NCBI RefSeq assembly: GCF_000024205.1 | Contig: NC_013216.1 | Coordinates: forward strand, 1,302,001-1,366,000 | Length of the DNA: 64,000 bases | Direction: 5' to 3' | Source: Desulfofarcimen acetoxidans DSM 771 | Lineage (GTDB): Bacteria; Bacillota; Desulfotomaculia; Desulfotomaculales; Desulfofarciminaceae | Shown: one piece after another, positions 1 through 64,000 of the stretch | How the letters are laid out: each line of letters begins with the position of its first letter | Position numbering within the stretch: the first letter of the stretch is position 1 | Made by a program: the position numbers and the translations under genes | The notes under the pieces: model-generated | Database searches by the model: none | Told to the model about the DNA's origin: nothing | What the model saw: only the letters and a program-made list of their open reading frames with translations

Positions 1-1
1 T

Positions 2-814
2 GTAAGGGTGGAAGAGAATTTTGCCGATAAGAAGATTGTTGCTTTCGGTGTGCGTCCCTGTGATGCCAAAAGCATTTCCTTATTAGATAAAGTGTTTGAT
101 AATGATAAGTATCAAGATCCTTATTATTTCAATAAGCGTAACAATTTGATTGTAGTAGGTTTAGCCTGTAACGATCCGGCAAGTACATGTTTTTGTACTT
201 CCTTCGGTATCGGGCCTTTCTCTACTGATGGCAGCGATGTTATGCTGGTGGATATCGGTGATGATTATATTGTGCAAACAGTTACCGAAAAGGGCAAAGA
301 ATTTGTAGCTAAGCTTTCTCTTACCGAAGAATGCGATGCCGATAAGGATGCAATTGTGAAGGCCAGTGCTGCTGCAAACGCTAAGATCACCAGCAAGGTG
401 GAAATTTCCGGTCTTAAGGAAAAACTCGACAATATGTTTGAAGACAGCATCTGGAGTTCTATTCACGAGAAATGTCTGGGCTGCGGAACCTGTACTTATT
501 TCTGCCCGACCTGCCACTGCTTTGATCTAATTGACGAGGCAGTTGATGTAAACGGTTGTCGCGTAAGAAACTGGGATTCCTGCATGTTCCCGCTCTTTAC
601 TTTACATGGATCAGGTCATAACCCAAGAACCTCAGGTAAGGAACGCTATCGCCAGCGTGTTATGCACAAGTTCAGGTATTTCGTAGAAAACGTAAATGAA
701 ACTGCTTGTGTTGGCTGTGGCAGATGCATTAAGAACTGTCCTGTTAATCTGGATATCCGTCAAGTAATAAGTTCAATTCAAGCTAAGAACATTGAAGCGG
801 GGGTGGCAAAATAA
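2..814 (+). CDS. 4Fe-4S hydrogenase/sulfite-reductase-type beta subunit (5' partial)
   Basis: Electron-transfer iron-sulfur protein resembling the HydB/AsrA family, which carries electrons between an FAD/NAD(P)-binding partner and a redox enzyme. The reading frame is open to the window edge. The VRPCDA motif lies only about 17 residues in, whereas relatives of about 340 aa have it near residue 90, so the N-terminus is missing. Two cysteine clusters are visible, CLGCGTC..CPTCHC near residue 158 and CVGCGRC..CPV near residue 237, typical of two 4Fe-4S centres. The stop shares one base with the next start (TAATG), indicating translational coupling to the flavoprotein. The family is clear; the electron partner is inferred. 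Confidence 0.85.
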   Translation, partial: VRVEENFADKKIVAFGVRPCDAKSISLLDKVFDNDKYQDPYYFNKRNNLIVVGLACNDPASTCFCTSFGIGPFSTDGSDVMLVDIGDDYIVQTVTEKGKEFVAKLSLTEECDADKDAIVKASAAANAKITSKVEISGLKEKLDNMFEDSIWSSIHEKCLGCGTCTYFCPTCHCFDLIDEAVDVNGCRVRNWDSCMFPLFTLHGSGHNPRTSGKERYRQRVMHKFRYFVENVNETACVGCGRCIKNCPVNLDIRQVISSIQAKNIEAGVAK

Positions 815-1653
815 TGAATAATCCTTATCTGCCGCTGCCGATGAGGCTGGAGAAAAACTTCATTGAAACCGAAGATAAAAATATTCGTACCTTTACATTA
901 ACTTTTGTTAATAAAGAGGATGAGGAAAAATTCCAGTATATGCCCGGTCAATTTGCTGAAGTTTGTGTATATGGCAAGGGCGAAGCACCATTCGGTATTG
1001 CCAGTTCGCCGACAGAACCCGGCAAGCTAGTTTTTTCTGTTATGAAGGTAGGTAAAGTTACTACTGCTCTTCATGATATGCCTGAAGGAACTCTTTTGGG
1101 TGTGCGTGGCCCATTAGGTAATTATTATCCCCTAGAGGAAATTGAGGGGAAGGATTTGGTTATTGTCGGCGGTGGTTTTGCATATACCACTCTTCGTTCA
1201 ACAATAGCTTATATACTCAATGAAAAAAACAGAGCGCGTTTTGGTAAGTTGACTGTTATTTATGGTGCCAGAAACCCTGGCTTATTCCTCTATAAAGATG
1301 AAATAGCCGAGTGGCAAAAGCGGGATGACATTGAGTTTATTACCACTATTGACCGTGAAGTTCCCGGTTGGACAGGTCGGGTTGGTTTTATACCCGCAGT
1401 TACCGAACAGGTAGCACCCAGCTCGGAAAACTCCTACGCAATTGTTTGCGGCCCGCCGGTTATGATTAAGTTTACTTTGCCGGTATTGGAAAAGCTAGGT
1501 TTCCCCCCAGAGAGAATTGTCAACTCGCTGGAAAACAGAATGAAATGCGGTATCGGAATGTGCGGCCGTTGTAATGTCGGAAATAAGTTTGTTTGCAAAG
1601 ACGGTCCGGTATTTACACTGGCACAATTACAAAAACTGCCGGGCGAATATTAA
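814..1653 (+). CDS. FAD/NAD(P)-binding oxidoreductase subunit (HydG/AsrB/PyrK-like)
   Basis: Ferredoxin-reductase-fold protein of 279 aa that should bind FAD and NAD(P)H and pass electrons to the iron-sulfur subunit encoded upstream. A flavin-binding barrel comes first (MPGQFAEV), then a nucleotide-binding half with VIVGGGFAYT and the late ICGPP-like motif (AIVCGPPVM). The C-terminus has four cysteines in CGIGMCGRC and FVCKDGP, the usual 2Fe-2S site of PyrK/AsrB proteins. It overlaps the upstream stop by one base. Together with the next gene this resembles flavin-based Hdr/Flox modules of sulfate reducers and acetogens; the exact complex is inferred. Confidence 0.85.
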   Translation: MNNPYLPLPMRLEKNFIETEDKNIRTFTLTFVNKEDEEKFQYMPGQFAEVCVYGKGEAPFGIASSPTEPGKLVFSVMKVGKVTTALHDMPEGTLLGVRGPLGNYYPLEEIEGKDLVIVGGGFAYTTLRSTIAYILNEKNRARFGKLTVIYGARNPGLFLYKDEIAEWQKRDDIEFITTIDREVPGWTGRVGFIPAVTEQVAPSSENSYAIVCGPPVMIKFTLPVLEKLGFPPERIVNSLENRMKCGIGMCGRCNVGNKFVCKDGPVFTLAQLQKLPGEY

Positions 1654-1715
1654 AATTCGCCCCGGTTCTAAAATAAAAGTTTAATTGGCTTTAGAAGGGA
1701 GGAGTAATCCCGAAT

Positions 1716-2966
1716 ATGAGTACAGAAGTTATTAAGGCAGCAAAATTTGATCCTGCATTCAGAGCCGAGGTTGCCAATTTAGTTAAGGGTTTTGATTTCG
1801 GAAATTGCCTTGCCTGCGGTATGTGTACTGCCGGTTGTGCTTATTCTGATGTTCATGCGAACAATGATCCACGCAAGTTTTTGCGCAAACTTATCTTAGG
1901 CATGCGCGAGGAAGCAATGAATGATCCTTATTACTGGCTGTGTACAATGTGTGAGCGCTGCACAATTGAATGTCCGATGGGTATTAATGTAGCTGCTATA
2001 GTCAGAGGCATAAGAGGGACTACTAACGAAGCATTCAGTGATGATCCTGCAAAAAAAGGACCCGGCTTTATGGTCAAGGTTGTTGAAGAAACTATTGAAT
2101 CAGGCAACCAGATGAATGTATCCCAGGAAGATTTTATGGATACAATTGAGTGGGTTGAAGAAGAATTGCAGGCAGAACTTGACGATCCTGATTATAAAAT
2201 TCCCCTTGATGTTGAAGGTGCCGATTTTATGTTCGGGTTCAACGCTCGGGAAATTAAATATTACCCTCAGGAACTGCAAAGCATTTTAAAAATCTTTTAT
2301 GCCGCAAAAGCTAACTATACTATTAGCTCTAAAAAATGGGATGCTACAAATTTAGCACTTTTCAGCGGTAATGATAAGGACTTTTGGACAATTACCAAAC
2401 CGCTCTTTGAAGAAATGGAACGCTTAAAGGCCAAAGAGTTGATCGTTACTGAGTGCGGACATGCTTTCCGTTCCTGCCGTATGGGCTACAGGAATTTCTG
2501 GGATAAGGAGAGCGATTATAAGTTCCCCATCAGGCATATCCTGCAATTAATGGCTGAGTGGATTAAAGAAGGCCGGATTAAGCTGGATCCGGATAAAATT
2601 ACTGAAACTGTTACCTACCATGATCCATGCAATACTGCCCGTAAAGAGGGAGTTTATGAGGAACCTCGTTATGTAATTAACAGTTTTATCAAGAACTTTA
2701 ACGAAATGTACCCCAATAAGCAGTGGAATTTATGCTGCGGCGGTGGTGGTGGAGCCTTGGCTACTCCGGAATATAAAGTTGAGCGTTTAGCCAAAGGAAG
2801 GCTGAAAGCTGATCAAGTTATTAAAACCGGTGCTAAAATTGTTATTGTTCCCTGCCATAACTGCATGGACCAGTTTAATGATATTAATAAAGAATTTAAG
2901 CTTGGTGTTAAGAACGAACACCTTTGTGCTCTAATAGCGGAAGCTTTAATATTAGATGAAAAATAG
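1716..2966 (+). CDS. HdrC/HdrB-like heterodisulfide-reductase-related iron-sulfur protein
   Basis: A 416-aa fusion-like iron-sulfur protein. The N-terminal third has two HdrC-type 4Fe-4S motifs (CLACGMCTAGC and CTMCERCTIECP). The C-terminal half carries a cysteine-rich CCG-type domain like HdrB/HdrD (YHDPCN, LCCGGGGG, VPCHNCMD). Such subunits take part in thiol/disulfide or flavin-based electron bifurcation in the cytoplasm. A strong ribosome site (gggagg) precedes the ATG. It lies 62 bp after the flavoprotein gene and is followed by a terminator, so the first three genes form the end of one operon. The physiological substrate cannot be read from sequence. Confidence 0.82.
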   Translation: MSTEVIKAAKFDPAFRAEVANLVKGFDFGNCLACGMCTAGCAYSDVHANNDPRKFLRKLILGMREEAMNDPYYWLCTMCERCTIECPMGINVAAIVRGIRGTTNEAFSDDPAKKGPGFMVKVVEETIESGNQMNVSQEDFMDTIEWVEEELQAELDDPDYKIPLDVEGADFMFGFNAREIKYYPQELQSILKIFYAAKANYTISSKKWDATNLALFSGNDKDFWTITKPLFEEMERLKAKELIVTECGHAFRSCRMGYRNFWDKESDYKFPIRHILQLMAEWIKEGRIKLDPDKITETVTYHDPCNTARKEGVYEEPRYVINSFIKNFNEMYPNKQWNLCCGGGGGALATPEYKVERLAKGRLKADQVIKTGAKIVIVPCHNCMDQFNDINKEFKLGVKNEHLCALIAEALILDEK

Positions 2967-2970
2967 GTTC

Positions 2971-3018
2971 AAAACAGCCGGTGCCGCTGAAATATGCGGC
3001 ACTAGGCCTGTTTATTTT
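2971..3018 (+). terminator. Hairpin terminator after hdr-like gene
   Basis: AACAG and GTGCCGC are mirrored by GCGGCAC and CTGTT around a short AT loop, followed by TTTATTTT. This ends the upstream three-gene operon. Confidence 0.75.
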
Positions 3019-3400
3019 AGGTTTGCACTGCCTCGTAAAGTTTATTCGCAATTTTAGGTATTGGCGGAAAAGCATATGTGAAGCAGCATTTTTACAATTT
3101 AAATTTTCGGAATTATGCAAATTGACAATAAAAAATGATTATTGCTAAAATTGGCTTGTCGGATTAATAAATTTAGGTAGAAATGCTCCTATTATAAAAA
3201 AGGATTTTTAAATGAAGATGTTGAATAGTATATTAATTCATTAAAGATAGAACTGTCGCAAAATTCACTCATCCTATTTATTGCAATCTCAGATATATAA
3301 AAATAAAGCTTATCAGGAAGATTGTCGGACTACTATTATTATATCTGTGAATGCAATATCTGATGTGACAGCGAGTTTATTTACGGAGGTGTGTTAATGT
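3019..3400 (+). other. Intergenic region upstream of mvhD-metV-metF
   Basis: About 380 bases of AT-rich DNA with no convincing reading frame on either strand. It presumably holds the promoter of the mvhD-metV-metF operon. I see no clean -35/-10 pair or riboswitch. The ribosome site GGAGGTG at 3385-3391 serves the ATG at 3401; an ATG at 3397 is closed by a stop after five codons. Confidence 0.5.
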
Positions 3401-3844
3401 ATGGGAGATTTTGAACCTAAAATAGTTGCATTCTGCTGTCACTACTGTGCTTATTCTGCAGCAGACTTAGCTGGCTCCATGAGGTTACAGTACTCCGACA
3501 ATATCAGAATTGTTGAGATGCCCTGTTCGGGTAAAACTGACCAGCATGTACTACTAAGAGCTTTTGAAGAAGGAGCCGACGGGGTTTATGTTGCCGGTTG
3601 CATGGAAGGTGACTGTCACTTCTTAAAAGGCAACTTTAGAGGCAAGAAAAGGGTTAAACAGCTTAAGAATATTTTAGACCAGATTGGTCTTGGTGCTGAC
3701 AGGGTTGAATTTTATAACCTTTCAGCTGCAATGGGACCTCGTTTTAAAGAAATAGCTGACGAGTTTACCGAACGCATTAGAAATCTGGGGCCCAGCCCCT
3801 TAAATAAATCTGTAAAAAGCTCCAAGGGAGGTGACGTGGCGTGA
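3401..3844 (+). CDS. mvhD: MvhD-type hydrogenase iron-sulfur (electron transfer) subunit
   Basis: A 147-aa protein of the MvhD/FrhD-delta family, which links Hdr-type flavoproteins to an electron donor or acceptor through a small iron-sulfur centre. Conserved features are the N-terminal CCHYCAYSAAD motif, the MPCSGKTD motif and GCMEGDCH. It overlaps metV by four bases (GTGA), and metV overlaps metF, so the three are translationally coupled. In acetogens such as Moorella, MvhD, MetV and MetF occur with Hdr subunits in a methylene-tetrahydrofolate reductase complex, and this order fits that model. Symbol assigned by family and context. Confidence 0.88.
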   Translation: MGDFEPKIVAFCCHYCAYSAADLAGSMRLQYSDNIRIVEMPCSGKTDQHVLLRAFEEGADGVYVAGCMEGDCHFLKGNFRGKKRVKQLKNILDQIGLGADRVEFYNLSAAMGPRFKEIADEFTERIRNLGPSPLNKSVKSSKGGDVA

Positions 3845-4515
3845 TCATAGCTGAACAAAAGCCCATGGAAACTATTGAGGAATTTATTAAGGATTATAAA
3901 AAGGTTTTATTCCTGGGGTGTGCCGGATGTGTTACTGTATGTCTTGCCGGTGGTGAAAAAGAAACTGATCTGTTAGCCACATCATTACGTATGAAACGGG
4001 AATTAGAAGGAAATCCGCTGGAAACCGTTACTTATACGGCTACTCGCCAGTGTGATCCCGAATACGTAGACGGAATTGCCAATTATGTTGAAGATGTGGA
4101 TTGTGTTGTTTCATTGGCCTGTGGTGTAGGTGTTCAGTTTGTTGCTGAGAAGTACAGAAATAAGATTGTTTTTCCAGCTCTGAACACGAAGTTTGCCGGT
4201 GGTACTGTTGAACATGGTGTCTGGGAAGAGCGTTGTGGTCTTTGTGGTGACTGTATTCTGCATAAAACCGGTGGTATCTGCCCGATTATTCGATGTTCCA
4301 AGAGTATCCTTAACGGACCGTGTGGCGGTTCACAAGACGGTGTGTGCGAAATCAGTAAGGACGTTCCCTGTGCTTGGCATTTAATCGTTGAGCATATGAA
4401 AGAACTGGGTAGATTGGACATGCTTATGGAAGTTCAACCGCCGAAAGACTGGTCTACGTCTCGTGATGGCGGGCCGCGTAAAGTGGTTAGGGAGGATGTG
4501 AAGATAGATGAGTAA
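3841..4515 (+). CDS. metV: MetV, methylene-THF reductase-associated zinc/iron-sulfur protein
   Basis: A 224-aa partner of MetF in acetogens and sulfate reducers with a Wood-Ljungdahl pathway. The C-terminal region holds the characteristic cysteine cluster (CGLCGDC, GGICPIIRC, NGPCGG, GVCE, VPCAW) of the methylene-THF reductase C-terminal domain. Its N-terminal part has a LGCAGCVTVC motif and a small Rossmann-like pattern. Start is GTG, overlapping mvhD by four bases, and the end overlaps metF by eight. Known MetFV enzymes need this subunit for assembly or activity; that role is assumed here from homology and position. Confidence 0.88.
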   Translation: MIIAEQKPMETIEEFIKDYKKVLFLGCAGCVTVCLAGGEKETDLLATSLRMKRELEGNPLETVTYTATRQCDPEYVDGIANYVEDVDCVVSLACGVGVQFVAEKYRNKIVFPALNTKFAGGTVEHGVWEERCGLCGDCILHKTGGICPIIRCSKSILNGPCGGSQDGVCEISKDVPCAWHLIVEHMKELGRLDMLMEVQPPKDWSTSRDGGPRKVVREDVKIDE

Positions 4516-5452
4516 GAGTAAAATAGAAAGACTATTTGATCAGGGCGAATTTGTCGTATCTTGTGAGATTGGTCCTCCGAAGTCAACTGATGCTGAAGTC
4601 ATCAGAGAATATGCCAGAATGTTGAAGAATCACGTTGATGCTGCTAACCTTACCGACTGTCAAACAGCTATCGTGCGTATTTCCAGTATTGCGTCTGCCT
4701 GGCACTGTTTAGAGGAAGGTCTGGAACCTATTATCCAGATGACCTGCCGTGACCGCAACCGTATTGCCATGCAGTCTGATTTGCTGGGCGCTTATAGTAT
4801 GGGTATTAGAAACATACTTTGCTTGTCTGGTGACCACCAGAAGTTTGGTAATCATCCAACTGCTAAAAACGTTCATGATCTTGATTCTATGCAGTTAGTT
4901 AATATGGTAAAAAGAATGAAGGATGAAGAAGAATTCTGCTGTGGTGAAAAATTTAAGAATCATGCTCCAAAAGACTTTTTTGTGGGAGCAGTAGCAAACC
5001 CCTTTGCAGATCCGTTTGAATGGCGTGTTGCCCGGTTAGAAAAGAAGATAGCTGCCGGAGCTCGTTTTATACAGACACAATGTATCTTTGATACGGATCG
5101 TTTTGTTAAGTTTATGGATATGGTGAAGGAACGCGGCCTACATAAGAAATGTAAGATAATGGCCGGTGTTACCCCAATCAAAGCACTCGGCGCAGCTAAA
5201 TATATGAAGAACAACGTTGCCGGTATTACTGTACCTGATGAGTTAATCACCAGGTTGGAAGCTGCCAATAAAGCCGGTGGTAAAGATGCTGTTAGAGAAG
5301 AAGGCATCCAGATTTGCATCGAACAAATTAAGATGTTTAAGGAAATTGAAGGTGTAGCCGGGGTTCACATCATGGCTATTGCCTGGGAAGAGCTTGTTCC
5401 AAGATTGGTTGAAGAATCCGGTTTGTATCCGAGACCTGCATTAAAAGAATAA
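4508..5452 (+). CDS. metF: Methylenetetrahydrofolate reductase
   Basis: A 314-aa MetF-family TIM-barrel flavoenzyme that reduces 5,10-methylene-THF to 5-methyl-THF, the last step of the methyl branch of the Wood-Ljungdahl pathway before transfer to the corrinoid iron-sulfur protein. Typical elements are the early SCEIGPPKS motif, the ILCLSGDHQ segment, the FIQTQCIFD strand and the MAGVTPI strand. The length fits the short bacterial MetF form. It ends the mvhD-metV-metF operon before a strong bidirectional terminator. No NAD(P)H-binding module is fused, consistent with electrons arriving through MetV and the Hdr-like subunits. Confidence 0.93.
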   Translation: MSKSKIERLFDQGEFVVSCEIGPPKSTDAEVIREYARMLKNHVDAANLTDCQTAIVRISSIASAWHCLEEGLEPIIQMTCRDRNRIAMQSDLLGAYSMGIRNILCLSGDHQKFGNHPTAKNVHDLDSMQLVNMVKRMKDEEEFCCGEKFKNHAPKDFFVGAVANPFADPFEWRVARLEKKIAAGARFIQTQCIFDTDRFVKFMDMVKERGLHKKCKIMAGVTPIKALGAAKYMKNNVAGITVPDELITRLEAANKAGGKDAVREEGIQICIEQIKMFKEIEGVAGVHIMAIAWEELVPRLVEESGLYPRPALKE

Positions 5453-5477
5453 ATTCAAAAGAATAAATTAGAATAAA

Positions 5478-6625
<1,148 letters not shown>

Positions 6626-6701
6626 TCAAAATTATTATATCCATGTTTATGAAATATATTTAGAAGCATAATAATTGCCTGCAAAATCAAATTATAAAAA
6701 T

Positions 6702-6730
6702 TTGCCAATATCTAAGTTTCCGATTATAAT
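6702..6730 (+). promoter_or_regulatory. Sigma-A type promoter of the UPF0145 gene
   Basis: TTGCCA and TATAAT separated by exactly 17 bases, 38 bases upstream of the TTG start. This is a near-consensus housekeeping promoter. Confidence 0.75.
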
Positions 6731-6768
6731 TATTATTACAGTATATTTAAGAAAAAGGTGGTGATGTT

Positions 6769-7083
6769 TTGCTTTTAACCACAACTCCCTTTGTAGATGG
6801 CAGGCAAATCAGTCAATATCTAGGGATAGTTACAGGTGAAGCAATAATGGGCGCTAATGTTGTACGTGACTTTTTAGCCAGCATAACAGATATCGTAGGT
6901 GGACGTTCAGGTGCTTATGAATCTAAATTGGCGCATGCCAGGGAAGTTGCTATGCAAGAGATGTCTGAACAGGCATTAAGACTGGGTGCAAACGCAATAG
7001 TCGGCATAGACCTTGACTATGAGGTAATCAAAGAAGGTATGCTCATGGTAGCAGCCAGCGGAACAGCAGTTGTTTTGAAGTAA
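6769..7083 (+). CDS. UPF0145 (YbjQ-like) family protein
   Basis: A 104-aa single-domain protein of the YbjQ/UPF0145 family (also annotated as heavy-metal-binding domain). Members form oligomers and their role is unknown. Family signatures are the central [13 protein letters not shown] segment, GGRSGAYE, and the C-terminal [17 protein letters not shown]. The start is TTG at 6769 behind AAGGTGGTG; the nearer ATG at 6764 runs into a stop after four codons. It is monocistronic, with its own promoter and a strong terminator. No export signal or membrane segment is present. Confidence 0.88.
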
Positions 7084-7145
7084 CGTTTCAGAAATATTTA
7101 AAAAATTGGTTCAAAAGAAACTAAAATATGAACATATTGGATCTC

Positions 7146-7187
7146 AAAGAAACTCGTATCAATGTGTGGTACGGGTTTCTTTTGTTT
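7146..7187 (+). terminator. Strong terminator after UPF0145 gene
   Basis: A 16-bp uninterrupted stem (AAAGAAACTCGTATCA pairing with its complement, two G-U pairs) with a five-base loop and TTTTGTTT tail. Confidence 0.88.
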
Positions 7188-7527
7188 ATGGGATGGAATC
7201 CGAAAATTTTTTAGCTATATGATTAATCAATTCTCCCAACAATTTGAAAGAAAACCACTTGTCTCATCGCCGAAATGTTTTAATATTCAGGGGAAGGAAT
7301 ATACTACTTGACTGAAGAAATATTACTAGGGTATATAAACTCTTTTATGAGACATGTTTTTAACTATTTATATTCGGACAAACATCAACTGCTTTAAAAA
7401 TGCTGAGACCAAGACCTCCCTCGAACAATAAGTAAAGAACAACAAGACAAACTTATTTTAGGCTAAGGAAAAGGGTGGACAAACTATATACCTTCACCTA
7501 AAATAAAACATGGGAGTGGATATTATA
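7188..7527 (+). other. Leader region of the dnaD operon
   Basis: No gene is seen. It contains the promoter at 7308-7337 and a leader of about 185 bases before dnaD. I could not fold a convincing riboswitch or terminator in the leader. Confidence 0.5.
7308..7337 (+). promoter_or_regulatory. Putative sigma-A promoter upstream of dnaD
   Basis: TTGACT, a 17-18 base spacer and GTATATA. It is the only good promoter found between the preceding terminator and dnaD, and may also drive dnaI and the cbi genes, as no terminator separates them. Confidence 0.5.
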
Positions 7528-8346
7528 ATGAATCTTGACAGAAAAGCATTAAAAAAGTATCGTGCAGGAAATGTCACCTCTGCTTTTGGTACAGATTTAA
7601 TGATGCAGGGCTTTACCAGTATACCTAATATATTATTGAAGCATTACAAAGCAATGGGTATTTCAGATATAGAAATGTTGCTTCTGGTTCAATTATTAAG
7701 AATACATTCAGAGGAAAAAGATTTTTTCCCCACTACTGAAACCCTGGCAAATTGTATGCAAAGTGATATCTCTCTAATTGAGGATGTCTTAGCCAGTCTA
7801 ATTGAAAAAGATATTCTTGCTATAACCAAGTATTATGATGAATTTCATGATATGATTATATCCGGCTATGATTTTGAACCACTCTTTGAGTCAGTTTCTG
7901 AAATCTGGGCCTGTGCAAAAGTGAAGGAACTGGAAAAAACTCAAAAAATGTTGGAAGAACAAGAGCAGCAATCAGTTAAAAATAATTTTCCTGAGCCTAA
8001 CCATGAATTAGCCCAGCTGTATAAAACCTTTGAGAATGAATTTGCCCGACCTCTTTCTCCTATGGAAATTGAGCAGATTCAGAAATGGGTAGCGGAGATG
8101 AACAGCCAATTAATTCGCGAAGCTTTGAAACGGGCTGTCTTGCTGGGCAAACATAATTTTAAGTATATTGACAGTATTATTATGGAATGGCAAAAGAATA
8201 ATCTTCGCACGTTAGAGGCAATTAATAATTATGATATCAATTTTCAGCGCAGGCGCAATACAAAAGTATATTCCGGCAACGCATCGAAGACCCAAAGCAG
8301 CGATGCTAAAAAGAAGGCTATGATTGAATCACTCTATATGAGTTGA
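7528..8346 (+). CDS. dnaD: DnaD-type primosome/replication initiation protein
   Basis: A 272-aa DnaD-family protein that helps load the replicative helicase in Firmicutes. An N-terminal winged-helix region (about residues 20-115) is followed by a coiled-coil-like linker, then the DnaB2/DnaD C-terminal domain near residues 165-225 with the conserved YIDSIIMEWQKNN end. I choose ATG 7528, because GGGAGTGG sits eight bases upstream; the in-frame ATG at 7510 has no ribosome site. It is followed after about 50 bases by the helicase-loader gene, the usual dnaD-dnaI style pairing. Chromosomal rather than phage origin is inferred from the housekeeping context. Confidence 0.85.
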   Translation: MNLDRKALKKYRAGNVTSAFGTDLMMQGFTSIPNILLKHYKAMGISDIEMLLLVQLLRIHSEEKDFFPTTETLANCMQSDISLIEDVLASLIEKDILAITKYYDEFHDMIISGYDFEPLFESVSEIWACAKVKELEKTQKMLEEQEQQSVKNNFPEPNHELAQLYKTFENEFARPLSPMEIEQIQKWVAEMNSQLIREALKRAVLLGKHNFKYIDSIIMEWQKNNLRTLEAINNYDINFQRRRNTKVYSGNASKTQSSDAKKKAMIESLYMS

Positions 8347-8397
8347 GTTGCCTGAAGCATAACGCGTACTTTGGGTAAGATAAAGGGGCTATTGACT

Positions 8398-9141
8398 GTG
8401 GACAGTAACTGTAGTTTGTGTCAAAATCGTGGTATTATTATTGATGCTGATAGTCAGCTGGCTGTACCATGTCAATGCATAAAACAAAAGGCTGTTTGGA
8501 ATCGTTTTAAGCAAGCAAAACTTACCTTGAGAATGCTTAATCAGACTTTTGAGAACTTTAATTTTGGTTATTATGCTAAAGACTGTTTTGACCCGGTAAA
8601 AAATATATCATATTATGAGTCAGCACAAATAGCCTTTCAAGCAGCAAAAAATTTCACCAGAGATTTTATGAAAAATAATAAAATTGACGGTTTGTTATTC
8701 TCAGGGCAAGTGGGCAGCGGTAAGACCTTTTTAGCTTGCTGTATAGCCAATGCTCTCATTAAGGAAAATCAAGCTGTATTATTTTCGGTTGTTCCTGATT
8801 TGCTTGATCAAATAAGATTTACTTATGACTCGTCGCGCCAGGTGGAATATTCAGAGCAAGATCTGGTCGAAACTGCCAGGCAAGTTCCGCTGCTGGTATT
8901 AGATGATTTGGGTGCCCATAATTATACGGAATGGGCTCAAAATAAGCTTTACTCAATTTTAAACTATCGTTTGAATAATTATTTGCCGACTGTTATTACT
9001 ACTAATATCAGCCTGGCAGAGTTAGAGCAATATCTAGGCGCCAGATCAACCTCACGTATTATTCAAATGTGTAATCCTTACCGTTTACTGGTTGATATGG
9101 ATATCAGAATAGTTATACGAAAAAAACAGTCTGTTTTTTAG
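8398..9141 (+). CDS. dnaI: DnaC/DnaI-like helicase loader ATPase
   Basis: AAA+ ATPase of about 247 aa that delivers replicative helicase to single-stranded DNA. An N-terminal zinc-finger-like group (CSLCQNRG and VPCQC) precedes the ATPase core, with Walker A GQVGSGKTF, Walker B LLVLDDLG and sensor-like VITTN. The GTG at 8398 has AAAGGGG nine bases upstream and is preferred to the TTG at 8371, which has none. The gene ends 30 bases before cbiD with no terminator, so it may be cotranscribed with the cobalamin operon. Symbol by function class; DnaC would be equally valid. Confidence 0.82.
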   Translation: MDSNCSLCQNRGIIIDADSQLAVPCQCIKQKAVWNRFKQAKLTLRMLNQTFENFNFGYYAKDCFDPVKNISYYESAQIAFQAAKNFTRDFMKNNKIDGLLFSGQVGSGKTFLACCIANALIKENQAVLFSVVPDLLDQIRFTYDSSRQVEYSEQDLVETARQVPLLVLDDLGAHNYTEWAQNKLYSILNYRLNNYLPTVITTNISLAELEQYLGARSTSRIIQMCNPYRLLVDMDIRIVIRKKQSVF

Positions 9142-9171
9142 AGGGCATAACCAGGTCAGGAAGTGTATTTA

Positions 9172-10293
9172 GTGAATGAATTTAGAAAAAAACAGCTCCG
9201 GTTTGGTATAACCACCGGAGCTTCTGCGGCAGCGGCTGCAAGAGCTGCTGCATTGCTTCTTTTGAGAGGACAAACAGTGGTTGAAACTACTGTATACAAT
9301 CCGGCGGGAGAAGCTATAAAAGTTCCCGTGGCCTCACAGGTAATTATTGATGAGTGCACTGCTTCTGCTACGGTAATTAAAGACGGCGGGGATGACCCGG
9401 ATGTTACCCACGGTCTGTCGGTTGTAGTCCAGGTCGAAAAATGTCCGTCCAGTATTATTATTAATGGTGGTGCAGGAGTAGGCAGGGTAACCAAACCAGG
9501 TTTGCAAATACCGGTAGGTGAGCCGGCTATCAACCAGGTTCCCAGACAAATGATTATAGCCGCTGTATCTGATTTGCTGCCGGAGCAGCAGGGACTGAAA
9601 ATTACTGTGAGTGTACCTGGTGGGGAAGGTGTTGCCGCCAGAACTCTCAATCCCAGGTTAGGCATCACCGGGGGGATTTCTATACTGGGTACTACCGGGA
9701 TTGTTCGCCCAATGTCGGAAGAAGCTTTTAAAGATTCACTGGTTCCGCAAATAGAAATGGCTTTAGCTGCAGGTTATAAGGATATTGTTTTAAGCCCAGG
9801 TAGGATGGGCATAAAAAATGCTGTAGAAAAATATGGCCTGCCGGAAGCGGCTGTTGTAGAAATGAGTAATTTCGTGGGGTATATGCTGGATGCCTGCGTG
9901 GAAAAAGGTATAGAGCAGGTTCTACTCTGGGGTCACCACGGTAAAATTGTTAAAGTTGCCGCGGGAATTTTTCACACTCATAACAGAATTGCTGACGGCC
10001 GTTTGGAGACTCTGGCGGCATATGCAGGTTTGGCCGGTGCCAGCAGCCAAACCATGGCTGCTATTTTAGACTGTATTACTGCTGAAGCGGCCCTGCAGGT
10101 TTTGAAGGATAACAATATAGTGGAAGAGGTTTTTGCCAGATTGGCTCATCGTGCCAGTCAGCGAGCTCAGTATTATACCCAGGGGCGTCTTAGAGCCGGT
10201 ACCGTATTGCTGGATATGGAGGGCCAAATTTTAGGTTTAGATGAGCAGGCCAGAATAGTTGTCAGAAAGTTGGGGTGCAATTTATGTCTGTAA
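9172..10293 (+). CDS. cbiD: CbiD, cobalt-precorrin-5B C1-methyltransferase
   Basis: Methylates C1 of the corrin ring in the anaerobic cobalamin pathway, using SAM. The N-terminal FGITTGASAAAAARAA motif is the CbiD signature (usually TTGTCAAAA). Central DGGDDPDVTHG and GRVTKPGLQI, and the later SPGRMGIK and LLWGHHGKIVK segments, are typical. GTG 9172 is preferred (site CAGGAAG about nine bases upstream) over GTG 9163. First of nine tightly packed cbi genes; its 3' end contains the start of cbiE. The first cysteine of the usual TTGTCA motif is absent here (TTGASA), which is a minor oddity. Confidence 0.93.
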   Translation: MNEFRKKQLRFGITTGASAAAAARAAALLLLRGQTVVETTVYNPAGEAIKVPVASQVIIDECTASATVIKDGGDDPDVTHGLSVVVQVEKCPSSIIINGGAGVGRVTKPGLQIPVGEPAINQVPRQMIIAAVSDLLPEQQGLKITVSVPGGEGVAARTLNPRLGITGGISILGTTGIVRPMSEEAFKDSLVPQIEMALAAGYKDIVLSPGRMGIKNAVEKYGLPEAAVVEMSNFVGYMLDACVEKGIEQVLLWGHHGKIVKVAAGIFHTHNRIADGRLETLAAYAGLAGASSQTMAAILDCITAEAALQVLKDNNIVEEVFARLAHRASQRAQYYTQGRLRAGTVLLDMEGQILGLDEQARIVVRKLGCNLCL

Positions 10294-10991
10294 TAGCCGA
10301 TAAGGAATACCAAAATACAACAATTAATGCTGCCGATGAAACTGTTTATGTTATGAAGAATCCTCTTACTGTTGTCGGCATCGGCCCTGGGGGTAAAGAA
10401 TATCTCACTTTTGCAGCTCTGGCAGCTATAGAAAAGGCCGAGGTTTTAATAGGAGGTCAACGAAATCTGGATTTGTTTGCCTACCTGTGTAAGGAAACTT
10501 TCATAATAAAAAACAATTTGCAAGATATGCTTGATTTTATTAAGAAAAAAGATGACTGTAATTTTACCGTAACTGTTCTGGCTTCAGGTGATCCGGGGAT
10601 ATTTGGCATATTGAATTTTTTGCGTCGTCATTTCCCTCCGGAAAGCTTACTGGTGTTGCCAGGTATCAGCTCAATCCAACTGGCCTGCTCCCGTCTGGCT
10701 TTGCCCTGGCATGATGCTGTATTAACCAGCACGCATGGTCGTGATTACCGGCATTTGATTAATACAGTAAGAACCAATAAGAAGGTAATAGCCTTGACTA
10801 ATCCTAATTCTTCTCCTTCTGACCTGGCCAGGTTGCTGATAGCTGAAGGTATAGATAAACGAGTGGTATATCTTTGCCGGAACCTTTCTTATCCTGATGA
10901 ACAAATAAGCATGTTTAGTCTTGAGGAATTAGCCGATTTGGAAGTGACTCAATATTCTAACAATGTTATGGTGATTTTAGATGACGCATAA
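10284..10991 (+). CDS. cbiE: CbiE, cobalt-precorrin-7 C5-methyltransferase
   Basis: SAM-dependent tetrapyrrole methylase acting at C5, working with CbiT. The conserved VVGIGPGGKEYLT N-terminal motif and LIGGQRNL are present, along with VLASGDPGIFG. About 23 residues precede the usual start; ATG 10284 has GGGGTG six bases upstream, while an internal ATG at 10353 (directly before the conserved motif) lacks a ribosome site. The gene overlaps the end of cbiD by 10 bases and cbiT by 11, implying coupled translation. CbiE and CbiT are separate here, not fused as in CobL. Confidence 0.92.
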   Translation: MSVIADKEYQNTTINAADETVYVMKNPLTVVGIGPGGKEYLTFAALAAIEKAEVLIGGQRNLDLFAYLCKETFIIKNNLQDMLDFIKKKDDCNFTVTVLASGDPGIFGILNFLRRHFPPESLLVLPGISSIQLACSRLALPWHDAVLTSTHGRDYRHLINTVRTNKKVIALTNPNSSPSDLARLLIAEGIDKRVVYLCRNLSYPDEQISMFSLEELADLEVTQYSNNVMVILDDA

Positions 10992-11589
10992 ATGGCCTTT
11001 TCGAACCCCGGGAATACCGGATGAAATGTTTATACGCGGCAACGTACCGATGACTAAAGAAGAGGTGCGTGCTGTGACCGTAGCTAAAGCCAGGCTGAGA
11101 GAAGGACAAACAGTTTGGGATATAGGTGCGGGGACAGGGTCTTTATCAGTGGAAGCTGCTCTGCAGGTTGTTCGGGGCAAAGTATACGCTGTGGAAAGAC
11201 TGGCTCAGGGAATTGATTTGATTAGACAAAACCGTGATAATTTTTCTTTGGACAATCTGGAAATTATTCAAGGGCTGGCCCCGGAAGCTCTCTATGATTT
11301 GCCAGATCCTGATCGTGTTTTTATCGGCGGCAGCGGCGGCCAGTTAGAATGGATATTAAAATATTTGGCCGGTAGGTTAAGGACCGGCGGGCGTATTGTG
11401 ATAAATGCAGTAACTCTGGAAACTCCCGGCCGTGCAGTGGAAATCTTACATAAGCTGGACTTCCGAACGGATACCAGTCAAATTTTTGCGGCACGTGCAT
11501 TAGGTATAAAAAATATGCATCTCATGCAAGGACTCAATCCTGTTTACATAATCGCTGCGGAAAAAGGAGGGGACAATATTGCCGGGTAA
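10981..11589 (+). CDS. cbiT: CbiT, cobalt-precorrin-6B C15-methyltransferase/decarboxylase
   Basis: Class I SAM-dependent methyltransferase that methylates C15 and decarboxylates the C12 acetate of the corrin ring. The N-terminal GIPDEMF..GNVPMTKEEVRA stretch is characteristic of CbiT, followed by SAM motif I VWDIGAGTGSLSVE and the FIGGSGG motif. Length 202 aa is normal. It overlaps both neighbours by 11 bases. A good aaggagg-type site inside its 3' end serves the TTG start of cbiL. Confidence 0.93.
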   Translation: MTHKWPFRTPGIPDEMFIRGNVPMTKEEVRAVTVAKARLREGQTVWDIGAGTGSLSVEAALQVVRGKVYAVERLAQGIDLIRQNRDNFSLDNLEIIQGLAPEALYDLPDPDRVFIGGSGGQLEWILKYLAGRLRTGGRIVINAVTLETPGRAVEILHKLDFRTDTSQIFAARALGIKNMHLMQGLNPVYIIAAEKGGDNIAG

Positions 11590-12289
11590 ATTTTTCGGCA
11601 TAGGAGTAGGCCCCGGTGACCCGGAACTGCTGACCTTTAAAGCGTATAAAGCACTTGAGCAGACGGAGATACTCTGTATCCCTAAGTCATCAGGTGACAA
11701 AGAAAGTTTAGCCCTGTCTGTAGTCAGTAAAATGCTGTCCAGAGAGTTTAATTACCTGGAATTGCATTTTCCTATGTCAATGGATGCCAAAGTGCTCAAG
11801 GAAAGCTGGGATAAAGCAGGTCAGGCTGTAGCTGAATGCCTTCTGCAAGGACGCTCAGTATCTTTTGTCACCATTGGTGATCCCATGTTTTACAGTACTT
11901 ACGGCTATTTGCTGCGTTACCTCAAAAACAACCACCCAGATGTAGAAACGCAAACCATTCCCGGTATTACCGCATTTTCCGCCTGTGCCTCTTATTTGCA
12001 AATCCCCCTGGTAGAAGCGGAAGAAACTGTGGCGGTTATCCCTGCTGCCTATGGTTTAGATAAATTTCGAGATGTGTTAGACAGTTTCGATAATATTGTA
12101 CTGATGAAGGTAAACCGGCGCTTTGATGATGTTCTGGCAGAACTGGAAAAACTGGGACTTAAAGATAAGGCGGTATTTATCAGCCGGGTAGGTTATCCTG
12201 AGCAGTATGCCACCCGAGATTTGGACAGCCTGGCAGGTAAAAAACTTGATTATATGTCCTTGATTATCGTGCAAAAACGGAGGGATTAG
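11579..12289 (+). CDS. cbiL: CbiL, precorrin-2/cobalt-factor II C20-methyltransferase
   Basis: Adds the C20 methyl group early in corrin ring synthesis. Tetrapyrrole methylase fold with GIGVGPGDPELLT at the N-terminus, ILCIPKS and the FVTIGDPMFYSTY motif, which together point to the C20 enzyme. Start is TTG behind AAAAAGGAGG. 236 aa is the normal size. It sits between cbiT and cbiF in the same coupled operon. Assignment as the cobalt-inserted (CbiL) rather than aerobic (CobI) form follows from the presence of cbiD, cbiG and cbiC/J homologues of the anaerobic route. Confidence 0.9.
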   Translation: MPGKFFGIGVGPGDPELLTFKAYKALEQTEILCIPKSSGDKESLALSVVSKMLSREFNYLELHFPMSMDAKVLKESWDKAGQAVAECLLQGRSVSFVTIGDPMFYSTYGYLLRYLKNNHPDVETQTIPGITAFSACASYLQIPLVEAEETVAVIPAAYGLDKFRDVLDSFDNIVLMKVNRRFDDVLAELEKLGLKDKAVFISRVGYPEQYATRDLDSLAGKKLDYMSLIIVQKRRD

Positions 12290-12291
12290 AT

Positions 12292-13038
12292 ATGATATAT
12301 TTTGTCGGGGCCGGGCCAGGAGATCCGGAGTTGATTACCGTCAAAGGCTCAAGACTGTTATCGGAGGCCGATATGGTTGTTTATACCGGTTCACTGGTTA
12401 ATCCTCAGGTATTGCAATATTGCCGCCCCGGTATTGAAATATATAACAGTGCGGGTATGGATTTAAGTGAAATAATAAGTCTTATGCAAAAGGCTGTGCA
12501 AGAAGGGAAAAAAGTAGTCAGGCTGCAAACAGGGGATCCCAGTTTGTATGGTGCAATACAGGAGCAGATGGATGCCTTAAACGCTGTAGATATACCTTTT
12601 ACCGTAATTCCCGGGGTCAGTTCCTTTTTTGCCGCTGCTGCGGCAATCCCGCGTGAACTGACTCTGCCGGGCATATCACAAACTGTTGTACTAACCAGAA
12701 TTGAAGGCCGTACTCCTGTACCGGAGTCAGAAAAGTTGTCTGAACTGGCTAGACACCACTGTACTATGTGTATCTTCTTAAGCGTGCATCTGATAGATAC
12801 GGTTGTGCAGGAATTACTGGATGGCGGGTATAGTGTTGATACACCTGTAGTAATTGTTGAAAGAGCTTCCTGGCCGGAGGAGAGAGTTATCAAGGGAACT
12901 GTCTCGACTATTTCCAAGTTGATTAAAGAAGCGGGTATTACCCGGACAGCTATGATTCTGGTTGGGCAGGCTTTTGGGGCTGATTATCAGCCTTCCAAGT
13001 TGTATGACAAGAATTTTGCTCATGGATACCGGGGTTAG
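12292..13038 (+). CDS. cbiF: CbiF, cobalt-precorrin-4 C11-methyltransferase
   Basis: Methylates C11 of cobalt-precorrin-4. The start region VGAGPGDPELITVKG, the VYTGSLVN motif, RLQTGDPSLYGAI and the GVSSFFAAAA loop are all characteristic of CbiF/CobM. 248 aa, the normal size. It follows cbiL by two bases and precedes cbiG by two, so translation is continuous. CbiF works just before the CbiG ring-opening step, which matches gene order. Confidence 0.94.
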   Translation: MIYFVGAGPGDPELITVKGSRLLSEADMVVYTGSLVNPQVLQYCRPGIEIYNSAGMDLSEIISLMQKAVQEGKKVVRLQTGDPSLYGAIQEQMDALNAVDIPFTVIPGVSSFFAAAAAIPRELTLPGISQTVVLTRIEGRTPVPESEKLSELARHHCTMCIFLSVHLIDTVVQELLDGGYSVDTPVVIVERASWPEERVIKGTVSTISKLIKEAGITRTAMILVGQAFGADYQPSKLYDKNFAHGYRG

Positions 13039-13040
13039 CA

Positions 13041-14147
13041 GTGAAAACAGCAGTTGTTACTGTGACCAGAGAAGGATCACTGCTGGGGCAAAAGCTATCC
13101 GCAATTCTAAAAAAATATGACAATTACCAGGTTGATTTGTATGTGCCTGCCAGATATGCTGAGCTTATCCCCGGGTCTGTTCCTTATGAAAAACCCATGT
13201 CTCTCTTGATAAAAAATATATTCTCTGAAAGACAGGCTATAGTGATGGTTATGGCTTTGGGAATAGTAATCAGGATGATTGCTCCCCATATACAAAGCAA
13301 GCTAAGCGATCCGGCAGTTGTAGTTTTGGACGAGAAAGGGCAGCATGTGATTTCCGCCTTATCCGGTCATTTAGGTGGTGCCAATCGATTGACTTCTCTT
13401 TTGGCGGCAGAACTTGGTGCCTGTCCTGTTATTACAACAGCAACAGATGTGCAAAATCGACCCGCTATAGATCTTGTTGCTCAGGAGTATAATCTGATAC
13501 CTGAGCCTCAGGCTATGGTTAAAGAGGTCAACTCAGCTTTAGTCAACGGGGATCAGGTGACTTTATATACAGATTACCGGCTAAATATAAAAGCAATGCC
13601 GAATTTTGCAATTTCCGCTATGAAGGATTTCCAATATCAGTTACCGGCGGGAAATGACCGCCAGGTTTTGTTGACTAACAAAGTCTTACCAGGTTTAAGA
13701 AATACTTTATTTTTGCGTCCCGGCAACTTGGTAGTGGGGATTGGTTGTCGCCAGGGGACAGAGAAAAACCAAATAGAAAAGGTTTTGCAACAGGTGCTGG
13801 AACAAGCAGGTAAAAGTATCTACAGTATAAAATGTTTTGCTACGGTAGATATACGGGCTAATGAACCTGGATTGACAGGTTTGGCTGCCGATTTTAAAAT
13901 CCCTTTGCTGGTTTTTTCCCGCGAGGAAATCAGACAGGCATACAGTAAATATCCCGGTGTTTTTCAGCACTCTGATTTCGTTCAAGAAAAAATAGGAGTT
14001 GGTGGAGTATGCGAACCAGTGACCCTGCTGGCCTGTCCTCAGGCCAGGTTAATCAGTCCCAAGACGAAGCAAAACGGGGTGACCATAGCTATAGCCGAGG
14101 ACGACTGGCGGTGGTCGGGCTCGGTCCCGGAAGCCCTGAACACATGA
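13041..14147 (+). CDS. cbiG: CbiG, cobalt-precorrin-5A hydrolase
   Basis: Opens the delta-lactone of cobalt-precorrin-5A, releasing acetaldehyde. Visible are the N-terminal mid-region (MALGIVIRM and VVVLDEKGQHVISALSGHLGGAN) and the C-terminal CbiG domain (LVVGIGCRQGT, VGGVCEP). Start is GTG. The frame continues 139 bases past the first possible cbiH start and its last residues still look like CbiG (GVTIAIAED), so the overlap with cbiH is not explained by a simple read-past. 368 aa is normal for full-length CbiG. Confidence 0.92.
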   Translation: MKTAVVTVTREGSLLGQKLSAILKKYDNYQVDLYVPARYAELIPGSVPYEKPMSLLIKNIFSERQAIVMVMALGIVIRMIAPHIQSKLSDPAVVVLDEKGQHVISALSGHLGGANRLTSLLAAELGACPVITTATDVQNRPAIDLVAQEYNLIPEPQAMVKEVNSALVNGDQVTLYTDYRLNIKAMPNFAISAMKDFQYQLPAGNDRQVLLTNKVLPGLRNTLFLRPGNLVVGIGCRQGTEKNQIEKVLQQVLEQAGKSIYSIKCFATVDIRANEPGLTGLAADFKIPLLVFSREEIRQAYSKYPGVFQHSDFVQEKIGVGGVCEPVTLLACPQARLISPKTKQNGVTIAIAEDDWRWSGSVPEALNT

Positions 14148-14833
14148 CCGGGCGGGCCCGCCTGGCTATAGCTGAGGCGGAGGTAATAGTCGGCTATAAG
14201 ACTTATATTGAACTGATCAATGATTTAATTGACGGTCAAGAGGTGCTCAGTACCGGCATGACCAGAGAAGTAGAAAGGTGTGAACTGGCTATTGCCAGGG
14301 CAGTTGCCGGCAGTAAAGTAGCCGTAGTTTCCAGTGGGGATCCGGGTGTTTATGGTATGGCCGGATTGATACTGGAACTCTTGTACAGAGATGATACTCA
14401 TAAGGAAATCGAATTGGAGATTATACCGGGGGTAACTTCGGCAACGGCCTCGGCGGCTCTTTTAGGCGCCCCTTTAATGCATGATTTTACTGTAATAAGT
14501 TTGAGTGACCTGCTTACTCCTTGGGAATTAATACAAAAGCGATTACACGCAGCCGGTGAAGGGGATTTTGTAGTAGTTCTGTATAATCCGTCCAGCCGCA
14601 AGCGAAAGGAGCATATTGTAACTGCCAGGTTGATTCTCCTCCAATATAAGCCCGCATCGACGCCTGTTGGTATTGTACGCAATGCGGAAAGGGATGGTGA
14701 GGAAATCATAATTACAGATCTGGAAAATATGCTTAAGCATCCGATGGATATGTTTTCGACAGTTGTAATAGGCAATAAAACTACTGCCAAGCTGGGACAA
14801 TATATGGTTACACCCAGGGGGTACAATGTATGA
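14009..14833 (+). CDS. cbiH: CbiH, cobalt-factor III C17-methyltransferase
   Basis: Performs C17 methylation and ring contraction. The conserved methylase domain begins at VVGLGPGSPEHMTGRA and includes GYKTYIELI, VSSGDPGVYGMAG and FVVVLYNPSSRKR. The open frame reaches back to ATG 14009, which would give a 34-residue extension of low complexity overlapping cbiG by 139 bases. An in-frame GTG at 14111, preceded by CGAGGA about nine bases upstream, starts almost exactly at the conserved motif and is a credible true start. The enzyme identity is secure, the start is not. It overlaps cbiJ by four bases. Confidence 0.85.
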   Translation: MRTSDPAGLSSGQVNQSQDEAKRGDHSYSRGRLAVVGLGPGSPEHMTGRARLAIAEAEVIVGYKTYIELINDLIDGQEVLSTGMTREVERCELAIARAVAGSKVAVVSSGDPGVYGMAGLILELLYRDDTHKEIELEIIPGVTSATASAALLGAPLMHDFTVISLSDLLTPWELIQKRLHAAGEGDFVVVLYNPSSRKRKEHIVTARLILLQYKPASTPVGIVRNAERDGEEIIITDLENMLKHPMDMFSTVVIGNKTTAKLGQYMVTPRGYNV

Positions 14834-15600
14834 TCCTTGTTCTGTCCGGTACAGGTGACGGCAGAAGTATTATTAAGGATTTGGTTCAAAAAGGTTACCA
14901 GGTATTGGCTGCTGCTGCTACAGCTTACGGGGGACAGCTATTAGATGAAACTGGAGCGGCGGAAACCCTAGGCCGCCCGCTAAGCGAACCGGAACTGCTG
15001 GAATTAATAGCCGGCAGGGGGATTAAAGCTCTGGTAGACGTAACTCATCCTTATGCGGAAGCGGTTTCCGAAATGGCATTTAAAGTATGTGCCGAGATGA
15101 ATCTGCCATATATCAGATTTGAGAGGCAGGAAATAAAACTTCCTGAGCACCCATTGATAATGCATGCTGCTGACTACCTGGCTGCGGCTGATAAGGCTGT
15201 TATGCTCGGGGAGTCAATATTCTTAACTACCGGCAGTAAAACATTGGGTATTTTTTTACGTGCTGCTCTGCTCCGGAAAAGAAGAATCATAGCCAGAGTT
15301 TTGCCCCATCCCAGGGTACTGCAGCATTGTTTGGATTTGGGTTTAACTCCGGCAGATATAGTGGCTATGCAGGGACCTTTTTCTAAGCAAATGAATATTG
15401 CAATGCTGCGCCATTACCAGGCTAACGTGCTGGTAACCAAAAACAGCGGTATAGTCGGTGGCTTACCTTCAAAAATTGAAGCCGCGCTGGAACTGCAGGT
15501 TCCGGTAATAATAGTTGACAGGCCCAGGCCGGTCTTAAGCGGGGCGATAAGTTCCGTGGATACCTTATTTCAGGAATTGGAGAAACATCTACAGAGCTAA
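14830..15600 (+). CDS. cbiJ: CbiJ, cobalt-precorrin-6A reductase
   Basis: NADPH-dependent reduction of the macrocycle in the anaerobic cobalamin pathway. The N-terminal ILVLSGTGDGRSI motif and the DVTHPYAEAVS segment are diagnostic of CbiJ/CobK, and the C-terminal VTKNSG..GGLPSKIEAA stretch is the conserved binding loop. 256 aa. It overlaps cbiH by four bases (ATGA) and is followed by 30 bases with a strong ribosome site before cbiC. Confidence 0.92.
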   Translation: MILVLSGTGDGRSIIKDLVQKGYQVLAAAATAYGGQLLDETGAAETLGRPLSEPELLELIAGRGIKALVDVTHPYAEAVSEMAFKVCAEMNLPYIRFERQEIKLPEHPLIMHAADYLAAADKAVMLGESIFLTTGSKTLGIFLRAALLRKRRIIARVLPHPRVLQHCLDLGLTPADIVAMQGPFSKQMNIAMLRHYQANVLVTKNSGIVGGLPSKIEAALELQVPVIIVDRPRPVLSGAISSVDTLFQELEKHLQS

Positions 15601-15630
15601 AAATCTTTATATCAGCAGGGAGGTATTATT

Positions 15631-16254
15631 TTGCACCCGGTGATCACCAATCCCCGTGAGATTGAAAAAAACAGCATGCAGATTATAGAGGATAACGTAC
15701 CTGAACTACATAAGCTGCCCCGTGAACATAAGGAAATAATCAAGCGGGTTATTCATACAACAGGAGATTTAACATTTGTAAATTTAGTTTATATCCACCC
15801 TGAGGCTGTGGCAAGCGGTCTGACAGCACTTCGTGCGGGCCGGCCGATAGTTACTGATATAAATATGCTAAAGACAGGAATTAATAAAAATCGCTTGCAG
15901 GAACTGGGTATTACTGCTTATTGCTATATAGCCGAGCCAAGAGTAATTGAAGAATCTAAGAAAACCGGTTTAACCAGAGCCATGATTGCCATGAAGTTAG
16001 CTGCAGCAGAAGCCAAGGACGGCATAATCGCCATTGGCAATGCACCAACTGCGCTCTTTACTCTGTGTGATTTAATAAAGAGCGGTGCGGCAAAACCGTC
16101 ACTGGTTATTGGTACACCGGTAGGTTTTGTAGGAGCTAAAGAATCCAAAGATTTGTTAATGCAGATGGATATACCTCATATTGCTGTTCCCGGCACCAAA
16201 GGGGGAAGTACTATAGCCGCTGCAATAGTTAACGCACTGCTCTATCTGGCTTAA
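15631..16254 (+). CDS. cbiC: CbiC, cobalt-precorrin-8 methylmutase
   Basis: Moves the C11 methyl group to C12, giving cobyrinic acid. Diagnostic motifs are the central VKRVIHTTGD, the DINMLKTGI segment, AIGNAPTALF and VIGTPVGFVGA. Start TTG 15631 follows GGGAGGT by seven bases. 207 aa is standard. Last gene of the operon, followed by a factor-independent terminator. No cobaltochelatase, cbiA, cbiP or nucleotide-loop genes are in the window, so the rest of the pathway must lie elsewhere. Confidence 0.94.
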   Translation: MHPVITNPREIEKNSMQIIEDNVPELHKLPREHKEIIKRVIHTTGDLTFVNLVYIHPEAVASGLTALRAGRPIVTDINMLKTGINKNRLQELGITAYCYIAEPRVIEESKKTGLTRAMIAMKLAAAEAKDGIIAIGNAPTALFTLCDLIKSGAAKPSLVIGTPVGFVGAKESKDLLMQMDIPHIAVPGTKGGSTIAAAIVNALLYLA

Positions 16255-16313
16255 GAAAAGGTAGTTTATTGTGTGTTTAGCAGGCTTGGTTGTATAAATA
16301 TTCTCGTTTAATT

Positions 16314-16342
16314 CCGCTAACTTTCTTAGCGGTTTTTTTTTT
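16314..16342 (+). terminator. Terminator of the cbi operon
   Basis: CCGCTAA-CTTTC-TTAGCGG stem-loop followed by ten T residues. Confidence 0.93.
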
Positions 16343-16365
16343 ACTATGCCAATTGGATAAATTTT

Positions 16366-16390
16366 CATGTTTAAGGTAATACTAAACATG
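16366..16390. repeat. Small inverted repeat upstream of the cortex hydrolase gene
   Basis: CATGTTTA and TAAACATG separated by nine bases, about 35 bases before the start codon. It could be an operator or part of a sporulation promoter; no T run follows. Confidence 0.4.
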
Positions 16391-16424
16391 AGCAAAATAT
16401 TTGCTGGGATAGAAAGGAGGAAAA

Positions 16425-17075
16425 ATGTTTAAGCTAAAAAAAATTTTTACATGCTTTCTTACGGTGTTGCTGCTGGTGTTGTCCGTAGCAGGGGCAAAGT
16501 CAGAAGAACTGGAGACGGCACGTGCGGAAAACGATCGCTATACCGTACAAAAGGGTGATACATTATACGGAATAGCGCGTCGTTACAATATTTCTTTAAA
16601 AGAATTAATTAGAACCAATAATATAACAAATACTGTGATCTATCCCGAAGAATTGCTGGTAATACCCAGGAAAAAGTTTATCTATACTTCAAGGGGAGAT
16701 ATACCGCGTGATGAATTAATCTTACTGGCTAAAATAATTCACGCGGAAGCCAGAGGAGAGTGTTTAGACGGAAAAATTGCTGTTGGAGCTGTAATTATCA
16801 ACCGTTTGGGGAGTCCCTATTTTCCTAAAACAGTTCGTGATGTTATCTGGCAGAGTTGTAATGGTGTATACCAGTTTTCACCTGTGGCAGACGGTTCAAT
16901 AAATCTTGATCCGGACGAACAGTCAATACTGGCAGCTGAGCTTGCTTTCACAGGCCAGGACCCTACAAACGGGGCACTATATTTTTATAATCCATGCATT
17001 GCCAGAGACAGGTGGATAAAAAGCCTGCCTGTGTTAAACCGAATAGGTCGGCATGTATTTGCCACACAAGCCTAG
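16425..17075 (+). CDS. LysM-domain SleB-like cell wall (cortex) hydrolase
   Basis: Exported peptidoglycan hydrolase of 216 aa. A basic and hydrophobic signal peptide (about residues 1-26) is followed by one LysM domain (YTVQKGDTLYGIARRY, near 38-82), then a Hydrolase_2/SleB-type catalytic domain (about 92-214) with the conserved AKIIHAEARGE motif, whose glutamate is the expected catalytic residue. Homologues (SleB, YkvT, CwlJ relatives) act on spore cortex during germination or on cell walls. An aaaggagg site precedes the ATG. The role in spores is inferred from the family and from the nearby SASP gene. Confidence 0.88.
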   Translation: MFKLKKIFTCFLTVLLLVLSVAGAKSEELETARAENDRYTVQKGDTLYGIARRYNISLKELIRTNNITNTVIYPEELLVIPRKKFIYTSRGDIPRDELILLAKIIHAEARGECLDGKIAVGAVIINRLGSPYFPKTVRDVIWQSCNGVYQFSPVADGSINLDPDEQSILAAELAFTGQDPTNGALYFYNPCIARDRWIKSLPVLNRIGRHVFATQA

Positions 17076-17113
17076 TGCATGTCCGATTAAAATAAAATAT
17101 TTATACAGCACCG

Positions 17114-17133
17114 GGCCTTCTTTCGAGAAGGCC
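17114..17133 (+). terminator. Hairpin after the cortex hydrolase gene
   Basis: GGCCTTCT and AGAAGGCC closed by a TTCG tetraloop. The T tract is weak (CTAATTATTTT), so termination may be partial. Confidence 0.55.
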
Positions 17134-17193
17134 TCTAATTATTTTGTTCATAATTATGGGAATAATAGTGTAAAGAACTCATTTGGAGGTAGA

Positions 17194-19140
17194 ATGTTGA
17201 AAAAGATCTCCGCAATCTTGATTATTTTATCACTTGTTTTTATGTCAGGCTGTAGTGTTTTAAAGTCTTTGCCGGAACCTGAAATTCCGGTTGCCTCAAA
17301 AATATATGATGTAAACGGCCAACTGATCACAACTGTTTACAGGCAAAACAGAAATCCTGTGACTATGAATGAAATATCCCCGCACGTGCAGGACGCAATA
17401 GTTGCTGTTGAGGACAGCAGATTTTATAGACATCATGGACTGGATTTTCTGGGTATGTTAAGAGCTTTGTATAGAAATCTCTTAGCAGGCGGTGTAGTGG
17501 AAGGCGGCAGTACCATTACACAACAGCTGGCTAAAAATTTGTATCTGGGTAATGAACGCACTTTTTCCCGAAAATTAAAAGAGATGGTCTATGCTGTTCA
17601 ATTAGAGAGAAGCTTCAGTAAAAAAGAAATATTGCAGATGTATTTGAATACGATATATTTTGGCCAGGGTGCCTATGGGATAGAGGCAGCATCCAGGTAC
17701 TACTTTGATACACCGGCCAAGGATTTAGATTTAGCGGAGGGCGCTATGCTGGCTGGTATACCTCGTTCACCTGAAAATTATTCACCTGCTAATGACTGGG
17801 ATGCTGCTAAAAAAAGACAGACTGTTGTTCTGGATCGCATGGCGGAGTTAAATTATATCAGTACTGAGCAGGCTGCGGCAGCTAAGAATGAACCTTTGAT
17901 ACCTGTAAAAGAAAAAAAATGGAATCAAAAGGCTCCCTATTTTATTGCTGAGGTTGTTAATTATTTTAAAGAGCATTACCCGCAAAACTGGGAAATGATT
18001 TTTACCCAGGGCTTATCAATTTACACCACTCTGGATGTGAAACTGCAGGATTCAGCGGAAAAAGCTGTACAGTCTAATTTAGCTAAGTCGCCGCCGGATT
18101 TGGAATGCGCGCTGGTAGCACTCGACCCGCATAACGGTTATATCAAGGCTATGGTAGGGGGGCGCGATTTTAACCGTTCTCAGTACAACAGAGTTTATGC
18201 CCGCAGCCAGCCTGGCTCAGCCTTCAAGCCTTTTCTTTACGCAGCGGCTATTGATGCCGGCTATACGGCTGCGACAACCATTAAATGTGAACCTACGGTT
18301 TACAGGTTAGATACAGGCGAGAATTATATACCGAAAGATTATCACGGCAATTATCATTATCGTCCGATGACTCTCAAAGAAGCCCTTTATATTTCTGACA
18401 ATGTGGTATCTGTAAATCTCAACAATCAGATTGGTCCGGCCGTTTTAGCCTCTTATGCCGCTAAAATGGGTATAGATAGTCCCTTGCGTTCATATCTATC
18501 TTTAGTGCTCGGCACTTCGGAGGTGACGCCTATAGAAATGGCCCGGGCCTATGGGCCGTTGGCCAACAACGGGATAAAAACCAAGCCGTTTTTTATCTTA
18601 AGAGTAACGGACAGGTATGGGCGGGTATTAGAAAACAATAGGCCTTTTCAGGAGCAGGCCATAGATCCGAAGAGCGCCTATATAGTTACCGATATGTTGA
18701 AATCAGTGCTTTATCCCGGTGGCACGGCCCCACAGGTGGCAGGTATAATTAACCGCCCGGCAGCCGGAAAAACGGGCACCACCGAAGATCTTAAGGATGC
18801 TTGGTTTGTTGGCTATACTCCTGACATAGTGGCAGCTGTTTATACCGGCTATGATGATAAAAATAAAAAAGCAGGCAATACAGGTGGAGTAATAGCAGCG
18901 CCTATATGGGCGGATTTTATCCGGGAAGGCCTGAAAGGCCAGGAAACCAATGAATTTACAGTCCCTGATGGAATAGTTTTTACGGATATTTGCCCGGAAG
19001 ACGGTCTTTTAGCCGCACCCGGTGATCCGAGAGCTATTCACGCAGCTTTTATCAAGGGAACTGAACCGAAAACACCCTGCTATTCTTTATTGCAGGATAA
19101 TTTAATACAATTACCTGATAATCCGGAGATCAGGCCGTAA
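17194..19140 (+). CDS. Class A penicillin-binding protein (PBP1A family)
   Basis: Bifunctional murein synthase of 648 aa. N-terminal hydrophobic segment (residues 5-19) ends in FMSGC, resembling a lipobox with Cys20. A GT51 transglycosylase domain (about 45-220) contains EDSRFYRHHG, GGSTITQQLAKN and the EILQMYLN segment. A transpeptidase domain (about 300-590) carries the SxxK motif in PGSAFKP, the SDN motif (ISDNVV) and KTGTT. I start at ATG 17194 behind GGAGGT; the frame extends upstream to 17053 but that part overlaps the preceding gene and lacks a ribosome site. The lipobox-like N-terminus is unusual, as class A PBPs normally keep an uncleaved anchor. Confidence 0.92.
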   Translation: MLKKISAILIILSLVFMSGCSVLKSLPEPEIPVASKIYDVNGQLITTVYRQNRNPVTMNEISPHVQDAIVAVEDSRFYRHHGLDFLGMLRALYRNLLAGGVVEGGSTITQQLAKNLYLGNERTFSRKLKEMVYAVQLERSFSKKEILQMYLNTIYFGQGAYGIEAASRYYFDTPAKDLDLAEGAMLAGIPRSPENYSPANDWDAAKKRQTVVLDRMAELNYISTEQAAAAKNEPLIPVKEKKWNQKAPYFIAEVVNYFKEHYPQNWEMIFTQGLSIYTTLDVKLQDSAEKAVQSNLAKSPPDLECALVALDPHNGYIKAMVGGRDFNRSQYNRVYARSQPGSAFKPFLYAAAIDAGYTAATTIKCEPTVYRLDTGENYIPKDYHGNYHYRPMTLKEALYISDNVVSVNLNNQIGPAVLASYAAKMGIDSPLRSYLSLVLGTSEVTPIEMARAYGPLANNGIKTKPFFILRVTDRYGRVLENNRPFQEQAIDPKSAYIVTDMLKSVLYPGGTAPQVAGIINRPAAGKTGTTEDLKDAWFVGYTPDIVAAVYTGYDDKNKKAGNTGGVIAAPIWADFIREGLKGQETNEFTVPDGIVFTDICPEDGLLAAPGDPRAIHAAFIKGTEPKTPCYSLLQDNLIQLPDNPEIRP

Positions 19141-19243
19141 TGTAAGTAGATAAACTTTTTCGTTTAAGAAAAAGCAGGAAATTTAAAACATATTAGCGAA
19201 AGTATTATAAAGAATTAAATAGATTCTGATGGGGGTAGGAATT

Positions 19244-19672
19244 TTGTGCCAGCAGTTTATTAGTATATTAAGTGAAAAATATAATTTTACCAGGGTTCAG
19301 GAAGATATTTTATCTAAGACCCCCAGTGCCTTAGGACGTAATGAAAGACGGATCCTATTCGAAACTCTCAAGCCGAGAGAAAGAGAGTTTAAAATATTTT
19401 TAAAAGAGAAATACGAGCAATTGAACAAGGAAGATCGTCATTTTTGGTTAGTTGCCACTGTTGATAGTTTGCTGGCTAAGGGTGGAGAATCAGCTATTAT
19501 TGACGGTTTGCTGATGGATGTTATCGGCAGACTGGAAGTGTACAAGGTTTTACGACAGCGCTCAGAGATTGAGGGACGGGCTTTAAAGCCCTTGGTTAAT
19601 TTTGGAGGTCTTAGCTTTGTTTTAGTGGCTATGGTCATTATAACTGCTATTATATTATATTTCTTACATTAA
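19244..19672 (+). CDS. Hypothetical C-terminally membrane-anchored protein
   Basis: About 142 aa, not recognised. The N-terminal 115 residues are charged and helical (KPREREFKIFLKEKYEQLNKED), and the last 25 residues form a single transmembrane helix ending just before the stop, as in tail-anchored proteins with the bulk in the cytoplasm. A GGGGGTAGGA sequence lies directly upstream of TTG 19244, which I prefer; ATG 19229 in the same frame has no ribosome site. It sits 13 bases before a DUF3786 gene and is probably cotranscribed with it. Confidence 0.65.
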   Translation: MCQQFISILSEKYNFTRVQEDILSKTPSALGRNERRILFETLKPREREFKIFLKEKYEQLNKEDRHFWLVATVDSLLAKGGESAIIDGLLMDVIGRLEVYKVLRQRSEIEGRALKPLVNFGGLSFVLVAMVIITAIILYFLH

Positions 19673-19685
19673 GGGAGGGATTTTA

Positions 19686-20297
19686 TTGGCAGGTCCAAAA
19701 ATTACTGCTTACCAGGAAGCGCTTAATGCGTTTTTAAGCAAAACACCTGAAGAAATTATTTTACCGAGCGGAGCTAAGTATGACCAGGACGCAAGATTAT
19801 ATAAAATAAACTATTGCGGCATGCAGTATTCCGTTAACCAGGATGGTGGCATTATTACGCCGCTGGATAAAGCAGAAAAGTTGGACTATAATGATGAAAC
19901 TTTGATTTTGCAATATTTAACGCAGAGCAGCGGTATTCCTGCAAGAGAAAAATGGATTAATTTTTTGCAGCTGCCTGGTGGTGAGATGCACCTTCTGCCT
20001 TTTAAAAATGATGCTCTGTTTCCGTTGGCCAAAATGTTTGGTGAAGATGCTAAAGCGTTTTTCTCAGCGAGTCGCAAATATGGAGCTGAGCCTATTGAGG
20101 TAGGGGATCATGCCGTAGTGATACAGGCACTGCCCAAAATACCTCTGGTAGTTGCTCTATGGATGGCAGATGATGAATTTCCGGCCAAGTCTAATATCTT
20201 ATTTGATGAAACAGCCCCTCTGCATCTATCAACTGCTTCCCTCTGGGTTCTAGGTATAGAATTGGCGAAGAAAATTATGAGGAATCGTGAATCTTAA
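19686..20297 (+). CDS. DUF3786 domain protein
   Basis: A 203-aa protein matching the DUF3786 pattern common in anaerobes with corrinoid or Wood-Ljungdahl metabolism. Features are the N-terminal Y..AL...L...P.E I region, a YxINYCGMQY strand, LLQYLT-like helix (LILQYLTQSSG), and the C-terminal VALWMADDEFPA..LFDETAP segment. No membrane segment or signal. Start is TTG behind GGGAGGG. Function is unknown; members are often found near tetrapyrrole-dependent enzymes, which is association only. Confidence 0.78.
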   Translation: MAGPKITAYQEALNAFLSKTPEEIILPSGAKYDQDARLYKINYCGMQYSVNQDGGIITPLDKAEKLDYNDETLILQYLTQSSGIPAREKWINFLQLPGGEMHLLPFKNDALFPLAKMFGEDAKAFFSASRKYGAEPIEVGDHAVVIQALPKIPLVVALWMADDEFPAKSNILFDETAPLHLSTASLWVLGIELAKKIMRNRES

Positions 20298-20323
20298 GCT
20301 TTAGTAAAATTGGAGAGATAAAT

Positions 20324-20773
20324 ATGAAAAAGCATATAAATGCTTTAATTACAAAATTTTTATTTATTGCCCCTGTTATAGGCCTGGTGGGACCGATTTT
20401 CAGCGGTATGAATTATAAAATAGCTGTTATTGCAGCCGCAATTATTACACTGGGCACTTATTTGAGTGCTGATTTAATTTTGCTCCCACGAATGGGTAAG
20501 ATACCGGCTCTAATAGGGGATGCCATTATTGCCCTGGTTGTTTACTGGGAGATAACTTTCGTCACGGGTTGGGCCAGATTCAGCCTGGTAGGAATGCTGC
20601 TGTCAACTCTGGCCATAGTTTTTGGAGAAATATATTTCCACAATTACCTCCTTAAGACTGTACTGCGGCAGCCCGGATACAATAAAAATATTGTTTCTCA
20701 TACTGCTGTTAACACGAAAAACGAGAAAAGCCAGCAGATAAATAAAAAATCGAGAAGTGGCAAGAAAAGATAA
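20324..20773 (+). CDS. DUF2512 (YndM-like) integral membrane protein
   Basis: A 149-aa membrane protein with four hydrophobic helices (roughly residues 10-27, 31-52, 60-80 and 83-105) and a basic, lysine-rich tail. The pattern matches DUF2512/YndM of spore-forming Firmicutes, whose B. subtilis members are linked to sporulation. Ribosome site GGAGA is 8-9 bases upstream of ATG. Its role here is unknown. It ends 1-2 bases before a terminator. Confidence 0.75.
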   Translation: MKKHINALITKFLFIAPVIGLVGPIFSGMNYKIAVIAAAIITLGTYLSADLILLPRMGKIPALIGDAIIALVVYWEITFVTGWARFSLVGMLLSTLAIVFGEIYFHNYLLKTVLRQPGYNKNIVSHTAVNTKNEKSQQINKKSRSGKKR

Positions 20774-20774
20774 G

Positions 20775-20803
20775 AAATCCCGTTTTAATACGGGGTTTTT
20801 TAT
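20775..20803 (+). terminator. Terminator after DUF2512 gene
   Basis: AAATCCCGT pairing with ACGGGGTTT, followed by TTTTTATTTATTT. Confidence 0.88.
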
Positions 20804-20889
20804 TTATTTAACCTGACTTTTAACCTTCATACTGTGATTAAATTTAATTTAATATGGTAATAATTGTAATAGAGGGAGGTATCATAATT

Positions 20890-21858
20890 ATGAAGAGAGA
20901 CAATTATATCAAAAACTATATCCATTACAGAGAAAATCAAAAAACTGCTCTGGCCAGACAGATTGAGTTTGTTAGCGTTCTGCTCGTTCTCTGGATATGC
21001 ACAGCCCTAATCATGCTTAGCATTTGGGGTTACGATTTAACTGTATTGGCGCTTACTTTCATAATACTTTTGGGAGAATATAAACTACTTAGTTTGATCA
21101 GGCAAATAAAACTGGAACATAGACTTAACCGCTATAAAATCTGGCTTTCCGGCAAGAAATGTCAGCAGAGTATTGATGAAACAGCAACTAGCGGGGAATT
21201 TCAGCAATTAGTCCAGGAAATACTGGAAAATACCTCCCATTTCTCAAAAGTTAAAGTTAATAAATCGAAAGTGAAAACTCATGGCATAGACCTAACAGCT
21301 CAATATAAAAATCTGCCGGTAGTTGTTCGTTGTGAAAAAACAACCGACCAGGAAAATAAAATTTCAATACAATGCCTGCATGAAATGGTAGATGATTTGG
21401 ATAAGCTGGGTATGAAGAATGGAATTATTGTAACTAACGGTATTTTTGGCAATAAGAGCAGGGCCGCGGCTGAAAAATATAAGAAGGACTATGCTATTAC
21501 TCTTATTGATCGATATAATTTGATCGAATACGCGCGCAAAGCCAATCATAAGATTTTTCCTGCTCCACATATTGTTGAGCAATTGATAACGGAACGCCAG
21601 GAACAAAAAAGTGCAGATTTAATACCCTTAAGCAGCAGGTTGATAGGTGACCGTCATAAAGCTGCAGGCTATTTTACTGCGGCTTCCATACTCGGGTTTA
21701 TGTATTATCTAATTAACAATATAAGTTTTTTCAGTATAATTTATTTGCTGTTCGCTTTAGTTAATGTAACTTTAGGCATTATGTGCCTTCTGCATGGTAA
21801 AAGCAGATACGAATTGACCGCGATTAATATAATTGATACGGGTAAAGAACCGGGTTAA
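20890..21858 (+). CDS. Membrane-anchored Mrr-like restriction endonuclease-fold protein
   Basis: A 322-aa protein. Two hydrophobic helices come first (about 18-45 and 48-66), then a basic linker, an Mrr-type endonuclease-like domain (about 95-225) and two more hydrophobic helices (about 250-300). The Mrr-like part shows SGEFQQLVQEIL, HGIDLTAQYKN and the strand VVVRCEK, then NGIIVTNGIF. In active Mrr enzymes the strand reads close to VQCK. Here the aligned residues are R and E, so nuclease activity is doubtful unless the alignment shifts. ATG 20890 with GGGAGGT nine bases upstream is preferred. Likely a membrane-tethered DNA- or nucleotide-sensing relative. Confidence 0.72.
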   Translation: MKRDNYIKNYIHYRENQKTALARQIEFVSVLLVLWICTALIMLSIWGYDLTVLALTFIILLGEYKLLSLIRQIKLEHRLNRYKIWLSGKKCQQSIDETATSGEFQQLVQEILENTSHFSKVKVNKSKVKTHGIDLTAQYKNLPVVVRCEKTTDQENKISIQCLHEMVDDLDKLGMKNGIIVTNGIFGNKSRAAAEKYKKDYAITLIDRYNLIEYARKANHKIFPAPHIVEQLITERQEQKSADLIPLSSRLIGDRHKAAGYFTAASILGFMYYLINNISFFSIIYLLFALVNVTLGIMCLLHGKSRYELTAINIIDTGKEPG

Positions 21859-21878
21859 ACCGGCTCTTTACCCTTTTT
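21840..21878 (+). terminator. Terminator overlapping the end of the Mrr-like gene
   Basis: GGGTAAAGA..CCGG pairs with CCGG..TCTTTACCC, then TTTTTAT. The stop codon lies in the loop region. Confidence 0.88.
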
Positions 21879-22015
21879 ATACTCCAGGAAATTTTTCTCA
21901 TTATGGATCTGTGGATGAATCATTGTTTAATGTGAGTGAAAATGGTACTTTTGAGTTTATTTTCATGGTAGTATAGGTACCTGTGGCTGATCGAAAGTCG
22001 CTATAGGCTATTTTC

Positions 22016-22336
22016 TTATTGAATTTTATAAACCCAGTTATTACCGCTGTTGTTGTCCCAGTTGCTGAGATTATCCTTAAAACAAAAATTTAATTGTTTA
22101 TCCTTCATGTCCAGAGATACTTCAAATCCTGACTGGCCCTTGAGCATTTCTATTTCTTTAACATTTCGCCAGTTGTTTAAATCTCCAAAACCTGCATGCA
22201 TAATGACTTTCTCAGCTCCCGCGCGTGCCAGAAGCCCGTCGTACAGAACGCTGACCTTATTGCCGTCTTCAGTTATAGGCTTTACTCGTACACCGTAAAT
22301 CTGATCAGAGTAAGTATAGGGTTGCAAATTGTTCAA
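22016..22336 (-). CDS. Small carbohydrate-binding-module protein (CBM25/53-like)
   Basis: A protein of about 106 aa made of a single beta-sandwich-like domain. The spacing of YDGLLARAGAEKV, MHAGFGD..NW, GFEVSLDM and WDNNSGNNWVY fits starch-binding modules of the CBM25/CBM53 kind, which bind alpha-glucans. There is no signal peptide and no catalytic domain, so it is probably cytoplasmic, perhaps associated with glycogen or spore polysaccharide. GGAGGTG lies at 22343-22349, which favours TTG 22336 over the GTG at 22345 embedded in it. It is monocistronic on the minus strand. Confidence 0.65.
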   Translation of the reverse strand: MNNLQPYTYSDQIYGVRVKPITEDGNKVSVLYDGLLARAGAEKVIMHAGFGDLNNWRNVKEIEMLKGQSGFEVSLDMKDKQLNFCFKDNLSNWDNNSGNNWVYKIQ

Positions 22337-22493
22337 TCGGCACACCTCCGAAGTATAAAATGTAATAGCTTAAAAACAATTTAAACATTATATAGTGTGC
22401 AACTAAACTCAATTAATTATAAGTCATAAAAAATTGGCTCGTATTAAATCGTAATATAGTGGGATAATTTTTAAAGATATAAAGCCAGCAAGT

Positions 22494-23162
22494 GTGGTGA
22501 GAAGGTTGAGGATTAGCAGTCGGTTTTTTGGCAAGTATTGCCTGCATTTGCTTAAAAAAATATTATTGTATATTGCAGTGCCTTTAAGCCCGTTAATTGT
22601 CTGGTTTATTCTGGTCATAAACCGAAATTTGCTGCAATATCTAGCCTGCTCTCCCTGGCTTAAGTATTATTTTCCCTCCGTTTCAAGTATTTTACGAGAA
22701 GATGTCGTTAAAGAGAATTTTATCTATTATTTTAACAGTGCCGCGCTAAGCGGCTTGTTAACTCTTTTTGGGGTAATTGTTACCGTTTGGTATTATTATT
22801 CCACCAGACAACAAGAGCTAATAGAAAGAAAGTTTTTTGTAATAGATGAACTGATAGCAGAACTGAAAAAAAACCGGCGAATGATAGAGCAAATTAAAGC
22901 TAGATTAGAATTAACAGAGGATTTAAACCAGGATAACCCGGAAATAAAAATATATACTGATGCATGGCATAAACTAGGAGCCGACGTAGCATTATTGCCC
23001 AGGCGAATGCATATGAGATTAAGCGTGCTTTACGGGTGTCTGGCTGAATGTAAAAAACCCATGGATTATTGCAGCAGGAAGCAAACCCTTGATAAAATAG
23101 CTGGTTTAATTACGGATATGCATAAATATCGTACTTATTTGGGTAAAAAAGAGGTATATTGA
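22494..23162 (+). CDS. Hypothetical two-helix membrane protein with coiled coil
   Basis: A 222-aa protein, not recognised. Hydrophobic helix one (about residues 18-42) and helix two (about 83-103) flank a short external loop. The cytoplasmic C-terminal half begins with a charged coiled-coil-like stretch (RQQELIERKFFVIDELIAE) and ends with a helical domain containing two Cys. Start GTG 22494 or 22497 has only a weak ribosome site; TTG 22506 after GAGAAGG is an alternative. It lies alone between the CBM gene and the DegT gene, with no obvious partner. Confidence 0.6.
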   Translation: MVRRLRISSRFFGKYCLHLLKKILLYIAVPLSPLIVWFILVINRNLLQYLACSPWLKYYFPSVSSILREDVVKENFIYYFNSAALSGLLTLFGVIVTVWYYYSTRQQELIERKFFVIDELIAELKKNRRMIEQIKARLELTEDLNQDNPEIKIYTDAWHKLGADVALLPRRMHMRLSVLYGCLAECKKPMDYCSRKQTLDKIAGLITDMHKYRTYLGKKEVY

Positions 23163-23203
23163 GTCTACACTGTACGAAGGTTACTTTTTTATGCTAATTC
23201 CAC

Positions 23204-23232
23204 TTGAATCTCCTTTATGGTATTATTATCAT
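23204..23232 (+). promoter_or_regulatory. Putative promoter of the DegT-family gene
   Basis: TTGAAT, 17-base spacer, TATCAT, 32 bases before the start codon. Confidence 0.6.
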
Positions 23233-23263
23233 TGTATTAATGTTTTGATAAGGAAGTGTAAGC

Positions 23264-24475
23264 ATGACAAAACTACTTGCTATTGATGGGGGTTTGCCGG
23301 TCAGGGAGAGTTTTTTGCCGGTAAGCAAGCCATTTATTGATCAGGAGGATATTAAAGCTGCAGCGGCTGTTCTGAAAAGTGGGATCTTATCAGAAGGCCC
23401 GCAGACAGAGGCCTTTGAGCAGTCCTTTGCCAGGTATACAGGGGCCAAATATGCAGTAGCAGTATCCAGCGGCAGTGCCGGTTTGCACATTGCGCTAAGA
23501 ACTGCTGCTATCGGGCACCAGGAAGAAGTATTAACGTCTCCTCTGAGCTTCCCAATAAACTCTAATTGCATTCTTTACCAGCAGGCTATTCATACCTTTG
23601 TAGATATTGATACGGCTACCTATAATATGGATACCAAAATTTTAGCTCAGAAGTTATCTTACCGGTCAAAAGCTGTTATACCTGTCCATTTTGCCGGTCA
23701 ACCCTGTGACATGGATGAGGTTAATAAATTAGCCGCAAAAAATAATTTGATTGTTATTGAAGATGCTACACAGGCACTTGGTGCCGTCTATAAAGGTGAA
23801 AAAATAGGCAGTGCTGAGAATATGACCGTTTTTAGTTTTCATGCGAACCAGAGCCTGTCTACCGGTCAGGGAGGAATGGTTACTACCGGTTCTGAGGAAA
23901 CTTATAAATGGCTTAAAATATTCAGCAACCTGGGCATTGTAAGAGAACAGGCCTCACTGGTAGAACAGATTGGACCCTGGCATTATGAAATGCAAGATCT
24001 TGGTTTTAACTATAATATAACTGAAATGCAGGCGGCATTGGGACTAAGTCAGTTAGCTAAGCTTGATTGGTTCCTGGCTGCCAGAAAGAAAATAGCCTCC
24101 TGTTACAATGAAGCATTGTCTGGCTTAGCAGGACTGGTGCTGCCTGGACAATTGTCCGGCGTAGAATCGGCGTGGCACCATTATATTATACGAATCAAAC
24201 CGGAAGCTTTAAACACAGACCGCCAGGGGATATATCAAGCGCTCAGGGCAGAAAATATCGGGGTAGATGTAAACTACCTGCCCATCTTCCTGCATCCCTA
24301 TTATAAATGGCTTGGCCATCCTGACGTATGTACCCTGGAAGGAAGTCTCTGCCCAAGAGCCGAAGAAGTGTATAATAATATGCTATCACTGCCAATATTC
24401 CCTGCCATGCAAGAGCAGGATATCGAAGATGTAATTAAAGCGGTAAAAAAAGTTTTTAATTATCATGCTAAGTGA
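23264..24475 (+). CDS. DegT/DnrJ/EryC1/StrS-family protein lacking the PLP lysine
   Basis: A 403-aa member of the sugar aminotransferase family (fold type I PLP enzymes). Family landmarks are SEGPQTEAFEQSFARYTGAKYAV (residues around 41-63), VSSGSAGLHIAL, VIPVHFAGQPCDM, VIEDATQALGA, and the C-terminal SAWHHYIIRI and NYLPIFLHPYY. In active aminotransferases the motif after SFHA contains the Schiff-base lysine (usually V-K). Here it is SFHANQSLSTGQGG, with Gln196 in that place. It cannot form the normal internal aldimine and may be a dehydratase-like or non-catalytic homologue. Next gene follows after 47 bases. Confidence 0.85.
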   Translation: MTKLLAIDGGLPVRESFLPVSKPFIDQEDIKAAAAVLKSGILSEGPQTEAFEQSFARYTGAKYAVAVSSGSAGLHIALRTAAIGHQEEVLTSPLSFPINSNCILYQQAIHTFVDIDTATYNMDTKILAQKLSYRSKAVIPVHFAGQPCDMDEVNKLAAKNNLIVIEDATQALGAVYKGEKIGSAENMTVFSFHANQSLSTGQGGMVTTGSEETYKWLKIFSNLGIVREQASLVEQIGPWHYEMQDLGFNYNITEMQAALGLSQLAKLDWFLAARKKIASCYNEALSGLAGLVLPGQLSGVESAWHHYIIRIKPEALNTDRQGIYQALRAENIGVDVNYLPIFLHPYYKWLGHPDVCTLEGSLCPRAEEVYNNMLSLPIFPAMQEQDIEDVIKAVKKVFNYHAK

Positions 24476-24522
24476 TTTGGGAGGGGTGACCAATTTTTTT
24501 TCTAAAAGGAAAGACTGAACCA

Positions 24523-24981
24523 ATGGATCTGTGGTTTTTGGAAAAAAATCTCTACCTGTTTTTTCGGGAACAAAATTATACAGTTGAAGTTTTACAGAAG
24601 CCGGACGCTGATACTGTTTTAATGATTCTCGCTAAAAACGGACAGAAAACCTTGTTGCTTGGGAGGACAAGTCCTCTTGAGTTGGATCATCAAATTGTTC
24701 AGCAGTCAGTGCAGGCAAAAGTCAAATACAAATGTGCAGGGGTGGTTATTGCCGTAAATAGCAAATTCACCCGTGAAGCTCAGAAGATGGCTCGTTTGGA
24801 AAAAGTAGAACTATGGGACAATAAGAAAACAAGGAAAAACCTGCTGTCAGTTAGCGCTAAGAATATTGCCGCAATTAACCTGCCCGGGACCGGGGAACTG
24901 GAAAAAGCTCTTCAAGATATGTCAGTGTCTTTGGGAATCAATTCATCCATCATGGAAAATAATAATAAAACCAACTCTTGA
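24523..24981 (+). CDS. Hypothetical protein, possible nuclease-fold domain
   Basis: A 152-aa soluble protein I do not firmly recognise. Its middle (GVVIAVNSKFTREAQKMARLEKVELWD) looks like the final strand-helix-strand of Mrr-like restriction-fold domains, where a T..F..EA..A pattern precedes a strand ending in D. The expected catalytic D and QxK residues are not evident. The last 20 residues are polar and probably disordered. It lies between the DegT-family gene and the DUF445 gene, all in one direction with short gaps, so an operon is likely. Confidence 0.6.
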   Translation: MDLWFLEKNLYLFFREQNYTVEVLQKPDADTVLMILAKNGQKTLLLGRTSPLELDHQIVQQSVQAKVKYKCAGVVIAVNSKFTREAQKMARLEKVELWDNKKTRKNLLSVSAKNIAAINLPGTGELEKALQDMSVSLGINSSIMENNNKTNS

Positions 24982-25000
24982 AATTTGAAGGGGTGAAGAA

Positions 25001-26539
25001 GTGAACTGGCAATATATAATCAGTCCAATAACCGGAGCTGTAATCGGTTACAGTACAAACTGGATAGCCATAAAAATGCTTTTTCGTCCTCTGGAAGAAA
25101 AAAAACTTTTTGGCATAAGAGTTCCTTTTACCCCTGGGGTGATTCCCGGCGAAAGGGATAGGATTGCGGTAAGTATTGGTGAAGCAGTAAGTGCTCATCT
25201 TTTGACTGAAGAACAGATTACACGCACTCTTTTAGATAGGAAAACAGTAACCGCTTTAAGGAGATTTATCCGTACAAGAATATACCTTTTGCTGAAAAGT
25301 GAAGCAACTGTGAGTAATATGATTGCCGGCGCTGGTGGGGAGAATATCATCAAAATTCTTACCGGACAGCTGTCAGCCTGGGTTTATTCAGTGATACTGG
25401 ACAAAAGCACTCAAGATACACTTATTGCTTACGTGCAAACCGCTGTTCGTGATTTTCTGGATAAAGAGATTGAAGAAACCCTCAATGAAGAGAAGGTAAC
25501 TGAATATGTTTTTATCATAAAGAACTTTGTAAAAAAATTTTTATCCGGTCCGGATATTGCAAGCAGCATCAAAGGCTATCTTGAAGAGAAATTAATAAAA
25601 CTATTTGCCAGTGAAGAGAATTTGCGCAGTCACTTACCTGCAACAGTTATTCAGGAACTGCAAGATCAAATTTCCAGGCAGGGGCCGGAAATCATCGGGA
25701 TTTTTACAAAGTATTTAGAATCACCGGAAGTAAAATCAATCATAACTCAGAGACTGGAAAAGTTCTTTGAGGGTTTTTTGAATAATGGCATAATAGGTAT
25801 GCTTTCTGGTTTTATAAAAAAAAGTATACCCAAATTGGCCGAAAAAATATACGAAACTATAGGTAACTTTTTATTGGATGAAAATTTGCAAAAAGAACTG
25901 GTGCGTTTCCTTCAAGACATGCTTAATTCAGCACTTGACAAAAAAATAAGCGAGATAGTAAAAGAACTTCACCTCGATCAGCAAGCTACCAGACAGGAAT
26001 GGGTGAATGTAATATATGAACAACTGCTGGGAGAAAGAGAAATAGACAGCGCCTTTTCTTTTGCTGAAAACTATCTGATGGGCTGTAAAAATCTTACCTG
26101 GAATGAGTTGTTGGGAGACAGCCTCCCCCAAAATGGCATTATTGACAGTACTTTGACTAACTTAGTATATGGCTTGCTAAATAAACCGGAATTTCAGATA
26201 GCTGTGAACAGGACAGTGCAGTCAGCGGTGGATAATTTTTTGACCAAAAAAATCTGTGAACTGACTGCCGGTGCTAAAAATAAAGAAATTTTTGAGTTAA
26301 GCGAATACCTGGTCAAAAACAGTCAGAGTCTGATACCTAAATATTCGCCATTAATATTAAAAACAATAGATATTAAAAGCACCATTGTAAGAAGCGTGGA
26401 AGGGTTGGATGTCAGCGAAATTGAAAATGTTCTGCTGGGCATAACCAGTAAGGAACTGTCTTATATAACCTGGTTTGGAGGCCTGCTGGGCTTAATCATC
26501 GGTTTAGCCACCCCTTTTCTGCAATCTCTTGTTAAATAA
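25001..26539 (+). CDS. DUF445 family membrane protein
   Basis: A 512-aa protein of the DUF445 (YheB/YtgB-like) family. The N-terminus has the conserved ITGAVIGYSTNWIAIKMLFRP motif forming the first membrane helix, then PFTPGVIPGERDRIA. A long amphipathic helical middle follows, and the C-terminus has a second hydrophobic helix (YITWFGGLLGLIIGLATPF). Both ends are in the membrane with a large soluble domain between them. The function is unknown; relatives in Bacillus are linked to sporulation. Start is GTG behind GGGGTG. Confidence 0.88.
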   Translation: MNWQYIISPITGAVIGYSTNWIAIKMLFRPLEEKKLFGIRVPFTPGVIPGERDRIAVSIGEAVSAHLLTEEQITRTLLDRKTVTALRRFIRTRIYLLLKSEATVSNMIAGAGGENIIKILTGQLSAWVYSVILDKSTQDTLIAYVQTAVRDFLDKEIEETLNEEKVTEYVFIIKNFVKKFLSGPDIASSIKGYLEEKLIKLFASEENLRSHLPATVIQELQDQISRQGPEIIGIFTKYLESPEVKSIITQRLEKFFEGFLNNGIIGMLSGFIKKSIPKLAEKIYETIGNFLLDENLQKELVRFLQDMLNSALDKKISEIVKELHLDQQATRQEWVNVIYEQLLGEREIDSAFSFAENYLMGCKNLTWNELLGDSLPQNGIIDSTLTNLVYGLLNKPEFQIAVNRTVQSAVDNFLTKKICELTAGAKNKEIFELSEYLVKNSQSLIPKYSPLILKTIDIKSTIVRSVEGLDVSEIENVLLGITSKELSYITWFGGLLGLIIGLATPFLQSLVK

Positions 26540-26540
26540 A

Positions 26541-26577
26541 AAAGCTGCAAAACCGACCAAACAGGTCAGTTTTGCAG
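26541..26577. terminator. Bidirectional terminator after DUF445 gene
   Basis: CTGCAAAACxGACC pairs with GGTCxGTTTTGCAG. The T run is short on the plus strand but is CTTTTTTATTT on the minus strand, so it also serves the gene at 26579-26812. Confidence 0.82.
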
Positions 26578-26578
26578 T

Positions 26579-26812
26579 TTAGAACCCTCCTAAAGAGAAG
26601 GCTTTGTTGTAAGCCATTTCCTTAACCCATCTTTCTGCGTCCGGCAGAGTGGGAAACAGCTTTTCTTCACCAACTCCCTTGACACTGTAAACTGCCAGCC
26701 ATTCTTCAAAACTAATAGATTTTACTTTCCAAAAAGTATTAGGTAAGTTGTTGCTGGTTTCTCCAAAGCCTTCTACCGCGTCCTCAAATCGAGTGGGCAA
26801 CTGATGAGCCAT
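26579..26812 (-). CDS. Hypothetical 77-aa protein
   Basis: Small acidic soluble protein, not recognised. No cysteine, signal or membrane segment is present; the C-terminal half (LFPTLPDAERWVKEMAYN) is likely helical. The ATG has AGGACGGTG upstream. It lies on the minus strand between a bidirectional terminator and the SASP gene, with the SASP terminator separating the two, so it probably has its own promoter. It may be a small spore or stress protein, but nothing in the sequence proves it. Confidence 0.55.
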   Translation of the reverse strand: MAHQLPTRFEDAVEGFGETSNNLPNTFWKVKSISFEEWLAVYSVKGVGEEKLFPTLPDAERWVKEMAYNKAFSLGGF

Positions 26813-26901
26813 ATTAGCACCGTCCTGTCTAAGAGTTTATTCTATTATAATCAGATTTTCGCTGACAAACAAGGAAAATAAAAAGGTTATCCCTGCAAAT
26901 T

Positions 26902-26927
26902 AAAAGGATGTACCAAAAGGTACATCC
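26902..26927 (-). terminator. Terminator of the SASP gene
   Basis: Perfect GGATGTACC-TTTT-GGTACATCC hairpin followed on the minus strand by TTTTAATTT. Confidence 0.85.
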
Positions 26928-26934
26928 AGTACAG

Positions 26935-27111
26935 CTAATTATTCTGCATAGTTTGCCGCTCAGCCCGTTCAATGGCAAGTCGCACAAGGTTGCCACAGTT
27001 TCTGGAAGAAACCCCGCCAAAACCTTCCCTGCTGACCACATCGGCAACACCCAGTTCTTCGGCTAACTCGAGTTTAAGCCTATCGGACATAATACCTTGA
27101 CGTCTACTCAC
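26935..27111 (-). CDS. Alpha/beta-type small acid-soluble spore protein
   Basis: A 58-aa protein beginning MSRRQGIMSDRLKLELAEELG and containing GFGGVSSRNCGNLVRLAIERAE, the alpha/beta SASP signature (usually GYWGxLTSRxxGxxVxxxIxxAE). SASPs coat and protect DNA in dormant spores and are degraded at germination. Start is GTG with AAAGGAGG about eight bases upstream. A perfect hairpin terminator follows. It is the clearest sporulation marker in the window. The EGFGGV segment lies near the GPR protease recognition region, but the usual E-F/A cleavage site is not clearly present. Confidence 0.9.
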   Translation of the reverse strand: MSRRQGIMSDRLKLELAEELGVADVVSREGFGGVSSRNCGNLVRLAIERAERQTMQNN

Positions 27112-27276
27112 TTAGCCTTCCTCCTTTGCAGAATAATAGCTGCATATATAGGTTTTCCTATCTTGTCATTATTCTATTCCTTATATTTGTCACAAAACCT
27201 GTTAAAACTGCGTAACCTGATATAAAAATTATATTTATATTTTAGTTATTTTTGGCTGGAAAGGAGTTGAACCGGA

Positions 27277-27606
27277 GTGCCGTTAAGGAGTATTCTGTTG
27301 CTTTTGTGCTGCCAGAACCCCAGAATAGAAAATGATTTGGAAACACTGAGCGTTTTTGTCAAAGCTATGCGTGAATCGGTAGGTGGGTTGAAAACCAGTC
27401 TAAATAATCTTCATGCCAGTACAGCAGAATTTCATAAAAATATGAGTATTAATATGAATCAGCAAAAAAAAAATGACTATCCTGCCCAGGAATACCAAAA
27501 AGATGTTCTAGCTTATGATAACTACCAAAATACTGAACAAAAGGAAACATCTCCGGAGTTATCTGAGTGGCAAGATACAGGCGATTACACAAAAGAGGAC
27601 ACATAA
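27277..27606 (+). CDS. Hypothetical 109-aa protein
   Basis: Not recognised. A short hydrophobic start (SILLLLCCQN) is followed by a helical stretch (about 20-65) and a polar, glutamine/asparagine-rich tail with many acidic residues. GTG start with AAAGGAG upstream, at a rather long spacing of about 10. The N-terminus with LLLLCC could be a membrane or lipid-modified anchor, but it lacks a basic leader. Divergent from the SASP gene and convergent with the aminotransferase gene. Confidence 0.5.
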   Translation: MPLRSILLLLCCQNPRIENDLETLSVFVKAMRESVGGLKTSLNNLHASTAEFHKNMSINMNQQKKNDYPAQEYQKDVLAYDNYQNTEQKETSPELSEWQDTGDYTKEDT

Positions 27607-27636
27607 AAAAGGAGGGATAAATCCCTCCTTTTTTAT
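27605..27636. terminator. Bidirectional terminator
   Basis: AAAAAGGAGGGA-TAAA-TCCCTCCTTTTT hairpin shared by two convergent genes; the aminotransferase stop lies at its edge. Confidence 0.92.
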
Positions 27637-28826
27637 TTTACAGCCATGCCCAATTCCCTGGCCAGAGATTCAAAAGCCGGCAGCGAGTTAATAATAGTTT
27701 GTTTGTCAATACAATAAGCTAAACGAAAGTAGCCCGGGCAGCCAAAGCCACCGCCTGGTACCAACAGAATATTGAATTTTTTTGCTGTCTCAAGAAACTT
27801 CATATCATCGCCAATTGGGTTTTTAGGAAAAAGGTAAAAGGCCCCCTGTGGTTTAACCATTTCAAAACCAAGCGCTGTCAGATGGTTATACAACAAGTCT
27901 CTCTTCTCTTTATATTCTTCAATATCTACACTCTCCCGCTGCAAGTGAGTAACCAAACGCTGCATAAGAGCGGGTGCATTGACAAAGCCCAGTGTGCGAT
28001 TGCAAAAAATCAAGCCGTCAATTAATAAATCAATATTATCGATAAGAGGATTTATTGCCAGATAACCTATACGTTCGCCTGGTAAAGCCAGGTCTTTACT
28101 GTGTGAGGTTACAGCGATGCTGTTGGTAATATGTTTAAAAATACTTGGTACTTGGTTACCGTCATAAACTATTTTGGCATAAGGTTCATCAGAAATAACG
28201 AAAGTATCATGCCCGTATTGTTTTCTTTTTTTACTGAGAACCTGTTCCAGGCTGTCTAATGATTGAGCACTGTAAATAACCCCGGTGGGATTATTAGGAG
28301 AGTTTAAAATAATGGCTTTGGTTTTTTCGGATATAGCCTGGTCGATCGCGTTGAGATCCAGCGTAAAGTCTTCTTTGGTTGCCACTTCTTTGAATACCCC
28401 GCCATGGTTGTCAATATAAAATTTATACTCTACAAAAAAAGGGTTCAGAATTATTACCTCATCGCCAGGATCCAGAAGGGTTTTTAAGACAACATTCAAA
28501 GCCCCTCCGGCACCGCAGGTCATCACTACATGCTTTTCGTTGAAATCCAGTCCTGACTGTTCAGCGAGCAGCTGCGCCACAGCCTGACGGGTTTCCATGT
28601 AACCGGCGTTGCTCATATACCTGTGCATCCCCGGAACCGGTTCCAGGGCAAGTTTTTTCAACTCTTCCTTGAAAATTTTCGGTGGTTCATTTACCGGATT
28701 GCCCAGGGTAAAATCATAGACTTTATCAGACCCGTGTATTTTACGAAGCTGTTCACCTTCCTCAAACATTTTCCTGATAAAAGAAGCATTGGCAAGAAAT
28801 TTTTCTATCTTTTGAGAAATAGCCAC
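27633..28826 (-). CDS. Class I/II PLP-dependent aminotransferase
   Basis: A 397-aa fold-type I aminotransferase of the aspartate aminotransferase group. Typical segments are FTLGNPVNEPP, the GAGGALNVVLKTL cofactor-binding stretch, NSPNNPTGVIY, VISDEPYAKI and the PLP lysine in SHSKDLALPGERIGY. The C-terminus has FRLAYC, the substrate carboxylate arginine. Substrate specificity cannot be set from sequence. Start GTG follows AAAGGAG. The gene stands alone on the minus strand. Confidence 0.9.
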   Translation of the reverse strand: MAISQKIEKFLANASFIRKMFEEGEQLRKIHGSDKVYDFTLGNPVNEPPKIFKEELKKLALEPVPGMHRYMSNAGYMETRQAVAQLLAEQSGLDFNEKHVVMTCGAGGALNVVLKTLLDPGDEVIILNPFFVEYKFYIDNHGGVFKEVATKEDFTLDLNAIDQAISEKTKAIILNSPNNPTGVIYSAQSLDSLEQVLSKKRKQYGHDTFVISDEPYAKIVYDGNQVPSIFKHITNSIAVTSHSKDLALPGERIGYLAINPLIDNIDLLIDGLIFCNRTLGFVNAPALMQRLVTHLQRESVDIEEYKEKRDLLYNHLTALGFEMVKPQGAFYLFPKNPIGDDMKFLETAKKFNILLVPGGGFGCPGYFRLAYCIDKQTIINSLPAFESLARELGMAVK

Positions 28827-29025
28827 CTGAGATACACTCCTTTTCTTCTAAACTCGTTTAATGGTATATTACACTATATAGCAGTAATTGAAAACCCTAA
28901 AACGATTTATAAAAAAGAGTGCTATTTTATTTGCAAATTACTGGTAATAGTCCGGCAGGCATGTTATACTGTGTTATTAAGAGATTTATTACTTCACCCC
29001 GACCATATATAAAGGGGGGAATGCT

Positions 29026-29931
29026 TTGATTTTGGTAACAGGGGCCGGAGGTTTTGTCGGACGTCATGTTGTAAAAGCTTTATTAGACAGGGGATGTAAG
29101 ATTCGTTGCTTGGTCCGTTCAACTGATGCTGCTGTTAACTTATTACCCGATCCTGTTGATATAGTAGTGGGTAATGTTAATGACAAAAAATCTCTTATAG
29201 AGGCCTGTCAGAACGTTTCAGCGGTTATTCACCTGATTGCCGTAATTAGAGAGATTGGTGAGGATACCTTTGAGCTAATTAATGTTGAGGGAACCAGAAA
29301 TTTGGTCGAGGCAGCTGAGAATAGCGGGGTTAGTCAATTTTTGCATTTGAGTGCCCTGGGAGCCTGTGATAATCCGGTATACAAATACGCATATTCAAAG
29401 TGGCAGGGTGAGGAATTTGTTAAAAACAGCAAACTAAATTGGGTTATCTTGAGACCCTCGGTTATATATGGAGAGGGTTTCGGTTTTATGGATCGTATGC
29501 TGCAGTCTGTGAATATGACACCTCCCTGGGTGCCTGTTCCTGGCCGTGGGAAAACCTTGTTTCAGCCAATATCCGTTCATGACTTAGTTAATTGTATCAT
29601 AAAAGCCTTGATTAACGATGTTTACTGGAAAAAGGTATATGAAATCGGTGGGCCGGAGCATTTAAATTACCGGCAGATACTTGACATACTGCTGGAACAT
29701 CTTGAATTAAAACGTATTAAAGTTTATATACCAACAATAATTTTACAAATTGTTGTACCGATAATTCAATGCTTTTTAAAAGATCCTCCGGTAACACCGG
29801 TGGAATTAAAACAAATGAAATTGAGTAATGTAACCGATCCAGATGCCGTTGAGAAGTATTTTGGCTTTCAGCCGGTGCAGTTAAGGGAGGGTATAAAATA
29901 CCTGCCCAAAACAAAACCCACAAACCGCTAA
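29026..29931 (+). CDS. Atypical SDR / NDUFA9-like NAD(P)-binding protein
   Basis: A 301-aa extended short-chain dehydrogenase-like protein. The N-terminal VTGAGGFVGRHVV nucleotide-binding loop is clear. Related NDUFA9/YfcH-like proteins lack a normal catalytic triad; here there is HLSALGA and YAYSKWQGEEFV, giving the usual YxxxK. A hydrophobic stretch lies near residues 236-250. Substrate is unknown (nucleotide sugar, quinone or lipid are all possible for the family). Start is TTG after AAGGGGGG. A terminator overlaps its 3' end. Confidence 0.85.
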   Translation: MILVTGAGGFVGRHVVKALLDRGCKIRCLVRSTDAAVNLLPDPVDIVVGNVNDKKSLIEACQNVSAVIHLIAVIREIGEDTFELINVEGTRNLVEAAENSGVSQFLHLSALGACDNPVYKYAYSKWQGEEFVKNSKLNWVILRPSVIYGEGFGFMDRMLQSVNMTPPWVPVPGRGKTLFQPISVHDLVNCIIKALINDVYWKKVYEIGGPEHLNYRQILDILLEHLELKRIKVYIPTIILQIVVPIIQCFLKDPPVTPVELKQMKLSNVTDPDAVEKYFGFQPVQLREGIKYLPKTKPTNR

Positions 29932-29951
29932 GGTTGTGGGTTTTGTTTTTG
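29911..29951 (+). terminator. Terminator after the SDR gene
   Basis: ACAAAACCCACAA pairs with TTGTGGGTTTTGT, followed by TTTTTG. The stop codon is in the loop. Confidence 0.85.
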
Positions 29952-29961
29952 ATAAAATCTT

Positions 29962-31197
29962 TTACTGAGGGTTGATAGTTAGAATGCCTGTATTATAATC
30001 AAAAGATGATGTTAAATTGAAGGCTCTCGCCAAATCATCGACAGAAACAAAGGCGATACCGTTATTAAATACTATCTGGGGATAAATGGTAAAGTCATTT
30101 TCGTTTAATGAGCCGTTGTTGCTTTCAATAGGTAGTATTAGAATGTCTTCATTATGTTTTATTTTCACGGCAACTCTGCTTTCATCCCAACTCAACTCTA
30201 AGCCCAGCAGGTTTTCTAAAGCAATAACGGGAACTAGAATATGCTTGCCAAATAAAAGCGGTGTCTGTTTGTCATTTAGGGCAACATTTTTCGTACCTAC
30301 GTTAATACCTATGGGGTAAGGAACCGGTTTGCCAACATTAGTGAGGTTGTCTGTTTCAAGCCAGGCTATACCTTCATTTATTTTATCCCAGTTGATTTTT
30401 GCACCCAGCAAGTCTTCAAAGAAGTACAGGGGCAGGTAAATGTAGGAATTATGGATTAACGGTGCAAATTGAGCTTCTCTTTTGACCAGGTTCAGACTGT
30501 AAGTTTTGCTGTCTACTATAAAGAATAATTGCTTTGTCTGGTTTACCAGCACCAGCGTGCTGTTAGGTCCGTCCCACTGGATTTGGAAGCCAAGCTGCTC
30601 AGCCAGTACAGTAATCGGTAAAAATACTTGCTCACTGCGAATAAGTGGTCCTGCCCCTCTGGGTAACTTAACTTCTTCCCCGTTTAGTTTAACTATAATA
30701 TCCCGTCGTTCCCCATCTAATAGATTGTTGTCAAAATCCATAGAGTAATTAATAATTTCCACCGGAGTACCAATTGGTATACGTTCGTATAACCAGATTA
30801 CATCGTTATTACTCATCCTGATACAGCCACCGGAAGCATAGGTGCCAATGGAAGCGGGATTGCTGTTACCGTGAATGCCATAAGTGCCGCCACCCGCATT
30901 AAGTCCCATCCACCTGTTACCCAGAGGATTGTCAGGTGCGCCACCGTCAATTTTTAGTTTGATATAATAAGGATTGATTATTTTGTTTATTATCTTGAAT
31001 GACCCCTCAGGAGTGTAAGAAGGTTCTCTTCCTGTAGCCACCGGAAAAATTTTAACTAATTGATTATTTTGATAAAAAGCTAATTTATTATTTTGCTTAT
31101 TTATGATTATCTTTGTATTTACAGCAGCCTCGCAGAAACCGGTTCCTAATATCCCCCCTAGAAAAAAAAATAACGTTAAGACAATTATGCGCACCAT
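29962..31197 (-). CDS. L,D-transpeptidase with copper-amine-oxidase-type stalk domains
   Basis: An exported 411-aa enzyme. Signal peptide (about residues 1-24), then a YkuD L,D-transpeptidase domain (about 27-155) with HGNSNPASIG and the catalytic SGGCIRM, followed by three copper amine oxidase N1-like stalk repeats (each with a PIxVLAEQLG or PVIALENLLG helix). It should crosslink peptidoglycan 3-3 in the cell wall or spore coat region, with the repeats acting as wall-binding or spacer modules. A GGAGGG site precedes the ATG. Confidence 0.9.
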   Translation of the reverse strand: MVRIIVLTLFFFLGGILGTGFCEAAVNTKIIINKQNNKLAFYQNNQLVKIFPVATGREPSYTPEGSFKIINKIINPYYIKLKIDGGAPDNPLGNRWMGLNAGGGTYGIHGNSNPASIGTYASGGCIRMSNNDVIWLYERIPIGTPVEIINYSMDFDNNLLDGERRDIIVKLNGEEVKLPRGAGPLIRSEQVFLPITVLAEQLGFQIQWDGPNSTLVLVNQTKQLFFIVDSKTYSLNLVKREAQFAPLIHNSYIYLPLYFFEDLLGAKINWDKINEGIAWLETDNLTNVGKPVPYPIGINVGTKNVALNDKQTPLLFGKHILVPVIALENLLGLELSWDESRVAVKIKHNEDILILPIESNNGSLNENDFTIYPQIVFNNGIAFVSVDDLARAFNLTSSFDYNTGILTINPQ

Positions 31198-31314
31198 CTC
31201 AATAAGATCCCTCCAATTATGGTTTTAGTAATTAGTATTAGTAAGAACATTTTTTAATACCAGATAAATTTTTTATACTCCAGGAAATCACATCAGAATT
31301 TGCGGTGAAATATA

Positions 31315-31342
31315 AACACCATTATGGACTCATAACGGTGTT
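31315..31342 (-). terminator. Hairpin downstream of the GAF-PAS gene
   Basis: AACACCGTTATG-AGTC-CATAATGGTGTT on the minus strand (one G-U pair), then TATATTT. Likely a weak-to-moderate terminator. Confidence 0.65.
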
Positions 31343-31346
31343 AGAT

Positions 31347-32315
31347 TTAATAGCTTATTGTCAATACCAAACCAATAAAATTTCCCTTTTCGTTTAGTAG
31401 TTGGTTTAATTGGAGAAAAACATCTGTTATTTCCTGTCTCAGAAGGATACTTGCTTTATGCTGGATATTTTCCTGCTCTCCTGCCAGCATTGAAACTAGC
31501 AGGCTTTTGGCAGCCGAGTCAAAGGGGAAAATTCTGAAAAGAGAATTTTCCAACACTTCTTCTTCCGCTAACCCGGTCATTTCCAGTCCGAATTTATTAA
31601 TGTATATTATAGTGAGATCTTTATCCAACGCCAGGACAGCTTGCTGCATATTATTTAAAACCAGGCTTTCCGGTTTTTTTAATTTAAAGACTCTATTTTT
31701 TGATTTCTTAAGCTTTGAAAATTCATACTCAACTGTTCTGCAAATGCCCAGGAGAACGGCTAGAATATGGGGAGGTACAGCGTCATTGGGAACAACAACT
31801 TCTAACAACCCGATTAATTTTTGATCAGCGTCTCTAATTGGAACCCCGCAACAAACCCAACCGCCATCAATATTGATTGTGTAATGTTCTAATTCATCTA
31901 CAAAAACAGGTCCTTGAGCATTGTTGGCAGACATGTTAAAAGGCGTGGAAACATCAGTCTGGTTACTTAAGCTAATATTTAACTCATTATTCTGATAAAT
32001 ACGCTTTGTATCGGGATCACCGCGAAATTCAAGAATATATCCTTCTTTATCAATTAAAAAAATGGCGTAGGACTGGTTTATTAAAGTTTGTTCCAGCAAA
32101 TTAATAAAAGATGAGGTAACGGTTACTAGCGCTCTGGAGTTGTTTTTCCTGCTGTATAATTCCTTACAGCTAGTGACCTTTTTCTTCTGAAGCTTAAATG
32201 AAGTTGAAGGTGAGTTTAAAAAGGGTTTCATTGTATCAATGGTTTGATTTATAGAAATACCTTCTCTTATCGGGAGAATCTTTTGACTCTTTTTATATGA
32301 ATGATCTTCTGTCAT
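31347..32315 (-). CDS. GAF-PAS sensory protein (AcoR-like N-terminal half)
   Basis: A 322-aa soluble protein with an AcoR-type GAF region (about 75-210; note GGWVCCGVPIRDADQKLIGLLEVV) followed by a PAS domain (about 215-320; ALDKDLTIIYINKFGLEMTGLAEEEV). In AcoR/PrpR-type activators these sensory domains precede a sigma-54-interacting AAA+ domain and an HTH; both are absent, and the reading frame ends cleanly before a terminator. It could be a stand-alone sensor acting on another protein or a truncated regulator. There is no membrane segment. Ligand unknown. Confidence 0.72.
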   Translation of the reverse strand: MTEDHSYKKSQKILPIREGISINQTIDTMKPFLNSPSTSFKLQKKKVTSCKELYSRKNNSRALVTVTSSFINLLEQTLINQSYAIFLIDKEGYILEFRGDPDTKRIYQNNELNISLSNQTDVSTPFNMSANNAQGPVFVDELEHYTINIDGGWVCCGVPIRDADQKLIGLLEVVVPNDAVPPHILAVLLGICRTVEYEFSKLKKSKNRVFKLKKPESLVLNNMQQAVLALDKDLTIIYINKFGLEMTGLAEEEVLENSLFRIFPFDSAAKSLLVSMLAGEQENIQHKASILLRQEITDVFLQLNQLLNEKGNFIGLVLTISY

Positions 32316-32529
32316 AAATAAATACCACCTTACCAGCTATATCATAAATTATTTCACAAAATTATCATTATAATTAAAGTCTTTTCGGCAAGTTTTAATA
32401 AAATACCTGCTAAAACTAATATTTCTTAATAAAATAATTCAAGCTATATACATATATGCATTTGAAGTGGGGAAAATAATTGTGTAAGCAATCAATCTGG
32501 CCTCCTCATCTTTTCTATCTCCCTCATAA

Positions 32530-32554
32530 CCCACCCTAACCGGTGGGCTTTTTT
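32530..32554 (+). terminator. Orphan hairpin terminator
   Basis: CCCACC-CTAACC-GGTGGG followed by C and six T. There is no plus-strand coding gene before it until the SDR gene, which has its own terminator. Confidence 0.7.
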
Positions 32555-32581
32555 ATATTCTGTTTTGTATAACATTTATTC

Positions 32582-32610
32582 TTGACTTTTTATATCTAAT
32601 GTTGCATAAT
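32582..32610 (+). promoter_or_regulatory. Promoter of tRNA-Pro
   Basis: TTGACT, 17-base spacer, CATAAT, about 30 bases before the mature tRNA 5' end. Confidence 0.8.
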
Positions 32611-32640
32611 ATATTTTGTCAGTCAAGATTAATTTTATAT

Positions 32641-32717
<77 letters not shown>

Positions 32718-32721
32718 GTTA

Positions 32722-32766
32722 AAACCCGTGAATCCTTGAAATACAAGGGCTCACGGGTTTCTTGAT
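32722..32766 (+). terminator. Terminator of tRNA-Pro
   Basis: AAACCCGTGA..CCTTG pairs with CAAGG..TCACGGGTTT, followed by CTTGATTTTTTG. Confidence 0.8.
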
Positions 32767-32828
32767 TTTTTGAGACAGTTTATATAGCTCCATGCGTATC
32801 CCTTGATTTTCGTTGGTTACCGGAACTA

Positions 32829-32870
32829 TGCAGACAGCATGCAGACAGGGTGCAGACAAAAATGCAGACA
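32829..32870. repeat. Four direct TGCAGACA iterons
   Basis: Four exact copies of TGCAGACA begin at 32829, 32840, 32851 and 32863, a period of 11, 11 and 12 bases, so all lie on nearly the same face of the helix. They sit about 110 bases downstream of the tRNA gene, where integrase or excisionase arm sites often occur. No gene reads through them convincingly. Confidence 0.7.
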
Positions 32871-33250
32871 AGAAGTTTATTCTGAATAATATAACTCGTT
32901 TGCCGGTTACTTAAATTGTAACTGGCTTTTTTTCTTATATAAAGGTTTAAAATATTTAATTTATTTTTATCTAATTTTGTTGAAGTGAAACATAAAAAAT
33001 AACTTGAATTAGGTATATATCTATAGGCGGGTGGAATTTAATATATATTTATGTCAAATAAACCAAAATAATAGTGTCTTAATTGTAAATATTAATTTTT
33101 TACTTTAGGGAGTTGGATTTATCACAGGTGTTTAAGGTTTTAAAAAACAATGAGTCAAAAAATTTTTTGATGAATTTATCCAACAAAAAATATTGTCATA
33201 AGGGAATTTCATCAATCTTAATTTTAAAATTCGGAGGTGATGTTGTAGGA
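32871..33250 (+). other. AT-rich non-coding stretch
   Basis: About 380 bases, very AT-rich, with no convincing reading frame or hairpin on either strand. A strong ribosome site (GGAGGTGATG, about 33234-33243) at its end leads to the small leader frame at 33251. Confidence 0.5.
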
Positions 33251-33280
33251 ATGCAAAAACAAACAGACAGGGGTTGGTAA
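33251..33280 (+). CDS. Possible nine-residue leader peptide
   Basis: ATG behind a near-perfect ribosome site (GGAGGTGATG) opens a frame MQKQTDRGW that stops at 33278-33280, overlapping the TTG start of the lipoprotein gene. It could couple translation of the lipoprotein, which itself has only a weak site. Too short to judge further. Confidence 0.3.
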   Translation: MQKQTDRGW

Positions 33281-33705
33281 TTATTTTTAAAACCAGGAGC
33301 ATTATATTTTTTGCTGCTTGTTTAATAATTTGTTTAGCCGGTTGTAATAATTCTTCCTCAAACAGTCCCGGTCAAACCTTTTTATTGTTTTGGGGAAAAA
33401 TACAAGAAGGTAACTATACACAAGCGGCCCAGTATGTATCTTCACAGACGGCAGTTGAGTACCAAACAGATATACCATCCTTTCTGACTTTAATGTCTAA
33501 GGGGGGAAACCCTGATAGCATCAGTAGGTGGACAAGCGTAAAAGTTATATCAGAACAAATAGACGTCACCAAAGCTGTAGCAAAGGTTAAAATAACAGCT
33601 AAACCTGATGGAAAGGAGACAACTTACGATTCTGAAATGCCTATGAGCAAAGAAGATGATATATGGAAACTGAGGCTTACTTCACGCGGCTATGTAATAC
33701 AGTAA
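33274..33705 (+). CDS. Putative lipoprotein, NTF2-like/DUF4878-like
   Basis: A 143-aa exported protein. Basic start, hydrophobic core and lipobox LAGC (cysteine near residue 24) followed by a Ser/Asn-rich linker indicate membrane anchoring on the outside. The rest (FLLFWGKIQEGNYTQAAQYVSS ... KVKITAKPDGKETTYDSEMPM...WKLRL) follows the NTF2-like DUF4878 layout: one long helix, then strands. Ligand unknown. Start TTG 33274 has only a weak site of its own (AGGGG). Confidence 0.65.
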   Translation: MVIIFKTRSIIFFAACLIICLAGCNNSSSNSPGQTFLLFWGKIQEGNYTQAAQYVSSQTAVEYQTDIPSFLTLMSKGGNPDSISRWTSVKVISEQIDVTKAVAKVKITAKPDGKETTYDSEMPMSKEDDIWKLRLTSRGYVIQ

Positions 33706-33788
33706 TACTGCAAAGTGAACAAATGCAATCAAATATTTATTTTGAGAAATGTGTTTAGAAATGTAATGTTGGTGTAAAGGAGGTTTTT

Positions 33789-36059
33789 ATGAACCGTCGA
33801 TTATTATACCGCTGGCTGGCCAGCGGGGTATTGTGGCTGCTGCTTTTAATTGTAGTCGTGATCTCTATCCGAAGTGTAAATATAGTCAACAGTACTTTAG
33901 CTTTATTTGTCACCCATAGAGGAAAATTTTTGTTACCGGCGAAATATTTATATTATTGGAAATTGACCTGCTTGGGGGACAAATCTATGAGAGAACGAGC
34001 AGTGAGACTGTTGAAAGCTATGCTGGGTGCTGGAGTAGTTTTCAGGGAAGGCCAGTGGGAAGCAATAGAATCAATTATTAATAGGAAACGCACATTGGTT
34101 GTCCAGCGCACAGGTTGGGGGAAGAGTATTGTTTATTTTATCGCAACAAAATTATTGAGAGATCAGGGTGCAGGCCCAACAATTTTGATTAGTCCATTGC
34201 TTTCCTTAATGCGGAATCAAATAGAAAATGCTGCTCGTATCGGTATTAGAGCCGAATCAATAAACAGCCAAAACGAAGAAGACTGGGAGCATGTGAAAAG
34301 TACTTTGGTACGGGGTGAATGTGATGTGCTACTTGTTTCGCCGGAGCGCCTGGCCAATTTTTATTTTTTAGATCAAGTTTTGCCCTTAATTAGTAGCGGA
34401 ATTGGTATTTTTGTGGTTGATGAAGCTCACTGTATTTCTGACTGGGGGCATGATTTTCGTCCAGATTACCGGAGAATTGTCCGGATTGTCAATAATTTGC
34501 CATCGAATGTTCCTGTAATTGCTACTACCGCTACAGCTAATGATCGTGTAGTTAATGATATTAAAGAACAACTTGGGCAAAATCTTAGCATATTTAGAGG
34601 TCCATTAAAAAGGGATTCTTTGAGATTACAAACCATACGATTGGCAGATCAGTCCGAAAGATTAGCCTGGCTTGTCGCAAATATTCCGAAGATGAACGGT
34701 TCCGGAATAATTTACTGTTTAACGGTTGCTGATTGCGATAGAGTAGCCAGATGGCTGCAAGAGAAAGGAATTAACGCTCTTGAGTACCATGGAAAATTGG
34801 GAAACGATCTGCGAAAAGAAAGAGAGCAGAAACTTCTTGATAATGAAATTAAAGCTCTTGTAGCGACGGTTGCATTAGGTATGGGATTTGATAAGCCCGA
34901 TTTGGGTTTTGTTGTCCACTACCAGCGACCCGGTTCAATAGTTGCATATTACCAGCAAATTGGCCGTGCAGGTCGGGCGCTTGACAATGCTTATGCTATT
35001 CTTTTGAATGGCCGTGAAGATGATGAGATTCAAGACTATTTTATAAATACTGCATTTCCCGGTGCAGATGAAATGGATCGTGTAGTTCGGGTTTTGAACA
35101 GTTCACAAAGGGGATTAAAAGCTTCTGAGATAATGCTTTTATTAAATATTTCTCAAATCAGGCTTGAGAAATGTTTAAAAATGTTACAAATTGATGAGGC
35201 TATTTCTAAGAATGGCACAGTTTACAGTAGAACCTTAAACCCGTGGCAGCCTGATATTGCCAGAAGTGAGCAAGTAACGGCACAGAGAAAGCATGAACTG
35301 CGCAGAATGCAGGATTATGTTAATACCGATATGTGCCTTATGAAATTTGTATCTTTAGAATTAGGTGATCCGTATGCCGGTAATTGCGGGCGGTGTAAAA
35401 ACTGTTGTGGGGAAGGATTTTTCTCTGAGCAGGTAGGTATAGAAAATATTTTGGAAGCGACTCAGTTTTTGCGTGGGAATTTCCTGGTGATTGAGCCAAG
35501 AAAACAATGGCCGCCTGGGGGAGTCGGCGATATGAAGGGAAAAATATCTGGTGAGCATCGTAACCAGGAAGGGTATTCACTTTGTATGTATGGTGATGCA
35601 GGTTGGGGGCGTTTGGTCAGGGAGGATAAATATGAGCAAGGTTATTTTCGTGATGAGCTTGTTTTTGCAGCTGTTGACCTCATAAAGAATCAATGGAACC
35701 CTTACCCGTTCCCGGTCTGGGTAACTGCAGTTCCTTCGCTGCGTCACCCTAACCTTGTACCTGATTTTGCCAAGAAAGTGGCTGAAAAGCTTGGAATTCC
35801 GTTTAATCCGGTTTTGGTTAAGGTAAAAAGTACTCCTCAGCAAAAAACTATGAAAAACAGTTTTCTTCAAGCTGATAATGTAATAGATTGCTTTGAAATT
35901 CAGTTCGGTTGCCCTGAAGGCCCGGTTTTGCTAATAGATGACATGGTAGATTCCCGTTGGACATTTACTGTTTGTGGGATGTTGTTGAGTAAGAGTGGCA
36001 GCGGGCTTGTATACCCGTTCGCCATTGCCAATACTGCTGGCGGAGGTGACATAGAATAA
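33789..36059 (+). CDS. RecQ-type helicase fused to phosphoribosyltransferase-like domain
   Basis: A 756-aa protein. An N-terminal hydrophobic helix (about residues 10-28) is followed by a RecQ-like SF2 helicase (about 75-430) with Walker A TGWGKS (near 110), VVDEAHC (near 210), TATAN and QQIGRAGRA. A zinc-cysteine group CGRCKNCC lies near 536. The C-terminal part (about 600-750) is a PRTase-like fold with LLIDDMVDSRWT. ATG 33789 has a perfect AAAGGAGG; an internal ATG 33988 after GGGGGAC would drop the membrane helix. It overlaps the DprA-like gene by one base (TAATG). DNA uptake, repair or defence roles are possible and not proven. Confidence 0.85.
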   Translation: MNRRLLYRWLASGVLWLLLLIVVVISIRSVNIVNSTLALFVTHRGKFLLPAKYLYYWKLTCLGDKSMRERAVRLLKAMLGAGVVFREGQWEAIESIINRKRTLVVQRTGWGKSIVYFIATKLLRDQGAGPTILISPLLSLMRNQIENAARIGIRAESINSQNEEDWEHVKSTLVRGECDVLLVSPERLANFYFLDQVLPLISSGIGIFVVDEAHCISDWGHDFRPDYRRIVRIVNNLPSNVPVIATTATANDRVVNDIKEQLGQNLSIFRGPLKRDSLRLQTIRLADQSERLAWLVANIPKMNGSGIIYCLTVADCDRVARWLQEKGINALEYHGKLGNDLRKEREQKLLDNEIKALVATVALGMGFDKPDLGFVVHYQRPGSIVAYYQQIGRAGRALDNAYAILLNGREDDEIQDYFINTAFPGADEMDRVVRVLNSSQRGLKASEIMLLLNISQIRLEKCLKMLQIDEAISKNGTVYSRTLNPWQPDIARSEQVTAQRKHELRRMQDYVNTDMCLMKFVSLELGDPYAGNCGRCKNCCGEGFFSEQVGIENILEATQFLRGNFLVIEPRKQWPPGGVGDMKGKISGEHRNQEGYSLCMYGDAGWGRLVREDKYEQGYFRDELVFAAVDLIKNQWNPYPFPVWVTAVPSLRHPNLVPDFAKKVAEKLGIPFNPVLVKVKSTPQQKTMKNSFLQADNVIDCFEIQFGCPEGPVLLIDDMVDSRWTFTVCGMLLSKSGSGLVYPFAIANTAGGGDIE

Positions 36060-37420
36060 TGAAAAATAATCTTTCCGAAGACAGTCTGGCTATATTGCTG
36101 CTGTGCTCTAACCTAGCGACTTACGGTAAAACGGGAAGTTTCTTTAAACCATTTACACTAAAAGAATGGGACAGTCTTTCCCATAAGATAATTGAATCGG
36201 TAATGAAAAGACCAGGTGCCTTTTTTTACACGACTCCTGAAGAGTGGCGGGAATGTCTTAATTTAACTCCCGAAAACATACAACGCATACAAAATTTGCT
36301 AACAGAGGGCGGGCAACTGGGAATTGAATTAGAAAGACTGAGCAGTCTGGGAATATGGGTGACAACAAGAGCAGAGGCAAGTTACCCGGCGCGACTTAAA
36401 AAAGTTTTGAGGCAGAAATCACCTGTAGTACTGTTCGGGGCAGGTGATGCGTCACTTTTTCAATCTGAAGGTGTTGCTATTGTAGGTTCGCGAAATGTTG
36501 ATGAGATTGGTTCTTACTTTGCAGAGAAACTGGCCGGGCGATGTGTTACAGAAGGTCTGACAGTGGTTTCCGGGGGTGCCCGTGGGGTTGATATGATTGC
36601 ACAGAATTCAGCCCTTCGCTCGGGAGGCAAAGTTATTTCTGTTCTTTCTAACAGTATGGAAACAAGTATCAGACAGAGGGAAAACAGAGAAGCTATTGTT
36701 GCCGGGCGGCTTTTACTGCTGTCGTCAACTCACCCCAAAGCACCTTTTAATGTTTATAATGCTATGGACAGAAATAAATATATATATGCTCTCTCCCACT
36801 ATGCTGTGGTTGTATCTTCTGAGGAAAATAAAGGCGGGACATGGACTGGGGCAACGGAAAACTTGAAAGCAGGCTGGGTTCCGCTGTTTGTTCGTGTAGG
36901 GGGACAGGTTCCTGCGGGTAATAATCGTTTGCTGGAGAAGGGCGCAATTGCCTTTGACTCGGAAGTCCTGGCAGATGAGGCTGTTATACTACGTAATTGG
37001 TTGAGCGATAACATTCAGGTAATAGTTAACTATGAAAGTAGCAAAAGAAATGAAAATAACATAAGCTCGCCTAAGAAGGATCACCAATTGGCTTTTAGAT
37101 TTGATGACTCAACTGTGTCTCACCAGATATTGGATAATCCAGAACAACTTTTCGCAGGTAATGATTTATTTACAGTAGTTTGGCCGTACATTGAAAAGGT
37201 ATTAGAAAAAAGTCAGAAAACTGAAAAAGAGCTGGCAGAAATGTTTAATGTCCGGTCTGTGCAGATTCAGGATTGGCTGAAAAGAGCTGTAGATGAGCAA
37301 AAGGTGAAGAGGCTTATAAAACCTGTCCGTTATGTGGTGGCTTCTTATGGTCCAAGTGGGCAGGAGAGACTGCCAGTTGGTAATATTGAGCAGGCGGTGG
37401 TTTTTGAGTCTTGTGAGTGA
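36059..37420 (+). CDS. DprA-like DNA-processing protein
   Basis: A 453-aa protein with a DprA/Smf-type Rossmann domain (about 125-310): VAIVGSRN, VVSGGARGVDMIAQ, then NKYIYALSHYAVVV in the place of the usual RNRIIAGLS, and GGTWTGATE. A divergent linker precedes a C-terminal winged helix (about 375-440, ELAEMFNVRSVQIQDWLKRAV). DprA loads RecA on incoming single-stranded DNA in transformation, but variants paired with helicases or PRTases occur in accessory loci. Coupled to the RecQ/PRTase gene by a one-base overlap, so the two act together. It is longer than ordinary DprA (about 360 aa). Confidence 0.83.
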   Translation: MKNNLSEDSLAILLLCSNLATYGKTGSFFKPFTLKEWDSLSHKIIESVMKRPGAFFYTTPEEWRECLNLTPENIQRIQNLLTEGGQLGIELERLSSLGIWVTTRAEASYPARLKKVLRQKSPVVLFGAGDASLFQSEGVAIVGSRNVDEIGSYFAEKLAGRCVTEGLTVVSGGARGVDMIAQNSALRSGGKVISVLSNSMETSIRQRENREAIVAGRLLLLSSTHPKAPFNVYNAMDRNKYIYALSHYAVVVSSEENKGGTWTGATENLKAGWVPLFVRVGGQVPAGNNRLLEKGAIAFDSEVLADEAVILRNWLSDNIQVIVNYESSKRNENNISSPKKDHQLAFRFDDSTVSHQILDNPEQLFAGNDLFTVVWPYIEKVLEKSQKTEKELAEMFNVRSVQIQDWLKRAVDEQKVKRLIKPVRYVVASYGPSGQERLPVGNIEQAVVFESCE

Positions 37421-37446
37421 TTCGGTTTAAAATTGCTTAAGCTGTT

Positions 37447-37967
37447 GTGCCGTGGGAAGATAACATGACTAAGATAGGTATTATTTCACCGGAAAACAAG
37501 GGCTTAGTCTCATATAATTGGTGCCTTTCACACAAGACTTCTTCGACTGTCATTGACGGCCGGCCGGTAGATATATTGCATGATTTCTACACTTTATGTT
37601 GTTTTCTTTTTGGTTCTGCAGCATGGTATTGTGCCTCCCGGGATATTTTTATCGGTTGGAGTGAAGATGCAAGAAAGGTAAACCTCAAATTTCTGACTAA
37701 CAATACGCGGTTTCTGATATTATCCTGGGTTAAAGTCCTATACTTGGCCAGTCACATTTTAGGATTATCTTGCGGCGTATAAGTTCAGACTGGGTAAAAA
37801 AATATGGACATCCCGTCTATATGTTAGAGACTTTTGTTGAATTGCACCGTTTCCATGGGACTTGCTACCAGGCTGCCAACTGGATTCATGCAGGTTTAAC
37901 CGAAGGGCGAAGCCGTAACAATAAGTCATATACCTCAATAGTACCTGTTAAGGACATTTACCAGTGA
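37447..37967 (+). pseudogene. Frameshifted, truncated DUF4338/DruA-like gene
   Basis: Two overlapping frames together resemble the C-terminal half of DUF4338 proteins (DruA of Druantia defence islands, also found as solitary genes). The first frame contains LFGSAAWYCASRDIFIGWSE and NNTRFLILSWVKV..LASHILGL and then stops. The second, shifted frame continues RRISSDWVKKYGHPVYMLETFVE..FHGTCYQAANWIHAG. The shift lies near 37768-37775. The N-terminal half is missing. It is not expected to make a working protein. Confidence 0.72.
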
Positions 37968-38001
37968 ACCTGCAGAACTGAAAAAGCAAATTAACTTCTT
38001 G

Positions 38002-38027
38002 CCCTCCCTTCGGGAAGGGTTTTTATT
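38002..38027 (+). terminator. Terminator-like hairpin after the DruA-like remnant
   Basis: CCCTCCC-TTC-GGGAAGGG (one bulge) followed by TTTTTATTTTT. Confidence 0.6.
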
Positions 38028-38358
38028 TTTTAATCCGACATGCTTTGACATATTTATTGAGAACTATTTGGTATGATATATTAGAAAGTTTACGAACTGT
38101 AAAAATAGGGTAGTATCAATATGTATTAGGGTGAGCCACTAAAGTTACGGATTACCGCTAAAGACGCAAAAAAAACCACCCAGACCCCTTGCTTTTTAGA
38201 TGCTTAGATGCACGGACGAAGAAAACGGATATACAACATACATATGTGAGGACTGTGGAGAAATTTTATGATTTGAATTTTTTTGATAAAAATATTTACC
38301 AATAGAAGGAATAATTAGATTAATGAAGAATATTAAAATATAATGATAAAAAGTGTAA
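38028..38358 (+). other. Region of decayed mobile DNA
   Basis: No intact gene. A short in-frame stretch around 38207-38271 reads as RCTDEENGYTTYICEDCGEIL, which looks like a zinc-ribbon tail, perhaps of a transposase. The rest is AT-rich and not interpretable. Confidence 0.4.
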
Positions 38359-38856
38359 AAATCAAAGATTAATCAGTATTTTCGCCGCATCTTAGTTCAA
38401 GCTGCTTGGGCGGCTTTACATACAAAAGATACTCCTTTTTCCGGCTATTATTTTCGAATGGCTGAGAAAAAAGGTAAAAACAAAGTTATTGTGGCTTTAG
38501 CTCACAAAATTTTGAGAATTATATATGCTTGTCTTTCAAAAAACGAAGAATTTGATCAAAAAAAGTTTAGGGGTACTCAGCAAAATACCAAAAACACAGC
38601 CGTCTCCAATTTTCTAAAGAATGAATCTACCGAGATAACTGATCTTTTCGGTGTATCTGATCTCTTAGAATCAGCTATTGAAAGTGATGATGCTATGCTG
38701 GAAAAAGTTGAAGTTTTGCTTGCTGCTTTTCCTATTATTTCTAATGCTGAGCCTAATGTTTCCGAAACTTCTGTTAGCTTTATGAATGATAATCTTCTTG
38801 TTACGGATTCTCCTGATATTTCTTTAAACGAGAACCCTAATTTAATAGGGGGTTAA
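38359..38856 (+). pseudogene. 5'-truncated IS110-family transposase remnant
   Basis: The frame reads INQYFRRILVQAAWAALHTK, then GYYFRMAEKKGKNKVIVALAHKILRIIY, the conserved C-terminal Tnp_2 (IS116/IS110/IS902) region. A stop precedes it at 38356 and all N-terminal DEDD catalytic sequence is absent, so it is a truncated copy. After the homology comes an unusual acidic, Ser/Asp-rich tail of about 75 residues to the stop. It marks past insertion-sequence activity next to the polyketide locus. Confidence 0.75.
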
Positions 38857-39137
38857 CAATAGCACTATTTATCTTCTATGTTTGGTTGCCCGTTATTCCC
38901 CCGAAGGGGAGCCTTGCTTTGCTATTGCTTTCTTTAGCCCCGAAACCTTTTTTTCGTCAATTAAACACTTAACTCTTCAAAGTTACCTGATCGTATTTCC
39001 ATGTCGCCGTAATCTCTGCCACTTTCCGAGGCATGTAGGCATTTCATAGGCAATTAATTTTCACACCATTCCATTCGCCTTCGCCGGGTAGCTGGCTGCT
39101 AATACTATACACAAGAACTGGGAAGGAATTTTTAAAT
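38857..39137 (+). other. Non-coding region between IS110 remnant and PKS gene
   Basis: About 280 bases without a gene. It has a GC-rich hairpin-like stretch (CCCCCGAAGGGG, 38900-38911) and several short self-complementary pieces. In IS1111-type elements the region after the transposase can encode the bridge RNA, so a remnant is possible. The PKS ribosome site GGGAAGGA is at the right end; no clear promoter was found. Confidence 0.4.
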
Positions 39138-42100
39138 ATGAAAAAAAATATCAAATCTATTTATGAACCCATTGCTATTGTAGGAATGGGGTGTCGGTTC
39201 CCCGGAGGTGTTAATACTCCTGCCGGGTTTTGGGAGCTTTTACGTAATGGTGTATGCGCTATAACCGAAACACCGTCGGATCGTTGGAGCAACGATTTGT
39301 TTTACAGTAAGGATCGGGAAAAGCCGGGGAAGATCAATGCTATTCATGGTGGATTCCTTGATCGGATTGATCTTTTTGACCCTTATTTCTTTGGGATTTC
39401 CCCACATGAGGCTGCTTGGGTTGATCCGCAGCAGAGGCTATTGCTGGAAGTAACATGGGAAGCCTTGGAGGACGGGGGACAAAAACCTGTAGAGCTTGAG
39501 GGTACCGATGTTGGCGTTTTTGTGGGTGCCCTTGCTCTGGATTATCATACGCTACAGTTTAGTGATATGCTTCAATATGATATGAGCCCATATACCTCCA
39601 CAGGAAGTATGGGAACTATGCTTTCCAATAGAATTTCTTATATTTTTAATTTTAGAGGGCCTTCACTTACTTTAGACTCTGCATGTTCGTCATCACTGGT
39701 GGCAGTTCATTATGCGTGTGAAAGCCTGCGGCGGGGAGAGTGTTCAATTGCTGTTGCCGGAGGAGTTACTCTTATGTTTACACCTCAGCATAGTATTGCC
39801 GAAGCCAAAGGTGGATTTTTGTCGTCCAGCGGGCTATGCAAATCATTTGATGCCGGTGCTGACGGGTATGTCCGGGGGGAGGGCGTGGGTATTGTCGTGC
39901 TTAAGCCTCTTGATCGTGCAATTGCCGATAATGACCAGATTCAAGCGGTGATACTCGGCAGTGCTGTGAATCAAGACGGACGGACCAAGGGAATTACCGT
40001 GCCGAATTCTGAAGCTCAGGAAGCAGTGCTTCGTATGGCATATCAAAAGGCTCAAGTTGAGCCGTCGCGAGTTCGGTATATCGAGGCTCATGGTACCGGT
40101 ACACCGGTTGGAGATCCTATAGAAGCCAATACTTTGGGGAGATTTTTCAGTGCATATTCCGATGGTGCGGAGCTAATCATTGGTTCCTGCAAGAGCAATA
40201 TCGGGCATACGGAAGCAGCTGCCGGGGTTGCCGGGTTAATAAAAGCGGTTTTATGTCTTAAGCATAATAAAATACCGCCGAATCTTCACTTTAATCGGCC
40301 AAATCCTAAGATTGACTTTGAAAAGTACCGTATGAAGGTTCCCACCAATGTGACAGCATGGCCGGAAAACGCTGAGGATGCTGTCTGTGGTGTAAATTCT
40401 TTCGGATATGGCGGAACAAACGCACATCTTGTTCTAAGTAGAATGAATAGTTATTGCAAAGCTAATGAGACTAAGCATAAGGTTCTAACCCGTCCGTTTC
40501 TTTTGCCGATTTCCGCTCGAAGTAAAGATTCCCTGCGTGAATATACTAAAGCATATGGACAGCTTTCATCGGGAATTTATTCTTCCGATGAGCTTTTCGA
40601 TCTGTGCTTTAGTGCGGGTATGAGACGGGATCACCATTCTTACCGGATGGGGATTGTTTTTCAGCATCAAGCGGAGTTGGTAAGGCAATTGGAAGGATAT
40701 TTTAGGGATGGGTATTCATCTTCAATTGTTTCCGGATATGCATCTGCAAACCCCAGCCCACGACTTGTCTGGGCCTTTTCGGGCATGGGTGCGCCGTGGT
40801 GGGGAATGGGTCGGGTTTTACTGGAAAAAGAAGAGGTGTTTCAACAAGCTGTTACCCGTTGTGACCGCATTTTTAAGGAAATTGCAGGTTGGTCGATACT
40901 GGAAGAGCTAACCCGGGACGAAGTTTCCAGTCGTATGAATGAGGCATGGGTTTCACAGCCTGCAAATTTTGCTTTGCAAATAGCTTTGGCTGCACTATGG
41001 CGCTCGTGGGGCATTAAACCTGATGTGATTGTCGGACACAGCGTGGGTGAAATTGCTGCTTTTTATGAAGCAGGATGTCTTGAGCTAAAGGATGCGTTGA
41101 GATTGGTTTACCACCGCAGCCAACTACAGAGAAGATTGGAGGGCCGGGGGACGATGCTTGCTGTTGGACTTTGTGCGACAGAGGCCGAAATACTATGCCG
41201 GGAATTTTCCCGCATATCGATAGCTGTTGTTAATGGTCCTGCTTCGGTGGTTTTGTCGGGAGATAGAGAGAAGCTTGAGAGTATTGCTTTAAGCCTTGAG
41301 AAAAAAGGCATTTTTGCAAAAATGCTTAATGTTAACGTTCCCTTTCACAGTTCTTGTATGGACGAGATATTGGATGAGTTCGGGGAATGTCTTAAAAGTA
41401 TTGTTCCTCATAGTGCTGTTTGCCCGCTTTACTCCACTGTCACCGGTGGAATAATTCAAGGGTTTGAGGCGGATGCCGGGTACTGGCAGCGCAATTTGCG
41501 TGAACCTGTCCGGTTTGCTCCGGTTATACAGTCATTGATTGAAGAGGGATTTGATACATTTTTAGAGATCGGTCCTCATCCTGTGCTTTCGGTACCCATA
41601 TCGGAATGCCTTGGTACAAAGAATGGGACTGTGCTCTATTCGCTTCACCGCAGAGAAAATGATCAGCAGACTATGATAAGGTCTTTGGGAGTTCTTTATA
41701 CACGAGGCTTTGCTATAGACTGGAGTAAGCTTTACCCGGGAGGAAAAACAACTTCCCTTCCTACATATCCCTGGCAACGTGAAAGCTACTGGGTTGAACC
41801 GGATTCGGGAAGGCGTGTACGATTGGGGCTTAAGGACCATCCGCTGCTGGGTATTAGAATGCCGCAGGCAATTCCTATGTGGGAAAATGAGATTAGCTTG
41901 GAGAAGCAGCCTTTTTTAGCGGACCATGTTGTGACAGGACGTACCATGTACCCGGGTGCATGCTTTATTGAGGCAGCATATGGAGCGCTGCATACGCTTT
42001 TTTGTGATAAGAGCTGCTATATTTTAGAGGAAATAGAGTTTAAAAAGGGACTTACCGTTACGGGGCAGAACATTCTACAGTTTTATCTGGATAGGGAGCA

Positions 42101-44552
42101 GGCGGCTTTTTCTATCTTTGCCTCTGCCGATTTTGGCAGGACGGATATGGCCCTGCGTGCTTCGGGACGGATTCGGCAGACACCGGGGACGGATTGCTTA
42201 AATATTGTTGATATCAATGCTATACGAGAAAAACTTGCCTCTTATTTGTCCTCAACAGTTATCTATACAAGGTTGAAGGATATTGGGTTTGCTTATGGAC
42301 CTGAGTTTCAGGGAATTTATGAAGCATGTGTTGGTTTGGATGAGGCATTGGCAGAGGTGCGTATGCCTTGTAGAAATGAAGAGGTAGACTCATCCTATTT
42401 CTTTCATCCAATTCTTCTGGACTCATGCTTTCAGGCATTGCTGCTGGCAGATATGGGGCCGGAGTCAGGTTGCAGGAATAAAGAGATTCAGATCCCTGTA
42501 AAAATTAAAAGCATGAGAGTGCTTCGACGCCCGCCTGAACGTCTCTTTGCCCATGCCCGTGTGGTAAGCCGTGATGAATCAAGCACAACCGGCGATTTGT
42601 GGATTTATGATGATGCAGGCTTTTTGGTAGCTGAAATTCGTGGCTTTTTGAAGCAAACCGCAGATATGGCCGTATTGCATATCGACCGGAAGACATTGGA
42701 CAGCTGGGTATATTCGGTTTGCTGGACTCATAAAAACAATATAAATCTCCATGGGGATTCTTCAGTTGGTTTTCGTAAAGCGCCTGTCAACAGTCTTTGG
42801 GTAATTTTTTCTGATAATTCGGGGCTTGGTGAAAAGCTGGCTTTTTCTATTACTGCAAGGGGCGGCGCTGCTGTTTTGGTTTTTCCCGGAGAAGCCTTGT
42901 CTGCATCCTCAGACGGCACTGCATTTAAGCTTTCTCCTCAGAAGGAAGAGGAGTATCTTAGCCTTTTCCAATCTCTTAAGAGCAGGGAGGGGCAGGTTTG
43001 CCACAGGATTATTCATCTTTGGAACCTGGATGCGGGCGGCGGTGAGAAGATAAGATACGCTGATTATGTGCAAAGCCGCACGTTGGGGTGCCTGTCGGTT
43101 CTTTATATAATGAAAGCCATGGAGGCGCTGAATATTACGGCAAAGCTTTGGATTACCACTCGAAACGCTTGGCCGGCCGGAGATGACAAAACCGGTTTGA
43201 ATATTTTTCAAGCTCCGGTTTGGGGGTTGGGGCGCATTATCGGACATCAGGAGATGCTAAGAAACTGGGGAGGAGCGATTGACCTTTCGCAAGATGCTTT
43301 GGGGAATTATGAGGCAGATTTGATTTTGAATGAAATTTTGAATCCGGACGGAGAAGATCAGATTGCCTGGCGTAATAAGGGGCGTTTTGTACTTCGGATG
43401 AAAAGAGCTTCACGGATTAATCCGTCGTTTCCGGCTTCGTTTCGTGCCGACGGTACATATTTGATTACGGGGGCATTCGGTGCACTGGGGAAGGAAGTGG
43501 TCAAAGAGATGGTCCGCTGTGGTGCCCGTCATCTTGTTTTAATGAGCCGGAGCAATATTCCGGACCGCTGCGAATGGGATTCGGCGGACCAAAACAGCAG
43601 TCTTGGGAAAAAAGTTGCTTTTATCCGGCAGTTGGAGAAAGCCGGTGCAAAAATTTACATAGCTGCGGTAGATGTAGGGGATATGGAACAACTTAACGAG
43701 TTTCTGACACGGTTCAGAGAAAATGAAGGGCTTCCGTTTAGGGGAGTGATGCATTGTGCCGGCATTGTACGGGATAAGCTTTTAAACCAAATGGATGAGG
43801 ATACATTTAATGCTGTGCTCGGGCCCAAGGTCTGGGGAGCCTGGCTGCTGCACGAAGCTATGCGCGGGGAGCCGTTGGAGTATTTTGTTCTTTTTTCATC
43901 GATATCATCCTTGATATCTTTCCCGGGACAGGGTAATTACGCTGCAGCCAATACATTTTTGGATGCCCTTGCATCTTATCGGAGAGGCCTTGGTTTGCCC
44001 GCCCTATGTATTCATTGGGGGCCTTGGACCTTGGGAATGGCCCGGGATTTGAACCTTATAGATCATTTTCAGTCTGAGGGCATCGCTTGTTTTTCCCGAG
44101 GGGAAGGGCTGTGCCTGTGGGAGCATCTTATTGCCCAAAGTGTTGACCAACTGGGAGTTTTTCAGGTTGACTGGAATCGGCTTTTTCAGGTATTGCCGTT
44201 TTGTCCTCCGATGTTTTCCGAACTGTTAGAGGATGTTTCCAAACAAAATATACTGGAGGGCAGCGGTGCTGAAATGCTGCAAAAGAAACTGAGTGCTGCA
44301 AATTCCGCAAAGGCAAAAGAGAAGGTTATAGGTGAGTACCTTTTCGATTTGATTGTGGAAAAAATGAATTTTGACCGTTCTTTATTGGATGAAGAAAAGT
44401 CCCTTCCTGCATTGGGGCTTGATTCATTAATGGCTGTAAACCTTAGGGTCAGAGTATTTCAGGATACAGGTGTGGCCTTAACTGCCGGAGAGCTGTTGAG
44501 TGATCGCCCCTTAAAGGAGATAGTTTCTTTGCTTACTGTAAGTATTCAATAA
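39138..44552 (+). CDS. Single-module type I polyketide synthase (KS-AT-DH-KR-ACP)
   Basis: An 1,804-aa modular enzyme that condenses acyl units on a tethered carrier. KS (about 10-435) has DSACSSSL with Cys183, EAHGTGT and KSNIGHTEAAAG. AT (about 530-850) has GHSVGE with Ser635 and VPFHSS, which resembles malonyl-specific enzymes. DH (about 900-1190) has HVVTGRTMYPG with His930 and LLDSCFQ with Asp1095. KR (about 1440-1620) has TGAFGALG and Tyr1601. ACP Ser1763 lies in LGLDSL. There is no ER, no thioesterase and no second module, so the product is a reduced or unsaturated chain, maybe made iteratively, and release is unexplained. First gene of an eight-gene same-strand locus. Confidence 0.95.
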   Translation: MKKNIKSIYEPIAIVGMGCRFPGGVNTPAGFWELLRNGVCAITETPSDRWSNDLFYSKDREKPGKINAIHGGFLDRIDLFDPYFFGISPHEAAWVDPQQRLLLEVTWEALEDGGQKPVELEGTDVGVFVGALALDYHTLQFSDMLQYDMSPYTSTGSMGTMLSNRISYIFNFRGPSLTLDSACSSSLVAVHYACESLRRGECSIAVAGGVTLMFTPQHSIAEAKGGFLSSSGLCKSFDAGADGYVRGEGVGIVVLKPLDRAIADNDQIQAVILGSAVNQDGRTKGITVPNSEAQEAVLRMAYQKAQVEPSRVRYIEAHGTGTPVGDPIEANTLGRFFSAYSDGAELIIGSCKSNIGHTEAAAGVAGLIKAVLCLKHNKIPPNLHFNRPNPKIDFEKYRMKVPTNVTAWPENAEDAVCGVNSFGYGGTNAHLVLSRMNSYCKANETKHKVLTRPFLLPISARSKDSLREYTKAYGQLSSGIYSSDELFDLCFSAGMRRDHHSYRMGIVFQHQAELVRQLEGYFRDGYSSSIVSGYASANPSPRLVWAFSGMGAPWWGMGRVLLEKEEVFQQAVTRCDRIFKEIAGWSILEELTRDEVSSRMNEAWVSQPANFALQIALAALWRSWGIKPDVIVGHSVGEIAAFYEAGCLELKDALRLVYHRSQLQRRLEGRGTMLAVGLCATEAEILCREFSRISIAVVNGPASVVLSGDREKLESIALSLEKKGIFAKMLNVNVPFHSSCMDEILDEFGECLKSIVPHSAVCPLYSTVTGGIIQGFEADAGYWQRNLREPVRFAPVIQSLIEEGFDTFLEIGPHPVLSVPISECLGTKNGTVLYSLHRRENDQQTMIRSLGVLYTRGFAIDWSKLYPGGKTTSLPTYPWQRESYWVEPDSGRRVRLGLKDHPLLGIRMPQAIPMWENEISLEKQPFLADHVVTGRTMYPGACFIEAAYGALHTLFCDKSCYILEEIEFKKGLTVTGQNILQFYLDREQAAFSIFASADFGRTDMALRASGRIRQTPGTDCLNIVDINAIREKLASYLSSTVIYTRLKDIGFAYGPEFQGIYEACVGLDEALAEVRMPCRNEEVDSSYFFHPILLDSCFQALLLADMGPESGCRNKEIQIPVKIKSMRVLRRPPERLFAHARVVSRDESSTTGDLWIYDDAGFLVAEIRGFLKQTADMAVLHIDRKTLDSWVYSVCWTHKNNINLHGDSSVGFRKAPVNSLWVIFSDNSGLGEKLAFSITARGGAAVLVFPGEALSASSDGTAFKLSPQKEEEYLSLFQSLKSREGQVCHRIIHLWNLDAGGGEKIRYADYVQSRTLGCLSVLYIMKAMEALNITAKLWITTRNAWPAGDDKTGLNIFQAPVWGLGRIIGHQEMLRNWGGAIDLSQDALGNYEADLILNEILNPDGEDQIAWRNKGRFVLRMKRASRINPSFPASFRADGTYLITGAFGALGKEVVKEMVRCGARHLVLMSRSNIPDRCEWDSADQNSSLGKKVAFIRQLEKAGAKIYIAAVDVGDMEQLNEFLTRFRENEGLPFRGVMHCAGIVRDKLLNQMDEDTFNAVLGPKVWGAWLLHEAMRGEPLEYFVLFSSISSLISFPGQGNYAAANTFLDALASYRRGLGLPALCIHWGPWTLGMARDLNLIDHFQSEGIACFSRGEGLCLWEHLIAQSVDQLGVFQVDWNRLFQVLPFCPPMFSELLEDVSKQNILEGSGAEMLQKKLSAANSAKAKEKVIGEYLFDLIVEKMNFDRSLLDEEKSLPALGLDSLMAVNLRVRVFQDTGVALTAGELLSDRPLKEIVSLLTVSIQ

Positions 44553-44715
44553 TAATTTTTGATATTAAATATTTCAATTATAAACTAATTTTTTTTGTGA
44601 TGCATAAATCATGAAGTTTTAACAAATTTCAACAAGATAAAAGCAATTTGTTGGGCTTATATCATCAGGAAAAGGTTGGATTAAAAAGATTCAATAGTAT
44701 AGGAGGAAGGATACG

Positions 44716-45330
44716 ATGGCTACTATGTTCAGCCAGGAAAAGCTTTCGGAGGTTTTTTTGTATCGTGTCGGGGAGCTTGATCTGAGCCGGGATGATGTCC
44801 AGATGGGAACCATTAAAACTGGTGATGGAAAGGGAGAGTGTTATATCACGGCGGATCCGAATTATACCTCGGCAGTCAAATCCCGTACCTTAATAGCAAA
44901 AGATCAGGAGACATATATCCGTTACATGGGGATTCCGAAGGGGAATTTAAATGCTAACGAGATTCGCGCCCGGCTGTCTATGCCGAATGACTGGAATCAG
45001 GAAAGGAACGGGGTGTCAGAACAAGGCCTGACAGCAAACGAATATTGCAATGTTCGTAAAGCTATGAGGCTTATTGCGGCAGGGGATGGAGATTCGGTTA
45101 AAAGCTATAATGGTATAATTAACAGCCTTTATTTTCCAATGGAGATGGATGCTTTTGTTGAGGAAAATATTGTTATATCAAAAGATAAACCGCTTATATT
45201 AAAAAGCTTGGACTGCAGACCGATGGTTGTGGTGTTTGAATCGGTTACTTTGGAGGCCGGAGGTCAGATTATATGTCAGGGGGGTACGGTGATATCGCTT
45301 TGGACGGTAAATTTTACAAAAGAAAGTTAG
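44716..45330 (+). CDS. Paralogous N-terminal-domain protein of the PKS locus, no Gly-rich tail
   Basis: A 204-aa soluble protein of unrecognised family. It shares with the next two gene products a domain ending in Y.xIINSLYFPMEM, ISKDKPLILKS and FESVTLEAGGQII. The glycine-rich extension that follows this domain in its two paralogues is absent; the protein stops about 20 residues after the shared part. No signal peptide is seen. AGGAGG precedes the ATG. The tail-free copy may be a cap or adaptor of an assembly formed by its paralogues, which is inference. Confidence 0.75.
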   Translation: MATMFSQEKLSEVFLYRVGELDLSRDDVQMGTIKTGDGKGECYITADPNYTSAVKSRTLIAKDQETYIRYMGIPKGNLNANEIRARLSMPNDWNQERNGVSEQGLTANEYCNVRKAMRLIAAGDGDSVKSYNGIINSLYFPMEMDAFVEENIVISKDKPLILKSLDCRPMVVVFESVTLEAGGQIICQGGTVISLWTVNFTKES

Positions 45331-45386
45331 TTTAGAAAACCACCATCAAAACGAAATAAGGAGATAAAATTGAGGAGGTTATTTTC

Positions 45387-46619
45387 ATGGAAAAATCGCA
45401 GGATAATATTTTGAAAGTACTGGGGCTTAATGAAACACATGCCAATACCGGTGATTTTGTCACCGGGGAGTCAGGAAAGCCTGTTCCCAAAGATCCGGAA
45501 TCCAATAATGCAGCATACCGGATTCACCTGGTCACTATTAAAGATGTTGACAGTTATAAATGGCTTATGGGTATAAATGATGAGCATTATGAGAGCGGCA
45601 GGATGGAAGATCCCCATGCCTATCCTGTTCCGTGGCCCGCCCGTAAAAACTCAATCTTTCTGGGAGAACTAGGGACAAAAGACAAACAGGATCTGCAGCA
45701 AGCTTTTAAAAATTATGTATACGGCAATTCACAAAAGACGCAGAGTTATCGTGATTTAATAAACCGGGCATATTTTCCGATGGAAATGTCGGTGGCAGTA
45801 GGAGGTAGTATTACTGTTACAAAAGTCAAACCGCTAATAATCAATGAAAATGTTCCTGTTTTTTTGAGTTATGACCAAATAACTTTTGAGCCGGGAGGCT
45901 ATATTGCAAATTATTCAAATACAACAATTAAGGCTGAAAATACTGTGGTTCAGGGCAGTGGCCCGGATGCCTGGGGCGGTGTAGTCAATGTGGGCGGTGC
46001 AGGTGGCAGCGGAGGTAAGGGCGGTGACGGTGGAAACGGTGATCCGGGTTCTAAAGGTCAGGAGGGTGAGAGCAACAAGGGTGGCTGCTCCAGGAAAGCC
46101 GGTCAGGGTGGTACGGGCATAACCGGAGGCAATGGTGTCAAAGGTGGGGATGGCAATGATGGTGGTCCTTCCAAGGAAACTCACTTTGAAGTGACGAGTA
46201 AGCTGGTAGGAATTTACTATGTGGCTAGTATTGGGGGCCCGGGTGGCAATGGCGGAAAAGGAGGCAATGGCGGAGATGGCGGTGAAGGAGGCTCCGGCGG
46301 AGACGGATGCGGAGGCCCCGGTCCCCAGGGTCAAGGGGGAAAAGGCGGCGATGGCGGCGATGGTGGAAGCGGTGGCAATGGTGGTAATGGCGGTGATATA
46401 TATGTGACATATACCGAAAAGGCTCCGGATGCGGATATTCGTATCGGGATTGCCCCCGATGAGTATAAAGATTACGGCAAGGGCGGAAGCGCGGGAGATG
46501 GCGGAAATGCCGGCAATGGCGGGCCCGGAAACCCGAAGGGCGGGGGGGGACAACCCGGTAATTCAGGCAACGCAGGTAAGGGAGGAGCATCAGGCAAGAT
46601 TTATATCAATGGGCAGTAG
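45387..46619 (+). CDS. Glycine-rich repeat protein with paralogous N-terminal domain (copy A)
   Basis: A 410-aa protein. Residues about 1-185 form the shared domain (LINRAYFPMEM, TKVKPLIINEN, ITFEPGGYI). The remainder is a GGxGGxGGxG-type low-complexity region in three blocks, broken by two beta-strand-like inserts (THFEVTSKLVGIYYVASI near 263 and DIYVTYTEKAPDADIRI near 335). Glycine is nearly every second or third residue, with Asn, Asp, Lys and Ser between, as in polyglycine-II helix bundles. There is no proline-hydroxylation-type collagen triplet. No signal peptide. GGAGG ribosome site present. Confidence 0.8.
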   Translation: MEKSQDNILKVLGLNETHANTGDFVTGESGKPVPKDPESNNAAYRIHLVTIKDVDSYKWLMGINDEHYESGRMEDPHAYPVPWPARKNSIFLGELGTKDKQDLQQAFKNYVYGNSQKTQSYRDLINRAYFPMEMSVAVGGSITVTKVKPLIINENVPVFLSYDQITFEPGGYIANYSNTTIKAENTVVQGSGPDAWGGVVNVGGAGGSGGKGGDGGNGDPGSKGQEGESNKGGCSRKAGQGGTGITGGNGVKGGDGNDGGPSKETHFEVTSKLVGIYYVASIGGPGGNGGKGGNGGDGGEGGSGGDGCGGPGPQGQGGKGGDGGDGGSGGNGGNGGDIYVTYTEKAPDADIRIGIAPDEYKDYGKGGSAGDGGNAGNGGPGNPKGGGGQPGNSGNAGKGGASGKIYINGQ

Positions 46620-46659
46620 TAGCCGTGGCTATCTTGCTAACTAACGAGGAGGTATAAAC

Positions 46660-47841
46660 ATGAGAAAACTTACAGCCGCACAGGAAAATACGCTGATGCT
46701 GGCATTAACGGAGATGGGGCTTAAGGCTTCGGATTTTCAAGAAGCATTGGATACCGGAAAAACAGATGGTTCTACATACTTATCCGTGGATCCCGAATAT
46801 CCGTCAGCATTGAAACCAACATACGTAACTGTTGCTTCTGCCGCACAGCTGAAAAAGTTAGGTGGAATTGCCGACGAGGTTTATGAAAACGGCGCAGAGG
46901 AGCACCTTGCCCTTCCTGTTCCCTGGCCTGCCAAAAATGCAAATCTTGAGGTTTCATCGATAGAGGGGCCAAACAGATGGAATCTATGCCGGGCCTATGA
47001 GGTATATTTGTATGGAAATTCTAAACGCGTTCCAAGTTATTTAGATATCATTGATAAATTTTATTTTCCCTTTGAGTTGCCGGTATTTCTTATATCCGAT
47101 GTGGTTGTCCGAAAAGACCATCCGCTTATAATAAAAAGCCCCGAACACAGGCCGGTTGCATTAGGGTTTAAAAATGTGACAATGGAGGCTGGTTCTGAAA
47201 TTATCTGTTGTTCGGATGCTGGCATCAGAATATGGAATCTTGTGACGGAAGGCAATAGTCCGTCTTATATAAGAAGTATTGGTCAGGATGGAGCTGTAGG
47301 TACTAATGGGGCTCCCGGTGCAGCAGGTCAGTCCGGCGGCGCTCCCGGAGTTCCAGGTCAAGCGGGAGCTCCCGGCGGAGTGGGCGGCAATGGAAACCGT
47401 GGGGATCATGCTTACTGGGTTACCCTTCGTATTGATACCGTAACAGGAGATCTTCAGCTTTCTAACCGGGGAGGCAATGGTGGTGATGGAGGTATCGGCG
47501 GCAGCGGTGGTTATGGCGGAAATGGCGGCCGCGGAAATCTACCGGTCTCGGAAGGAGCAGGCGGAGATGGCGGAGACGGCGGTAATGGCGGGGATGGAGG
47601 CAATGGCGGCGACGGAACCTTCATTTATTTGGAATACAATACTCTCACGCCGGGAAGCACGGTTACGAAGGATGGAGAGGGCTGCAGTCCGAGTATACCG
47701 GGGAATGGTGGAAATGGCGGAATAGGCGGAATGGGTGGAACAGGACGCCCGATGGGACGCCCTGGATGTTCGGGGCATTCCGGAGCAATAGGTGAAGCCG
47801 GCCGGGCGGGCGGAGTTGTTATCAATGGAATACCCGTATAA
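46660..47841 (+). CDS. Glycine-rich repeat protein with paralogous N-terminal domain (copy B)
   Basis: A 393-aa paralogue of the preceding gene product. The shared N-terminal domain (about 1-195) has IIDKFYFPFEL, VRKDHPLIIKS and FKNVTMEAGSEII. The tail again has glycine-rich blocks broken by two beta-like inserts (AYWVTLRIDTVTGDLQL and TFIYLEYNTLTPGSTV) in the same order as copy A. Early blocks carry GAPGAAGQSGGAPGVPG, closer to collagen-like triplets. A good GAGGAGG site precedes the ATG. Localisation is unknown; no signal peptide. Confidence 0.8.
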   Translation: MRKLTAAQENTLMLALTEMGLKASDFQEALDTGKTDGSTYLSVDPEYPSALKPTYVTVASAAQLKKLGGIADEVYENGAEEHLALPVPWPAKNANLEVSSIEGPNRWNLCRAYEVYLYGNSKRVPSYLDIIDKFYFPFELPVFLISDVVVRKDHPLIIKSPEHRPVALGFKNVTMEAGSEIICCSDAGIRIWNLVTEGNSPSYIRSIGQDGAVGTNGAPGAAGQSGGAPGVPGQAGAPGGVGGNGNRGDHAYWVTLRIDTVTGDLQLSNRGGNGGDGGIGGSGGYGGNGGRGNLPVSEGAGGDGGDGGNGGDGGNGGDGTFIYLEYNTLTPGSTVTKDGEGCSPSIPGNGGNGGIGGMGGTGRPMGRPGCSGHSGAIGEAGRAGGVVINGIPV

Positions 47842-47932
47842 TGCTTGCGTAGTCTCTATTTAATGATATTGTGCTTCGGGAAAACGGATGGAAAGGGATG
47901 TTTTCCCGGAGCAGAGCTTCGGAGGGATGAAA

Positions 47933-48631
47933 ATGGATGACTTTGTAGATATTCTAATTGACGGCGGGGCAAATGGTGCCAACGGAGTGGGGGGCCAGCC
48001 AGGATATGATCAGGAACCTGCGGGTGACGGGAAACCCGGAAGCTATGATAAAAAAAAGCATCAATGTATTCCTCCTACCGGAGGAGATGACGGAAAACCC
48101 GGTGAAAACGGTGAAAACGGACAACCTGGGGTAAGTGGAGGCAGTTCCTGCGACTTCATTTTCTATGCCATGCAAATTAACAGCGCCCAAAAGGTGGTCA
48201 TACACAGCCAGGCCGGTAATGGCGGTAACGGCGGCGATGGTGGAAAAGGCGGGAAGGGTGGCAATGGAGGAAATGCAGGTAAAAGTGACACAAAGTGCCA
48301 GGAAACCTTTGTGACCGGCGGAAAAGGCGGAAACGGAGGGCATGGCGGCAGCGGAGGCGCCGGTGGCGCGGGAGGAAACAGCGGCAATATGTCTGTTTTT
48401 TATACTGATTATAGCGGAGAAGGGCTTCCGGTTCAATGCCTTTGCGTTGCAGGTGCGGGAGGGAAGGGAGGCCAGGGTGCTTCGGGGGGCAATGGGGGTA
48501 CCGGTGGATTTAACAGTGACGGGACATTTGCTCAAAACGGGATTTCGGGTTTAAGTGGCGATGCGGGTGCCGGCGGAAAAGCAGGGAGCAGTGCCGAAGC
48601 AATAGTGAAACAGGTTCCTGCTCCGGTTTAG
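47933..48631 (+). CDS. Glycine-rich repeat protein without the N-terminal domain
   Basis: About 232 aa. It starts MDDFVDILIDGGANGANG and is glycine-rich almost throughout, again with two beta-like inserts (CDFIFYAMQINSAQKVVIHS and NMSVFYTDYSGEGLPVQCLC). ATG 47933 is preferred, as GGAGGG lies six bases upstream; the frame extends to an ATG at 47888 with no ribosome site. It has several cysteines (three near the start of inserts and two in QCLC), unlike the two paralogues. It has the same Gly-block/insert plan but lacks the shared N-terminal domain. Confidence 0.78.
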   Translation: MDDFVDILIDGGANGANGVGGQPGYDQEPAGDGKPGSYDKKKHQCIPPTGGDDGKPGENGENGQPGVSGGSSCDFIFYAMQINSAQKVVIHSQAGNGGNGGDGGKGGKGGNGGNAGKSDTKCQETFVTGGKGGNGGHGGSGGAGGAGGNSGNMSVFYTDYSGEGLPVQCLCVAGAGGKGGQGASGGNGGTGGFNSDGTFAQNGISGLSGDAGAGGKAGSSAEAIVKQVPAPV

Positions 48632-48648
48632 CAAAGGATATGAAGATC

Positions 48649-48723
48649 CAACTCTAAAAGCGTTTTTTCGAAAAATAAATTGCTTTTATCAAAATTTTGT
48701 TGGAAAATCGCTTTTTAGAGTTG
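48649..48723 (+). repeat. Long-loop inverted repeat between Gly-rich and radical SAM genes
   Basis: CAACTCTAAAAGCG at 48649-48662 pairs with CGCTTTTTAGAGTTG at 48709-48723 (one bulged T) around about 46 bases, followed by ATTTTC. It may be a processing or attenuation site inside the locus; it lacks a proper terminator T run. Confidence 0.5.
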
Positions 48724-48797
48724 ATTTTCTATATTAAGTTTTTCATATTATCAATATTAATGGCGGTGTATGTAAAAACAAATTTCGGGAGGGGCCC

Positions 48798-49925
48798 ATG
48801 AACCTAAATCAATGGCAACAAACGCTCCAGGCACGGTTCAAAGGTATCTATTCTATTCCCCAGCTTCTTGAGGAGATTGAAGCGTCACATAAAAAACTGC
48901 TGCGTGGATTTGACAGGAAGGCAAATTATATTCTTTGCATTATTGAATATGTATTCCAGGAAAAGACGTTAGCAGAAATTAAAAAAAGGCAGGAGGGCAT
49001 TGCCCGTCTTCGTACGGACGGTCACGGTATGCTGGCTTGGTGGGGCGGGGAATTGCCTAAGGGCTGTCAGATATGTCTTCACGGCAAACGCGGATTTCAA
49101 CCCATTCGCTCTGTAACAAAATGCAATCTGCGGTGCAAGTTTTGCTATTACAGCAGTGAGCACGATGAGTATGAGGAGCTTCTTCCCGGACATTTTCAGG
49201 TAAACTCCATGTACAGGCAAACAGACGACGTCAAGGTTATGATAGACAAGCAGGGCGCGGAGCTCGGGGGAGTTGCCTGGGTTTATTTTGAGCCCTTTAC
49301 GGATATAGAGAAGCATTATGAGTTGATCCAATATATCCATAAACGGGGATTGTACCAGTGGATGTATACTAACGGAACGTTATGCAGCGAAACATCATTA
49401 AAAAAACTTGCTGAATGCGGGCTTGACGAACTCAGGTTTAATCTGGCAGCTACGCATTGCAGCAGGCCGGTACTGGAAAACATGCGTATTGCTGCAAAGT
49501 ACGTACCGGCTGTCGGGATTGAATCTCCAATGTATCGTGAGTATTATGAAGCATTGCTGCAAAACAAAACGGAGATACTGGAAAGCGGCATCAAATTTAT
49601 AAATTGTGCAGAGCTTCATCTCCACTCGGATAATGTACAAGACTTTTCTGACGATGGGCTATATGTCTACAAGTATGGATATGTTTCTCCCGTTACAAGC
49701 CGGCATTATACCTATGATCTGATGGAACTGGCGGAAAAGGAGGGGTGGAGAGGTATTACCATCCATGATTGTTCCAACCAGACCAAGGTTTACCGGGGCA
49801 TTTTAAAAAGAGCCAATTTCGGTGTGGTGGATTACAAGTCCCAAAACGGACTGCCCCCGGGATGGCAGCGGCGGATTGTAGAAAAATATCCTGAGGTTTT
49901 CGAACCGTTTTTGGATGTGCGATAA
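48798..49925 (+). CDS. Radical SAM enzyme (COG2108-like)
   Basis: A 375-aa radical SAM protein. The 4Fe-4S motif CNLRCKFC has Cys109, Cys113 and Cys116. It is preceded by LPKGCQICLHGKRG, an extra Cys pair typical of the COG2108 group related to pyruvate-formate-lyase activators. The strands GVAWVYFEPFTD and YTNGTL, and LDELRFNLAATH, complete a partial TIM barrel. The reaction is unknown; a post-translational change of the neighbouring glycine-rich proteins, or a step on the polyketide, are both possible. Ribosome site GGGAGGGG. It sits in the middle of the locus. Confidence 0.88.
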   Translation: MNLNQWQQTLQARFKGIYSIPQLLEEIEASHKKLLRGFDRKANYILCIIEYVFQEKTLAEIKKRQEGIARLRTDGHGMLAWWGGELPKGCQICLHGKRGFQPIRSVTKCNLRCKFCYYSSEHDEYEELLPGHFQVNSMYRQTDDVKVMIDKQGAELGGVAWVYFEPFTDIEKHYELIQYIHKRGLYQWMYTNGTLCSETSLKKLAECGLDELRFNLAATHCSRPVLENMRIAAKYVPAVGIESPMYREYYEALLQNKTEILESGIKFINCAELHLHSDNVQDFSDDGLYVYKYGYVSPVTSRHYTYDLMELAEKEGWRGITIHDCSNQTKVYRGILKRANFGVVDYKSQNGLPPGWQRRIVEKYPEVFEPFLDVR

Positions 49926-49978
49926 AAATACATTACTCTAAAAAATCTAATAAGTATGGATATGCAGGAGAGTGGAAT

Positions 49979-52768
49979 ATGAACTTTATCGGAAAATGGA
50001 ACTTTTCCACCCCGGATAATGCTTTTATAGGTATTGACTCTGGGGGAAAGCTGATAATCTATCCGAAACCGGTGGATGGAATGTTGAATTTTAATGCTTA
50101 TGGCAGCAACAGCAAATTTATGCTTCAGTCTGCCGTTTTATCCGGAACAGGCGCCGGAAAATATGTGGAGGGAGCAGGTGATAATTATCAGGCTTCTCTG
50201 GAGCGTGAAGGTGCGGTGTATAACTTTGCGCTGGAGGATGCAGGAAATGACAAGATCCGGATTGTGGATTTCGGTATAAACGGACAAGGAACGGACGTTT
50301 ATTATCTCAATGTTTCCGGTCAAACCCTTGGGCGTGTCAAAAAAGACAGCAATCCGCCTTCAACCACTCTATTTACTCAAACTGTTGTGACAAACGGTTT
50401 GGATTTTATCCAGAAGTGGGGGGGCGAAGGAGCAGATTTTACATGGGTATATTTCGGGGGAGTACAATTTTCAAGCGGGGTCAGGTTTTCCAATGCAACA
50501 TTGTCCTATTGTAATTTTGAAGCTGCCGTTCTGCTCAATGCCCGTTTTCAGACTACCCAGTTGGATCATACGAATTTTAAGAAAGCTGCGCTGACAGGTG
50601 CTAATTTAAATAATGCCTGCTTAAATAACAGCGACCTTACCGGTGCTTTCCTTTCAAATGCAGTGATGAATCAGATAAAATGCCGGGAGGCAGTTCTTGA
50701 AGAAGCGAACCTTAGCGGGACTTCGTTGAATGATGCAGACTTCACTTCTGCCAGACTAAGAAAAGCGGACTTCACCAAGGCGATAGTCAACGGGGTCAAT
50801 TTGACCGATACCGATCTCAGAGAGGTTAAGATGAGCAACCCCAAAGATCCCGGACAATGGACCATCTATATGAAAAATGCTGTTATCAGTTCAAAGACCA
50901 ACTTTGCCGGAGCGCAAATGCAGTATTTAAACCTCACAGGTCAAAATCTGGACAACGTTGTTTTTGCCCATACGGATCTGACAGGGTCGGCAATGGACAA
51001 TACAAGGCTCAATCATGCAGACCTTAGTTATGCAAACCTGTCAAATGTCAGTATTACCGGAAATATTCCAATGCATGGAGCAAATCTTTCCAATTCAGTT
51101 TTAAGCTCAACCAACCTGACGGGTGCTCAAATGGGCTCTTTGAGCGTGTTGTTCCGTATTACGGATCAAACGGGGGTTGCAGGGTTTAAAAAAGCGCTGC
51201 AGAATTCCGATACGGTAACGGTGAAAAAGATATTTGCCGATAACGGTGTACCTTTAGAGGGAGATATAGTAATAAACTCATCCCAGTATGCCCCGGAAAG
51301 GGTCTGGGAGGTCCGTACCGCAACAAAAACCTATACGGTCAGGCTGGAAATAATAAATAACGCTGAGGCAATGGTGGTGTATGAGACAGTTACTGCCGCT
51401 ATAATTGAAAATGCCTATATGATGAATGCGGTGCTTACCTCTGCTAATCTTTATAATGTCAGAGCCTCAGGAATACAGCTGTTCGGACCCAAAGCAAAGC
51501 TGGACGGGAATGCCATTTTGGAAAAAGCCCAATTTGACGCCTCAAATTTAAGCGGACTTAATTTAAAACAAGCCCTGCTTTACGGCATTAATTTGAACTA
51601 TAGCAATCTGGTCGGCGCGCAGCTTCAAGGAGCAAAGCTTGGGCTGGATTCCGACGGTGGGCAGGCTACCTTGAAAAATTCCAATTTACAGGGAGCGGAT
51701 TTCTCGGATGCGTCCCTTGATTATGCCATGTTCACCGATGCCGCTGTTTCTGTGGGCAGTGATGATGGCATGGGTAGACCTGACGGTGTCTGGCTTTTTA
51801 GTGCCCCGTCAGACCAGACCGAGGTTTGCCTGCAAGAGTTGGAAAACAGCAAAAAGCTGTTCAATATGCCGATAGAAATGGAACAAAATTTGCAGCCGGG
51901 AAAGGTGAGCCCGGAGCTGAGGGATGCATTTGCACAGCATGACGTTGAATTGAGTGCCGATGCGCTTGTTTGCGGTCAGGAGATAGGCTTTCAGTGGCAG
52001 ATAACCGATGGAAATGAGCAATATCTTATTTACGAAGGCTGCGATCAGCAAAAATATACACCTGCGTTGATCGTAGATGTCATTTCTACGTCCGAGAGCT
52101 TTCCGATTCCTCTTAGCCTTAAAAGTGATCTAAAGAACGGTCCTGTGTCCAATTTAATTAAAGTTGCTTTCGAAACATACGGCTCTATTAATTTGACCGA
52201 CCGGGCCTGGCTGACCGTACAGCCGATATCTGTTGTATGGCAGGTGGTGGATTCCAACATAAATTATACTTTGTGGCGCGGTTTGGATATGTCCTGTTCT
52301 TTAGCCCTGTTTGCCCGCCCTAGTCTCTCAAACGTTACGGCGTTGTTCGGCTCCCGTTCAGTGGTGCTTAGTCAGCGTGCCCAGGTAACTGCAAACGGAA
52401 CCGGTAAATATATGCTTGACAATGACAGCAATAATCCGTACAATCCGCTAAATGGTTATATACGGTTTAATGTGATTAAAAATGGTAATGTTCTGGATGT
52501 TTATGGGTATGCTGTTCGAATTTTGGCTACCGGTGCCGATAATCAGCAGGAATATAAAAACATTATATGTGAGGTTACCAAGCTGTCTGAAAATGAATTG
52601 ACGGATCAAACTGTATGTCCGAACAGTGCATTCACCAGGACAAACAAAGCCAATATGCTGCCCTTTCGCCAATGGATGCGTGCCCGTGTACTTCCGCGGC
52701 CACCCGTATGTATACCGTCTCTGGACGGAACCTATTATTGTCCCAATAGCGTGGAAGGCGGTATGTAG
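49979..52768 (+). CDS. 929-aa pentapeptide-repeat protein with repeat modules
   Basis: An unrecognised large protein. Residues 1-115 look like a beta-rich lipocalin or lectin-like domain. Pentapeptide repeats of the A(D/N)LxX type run through about 160-395 and resume at about 470-590, forming a right-handed quadrilateral beta helix. Between and after them are three copies of a roughly 55-residue module (about 401-457, 636-686 and 715-768) with the pattern F..(G/D)..L...x.V......W.V.D....Y.(I/L). The C-terminal 150 residues are beta-rich. No signal peptide or membrane helix. It shares the module with the next gene product. Confidence 0.8.
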   Translation: MNFIGKWNFSTPDNAFIGIDSGGKLIIYPKPVDGMLNFNAYGSNSKFMLQSAVLSGTGAGKYVEGAGDNYQASLEREGAVYNFALEDAGNDKIRIVDFGINGQGTDVYYLNVSGQTLGRVKKDSNPPSTTLFTQTVVTNGLDFIQKWGGEGADFTWVYFGGVQFSSGVRFSNATLSYCNFEAAVLLNARFQTTQLDHTNFKKAALTGANLNNACLNNSDLTGAFLSNAVMNQIKCREAVLEEANLSGTSLNDADFTSARLRKADFTKAIVNGVNLTDTDLREVKMSNPKDPGQWTIYMKNAVISSKTNFAGAQMQYLNLTGQNLDNVVFAHTDLTGSAMDNTRLNHADLSYANLSNVSITGNIPMHGANLSNSVLSSTNLTGAQMGSLSVLFRITDQTGVAGFKKALQNSDTVTVKKIFADNGVPLEGDIVINSSQYAPERVWEVRTATKTYTVRLEIINNAEAMVVYETVTAAIIENAYMMNAVLTSANLYNVRASGIQLFGPKAKLDGNAILEKAQFDASNLSGLNLKQALLYGINLNYSNLVGAQLQGAKLGLDSDGGQATLKNSNLQGADFSDASLDYAMFTDAAVSVGSDDGMGRPDGVWLFSAPSDQTEVCLQELENSKKLFNMPIEMEQNLQPGKVSPELRDAFAQHDVELSADALVCGQEIGFQWQITDGNEQYLIYEGCDQQKYTPALIVDVISTSESFPIPLSLKSDLKNGPVSNLIKVAFETYGSINLTDRAWLTVQPISVVWQVVDSNINYTLWRGLDMSCSLALFARPSLSNVTALFGSRSVVLSQRAQVTANGTGKYMLDNDSNNPYNPLNGYIRFNVIKNGNVLDVYGYAVRILATGADNQQEYKNIICEVTKLSENELTDQTVCPNSAFTRTNKANMLPFRQWMRARVLPRPPVCIPSLDGTYYCPNSVEGGM

Positions 52769-52859
52769 TAACGGCTGAATAATTCTAAGTGCTTGCAATA
52801 ATTTCAGTAAATAAAAAACAAAAGACCACGCAAAATTGTTAAAAAAAGGAGAGTGTAAA

Positions 52860-55800
52860 ATGAAAAAAAGAGAGAGAGTAACATTGCATTTTGATCTCAG
52901 TCATTGTCCGCCTGATGTGGAATTTAAACTTTTGACAGGGAAAGGAACGGGGAAGCTGCTGACTTCCTACAAGGATGCTCCGGAGAAGCTAAAGGCACAT
53001 CAAAAGTCCAACAAAGCTCTGTCCATGATACATTCCAGCCAGATCCACCGGATTACCCACTTTATAGAGGATGCCGAACTGAGTGCAGAGCGCCCGGCCA
53101 TGTATCAGGTTACGTATCCGTCACTGGACGGCCATCCCCTGCCGGAGCTGGCTATGCTCTTTGTGCATATTCCCACTGAGGCGAGGAGAAAGCACATCCT
53201 GGAGAATAAGCATTCTCTGGAAAATAAGCATTCCCTGGCTTCGGTGCAGCATCCGATGCTGCTTGCACATTACAATGTAGACATGGGTCTTGCAGCAACC
53301 AAGGATATGGATGATATATGGCTGCATGCCGATCAGATCAAACCACCGTACGAGATCGCAAAGACATTGATATTTCAGCATCCTGAGATAGGCAGTGTGA
53401 ATCCGAAGGTGGCGAGCATTGTTTTCGATAATCACGTTAAATACACCCAGGCATTTCAGGATTTACTGCAATATATTATAAATCACCCACCGGAATCGGG
53501 GCAGTCATGGTATAAAAAAGGCTACTCCACATGGGTTAATCCCGCCACCGGCAAGGAGGAACCCATACCTGCAAATGAGGACCTGACATATAAGAACGGT
53601 GCAAAAGCCAACTGGCCGGTGGTGAATGGCGTACCGGTCATTCCTCTGTATGATTTGACAGACAAGTACAATACCGGAAGCGACGGGGTGGTTGAGGCAA
53701 CTGCGCCGGTGGTTGCGCAGGTTCTGGTATCCACCAAAAACGATGCCCTTTTAAATGGACAGCTCTGGACCAAGCAGGCAGGTGAGACTCAAAAGGTGCA
53801 AGCCGATGTTCCGCCCGCCCCAATGGTATTTAAAGCTATGAACACGTCTGCAAAAGGCTTTTCCATTAAAAACACCACTTCGCAGTATGGTCTTTATTTA
53901 TATGATGACGAAATGGCCTATAAGAACAATAAACTAACTGTTCCGGTTAAAAACTGGCCAGCCCGCTATCTCGGAGCATATGTGCAGTTTTTCAAAGAGG
54001 ATGGAAGTCCAATAAAACGAAGTGATATACCCGGGTGGGAAAATCAGATGCCATCTCCCTTGGACAAAGTACTTGAACCAAGTGATGTGAAAAACTTCCT
54101 CACATATATCAGCTGTGGAAATGCGGTGTTTGGTGTACCGGTGCCGCCTCTTACAAATAAAACTAATTTGGAATTTCTCTGGCCGCAGGAAGCTTCCAGA
54201 GCTCAGATCCTATTGGGAGGACTTGGCGTAGCTTCCGGCTTTACTGACTGGGATACAGATGTAGATGTGGTAGGAGTCCTTATGACTTCGTTTCTCTGTT
54301 ACGGTTTTTCGGCACTGAGCATGGCCCTAACTGTCTATATTGTCAATCCTTTTCTAAAAAGCTTAGACAAGGATGCTTTCTTCGGCTTGATGGCTATTGC
54401 AGGTACTATTGGAGCAACGGCACTGGTTCTTGCTGTTAATTATAAGGATACCACTGCAGGAAAATATATTTTGGCCAAACTGGCAAATCAGGTTGCAAGT
54501 ATTATTTTTGGTGTTGCAGTTAAACAAATAGCTAATAAGATATGGAAAGATGCCATAGCAGAGATTATTGCCGCTTCAGTGGCCCAAATCACTGCTGAGG
54601 AAGCGCTGGAGCAGATTCCGTATGCCGGATGGGCCCTTAAAATTGCCAGCGTTGCAGCAGATCTGGCTGCTATCTCAGCGACTACAGTTGAATGTCTCCT
54701 TTCTCCTGCTACCTACAAATTGGATATACAGCATACTTTGGACCTGACAGTTACGGTCAAACCGGACCCTGCTCACGGGAAACCCGGTGTACTGCCTGTA
54801 TGGCCGGCAGTCAGTGATCATTATGTCATTCAGGTAAAATACCCCAAAGGAAACAGCCAGGATGGCGGAACTACCTATATCAAGGCCGGACCGATGCCCG
54901 GAAAACATGATGATCCCATCACAGTAGTATTTTCAGGCATACCGGCGGGGGGGAAAATTGATGTAACCGCAGGTATCTATTCGGATAACGACTGGCTGGC
55001 CGGTAAATGGGAAAGCGGTTGGATAAATGCAGATCCGGATAGTAACGATGAGCTTAAAATAGAAGGCAGCATAGAAGAAAACTTGGTTCCGCTTAATTCC
55101 GACACAAATTACTCTCAAAAACAGAGGCTTAATTATTCCGAGGCTCAGAAGCATTACTGGGAAGTAACCCTTTTCTCAATAGATGACACATTAAAGAGTG
55201 AATTGGATGCAGCGACAGCCGGAAGCGGAGTAAGAAAAGCCTTCCAGGATAACGGTAATCCGTTGTCGGCAAATGTGACGGTTACGGTGGTTACTAAAGG
55301 AAGCCAATGGACGTTAAAAGATAATCAGAGCGGAATTAGCTATAATATATGGGAAAAGATGATTTACAGCAGCGACGGGACAACTCTGTATGAGCTGGAA
55401 GTACAGAACCTCACCCATGCCTCGCCGCCTGCTCCTAATGTTGTCAATGACTGCGGCAATGATGGACACAGAATATGCGAGCGCATGAATATAACATATA
55501 ATAACCGGGAATATCAGCTGGGTTACGCATGGAGAGCCTCAGGACAAAACCTGCCCAGGGATTTCGGAAATGCTCCCGATAATAACCAGATGTATACTTT
55601 CCAAAGTATATCCACGCTGGGAGAGCCTCAGGACTCTATTATTGAGCCCGGCCGCGGATTTTCCAATCCCTCGTATATAGCCTTTGATCAGTTTGGACTG
55701 ACTGTTCTTTTTGATCTTGATCCGCAGACCTATATGTCTCTGTTGAATCAGGGTGGGGCGGTACCGGTAAGTATTAAGACCGAGTTTGCAAAATACGGTC

Positions 55801-57149
55801 TGGCTCTTCCCGATGATGCGCAAGTGACTGTGGTTGCAAAAAGTCAGGAATGGAATATTGGGCAGCCCGGCAAGGACCTGCTTTACACACTGAAGTTAAT
55901 GAAGGAAATCAAAAAAGGAAATTGGCAGGATACGATAAATGTATACAGCTGGCCCATGCCTCATGTGGATAATTTCTACCTGGATTCCAGAAGCTATACC
56001 CCGGACAACCGGATTTATTACCTCCGCGGCATTACTTTTAAACAGGGTCAGTCTACATTTGAATACGATACCAAAAAAAGTTGGGGACGTTTTCAGGACA
56101 TAACGATCAAGGCACTGGCCGTACATCCTTTGGGTTATGTTGTGGGAGCTGATTATGACAATCATAAGCTTGTAACCCTGCGTTTGCCGTCAGATGCCGT
56201 TGACGATGAGCAGTCGCCTTATGCAATGCCTCTTTCCGGGCAGGGGTTGCGTGAAGGTTTGCTGAACAAGCCGGTAGCACTGACAGTTACTGCCGATGGC
56301 AGGATTCTCATCCTGGAAGAGGGAAATCAGAGGATTCAGGCATTTGACATCTGTGGTAATCCGGTTTCTTGTTTTTCAGTAGGCCAGCCGTCCTTTAAAA
56401 TTGGCACCCAATACAAAGAAGAGCTTGATGCCAAATCCCCGGAAACTGATTTGGTCCGGGAATTTCAGCAAAACGTCAAGCCGGAGTTGGCACCGCTTTT
56501 TACCGGTCACACCTCCTCGGTGGACAGTTTGAACAAGGGAGTTGTTGACGCAACTCTGCAAAATGATTTTAAGACCAATGGCTATACCTCGGGAGATAGT
56601 ATCGATCTCAGTGCATCAGTTACAAAAACGGGTGAATTATGGTTGGTAACGGATAATACTTCCAAAGCGGTATATGACGTCCGGATGATAAAAGGAGTTC
56701 TAACAATATATCATAGCTTTACCTTTGATGTGGAGGTCAAAGTCAGGAGCAAGGCGTGGCGTCTCACAGACACCACCAATGCAATGGTATTTGAAATAAC
56801 AGGATCGGATAAGGACCTCACCGTGCAGCGTGTAGTTTCCGTGATGCCTTTGCGTGAGCAAGGTCAGGCAGGCATTTCGTATCTTGACATTGCAGTTGAG
56901 GGCAAGGGGTATGTTTACGTACTGTCCGTGCTGAAGCAGCAAAGCAACTCTGTGTATCGGCTGGATATATACAACCCGGACGGAACTCCATTGCTTAACA
57001 AGCCGCAAACCGGAGTAAATGCAGCGAAATTAGCAGTTGATCAGTGGCGTTCACTATTCACAATGAACTACGATATGGTTCTTGGCCCGGGCGGAAGGAC
57101 CGAACCCGGTATCAGTCAGTGGATTCCGTCAACTCCGGGGAAACCTTGA
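52860..57149 (+). CDS. 1,429-aa protein with hydrophobic core, NHL-like repeats and shared modules
   Basis: The largest accessory protein, not recognised. The N-terminal 470 residues are soluble with short repeats (LENKHSLENKHSL). Residues about 475-650 contain several hydrophobic helices, then an immunoglobulin-like beta stretch. At least three copies of the module shared with the 929-aa protein lie near residues 775-837, 954-1015 and 1220-1280. NHL-like segments (IKALAVHPLGYVVGADYDNHKL and PVALTVTADGRILILEEGNQRIQAF) lie at about 1085-1180. ATG 52860 has AAAGGAG; a TTG at 52836 in frame has none. The hydrophobic core could insert into membranes, which is inference. Confidence 0.78.
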   Translation: MKKRERVTLHFDLSHCPPDVEFKLLTGKGTGKLLTSYKDAPEKLKAHQKSNKALSMIHSSQIHRITHFIEDAELSAERPAMYQVTYPSLDGHPLPELAMLFVHIPTEARRKHILENKHSLENKHSLASVQHPMLLAHYNVDMGLAATKDMDDIWLHADQIKPPYEIAKTLIFQHPEIGSVNPKVASIVFDNHVKYTQAFQDLLQYIINHPPESGQSWYKKGYSTWVNPATGKEEPIPANEDLTYKNGAKANWPVVNGVPVIPLYDLTDKYNTGSDGVVEATAPVVAQVLVSTKNDALLNGQLWTKQAGETQKVQADVPPAPMVFKAMNTSAKGFSIKNTTSQYGLYLYDDEMAYKNNKLTVPVKNWPARYLGAYVQFFKEDGSPIKRSDIPGWENQMPSPLDKVLEPSDVKNFLTYISCGNAVFGVPVPPLTNKTNLEFLWPQEASRAQILLGGLGVASGFTDWDTDVDVVGVLMTSFLCYGFSALSMALTVYIVNPFLKSLDKDAFFGLMAIAGTIGATALVLAVNYKDTTAGKYILAKLANQVASIIFGVAVKQIANKIWKDAIAEIIAASVAQITAEEALEQIPYAGWALKIASVAADLAAISATTVECLLSPATYKLDIQHTLDLTVTVKPDPAHGKPGVLPVWPAVSDHYVIQVKYPKGNSQDGGTTYIKAGPMPGKHDDPITVVFSGIPAGGKIDVTAGIYSDNDWLAGKWESGWINADPDSNDELKIEGSIEENLVPLNSDTNYSQKQRLNYSEAQKHYWEVTLFSIDDTLKSELDAATAGSGVRKAFQDNGNPLSANVTVTVVTKGSQWTLKDNQSGISYNIWEKMIYSSDGTTLYELEVQNLTHASPPAPNVVNDCGNDGHRICERMNITYNNREYQLGYAWRASGQNLPRDFGNAPDNNQMYTFQSISTLGEPQDSIIEPGRGFSNPSYIAFDQFGLTVLFDLDPQTYMSLLNQGGAVPVSIKTEFAKYGLALPDDAQVTVVAKSQEWNIGQPGKDLLYTLKLMKEIKKGNWQDTINVYSWPMPHVDNFYLDSRSYTPDNRIYYLRGITFKQGQSTFEYDTKKSWGRFQDITIKALAVHPLGYVVGADYDNHKLVTLRLPSDAVDDEQSPYAMPLSGQGLREGLLNKPVALTVTADGRILILEEGNQRIQAFDICGNPVSCFSVGQPSFKIGTQYKEELDAKSPETDLVREFQQNVKPELAPLFTGHTSSVDSLNKGVVDATLQNDFKTNGYTSGDSIDLSASVTKTGELWLVTDNTSKAVYDVRMIKGVLTIYHSFTFDVEVKVRSKAWRLTDTTNAMVFEITGSDKDLTVQRVVSVMPLREQGQAGISYLDIAVEGKGYVYVLSVLKQQSNSVYRLDIYNPDGTPLLNKPQTGVNAAKLAVDQWRSLFTMNYDMVLGPGGRTEPGISQWIPSTPGKP

Positions 57150-57496
57150 TAATAAGATGGAGCAGCTGATACAGCCTGGTATTGTCAATATTTTCTTGCA
57201 AAATTGAAATTGCTACTTGGCATATGACCATGATTAGTGAATTTTGCGGCCACAAGATATTATATACCAAAAGTATTCCTATAAGCGTAATTTTTCGGCA
57301 TTTTAGAACTTTATTTACGGTAATACTTTTAGGGGTAGTACCAGCATCCTGACACCTATCTCAACTATCTCGGATTAACGTCCATAAATAAGATACTATA
57401 CATGTTGTTTATATATAAACAACATGTATAGTATTAAAAAATTCAGTTATTTATTAAATAATATGTGAATCAAGTAGATAAGCATAACGTGAAACT
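57150..57496 (+). other. Intergenic region after the PKS locus
   Basis: No gene is seen in about 345 bases. Its main element is the perfect 42-bp palindrome at 57393-57434, described separately. The rest is AT-rich; short complementary pieces near 57270-57330 (AAAAGTATT..AATACTTTT) are a 9-bp inverted repeat. Confidence 0.5.
57393..57434. repeat. Perfect 42-bp palindrome
   Basis: ATACTATACATGTTGTTTAT is followed immediately by its exact reverse complement with an ATATAT centre. No T run follows on either side, so it is not a standard terminator. It lies about 245 bases after the last gene of the locus and could be a transcription-end hairpin, an operator or a mobile-element end. Confidence 0.9.
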
Positions 57497-57753
57497 GAAA
57501 CACACAAGAGCAAGTCGAAAGTGGCGGAACCGGCAGCGCAATGGACTTAACCTGTCTTGTGTTAACTGACTGTAAGTGGAGAATGGATTAGATTTCGCGA
57601 AATTTAACCGTTGATCTGCTAGGTAAGTTATTGGTTATGGCGTAATGGTGAAATACTTGACTATTAATAGATTGAATCAAACATAGTGAAAAAAGCCATA
57701 GATAGGATAAAGGTATGACTTTAAGGGTATAAACTTGTAGTCATGCTTTTTTT
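57497..57753 (+). ncRNA. Candidate structured non-coding RNA
   Basis: No reading frame is likely in this stretch, but it has many nested complementary pieces: CACAAGA (start) with TCTTGTG (57557 region), GGATTA with TTAACC flanking the ATTTCGCGAAAT hairpin, and TATGGC (57636) with GCCATA (57695). It ends in a good terminator. This architecture fits a free-standing RNA of about 250 bases. The raiA-motif RNA of Firmicutes has this size and a folded core, but I cannot confirm the identity from memory. Segment GTGGCGGAACCGGCAG resembles tRNA-Leu, though a full cloverleaf does not form. Confidence 0.55.
57713..57753 (+). terminator. Terminator of the structured RNA
   Basis: GTATGACT pairs with AGTCATGC, closing a loop of about 18 bases, followed by seven T. 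Confidence 0.75.
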
Positions 57754-57803
57754 AATAATATTATCTAAATGGAGATATTTTTTAGTAAAAAAGAAAAAAG
57801 GTA

Positions 57804-57834
57804 TTGACTTGGAGTTAACTCTAAGCAGTACCCT
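57804..57834 (+). promoter_or_regulatory. MerR-type operator-promoter 1
   Basis: TTGACT, then a 19-base spacer and TACCCT. The spacer holds the dyad CTTGGAGTTAACTCTAAG. The overlong spacer with a centred dyad is the hallmark of MerR-family-activated promoters. Nearly identical copies lie at 58704 and 59282. It precedes the decayed cupin gene. Confidence 0.85.
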
Positions 57835-57899
57835 ATACATAGTACCGGAAATATATCATGTGGATAAGTCAATAAATAAAGAGAAAAGGAGAACAGAAA

Positions 57900-58642
57900 A
57901 TTAGTGAGATATTTGATTTAAGCAATAGTGTGATTTTCCCAATAGGTAAAAAGTTTGAAAGTTAAAATTTTAAAGGTACAGTATGGCTGAGTATGCTGAC
58001 TTCCTTTGATACGGCATGCCCTGTTGGTAATGTAACATTTGAACCGGGCCGCCGTAATAGTTGGCATAAACATGCAGGCGGTTAGATTCTACTGGTTACC
58101 GGAGGCAGAGGTTATTATCAGGAATGGGGCAAACCTGCACAGGAATTACATCCGGGAGATGTTGTACAGATACCAGCAGATGTAAAGCGCTGGTATGGTG
58201 CAGCACCTGATAGTTGCTTTGTTCACCTGGCCATTGAAGTGAAAGAAATTGTTTATCAGTCAATACCATATACTGGTATCAACAACTCCTTTGATTTTAT
58301 ACACGCCACAAATGAAATCTTAGAAGGTAGAGGAATCAAGCTGCCTTTAGAAGGACAGTCCAAAACTATGCCAGAAACACGGTACGAAAAAGGATTAGAA
58401 ATACAAAAAGCAATATTTGGAGAAATGATTGATAAGATGTATGAAGAATCACCGGAAAATCAAATTCATATTCAAAAATACTTATCGGCCAATTGCTTTG
58501 GTGATTACTATACAAGAAAGGGTCCTAATGTAAAACCATGGGAATTTTTAACCTTCCCTATGATTCTATCTTTAGGATGTGAGCCACAATTAAAGGGACA
58601 TTAAATGCAATAAGGTGTTTGAATGAAGCAATACCTGAGTAG
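57900..58642 (+). pseudogene. Decayed cupin/carboxymuconolactone-decarboxylase fusion gene
   Basis: One frame matches a cupin-CMD fusion (FEPGRRNSWHKHAGG, GRGYYQEWGKPAQELHPGDVVQIP, then YEKGLEIQKAIFGE and FGDYYTRKG). The start is ATT where ATG is expected after AAAGGAG. Two Gln codons have become stops, TAA at 57963 and TAG at 58083. Near 58600 an internal deletion shifts the frame, after which the expected C-terminus (TLNAIRCLNEAIPE) continues. Four lesions make it a pseudogene. It was probably controlled by the MerR regulator through the promoter at 57804. Confidence 0.85.
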
Positions 58643-58703
58643 ACGCACATTACACTATGTATTTAGAATAGCAGCATAAAATTTTGCTACTATTTTAAAA
58701 CTC

Positions 58704-58734
58704 TTGACTTGGGGTTAACTCTAAGTATTAAAAT
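58704..58734 (+). promoter_or_regulatory. MerR-type operator-promoter 2 (autoregulatory)
   Basis: TTGACT, 19-base spacer with CTTGGGGTTAACTCTAAG, and TAAAAT, 26 bases upstream of merR. MerR proteins commonly regulate their own promoter in this way. Confidence 0.85.
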
Positions 58735-58759
58735 ATCCGATATCAGGGGATGAAATCTC

Positions 58760-59146
58760 GTGAAAATCACAGAAGTAAGTGAAAAATTTGATATCCCACA
58801 GGATACACTCCGCTATTATGAGCGCATCGGACTAATACCTCATGTGAACCGTAATAAAAATGGGGTCAGGGATTATACAAAAGAAGACTGTAAGTGGGTC
58901 GAATTTATCAAATGTATGCGCGGCGCAGGTCTTCCCATTGAAGTATTGATTGAGTATGTTGCGCTATTTCAGCAGGGTGATGAAACCATTGAGGCAAGAA
59001 AAGAACTTTTAATCGAGCAGCGTAAACAGCTCACAGCAAAAATGGAAGATATGAAGAAAACGCTGGAACGACTGGATTATAAAATTAATGTATATGAAAA
59101 GTCAGTAGTTGAAAAAGAAAAGGAACTAAGAAGACCGGAAAATTAA
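58760..59146 (+). CDS. MerR-family transcriptional regulator (AdhR/NmlR-like)
   Basis: A 128-aa regulator. The N-terminal winged helix has the MerR signature (KITEVSEKFDIPQDTLRYYERIGLIP), followed by a long coiled-coil dimerisation helix (about 80-120) and no large ligand-binding domain. Cys52 in FIKCMRG aligns with the single conserved cysteine of AdhR/NmlR-type regulators that sense reactive aldehydes, and Cys44 is extra. It likely controls three promoters with the same dyad: its own, one before a cupin-CMD pseudogene and one before a DUF362 gene. Aldehyde or electrophile sensing is inference. Confidence 0.88.
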   Translation: MKITEVSEKFDIPQDTLRYYERIGLIPHVNRNKNGVRDYTKEDCKWVEFIKCMRGAGLPIEVLIEYVALFQQGDETIEARKELLIEQRKQLTAKMEDMKKTLERLDYKINVYEKSVVEKEKELRRPEN

Positions 59147-59151
59147 TTCTA

Positions 59152-59212
59152 TGGAAAAAATGTATTAATATTATCTGCGAGTCCAAGAAAAGGCGGCAAT
59201 TCTGATTTGCTC
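59152..59212 (+). pseudogene. Remnant of an NADPH-dependent FMN reductase/flavoprotein
   Basis: After an ATG, one reading frame gives VLILSASPRKGGNSDLLC, the FMN-binding start of iron-sulfur flavoprotein/NADPH-dependent FMN reductase proteins. The start codon is in another frame owing to a likely one-base loss in the run of A at 59155-59160. Nothing of the rest of the gene follows. Confidence 0.65.
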
Positions 59213-59281
59213 TGCAGTCAATCACATGGTGACACGGGACTTGGTTGATTTTAGTTTTATAAAGATATTTATAAAAACTTA

Positions 59282-59312
59282 TTGACTTGGAGTTAACTCA
59301 AAGTTGTAGCAT
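59282..59312 (+). promoter_or_regulatory. MerR-type operator-promoter 3
   Basis: TTGACT, 19-base spacer with CTTGGAGTTAACTCAAAG (one mismatch in the dyad), and TAGCAT, 48 bases before the DUF362 start. Confidence 0.82.
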
Positions 59313-59359
59313 AGAGTATGATTCAACATTTTAATTTATGTAGAGAGGGGAAAGGAAGC

Positions 59360-60466
59360 ATGTCCAGCAAAGTATATTTTGTAAATTTGCGCACGAGGAC
59401 AGATAAGGGTAATAAAATTAGCAAAATAAGAAACTTATTTGATCAGGCTGGTTTTAATGAGCTTATTAAGAAAGATGATATTACAGCTATTAAATTGCAC
59501 TTCGGTGAACGTGGAAGTGATGGCTTTATTAGCCCTCTTTTTGTTCGGCAAGTGGTGGATAAAATTAAGGAAAAGGGTGCTAAACCTTTTCTAACCGATA
59601 CTAATACGCTCTACTCTGGAAGTCGGCATAATTCGGTTGACCATTTACTGACTGCATTGGAGCATGGTTTTGATTATACGGTTACAGGTGCGCCAATTAT
59701 CATTGCCGATGGACTACGCAGTGATAATATTACTGAAATAGAGATTGATAAAAAACACTTTAAGAAAGTGAAACTGGCTAAAGATATTGTTAATGCTGAC
59801 AGCGTAATTGTATTATCTCACTTTAAGGGGCATGAGATGGGTGGCTTCGGTGGGGCAATAAAAAATCTTGCCATGGGTGGAGCACCAGCCATTGGTAAAA
59901 AGGAGCAGCATGGTACTAAGATTGTAGTTGATGAAGATAAATGTATTGGTTGTGGTGGGTGCAGCGAAGTTTGTCCAGAACAGGCTATAACTATGAGTGA
60001 AATGAAGGCAAATATTGACTTGGATAAATGTATCGGCTGTGGTGAGTGCCTAACCGTTTGTCCAGTAAAGGCTAACGGGATCGACTGGCAGACAGACTTA
60101 GAAGCTTTTCTTGAACGGATGGCCGAATACGGATATGGCTTTGCCAAGGCACATGAGAAACGTATCGGTTATATAAACTTTCTAATAAATATTACGCCTG
60201 ATTGTGATTGCGCTTCGTGGAGCGATGCACCTATTGTTCCTGATATCGGTTTTTTGGCATCTACTGATCCTGTAGCTATTGATCAGGCAAGTTATGATCT
60301 GGTAAATAAACAGTGTGGGTTCTCTGAGTCTTTTCTTTCTTGCAATCATGAGTCCGGTGCGGATAAGTTTAAAGGTTTGCGCTCTTATATAGACGGTACT
60401 ATCCAAATGCGTCATGGTGAAGAAATCGGTATGGGCAGCCGAGATTATGAATTAATCGTCCTGTAG
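59360..60466 (+). CDS. DUF362 ferredoxin-domain protein
   Basis: A 368-aa soluble protein. The DUF362 core (about 10-180) contains the KLHFGERGSDGFISP segment, TDTNTLYSG and VLSHFKGHEMGGFGGAIKNLAMGG. It is followed by two classical 4Fe-4S motifs, CIGCGGCSEVCP and CIGCGECLTVCP (about 195-240), then the rest of DUF362 (FLASTDPVAIDQASYDLV). Its role is unknown; an electron-carrying or metal-centre assembly function is usual speculation. ATG 59360 with GGAAAGGAAG is preferred to ATG 59318. It sits behind the third MerR promoter. Confidence 0.88.
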   Translation: MSSKVYFVNLRTRTDKGNKISKIRNLFDQAGFNELIKKDDITAIKLHFGERGSDGFISPLFVRQVVDKIKEKGAKPFLTDTNTLYSGSRHNSVDHLLTALEHGFDYTVTGAPIIIADGLRSDNITEIEIDKKHFKKVKLAKDIVNADSVIVLSHFKGHEMGGFGGAIKNLAMGGAPAIGKKEQHGTKIVVDEDKCIGCGGCSEVCPEQAITMSEMKANIDLDKCIGCGECLTVCPVKANGIDWQTDLEAFLERMAEYGYGFAKAHEKRIGYINFLINITPDCDCASWSDAPIVPDIGFLASTDPVAIDQASYDLVNKQCGFSESFLSCNHESGADKFKGLRSYIDGTIQMRHGEEIGMGSRDYELIVL

Positions 60467-60825
60467 GACTTAAGGGTTAATTAATGTCGGGGTAGATATT
60501 CTGAAATTATTCTTTTCTAAGTGCCAGGTCAAAATTCTGAAGCTTTTAGGCGGATAGCTAGAGTATGATTATTTTGGGAATTGTAGGAATGTCATTCACA
60601 TAGAGGCGAATGATGGGGTAGAGTATCAAAAAGGTGGATGGTATTTAGCCAGTAGTGAGGTAATTGAATATGAAATTTCAGTCACTCTAATTATGAGAAA
60701 AATATTTACGCTTAATAAAGGAAATGATAAAATAATACAGAACAAGATAAGGGTATTATATCCTAACAATGTAAAATAATTAGCATAAAGAAAAATAGAA
60801 GTATTTGCCAAGGGAGTGATCCATT
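60467..60825 (+). other. Intergenic region with a coding-like remnant
   Basis: No complete gene. One frame from about 60562 to 60780 reads without stops for some 70 codons (including NDGVEYQKGGWYLASSEVIEYEI) but has no start behind a ribosome site and an in-frame stop just before it. It may be the 3' end of a decayed gene. Otherwise only a weak terminator-like region is seen. Confidence 0.4.
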
Positions 60826-61131
60826 ATGCAATGGGTAAAGGTACAGACTTTATATGACTCTGAGGAGAAAGCCCAATTAACTGCAAGTATTGTTGCCACT
60901 ACAGAAGCAAGGTTAGCTAATCAACAACGTGGATCCCAGTATGAAGTGGAGACAAAAATAGAGAAAGTAGAAGGAAAATGGCAGGTGCTTTGGCGTAAGG
61001 TTTTTGTTGGCAATAAAACCGGCTGTGGTGGAGGATGTGAATCTTGCTGCAATAAGTTGCCAACTAAAAAGAATAAAGGTAAGGTCATACCTTTTAGAAA
61101 ACCTTCTACGACCGAGGAGTTAAGATCATAA
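60826..61131 (+). CDS. Small hypothetical protein with Cys-rich motif
   Basis: A 101-aa soluble protein of unknown function. An N-terminal segment (QTLYDSEEKAQLTASIVATTEARL) and a central KIEKVEGKWQVLWRKV precede a compact CGGGCESCC motif near residue 67, then a basic tail. The cysteines could bind a metal or iron-sulfur cluster. The ATG follows AAGGGAGTGAT. Alone between the DUF362 gene and a palindrome; may belong to the redox-linked group upstream. Confidence 0.6.
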   Translation: MQWVKVQTLYDSEEKAQLTASIVATTEARLANQQRGSQYEVETKIEKVEGKWQVLWRKVFVGNKTGCGGGCESCCNKLPTKKNKGKVIPFRKPSTTEELRS

Positions 61132-61470
61132 TAAATATAGAATGAATCTTGAGATATCAGCGTTTATATTAAGGGTATGAGATTTGTATTTTTATTCATT
61201 GTTGTATTATCTTATGTTTTGTAGTTTTGATGGAACTGAATAAATAATAAGCTATTAAACCTCTGGGTATATATACCCAGAGGTTTAATAGCTTATTATT
61301 TGTAATTTATAACTTATTGTAAGGTTTTATACAATATATTTGTATTATGAAAATTCTCTAAAAGTGTACCAATAACAACACTAAGAAAATCTTAAGATTT
61401 GTATAAAGAATTTGTTAAGATTTGTTTGATATCATTATCTTCACAACAGATAATAAAGGAGCGATATAAT
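61132..61470 (+). other. Intergenic region upstream of the two-component genes
   Basis: No gene. It holds the 58-bp perfect palindrome at 61243-61300, which probably acts as a transcription-end hairpin. The rest is AT-rich, with the promoter of the two-component genes presumably near 61380-61440. Confidence 0.5.
61243..61300. repeat. Perfect 58-bp palindrome
   Basis: AATAATAAGCTATTAAACCT continues through CTGGGTAT to the exact reverse complement across an AT centre, giving 28-bp arms. It lies about 110 bases after a gene and 200 before the next one. It can act as a bidirectional hairpin, but is much longer than a normal terminator stem. Confidence 0.92.
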
Positions 61471-61521
61471 ATGTGCAAATTTACATGTAGGAGTGATTTT
61501 TGTGAATATACTGGTCTGTGA
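61471..61521 (+). CDS. Possible 16-residue leader peptide
   Basis: ATG at 61471 has AAAGGAG ten bases upstream and opens a frame MCKFTCRSDFCEYTGL that ends at 61519-61521, inside the response-regulator gene. It overlaps the regulator start in another frame and could couple or tune translation. It has three cysteines. Too short for certainty. Confidence 0.3.
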   Translation: MCKFTCRSDFCEYTGL

Positions 61522-62188
61522 TGATGATAAGACAATTGTAGAAGCTATAGAAATCTACTTGGAAAACGAGGGCTATAAAATATTCAAAGCTTCTAATGGA
61601 ATAGAAGCTTTGGAACTAATTGAAGGAAATGAGATACATCTTATTATCATGGATATTATGATGCCTAAAATGGATGGATTAAGAGCTACCATGAAAATCA
61701 GAGAGGAGAAAAATATACCGGTAATAATGCTTTCAGCTAAATCTGAGGATACGGACAAAATAATAGGATTAAATTTAGGAGCGGATGATTATATAACCAA
61801 GCCATTTAATCCCTTAGAGTTAATTGCAAGGATTAAATCCCAACTGAGGAGATTTACAATATTAGGAAGTCTGGAAAGCAAAAGTAATGTGTATAGCACA
61901 GGAGGACTGGCGATCGATGATGAAAGTAAAATCATAACCGTTGACGGAGATGAGATTCATCTTACGCCGGTACAATATAAGATATTAAAGCTTCTTACTG
62001 CAAACGCCGGGAGAGTATTTTCCATAGATGAGATCTATGAGAAGGTTTGGAATGAAACAGCCTTTAGTCCGGAAAATACAGTAGCAGTACATATAAGAAA
62101 AATCAGAGAAAAAATTGAGATAAATCCCAAAGAGCCAAAATATCTGAAGGTGGTGTGGGGAATTGGATACAAAGTTGAAAAATTATAG
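61502..62188 (+). CDS. OmpR/PhoB-family response regulator
   Basis: A 228-aa regulator. A receiver domain (about 1-118) has the acidic pocket DDD at residues 7-9, phosphorylatable Asp51 in MDIMMPKMDG, the LSAKSE switch and the TKPF lysine. A winged-helix DNA-binding domain (about 130-226) follows with LTPVQYKILKLL and the VWGIGYK end. GTG 61502 with TAGGAGTG eight bases upstream is preferred over GTG 61493. It overlaps the histidine kinase gene, its expected partner. It resembles VanR/KdpE-like regulators of Firmicutes, but the stimulus is not readable. Confidence 0.92.
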   Translation: MNILVCDDDKTIVEAIEIYLENEGYKIFKASNGIEALELIEGNEIHLIIMDIMMPKMDGLRATMKIREEKNIPVIMLSAKSEDTDKIIGLNLGADDYITKPFNPLELIARIKSQLRRFTILGSLESKSNVYSTGGLAIDDESKIITVDGDEIHLTPVQYKILKLLTANAGRVFSIDEIYEKVWNETAFSPENTVAVHIRKIREKIEINPKEPKYLKVVWGIGYKVEKL

Positions 62189-64000
62189 CCATTTGATAAC
62201 AACGAAAACTATTGTTTTTATCCTGGTAATCCTATGTTTTACCGGATTTATTACAGCATTTGTGAATATAGCAGTACTAAATGATGGTGACTTTGGTATC
62301 GTTTATGAAGATAACTACTATCTTAGCAGGTCATATATGCGGGAAAGTGAGAATATCTTGAATGATCTAACAAGACTAATAGGCGAGTATAAGAATGAAG
62401 AACAGATATTAAATGGCGGGACTGTTACTGAAGATGAAATGAGAAGAGAAGAAGAAAAACTATTTTCAGAATTTCAATATAATTTCAGAAGTTATAATCC
62501 AAACTTAAATGAGGAGGAAAACTATAAAAAATTTAAAGAAGTATATGCAGATAAACTCACTCAAGCAAGGGATAGGGTGATCAAGAATGATTTAAGGGAA
62601 TATAATTTACTGCTGCAAAGATTAAAAGAGCACAAGGGTGTTTTATATTATGCCAGTAATGGTGTAAATGTATATACCAATAGTACTGAGCTAAAAAAAG
62701 AGCATTTTAAAAGCTATCCTTCTTTTATTATATTTGATAAGTATGAAAAAGAGTTTTATCCAACGGAATTAAAAGATAATCAGTATTTATATCAATTCAC
62801 AAATATTGTTAATGATTTTGACCCGGCAAGCAATGTTATTTACATTGCTTATACGAAAGAGTTTTTAGATCCGAGTATAAAGGAATGGAAGGAAGACAAG
62901 GTAACAGCTACTAATAGTTTATATAGATTAGCGGGATTTTTACTGGGATTAGCACTGTCATTTGTATATCTGATTCTCGTTGTAGGGAGAAAATCATTTA
63001 AGGATCAAGAGGTACAATTAAACGTAGCAGATAGATTATATAATGACATTAATTTATTGTTGTGTATAGGACTTATAATACTGTGGGTTGGATTGTTGAG
63101 TGCGGTAAATTCTCAAAACATCCATAGAATGATAATTCCAGTAACTATCCCTGTTGCTGCAGTAGGATTAGTGCTTGTTCTTTCACTGGTAAGGCATTTT
63201 AAAAATAAAACGATTATAAAGCATACCTTGGTCTATAGCATTCTATATAAGGTGTTCAAATTTGCAAGAGATGTATATGACAGCGGAAGCGTTGGCGTAA
63301 AGATAGTATTAATTGTAGTCGCATATCCGGCATTGGTTGCTATGACGTTTTTTATGTTCCCGGTAACCCTGGGCATTGCTGCTTGGTTTGCCTTTAAGCA
63401 GATCAAGTCATTTAATGCAATCAAAGAAGGAGTGGAGAGAATAAAAGGTGGAGATATTCATCATACCATAGATGTAGATGGCAGTGGAGAGTTTAGAAGA
63501 CTTGCTGCTAATATAAACAGTATCACACAAGGTTTAAAAAGCGCAGTCCATAACGAACTCAAAAGTGAGCGGTTAAAAACGGAGCTGATCACAAATGTGT
63601 CTCATGATATAAGAACACCATTGACCTCCATTATTACCTATGTAGATTTATTGAAAAAGGAAAAGAACCCATCAAAGGTGGAGAAATATATAGAAGTACT
63701 TGATCAAAAATCACAAAGGTTAAAAATACTTACAGATGATTTATTTGAAGCGGCAAAGGCCTCCAGTGGGAATATTCCGGTAAATCTTGAGCGAATAGAT
63801 ATTGTATCTCTACTAAACCAGGGTTTAGGTGAACTTAATGATAAAATTGAAGTCTTAGATTTAGAATTTAAGATAAACTATCCTCAAAAAAATATATATA
63901 TTTCAGCCGATGGAAAGTTATTATGGAGATCTATAGAGAACTTAATATCCAATATATTTAAATATGCCCTTAAAGGGTCGAGAGTATATATAGATATCGA
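62163..64000 (+). CDS. Sensor histidine kinase (3' partial)
   Basis: Open reading frame to the window end, at least 612 aa. One N-terminal membrane helix (about 14-36) is followed by a soluble, probably extracellular domain (about 40-250), then four or five hydrophobic helices (about 255-415), a HAMP-like stretch and a HisKA domain with NVSHDIRTPLTSI (His481). The ATPase N-box begins (NLISNIFKYA) and is then cut by the window. TTG 62163 with AAGGTGG about eight bases upstream is preferred; TTG 62175 is also possible. It overlaps the response-regulator gene by 26 bases. The signal is unknown. Confidence 0.88.
   Translation, partial: MDTKLKNYSHLITTKTIVFILVILCFTGFITAFVNIAVLNDGDFGIVYEDNYYLSRSYMRESENILNDLTRLIGEYKNEEQILNGGTVTEDEMRREEEKLFSEFQYNFRSYNPNLNEEENYKKFKEVYADKLTQARDRVIKNDLREYNLLLQRLKEHKGVLYYASNGVNVYTNSTELKKEHFKSYPSFIIFDKYEKEFYPTELKDNQYLYQFTNIVNDFDPASNVIYIAYTKEFLDPSIKEWKEDKVTATNSLYRLAGFLLGLALSFVYLILVVGRKSFKDQEVQLNVADRLYNDINLLLCIGLIILWVGLLSAVNSQNIHRMIIPVTIPVAAVGLVLVLSLVRHFKNKTIIKHTLVYSILYKVFKFARDVYDSGSVGVKIVLIVVAYPALVAMTFFMFPVTLGIAAWFAFKQIKSFNAIKEGVERIKGGDIHHTIDVDGSGEFRRLAANINSITQGLKSAVHNELKSERLKTELITNVSHDIRTPLTSIITYVDLLKKEKNPSKVEKYIEVLDQKSQRLKILTDDLFEAAKASSGNIPVNLERIDIVSLLNQGLGELNDKIEVLDLEFKINYPQKNIYISADGKLLWRSIENLISNIFKYALKGSRVYIDI

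What the first reader, a model, noticed from the sequence alone, without database searches (positions are those of the whole stretch)
39138..57149. Eight-gene locus joining a single-module PKS to glycine-rich, radical SAM, pentapeptide-repeat and giant modular proteins
All eight genes lie on one strand with short gaps and good ribosome sites. The set is a KS-AT-DH-KR-ACP synthase, three related proteins with or without glycine-rich tails, one further glycine-rich protein, a radical SAM enzyme, a 929-aa pentapeptide-repeat protein and a 1,429-aa NHL-like protein. I know of no described pathway with this mix. It may build a polyketide-modified protein fibre, coat or contact-delivered particle. 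The flanking IS110 and DruA-like remnants suggest horizontal gain.
Basis: partly seen in the sequence, partly recalled or inferred. Interest (0 to 1): 0.88.

Follow-up and report, generated by a model that had tools for sequence, protein, structure and literature searches.

The report
Conserved polyketide and glycine-lattice protein cassette
A set of giant and glycine-rich proteins travels as one gene cassette with its own polyketide synthase in distantly related bacteria, including the insect pathogens Photorhabdus and Xenorhabdus; it looks like an undescribed machine for recognising surfaces, and its exact job is still unknown.

Summary
In detail: eight same-strand genes at 39138-57149, gaps 40-166 bp. 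Seven are a real, undescribed, horizontally moving cassette; the radical SAM gene is a local addition. The same set (giant NHL protein BIG, beta-helix/glycine-rich proteins A and G, pentapeptide protein PENT, one-module PKS) is contiguous in 19 other loci from Bacillota, Bacteroidota and Pseudomonadota. The PKSs form one clade (94/89); BIG, PENT and PKS distances correlate (Mantel r 0.92-0.985). The core is a BIG-PENT pair, found alone in Paenibacillaceae, or with a BPI/TULIP-like lipid-binding protein in Pseudomonas, Ancylobacter and Yinghuangia; A, G and PKS are the alternative add-on. AlphaFold (pLDDT 85) and structure search make the glycine-rich tail a polyglycine-II bundle on a beta-helix: the fold of snow flea antifreeze protein and the architecture of phage gp38 receptor-binding tips. 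Photorhabdus carries tandem A paralogues whose tip loops vary strongly (1.98 bits; N-domain 0.56, glycine scaffold 0.24). Best reading: BIG-PENT is a large scaffold, A/G are interchangeable gp38-like binding tips, and the PKS makes an acyl component, so the assembly binds other cells or surfaces. Cassette and folds are shown or predicted; assembly, export, product and target are inferred.

The parts
39138..44552 (+). Single-module type I PKS (KS-AT-DH-KR-ACP, 1804 aa), no thioesterase; the only PKS with a KAsynt_C_assoc domain in the genome
   Evidence: Pfam; catalytic residues; one genome match; KS clade with the other cassette PKSs
44716..45330 (+). A1: short beta-helix-type A-domain protein without glycine-rich tail (204 aa)
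   Evidence: Homology to A2/A3 and to the C-terminus of Xenorhabdus BIG; family found only in cassette genomes
45387..46619 (+). A2: A domain plus glycine-rich polyglycine-II-type tail (410 aa)
46660..47841 (+). A3: A domain plus glycine-rich tail (393 aa); AF2 model: helices and beta-helix, then polyglycine-II bundle like snow flea antifreeze protein
   Evidence: model pLDDT 85.3; structure comparison Z 13.5, rmsd 1.1 over 81 residues with 2pne
47933..48631 (+). G: glycine-rich polyglycine-type protein without A domain (about 232 aa from the better start; listed ORF starts at 47888)
   Evidence: ORF; Shine-Dalgarno at 47922; G-like genes in the same place in other loci
48798..49925 (+). Radical SAM enzyme (375 aa); present in this cassette only, accessory
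   Evidence: Pfam; absent from all other BIG loci; distant relatives elsewhere in the phylum
49979..52768 (+). PENT: N-terminal trefoil-like region, pentapeptide beta-solenoid, and copies of a ~65-aa domain shared with BIG (929 aa)
   Evidence: Pfam; weak fascin match of the N-terminus E 0.03-0.07; shared-domain HMM
52860..57149 (+). BIG: 1429-aa giant protein; helical hydrophobic stretch about 466-614, FnIII-like sandwich 625-740, NHL propeller near the C-terminus, three copies of the shared ~65-aa domain
   Evidence: family members in 26 other species

Best explanation
The locus is a mobile cassette that builds a large surface-recognition assembly. BIG and PENT form the obligate scaffold (shown: adjacent or near each other wherever the contig allows, co-evolving, sharing a private domain; inferred: physical complex). 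The A and G proteins are interchangeable binding tips: a conserved beta-helix A domain docks on the scaffold (inferred from the fusion of an A-like domain to BIG in Xenorhabdus and Photorhabdus), and the glycine-rich tail folds into a polyglycine-II bundle that displays variable loops, as phage gp38 adhesins do (predicted from the model and from loop variation). The single-module PKS makes an acyl or polyketide component that belongs to the assembly, for example a lipid that loads or anchors it (inferred: the sister form of the system carries a TULIP lipid-binding protein where this one carries A, G and PKS). The assembly then binds other cells, hosts or surfaces. Export route, polyketide structure and target are unknown.
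For: Conserved cassette across three phyla; one PKS clade (94/89) that includes Bacillota, Bacteroidota and Pseudomonadota, sister to PKS modules of NRPS clusters; Mantel r 0.985 BIG/PENT, 0.92 BIG/PKS, 0.94 PENT/PKS. A domain only in genomes with the PKS form. A-like domain fused to the BIG C-terminus in Xenorhabdus and Photorhabdus and separate in X. innexi. The cassette PKS is the genome's only such PKS. A3 model with polyglycine-II bundle; gp38 of PP01 is described as beta-helix, PGII sandwich and recognition loops (PMC12892980). Photorhabdus tandem A paralogues: loops 1.98 bits, N-domain 0.56, Gly scaffold 0.24. TULIP partner in the alternative form: LBP_BPI_CETP_C above the curated cut-off in two proteins, BIG-TULIP-PENT order in three genera.
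Against: No signal peptide in the members examined except the Myxococcales ones, and no shared secretion or transport gene beside the cassette, so an extracellular role needs an unknown exit. No direct evidence that the proteins form one complex or that the polyketide touches them. The BIG model is poor (pLDDT 59). Loop variation could be drift rather than selection for binding. The link between TULIP and PKS is by substitution only.
Confidence: 0.38

Rival explanations
1. A secreted toxin-like or host-interaction complex: the helical hydrophobic part of BIG inserts into target membranes, PENT and A tips give binding, the polyketide is cargo or cofactor.
For: Rich in insect pathogens (12 Photorhabdus/Xenorhabdus loci); hydrophobic helical region kept in most BIG proteins; no signal peptide, as in some toxins released by lysis (general knowledge).
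Against: No match to any known toxin family; also in soil bacteria such as Mucilaginibacter, Tumebacillus and Acidobacteria; no catalytic effector domain seen.
Confidence: 0.17
2. A structural coat: the proteins form a layer on spores or cells and the PKS makes a lipid for it, in the manner of the heterocyst glycolipid layer.
For: GerABC germination operons lie beside the BIG-PENT pair in four Paenibacillaceae loci; pentapeptide protein HglK is needed to place glycolipids in heterocyst walls (PMC8145042); glycine-rich lattice proteins suit a coat; Myxococcales BIG and PENT carry lipoprotein-type signals.
Against: Most full cassettes are in non-spore-formers (Photorhabdus, Xenorhabdus, Mucilaginibacter); three of the four Ger neighbourhoods are close relatives; the footprint upstream of the Paenibacillaceae pair looks like a sigma-A promoter; tip loops vary far more than a coat protein needs.
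Confidence: 0.17
3. A cytoplasmic storage or compartment body: PKS product held in a protein-lined particle inside the cell.
For: Absence of signal peptides in nearly all members; PKS is cytoplasmic; TULIP-like lipid binders in the sister form.
Against: Gp38-like tips with variable loops have no evident purpose inside a cell; Myxococcales members are exported lipoproteins; propeller, FnIII and trefoil-like folds are common in extracellular binders.
Confidence: 0.12
4. An ordinary natural-product cluster: the PKS makes a metabolite, PENT is the self-resistance protein, the rest are bystanders.
For: Pentapeptide proteins protect the producer in some clusters; a Photorhabdus NRPS operon has one (PMC12406682). 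The PKS is catalytically complete and related to PKS-NRPS clusters.
Against: BIG-like genes are kept without the A/PKS set in seven Paenibacillaceae genomes, paired with PENT where read, and with TULIP proteins elsewhere, so PENT is not tied to the polyketide; PENT is 640-930 aa with extra domains; no tailoring, transport or release genes are shared.
Confidence: 0.07
5. An ice-binding system: the tails are antifreeze proteins like those of snow fleas.
For: Near-identical predicted fold (Z 13.5, rmsd 1.1); Tumebacillus permanentifrigoris is one carrier.
Against: The tips vary in loops; most carriers have no tie to cold; it leaves PKS, BIG and PENT unexplained.
Confidence: 0.04

Closest known systems
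Gp38 receptor-binding tip of T2/S16/PP01-type phages
   Same: Beta-helix part followed by a polyglycine-II lattice that displays variable loops (PMC12892980)
   Different: Chromosomal and encoded with a PKS and giant proteins; no tail-fibre or other phage structural genes seen; different N-terminal A domain; no measured receptor
Snow flea and springtail antifreeze proteins (polyproline/polyglycine-II bundles)
   Same: Tail superposes on 2pne with rmsd 1.1 over 81 residues
   Different: Here the bundle is a tail on a beta-helix A domain, with variable loops; no ice-binding evidence
Heterocyst glycolipid system (HglK pentapeptide protein with PKS enzymes of the Hgl island)
   Same: A pentapeptide protein and PKS-type lipid synthesis serve one surface structure (HglK from PMC8145042; the PKS part from general knowledge)
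   Different: HglK has four membrane spans; no BIG, A or G proteins are described there; relationship by analogy only
Single-module PKSs of Tumebacillus/Paenibacillus PKS-NRPS clusters
   Same: Nearest relatives of the cassette PKS (52-56% identity in the KS)
   Different: Those stand beside NRPS-size genes; the cassette PKS has no NRPS, thioesterase or tailoring partner
TULIP (BPI/LBP-like) lipid-binding proteins
   Same: Found between BIG and PENT in the sister form of the system
   Different: Absent from the window; replaced there by A, G and PKS

Membership tests
Type I modular polyketide synthase | KS, AT and ACP domains with intact active sites | tested here: met
   Pfam domains; KS Cys-His-His, AT GHSxG, DH His/Asp, KR Ser/Tyr and ACP Ser present
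Type I modular polyketide synthase | Downstream module, NRPS or thioesterase for release (usual, not universal) | tested here: not met
   None in the PKS; genes beyond the cassette are not shared between loci
Gp38-type phage adhesin | Beta-helix plus polyglycine-II lattice with variable recognition loops | tested here: met
   Predicted model; loop entropy; prediction only, no solved structure
Gp38-type phage adhesin | Seat on a phage long tail fibre, encoded in a phage genome | tested here: not met
   No PHROGs match for A or G; neighbours scanned are chromosomal genes; no viral-contig relative of BIG
Snow-flea-type antifreeze protein | Polyproline/polyglycine-II bundle fold | tested here: met
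   Z 13.5, rmsd 1.1 over 81 residues with 2pne, on a predicted model
Snow-flea-type antifreeze protein | Ice binding | not testable with these tools
   Needs purified protein
Natural-product cluster with pentapeptide self-resistance | Pentapeptide protein tied to the biosynthetic enzyme | tested here: not met
   BIG-PENT pairs occur without a neighbouring PKS and with TULIP proteins
Heterocyst glycolipid (Hgl) system | HglK with four membrane spans and Hgl PKS enzymes | not tested
   Only the analogy is drawn; Hgl proteins were not compared
Known anti-phage defence systems | Match to PADLOC models for the core proteins | tested here: not met
   Only the radical SAM gene gives a weak viperin-like match; core proteins give none

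The most novel reading that the evidence does not exclude
A new class of bacterial machine: a giant-protein scaffold with a swappable array of gp38-like polyglycine-II recognition tips, loaded or anchored by a polyketide lipid made by its own dedicated synthase, spread horizontally between phyla and elaborated in insect pathogens into a repertoire of tips.
Probability: 0.28. Interest if true: 0.92.

Novelty: categorically new. Interest (0 to 1): 0.77.

Why it matters
It ties a polyketide synthase to non-enzymatic recognition proteins in one mobile cassette kept by very distant bacteria. If the PKS product is part of the assembly, this is a use of polyketides outside small-molecule antibiotics and known envelope lipids. 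The tandem, loop-varying A genes of Photorhabdus give a natural repertoire of polyglycine-II binders, a fold so far known mainly from phage tips and antifreeze proteins. The gene set and its split into core (BIG-PENT) and add-on (A, G, PKS or TULIP) make the question testable by simple deletions in culturable strains.

Tried and rejected
Pfam, NCBIfam, PHROGs and PADLOC gave no family for A, G or BIG beyond a weak NHL match and a weak collagen match. PDB sequence search with the A-domain profile gave only weak matches (best E 0.03, designed proteins). The AF2 model of BIG 1-946 was poor (pLDDT 59); only a FnIII-like sandwich stands out (Z up to 8.3), so no fold is claimed for the rest. The viral-contig scan with BIG found nothing. 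The radical SAM gene was taken as a search handle first, but its relatives lie in other contexts, so it is set aside as accessory. A sporulation link was considered from the GerA neighbours; the conserved upstream block looks like a sigma-A promoter with a palindrome after it, which does not support sporulation control. Pentapeptide self-resistance was rejected because BIG-PENT exists without a PKS beside it. Promoter counts inside the locus equal the shuffled expectation, so transcript borders are not resolved. No literature on the set was found, in a library that lacks most subscription journals.
Full report
Observation. Names used here: PKS, A1, A2, A3, G, SAM, PENT, BIG. The start of G is better placed at 47933, behind GGAGG at 47922, and BIG at 52860. 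Pfam gives KS-AT-DH-KR-ACP for the PKS, radical SAM, pentapeptide repeats, and only a sub-threshold NHL match for BIG; A1, A2, A3 and G have no family above the cut-off. A1, A2 and A3 share an N-terminal domain (27-34% identity).

The set is a conserved unit. A search of plasmids with the A3 domain found one hit, on a Xenorhabdus bovienii megaplasmid, where BIG, A, G, PENT and PKS are contiguous. Identities are PKS 35%, PENT 28%, BIG 27-37%, A 31-36%. A scan of about 85,000 species with a BIG alignment gave 26 relatives. ORF mapping, with the flanks of truncated loci, shows BIG, A, PENT and PKS together, with G in nearly all, in 19 of them: Tumebacillus, four Paenibacillus, Mucilaginibacter, Anaerovorax, five Xenorhabdus and seven Photorhabdus. 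Gene order differs (the PKS is first in the window and last elsewhere), but the content is kept. The radical SAM gene is in none of them.

The unit moves and evolves as a whole. BIG is in 1 of 150 genomes related to the window's, its own, the A domain in 1 of 398 of the phylum and 3 of 247 Paenibacillaceae. The KS domains of the cassette PKSs form one clade across three phyla (support 94/89), with PKS modules of Tumebacillus and Paenibacillus PKS-NRPS-type clusters as sister. Pairwise distances correlate: BIG-PENT r 0.985, PENT-PKS 0.94, BIG-PKS 0.92, Mantel p 0.0001 each. The window's genome has no other PKS of this kind. An A-like domain is fused to the end of BIG in Xenorhabdus and Photorhabdus and is a separate ORF in X. 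innexi.

The core is BIG plus PENT. Seven Paenibacillaceae genomes carry BIG-like genes without any A domain; in the seven loci read, PENT follows BIG directly. In Pseudomonas, Ancylobacter and Yinghuangia the order is BIG, a ~560-aa protein, PENT; in Saprospiraceae the same protein sits between two BIG genes. That protein matches the LBP/BPI/CETP C-terminal domain above the curated cut-off in two of four cases, which makes it a likely TULIP-type lipid binder. BIG and PENT also share a private ~65-aa domain, three copies in window BIG and four in PENT, absent from the minimal pairs. So there are three forms: BIG-PENT; BIG-TULIP-PENT; and BIG-A-G-PENT-PKS.

Structure. AlphaFold2 on A3 with 26 homologues gave pLDDT 85. 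The glycine-rich tail is a polyglycine/polyproline-II bundle: snow flea antifreeze protein 2pne superposes with Z 13.5 and rmsd 1.1 over 81 residues, the springtail protein 7jjv with Z 10.7; phage PP01 gp38 is fourth in the Foldseek list, at a weak E-value. The gp38 domain is described as a beta-helix, a polyglycine-II sandwich and receptor recognition loops (PMC12892980). The window's A3 has the same succession: beta-helix strands, then the bundle. In Photorhabdus, arrays of up to five extra A genes stand upstream of BIG. In 28 such proteins mean column entropy is 0.56 bits in the N-domain, 0.24 in tail glycine columns and 1.98 in other tail columns, with length variation in the loops. The columns are not independent, but the contrast is large.

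BIG and PENT. The BIG C-terminus is an NHL propeller by profile (TRIM71 and Thin, E 6e-20). Residues 466-614 are long, partly hydrophobic helices, a region kept in most of the family, and 625-740 is a FnIII-like sandwich. The rest of the model is too poor to use. The N-terminus of PENT gives a weak match to the fascin trefoil (E 0.03-0.07). No signal peptides were seen in the members examined except in the Myxococcales pair, where both proteins start with lipoprotein-type signals.

PKS. All catalytic residues are intact; the Anaerovorax PKS lacks the AT. There is no thioesterase, and no tailoring or transport gene is shared between loci. The chain and its fate are unknown.

Mechanism. The best reading is a recognition assembly: BIG-PENT scaffold, A/G tips, PKS-made acyl component. 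Shown: conservation, co-evolution, core pair, use of A only with the PKS form, A-BIG fusion. Predicted: polyglycine-II tips with variable loops. Inferred: complex formation, place outside the cell, role of the polyketide, target. The substitution of TULIP by A, G and PKS is the only hint that the polyketide is lipid-like. Rivals are a toxin-like complex, a coat, a cytoplasmic body, a natural-product cluster with PENT as resistance, and an antifreeze; the reasons are given in their sections.

Novelty. No paper on the set was found, and no library names A, G or BIG. Components have known folds; the kind of system is not known to the tools at hand. I rate it categorically new, with the caution that the paper library is partial.

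Noticed in passing
window 37447-37782: Fragment of a DruA-like protein (Pfam E 1.6e-10, profile 97-156 of 297) next to the dprA-like gene 36059-37420.
   Followed up: partly
window 38462-38836: 375-bp stretch upstream of the PKS with a 93% identical copy at G000:C1:3749733-3750107; pieces of 38869-39075 recur at 85% elsewhere. Possible repeated or mobile element.
   Followed up: partly
L105, L108, L109, L110: GerA/GerB/GerC-type spore germination operons lie beside the BIG-PENT pair in Paenibacillaceae; the L105 pair is only about 27% identical to the other three.
   Followed up: partly
L027, L031, L035, L036 (Photorhabdus), 1-9200: Tandem arrays of three to five A paralogues upstream of BIG with strongly varying tail loops; further A genes sit between PENT and PKS in L030, L033 and L039.
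   Followed up: yes
L050 and L021 (Paenibacillus pinihumi): A full cassette followed directly by an extra BIG-PENT pair.
   Followed up: no
L017, L018, L019, L021, L023: A second, shorter BIG-like gene (about 850 aa) between PENT and PKS in Tumebacillus and Paenibacillus.
   Followed up: no
L020 (Acidobacteria MAG): BIG and PENT relatives broken into several frames; decay or sequencing error.
   Followed up: no
upstream of BIG in L106, L108, L109, L110: Conserved TTCATA-16-TATAAT promoter-like block followed by a palindrome-like CTGGATAACGTTACCAG.
   Followed up: no
window 20854-21858: Mrr-type restriction endonuclease domain protein (E 2.6e-11).
   Followed up: no
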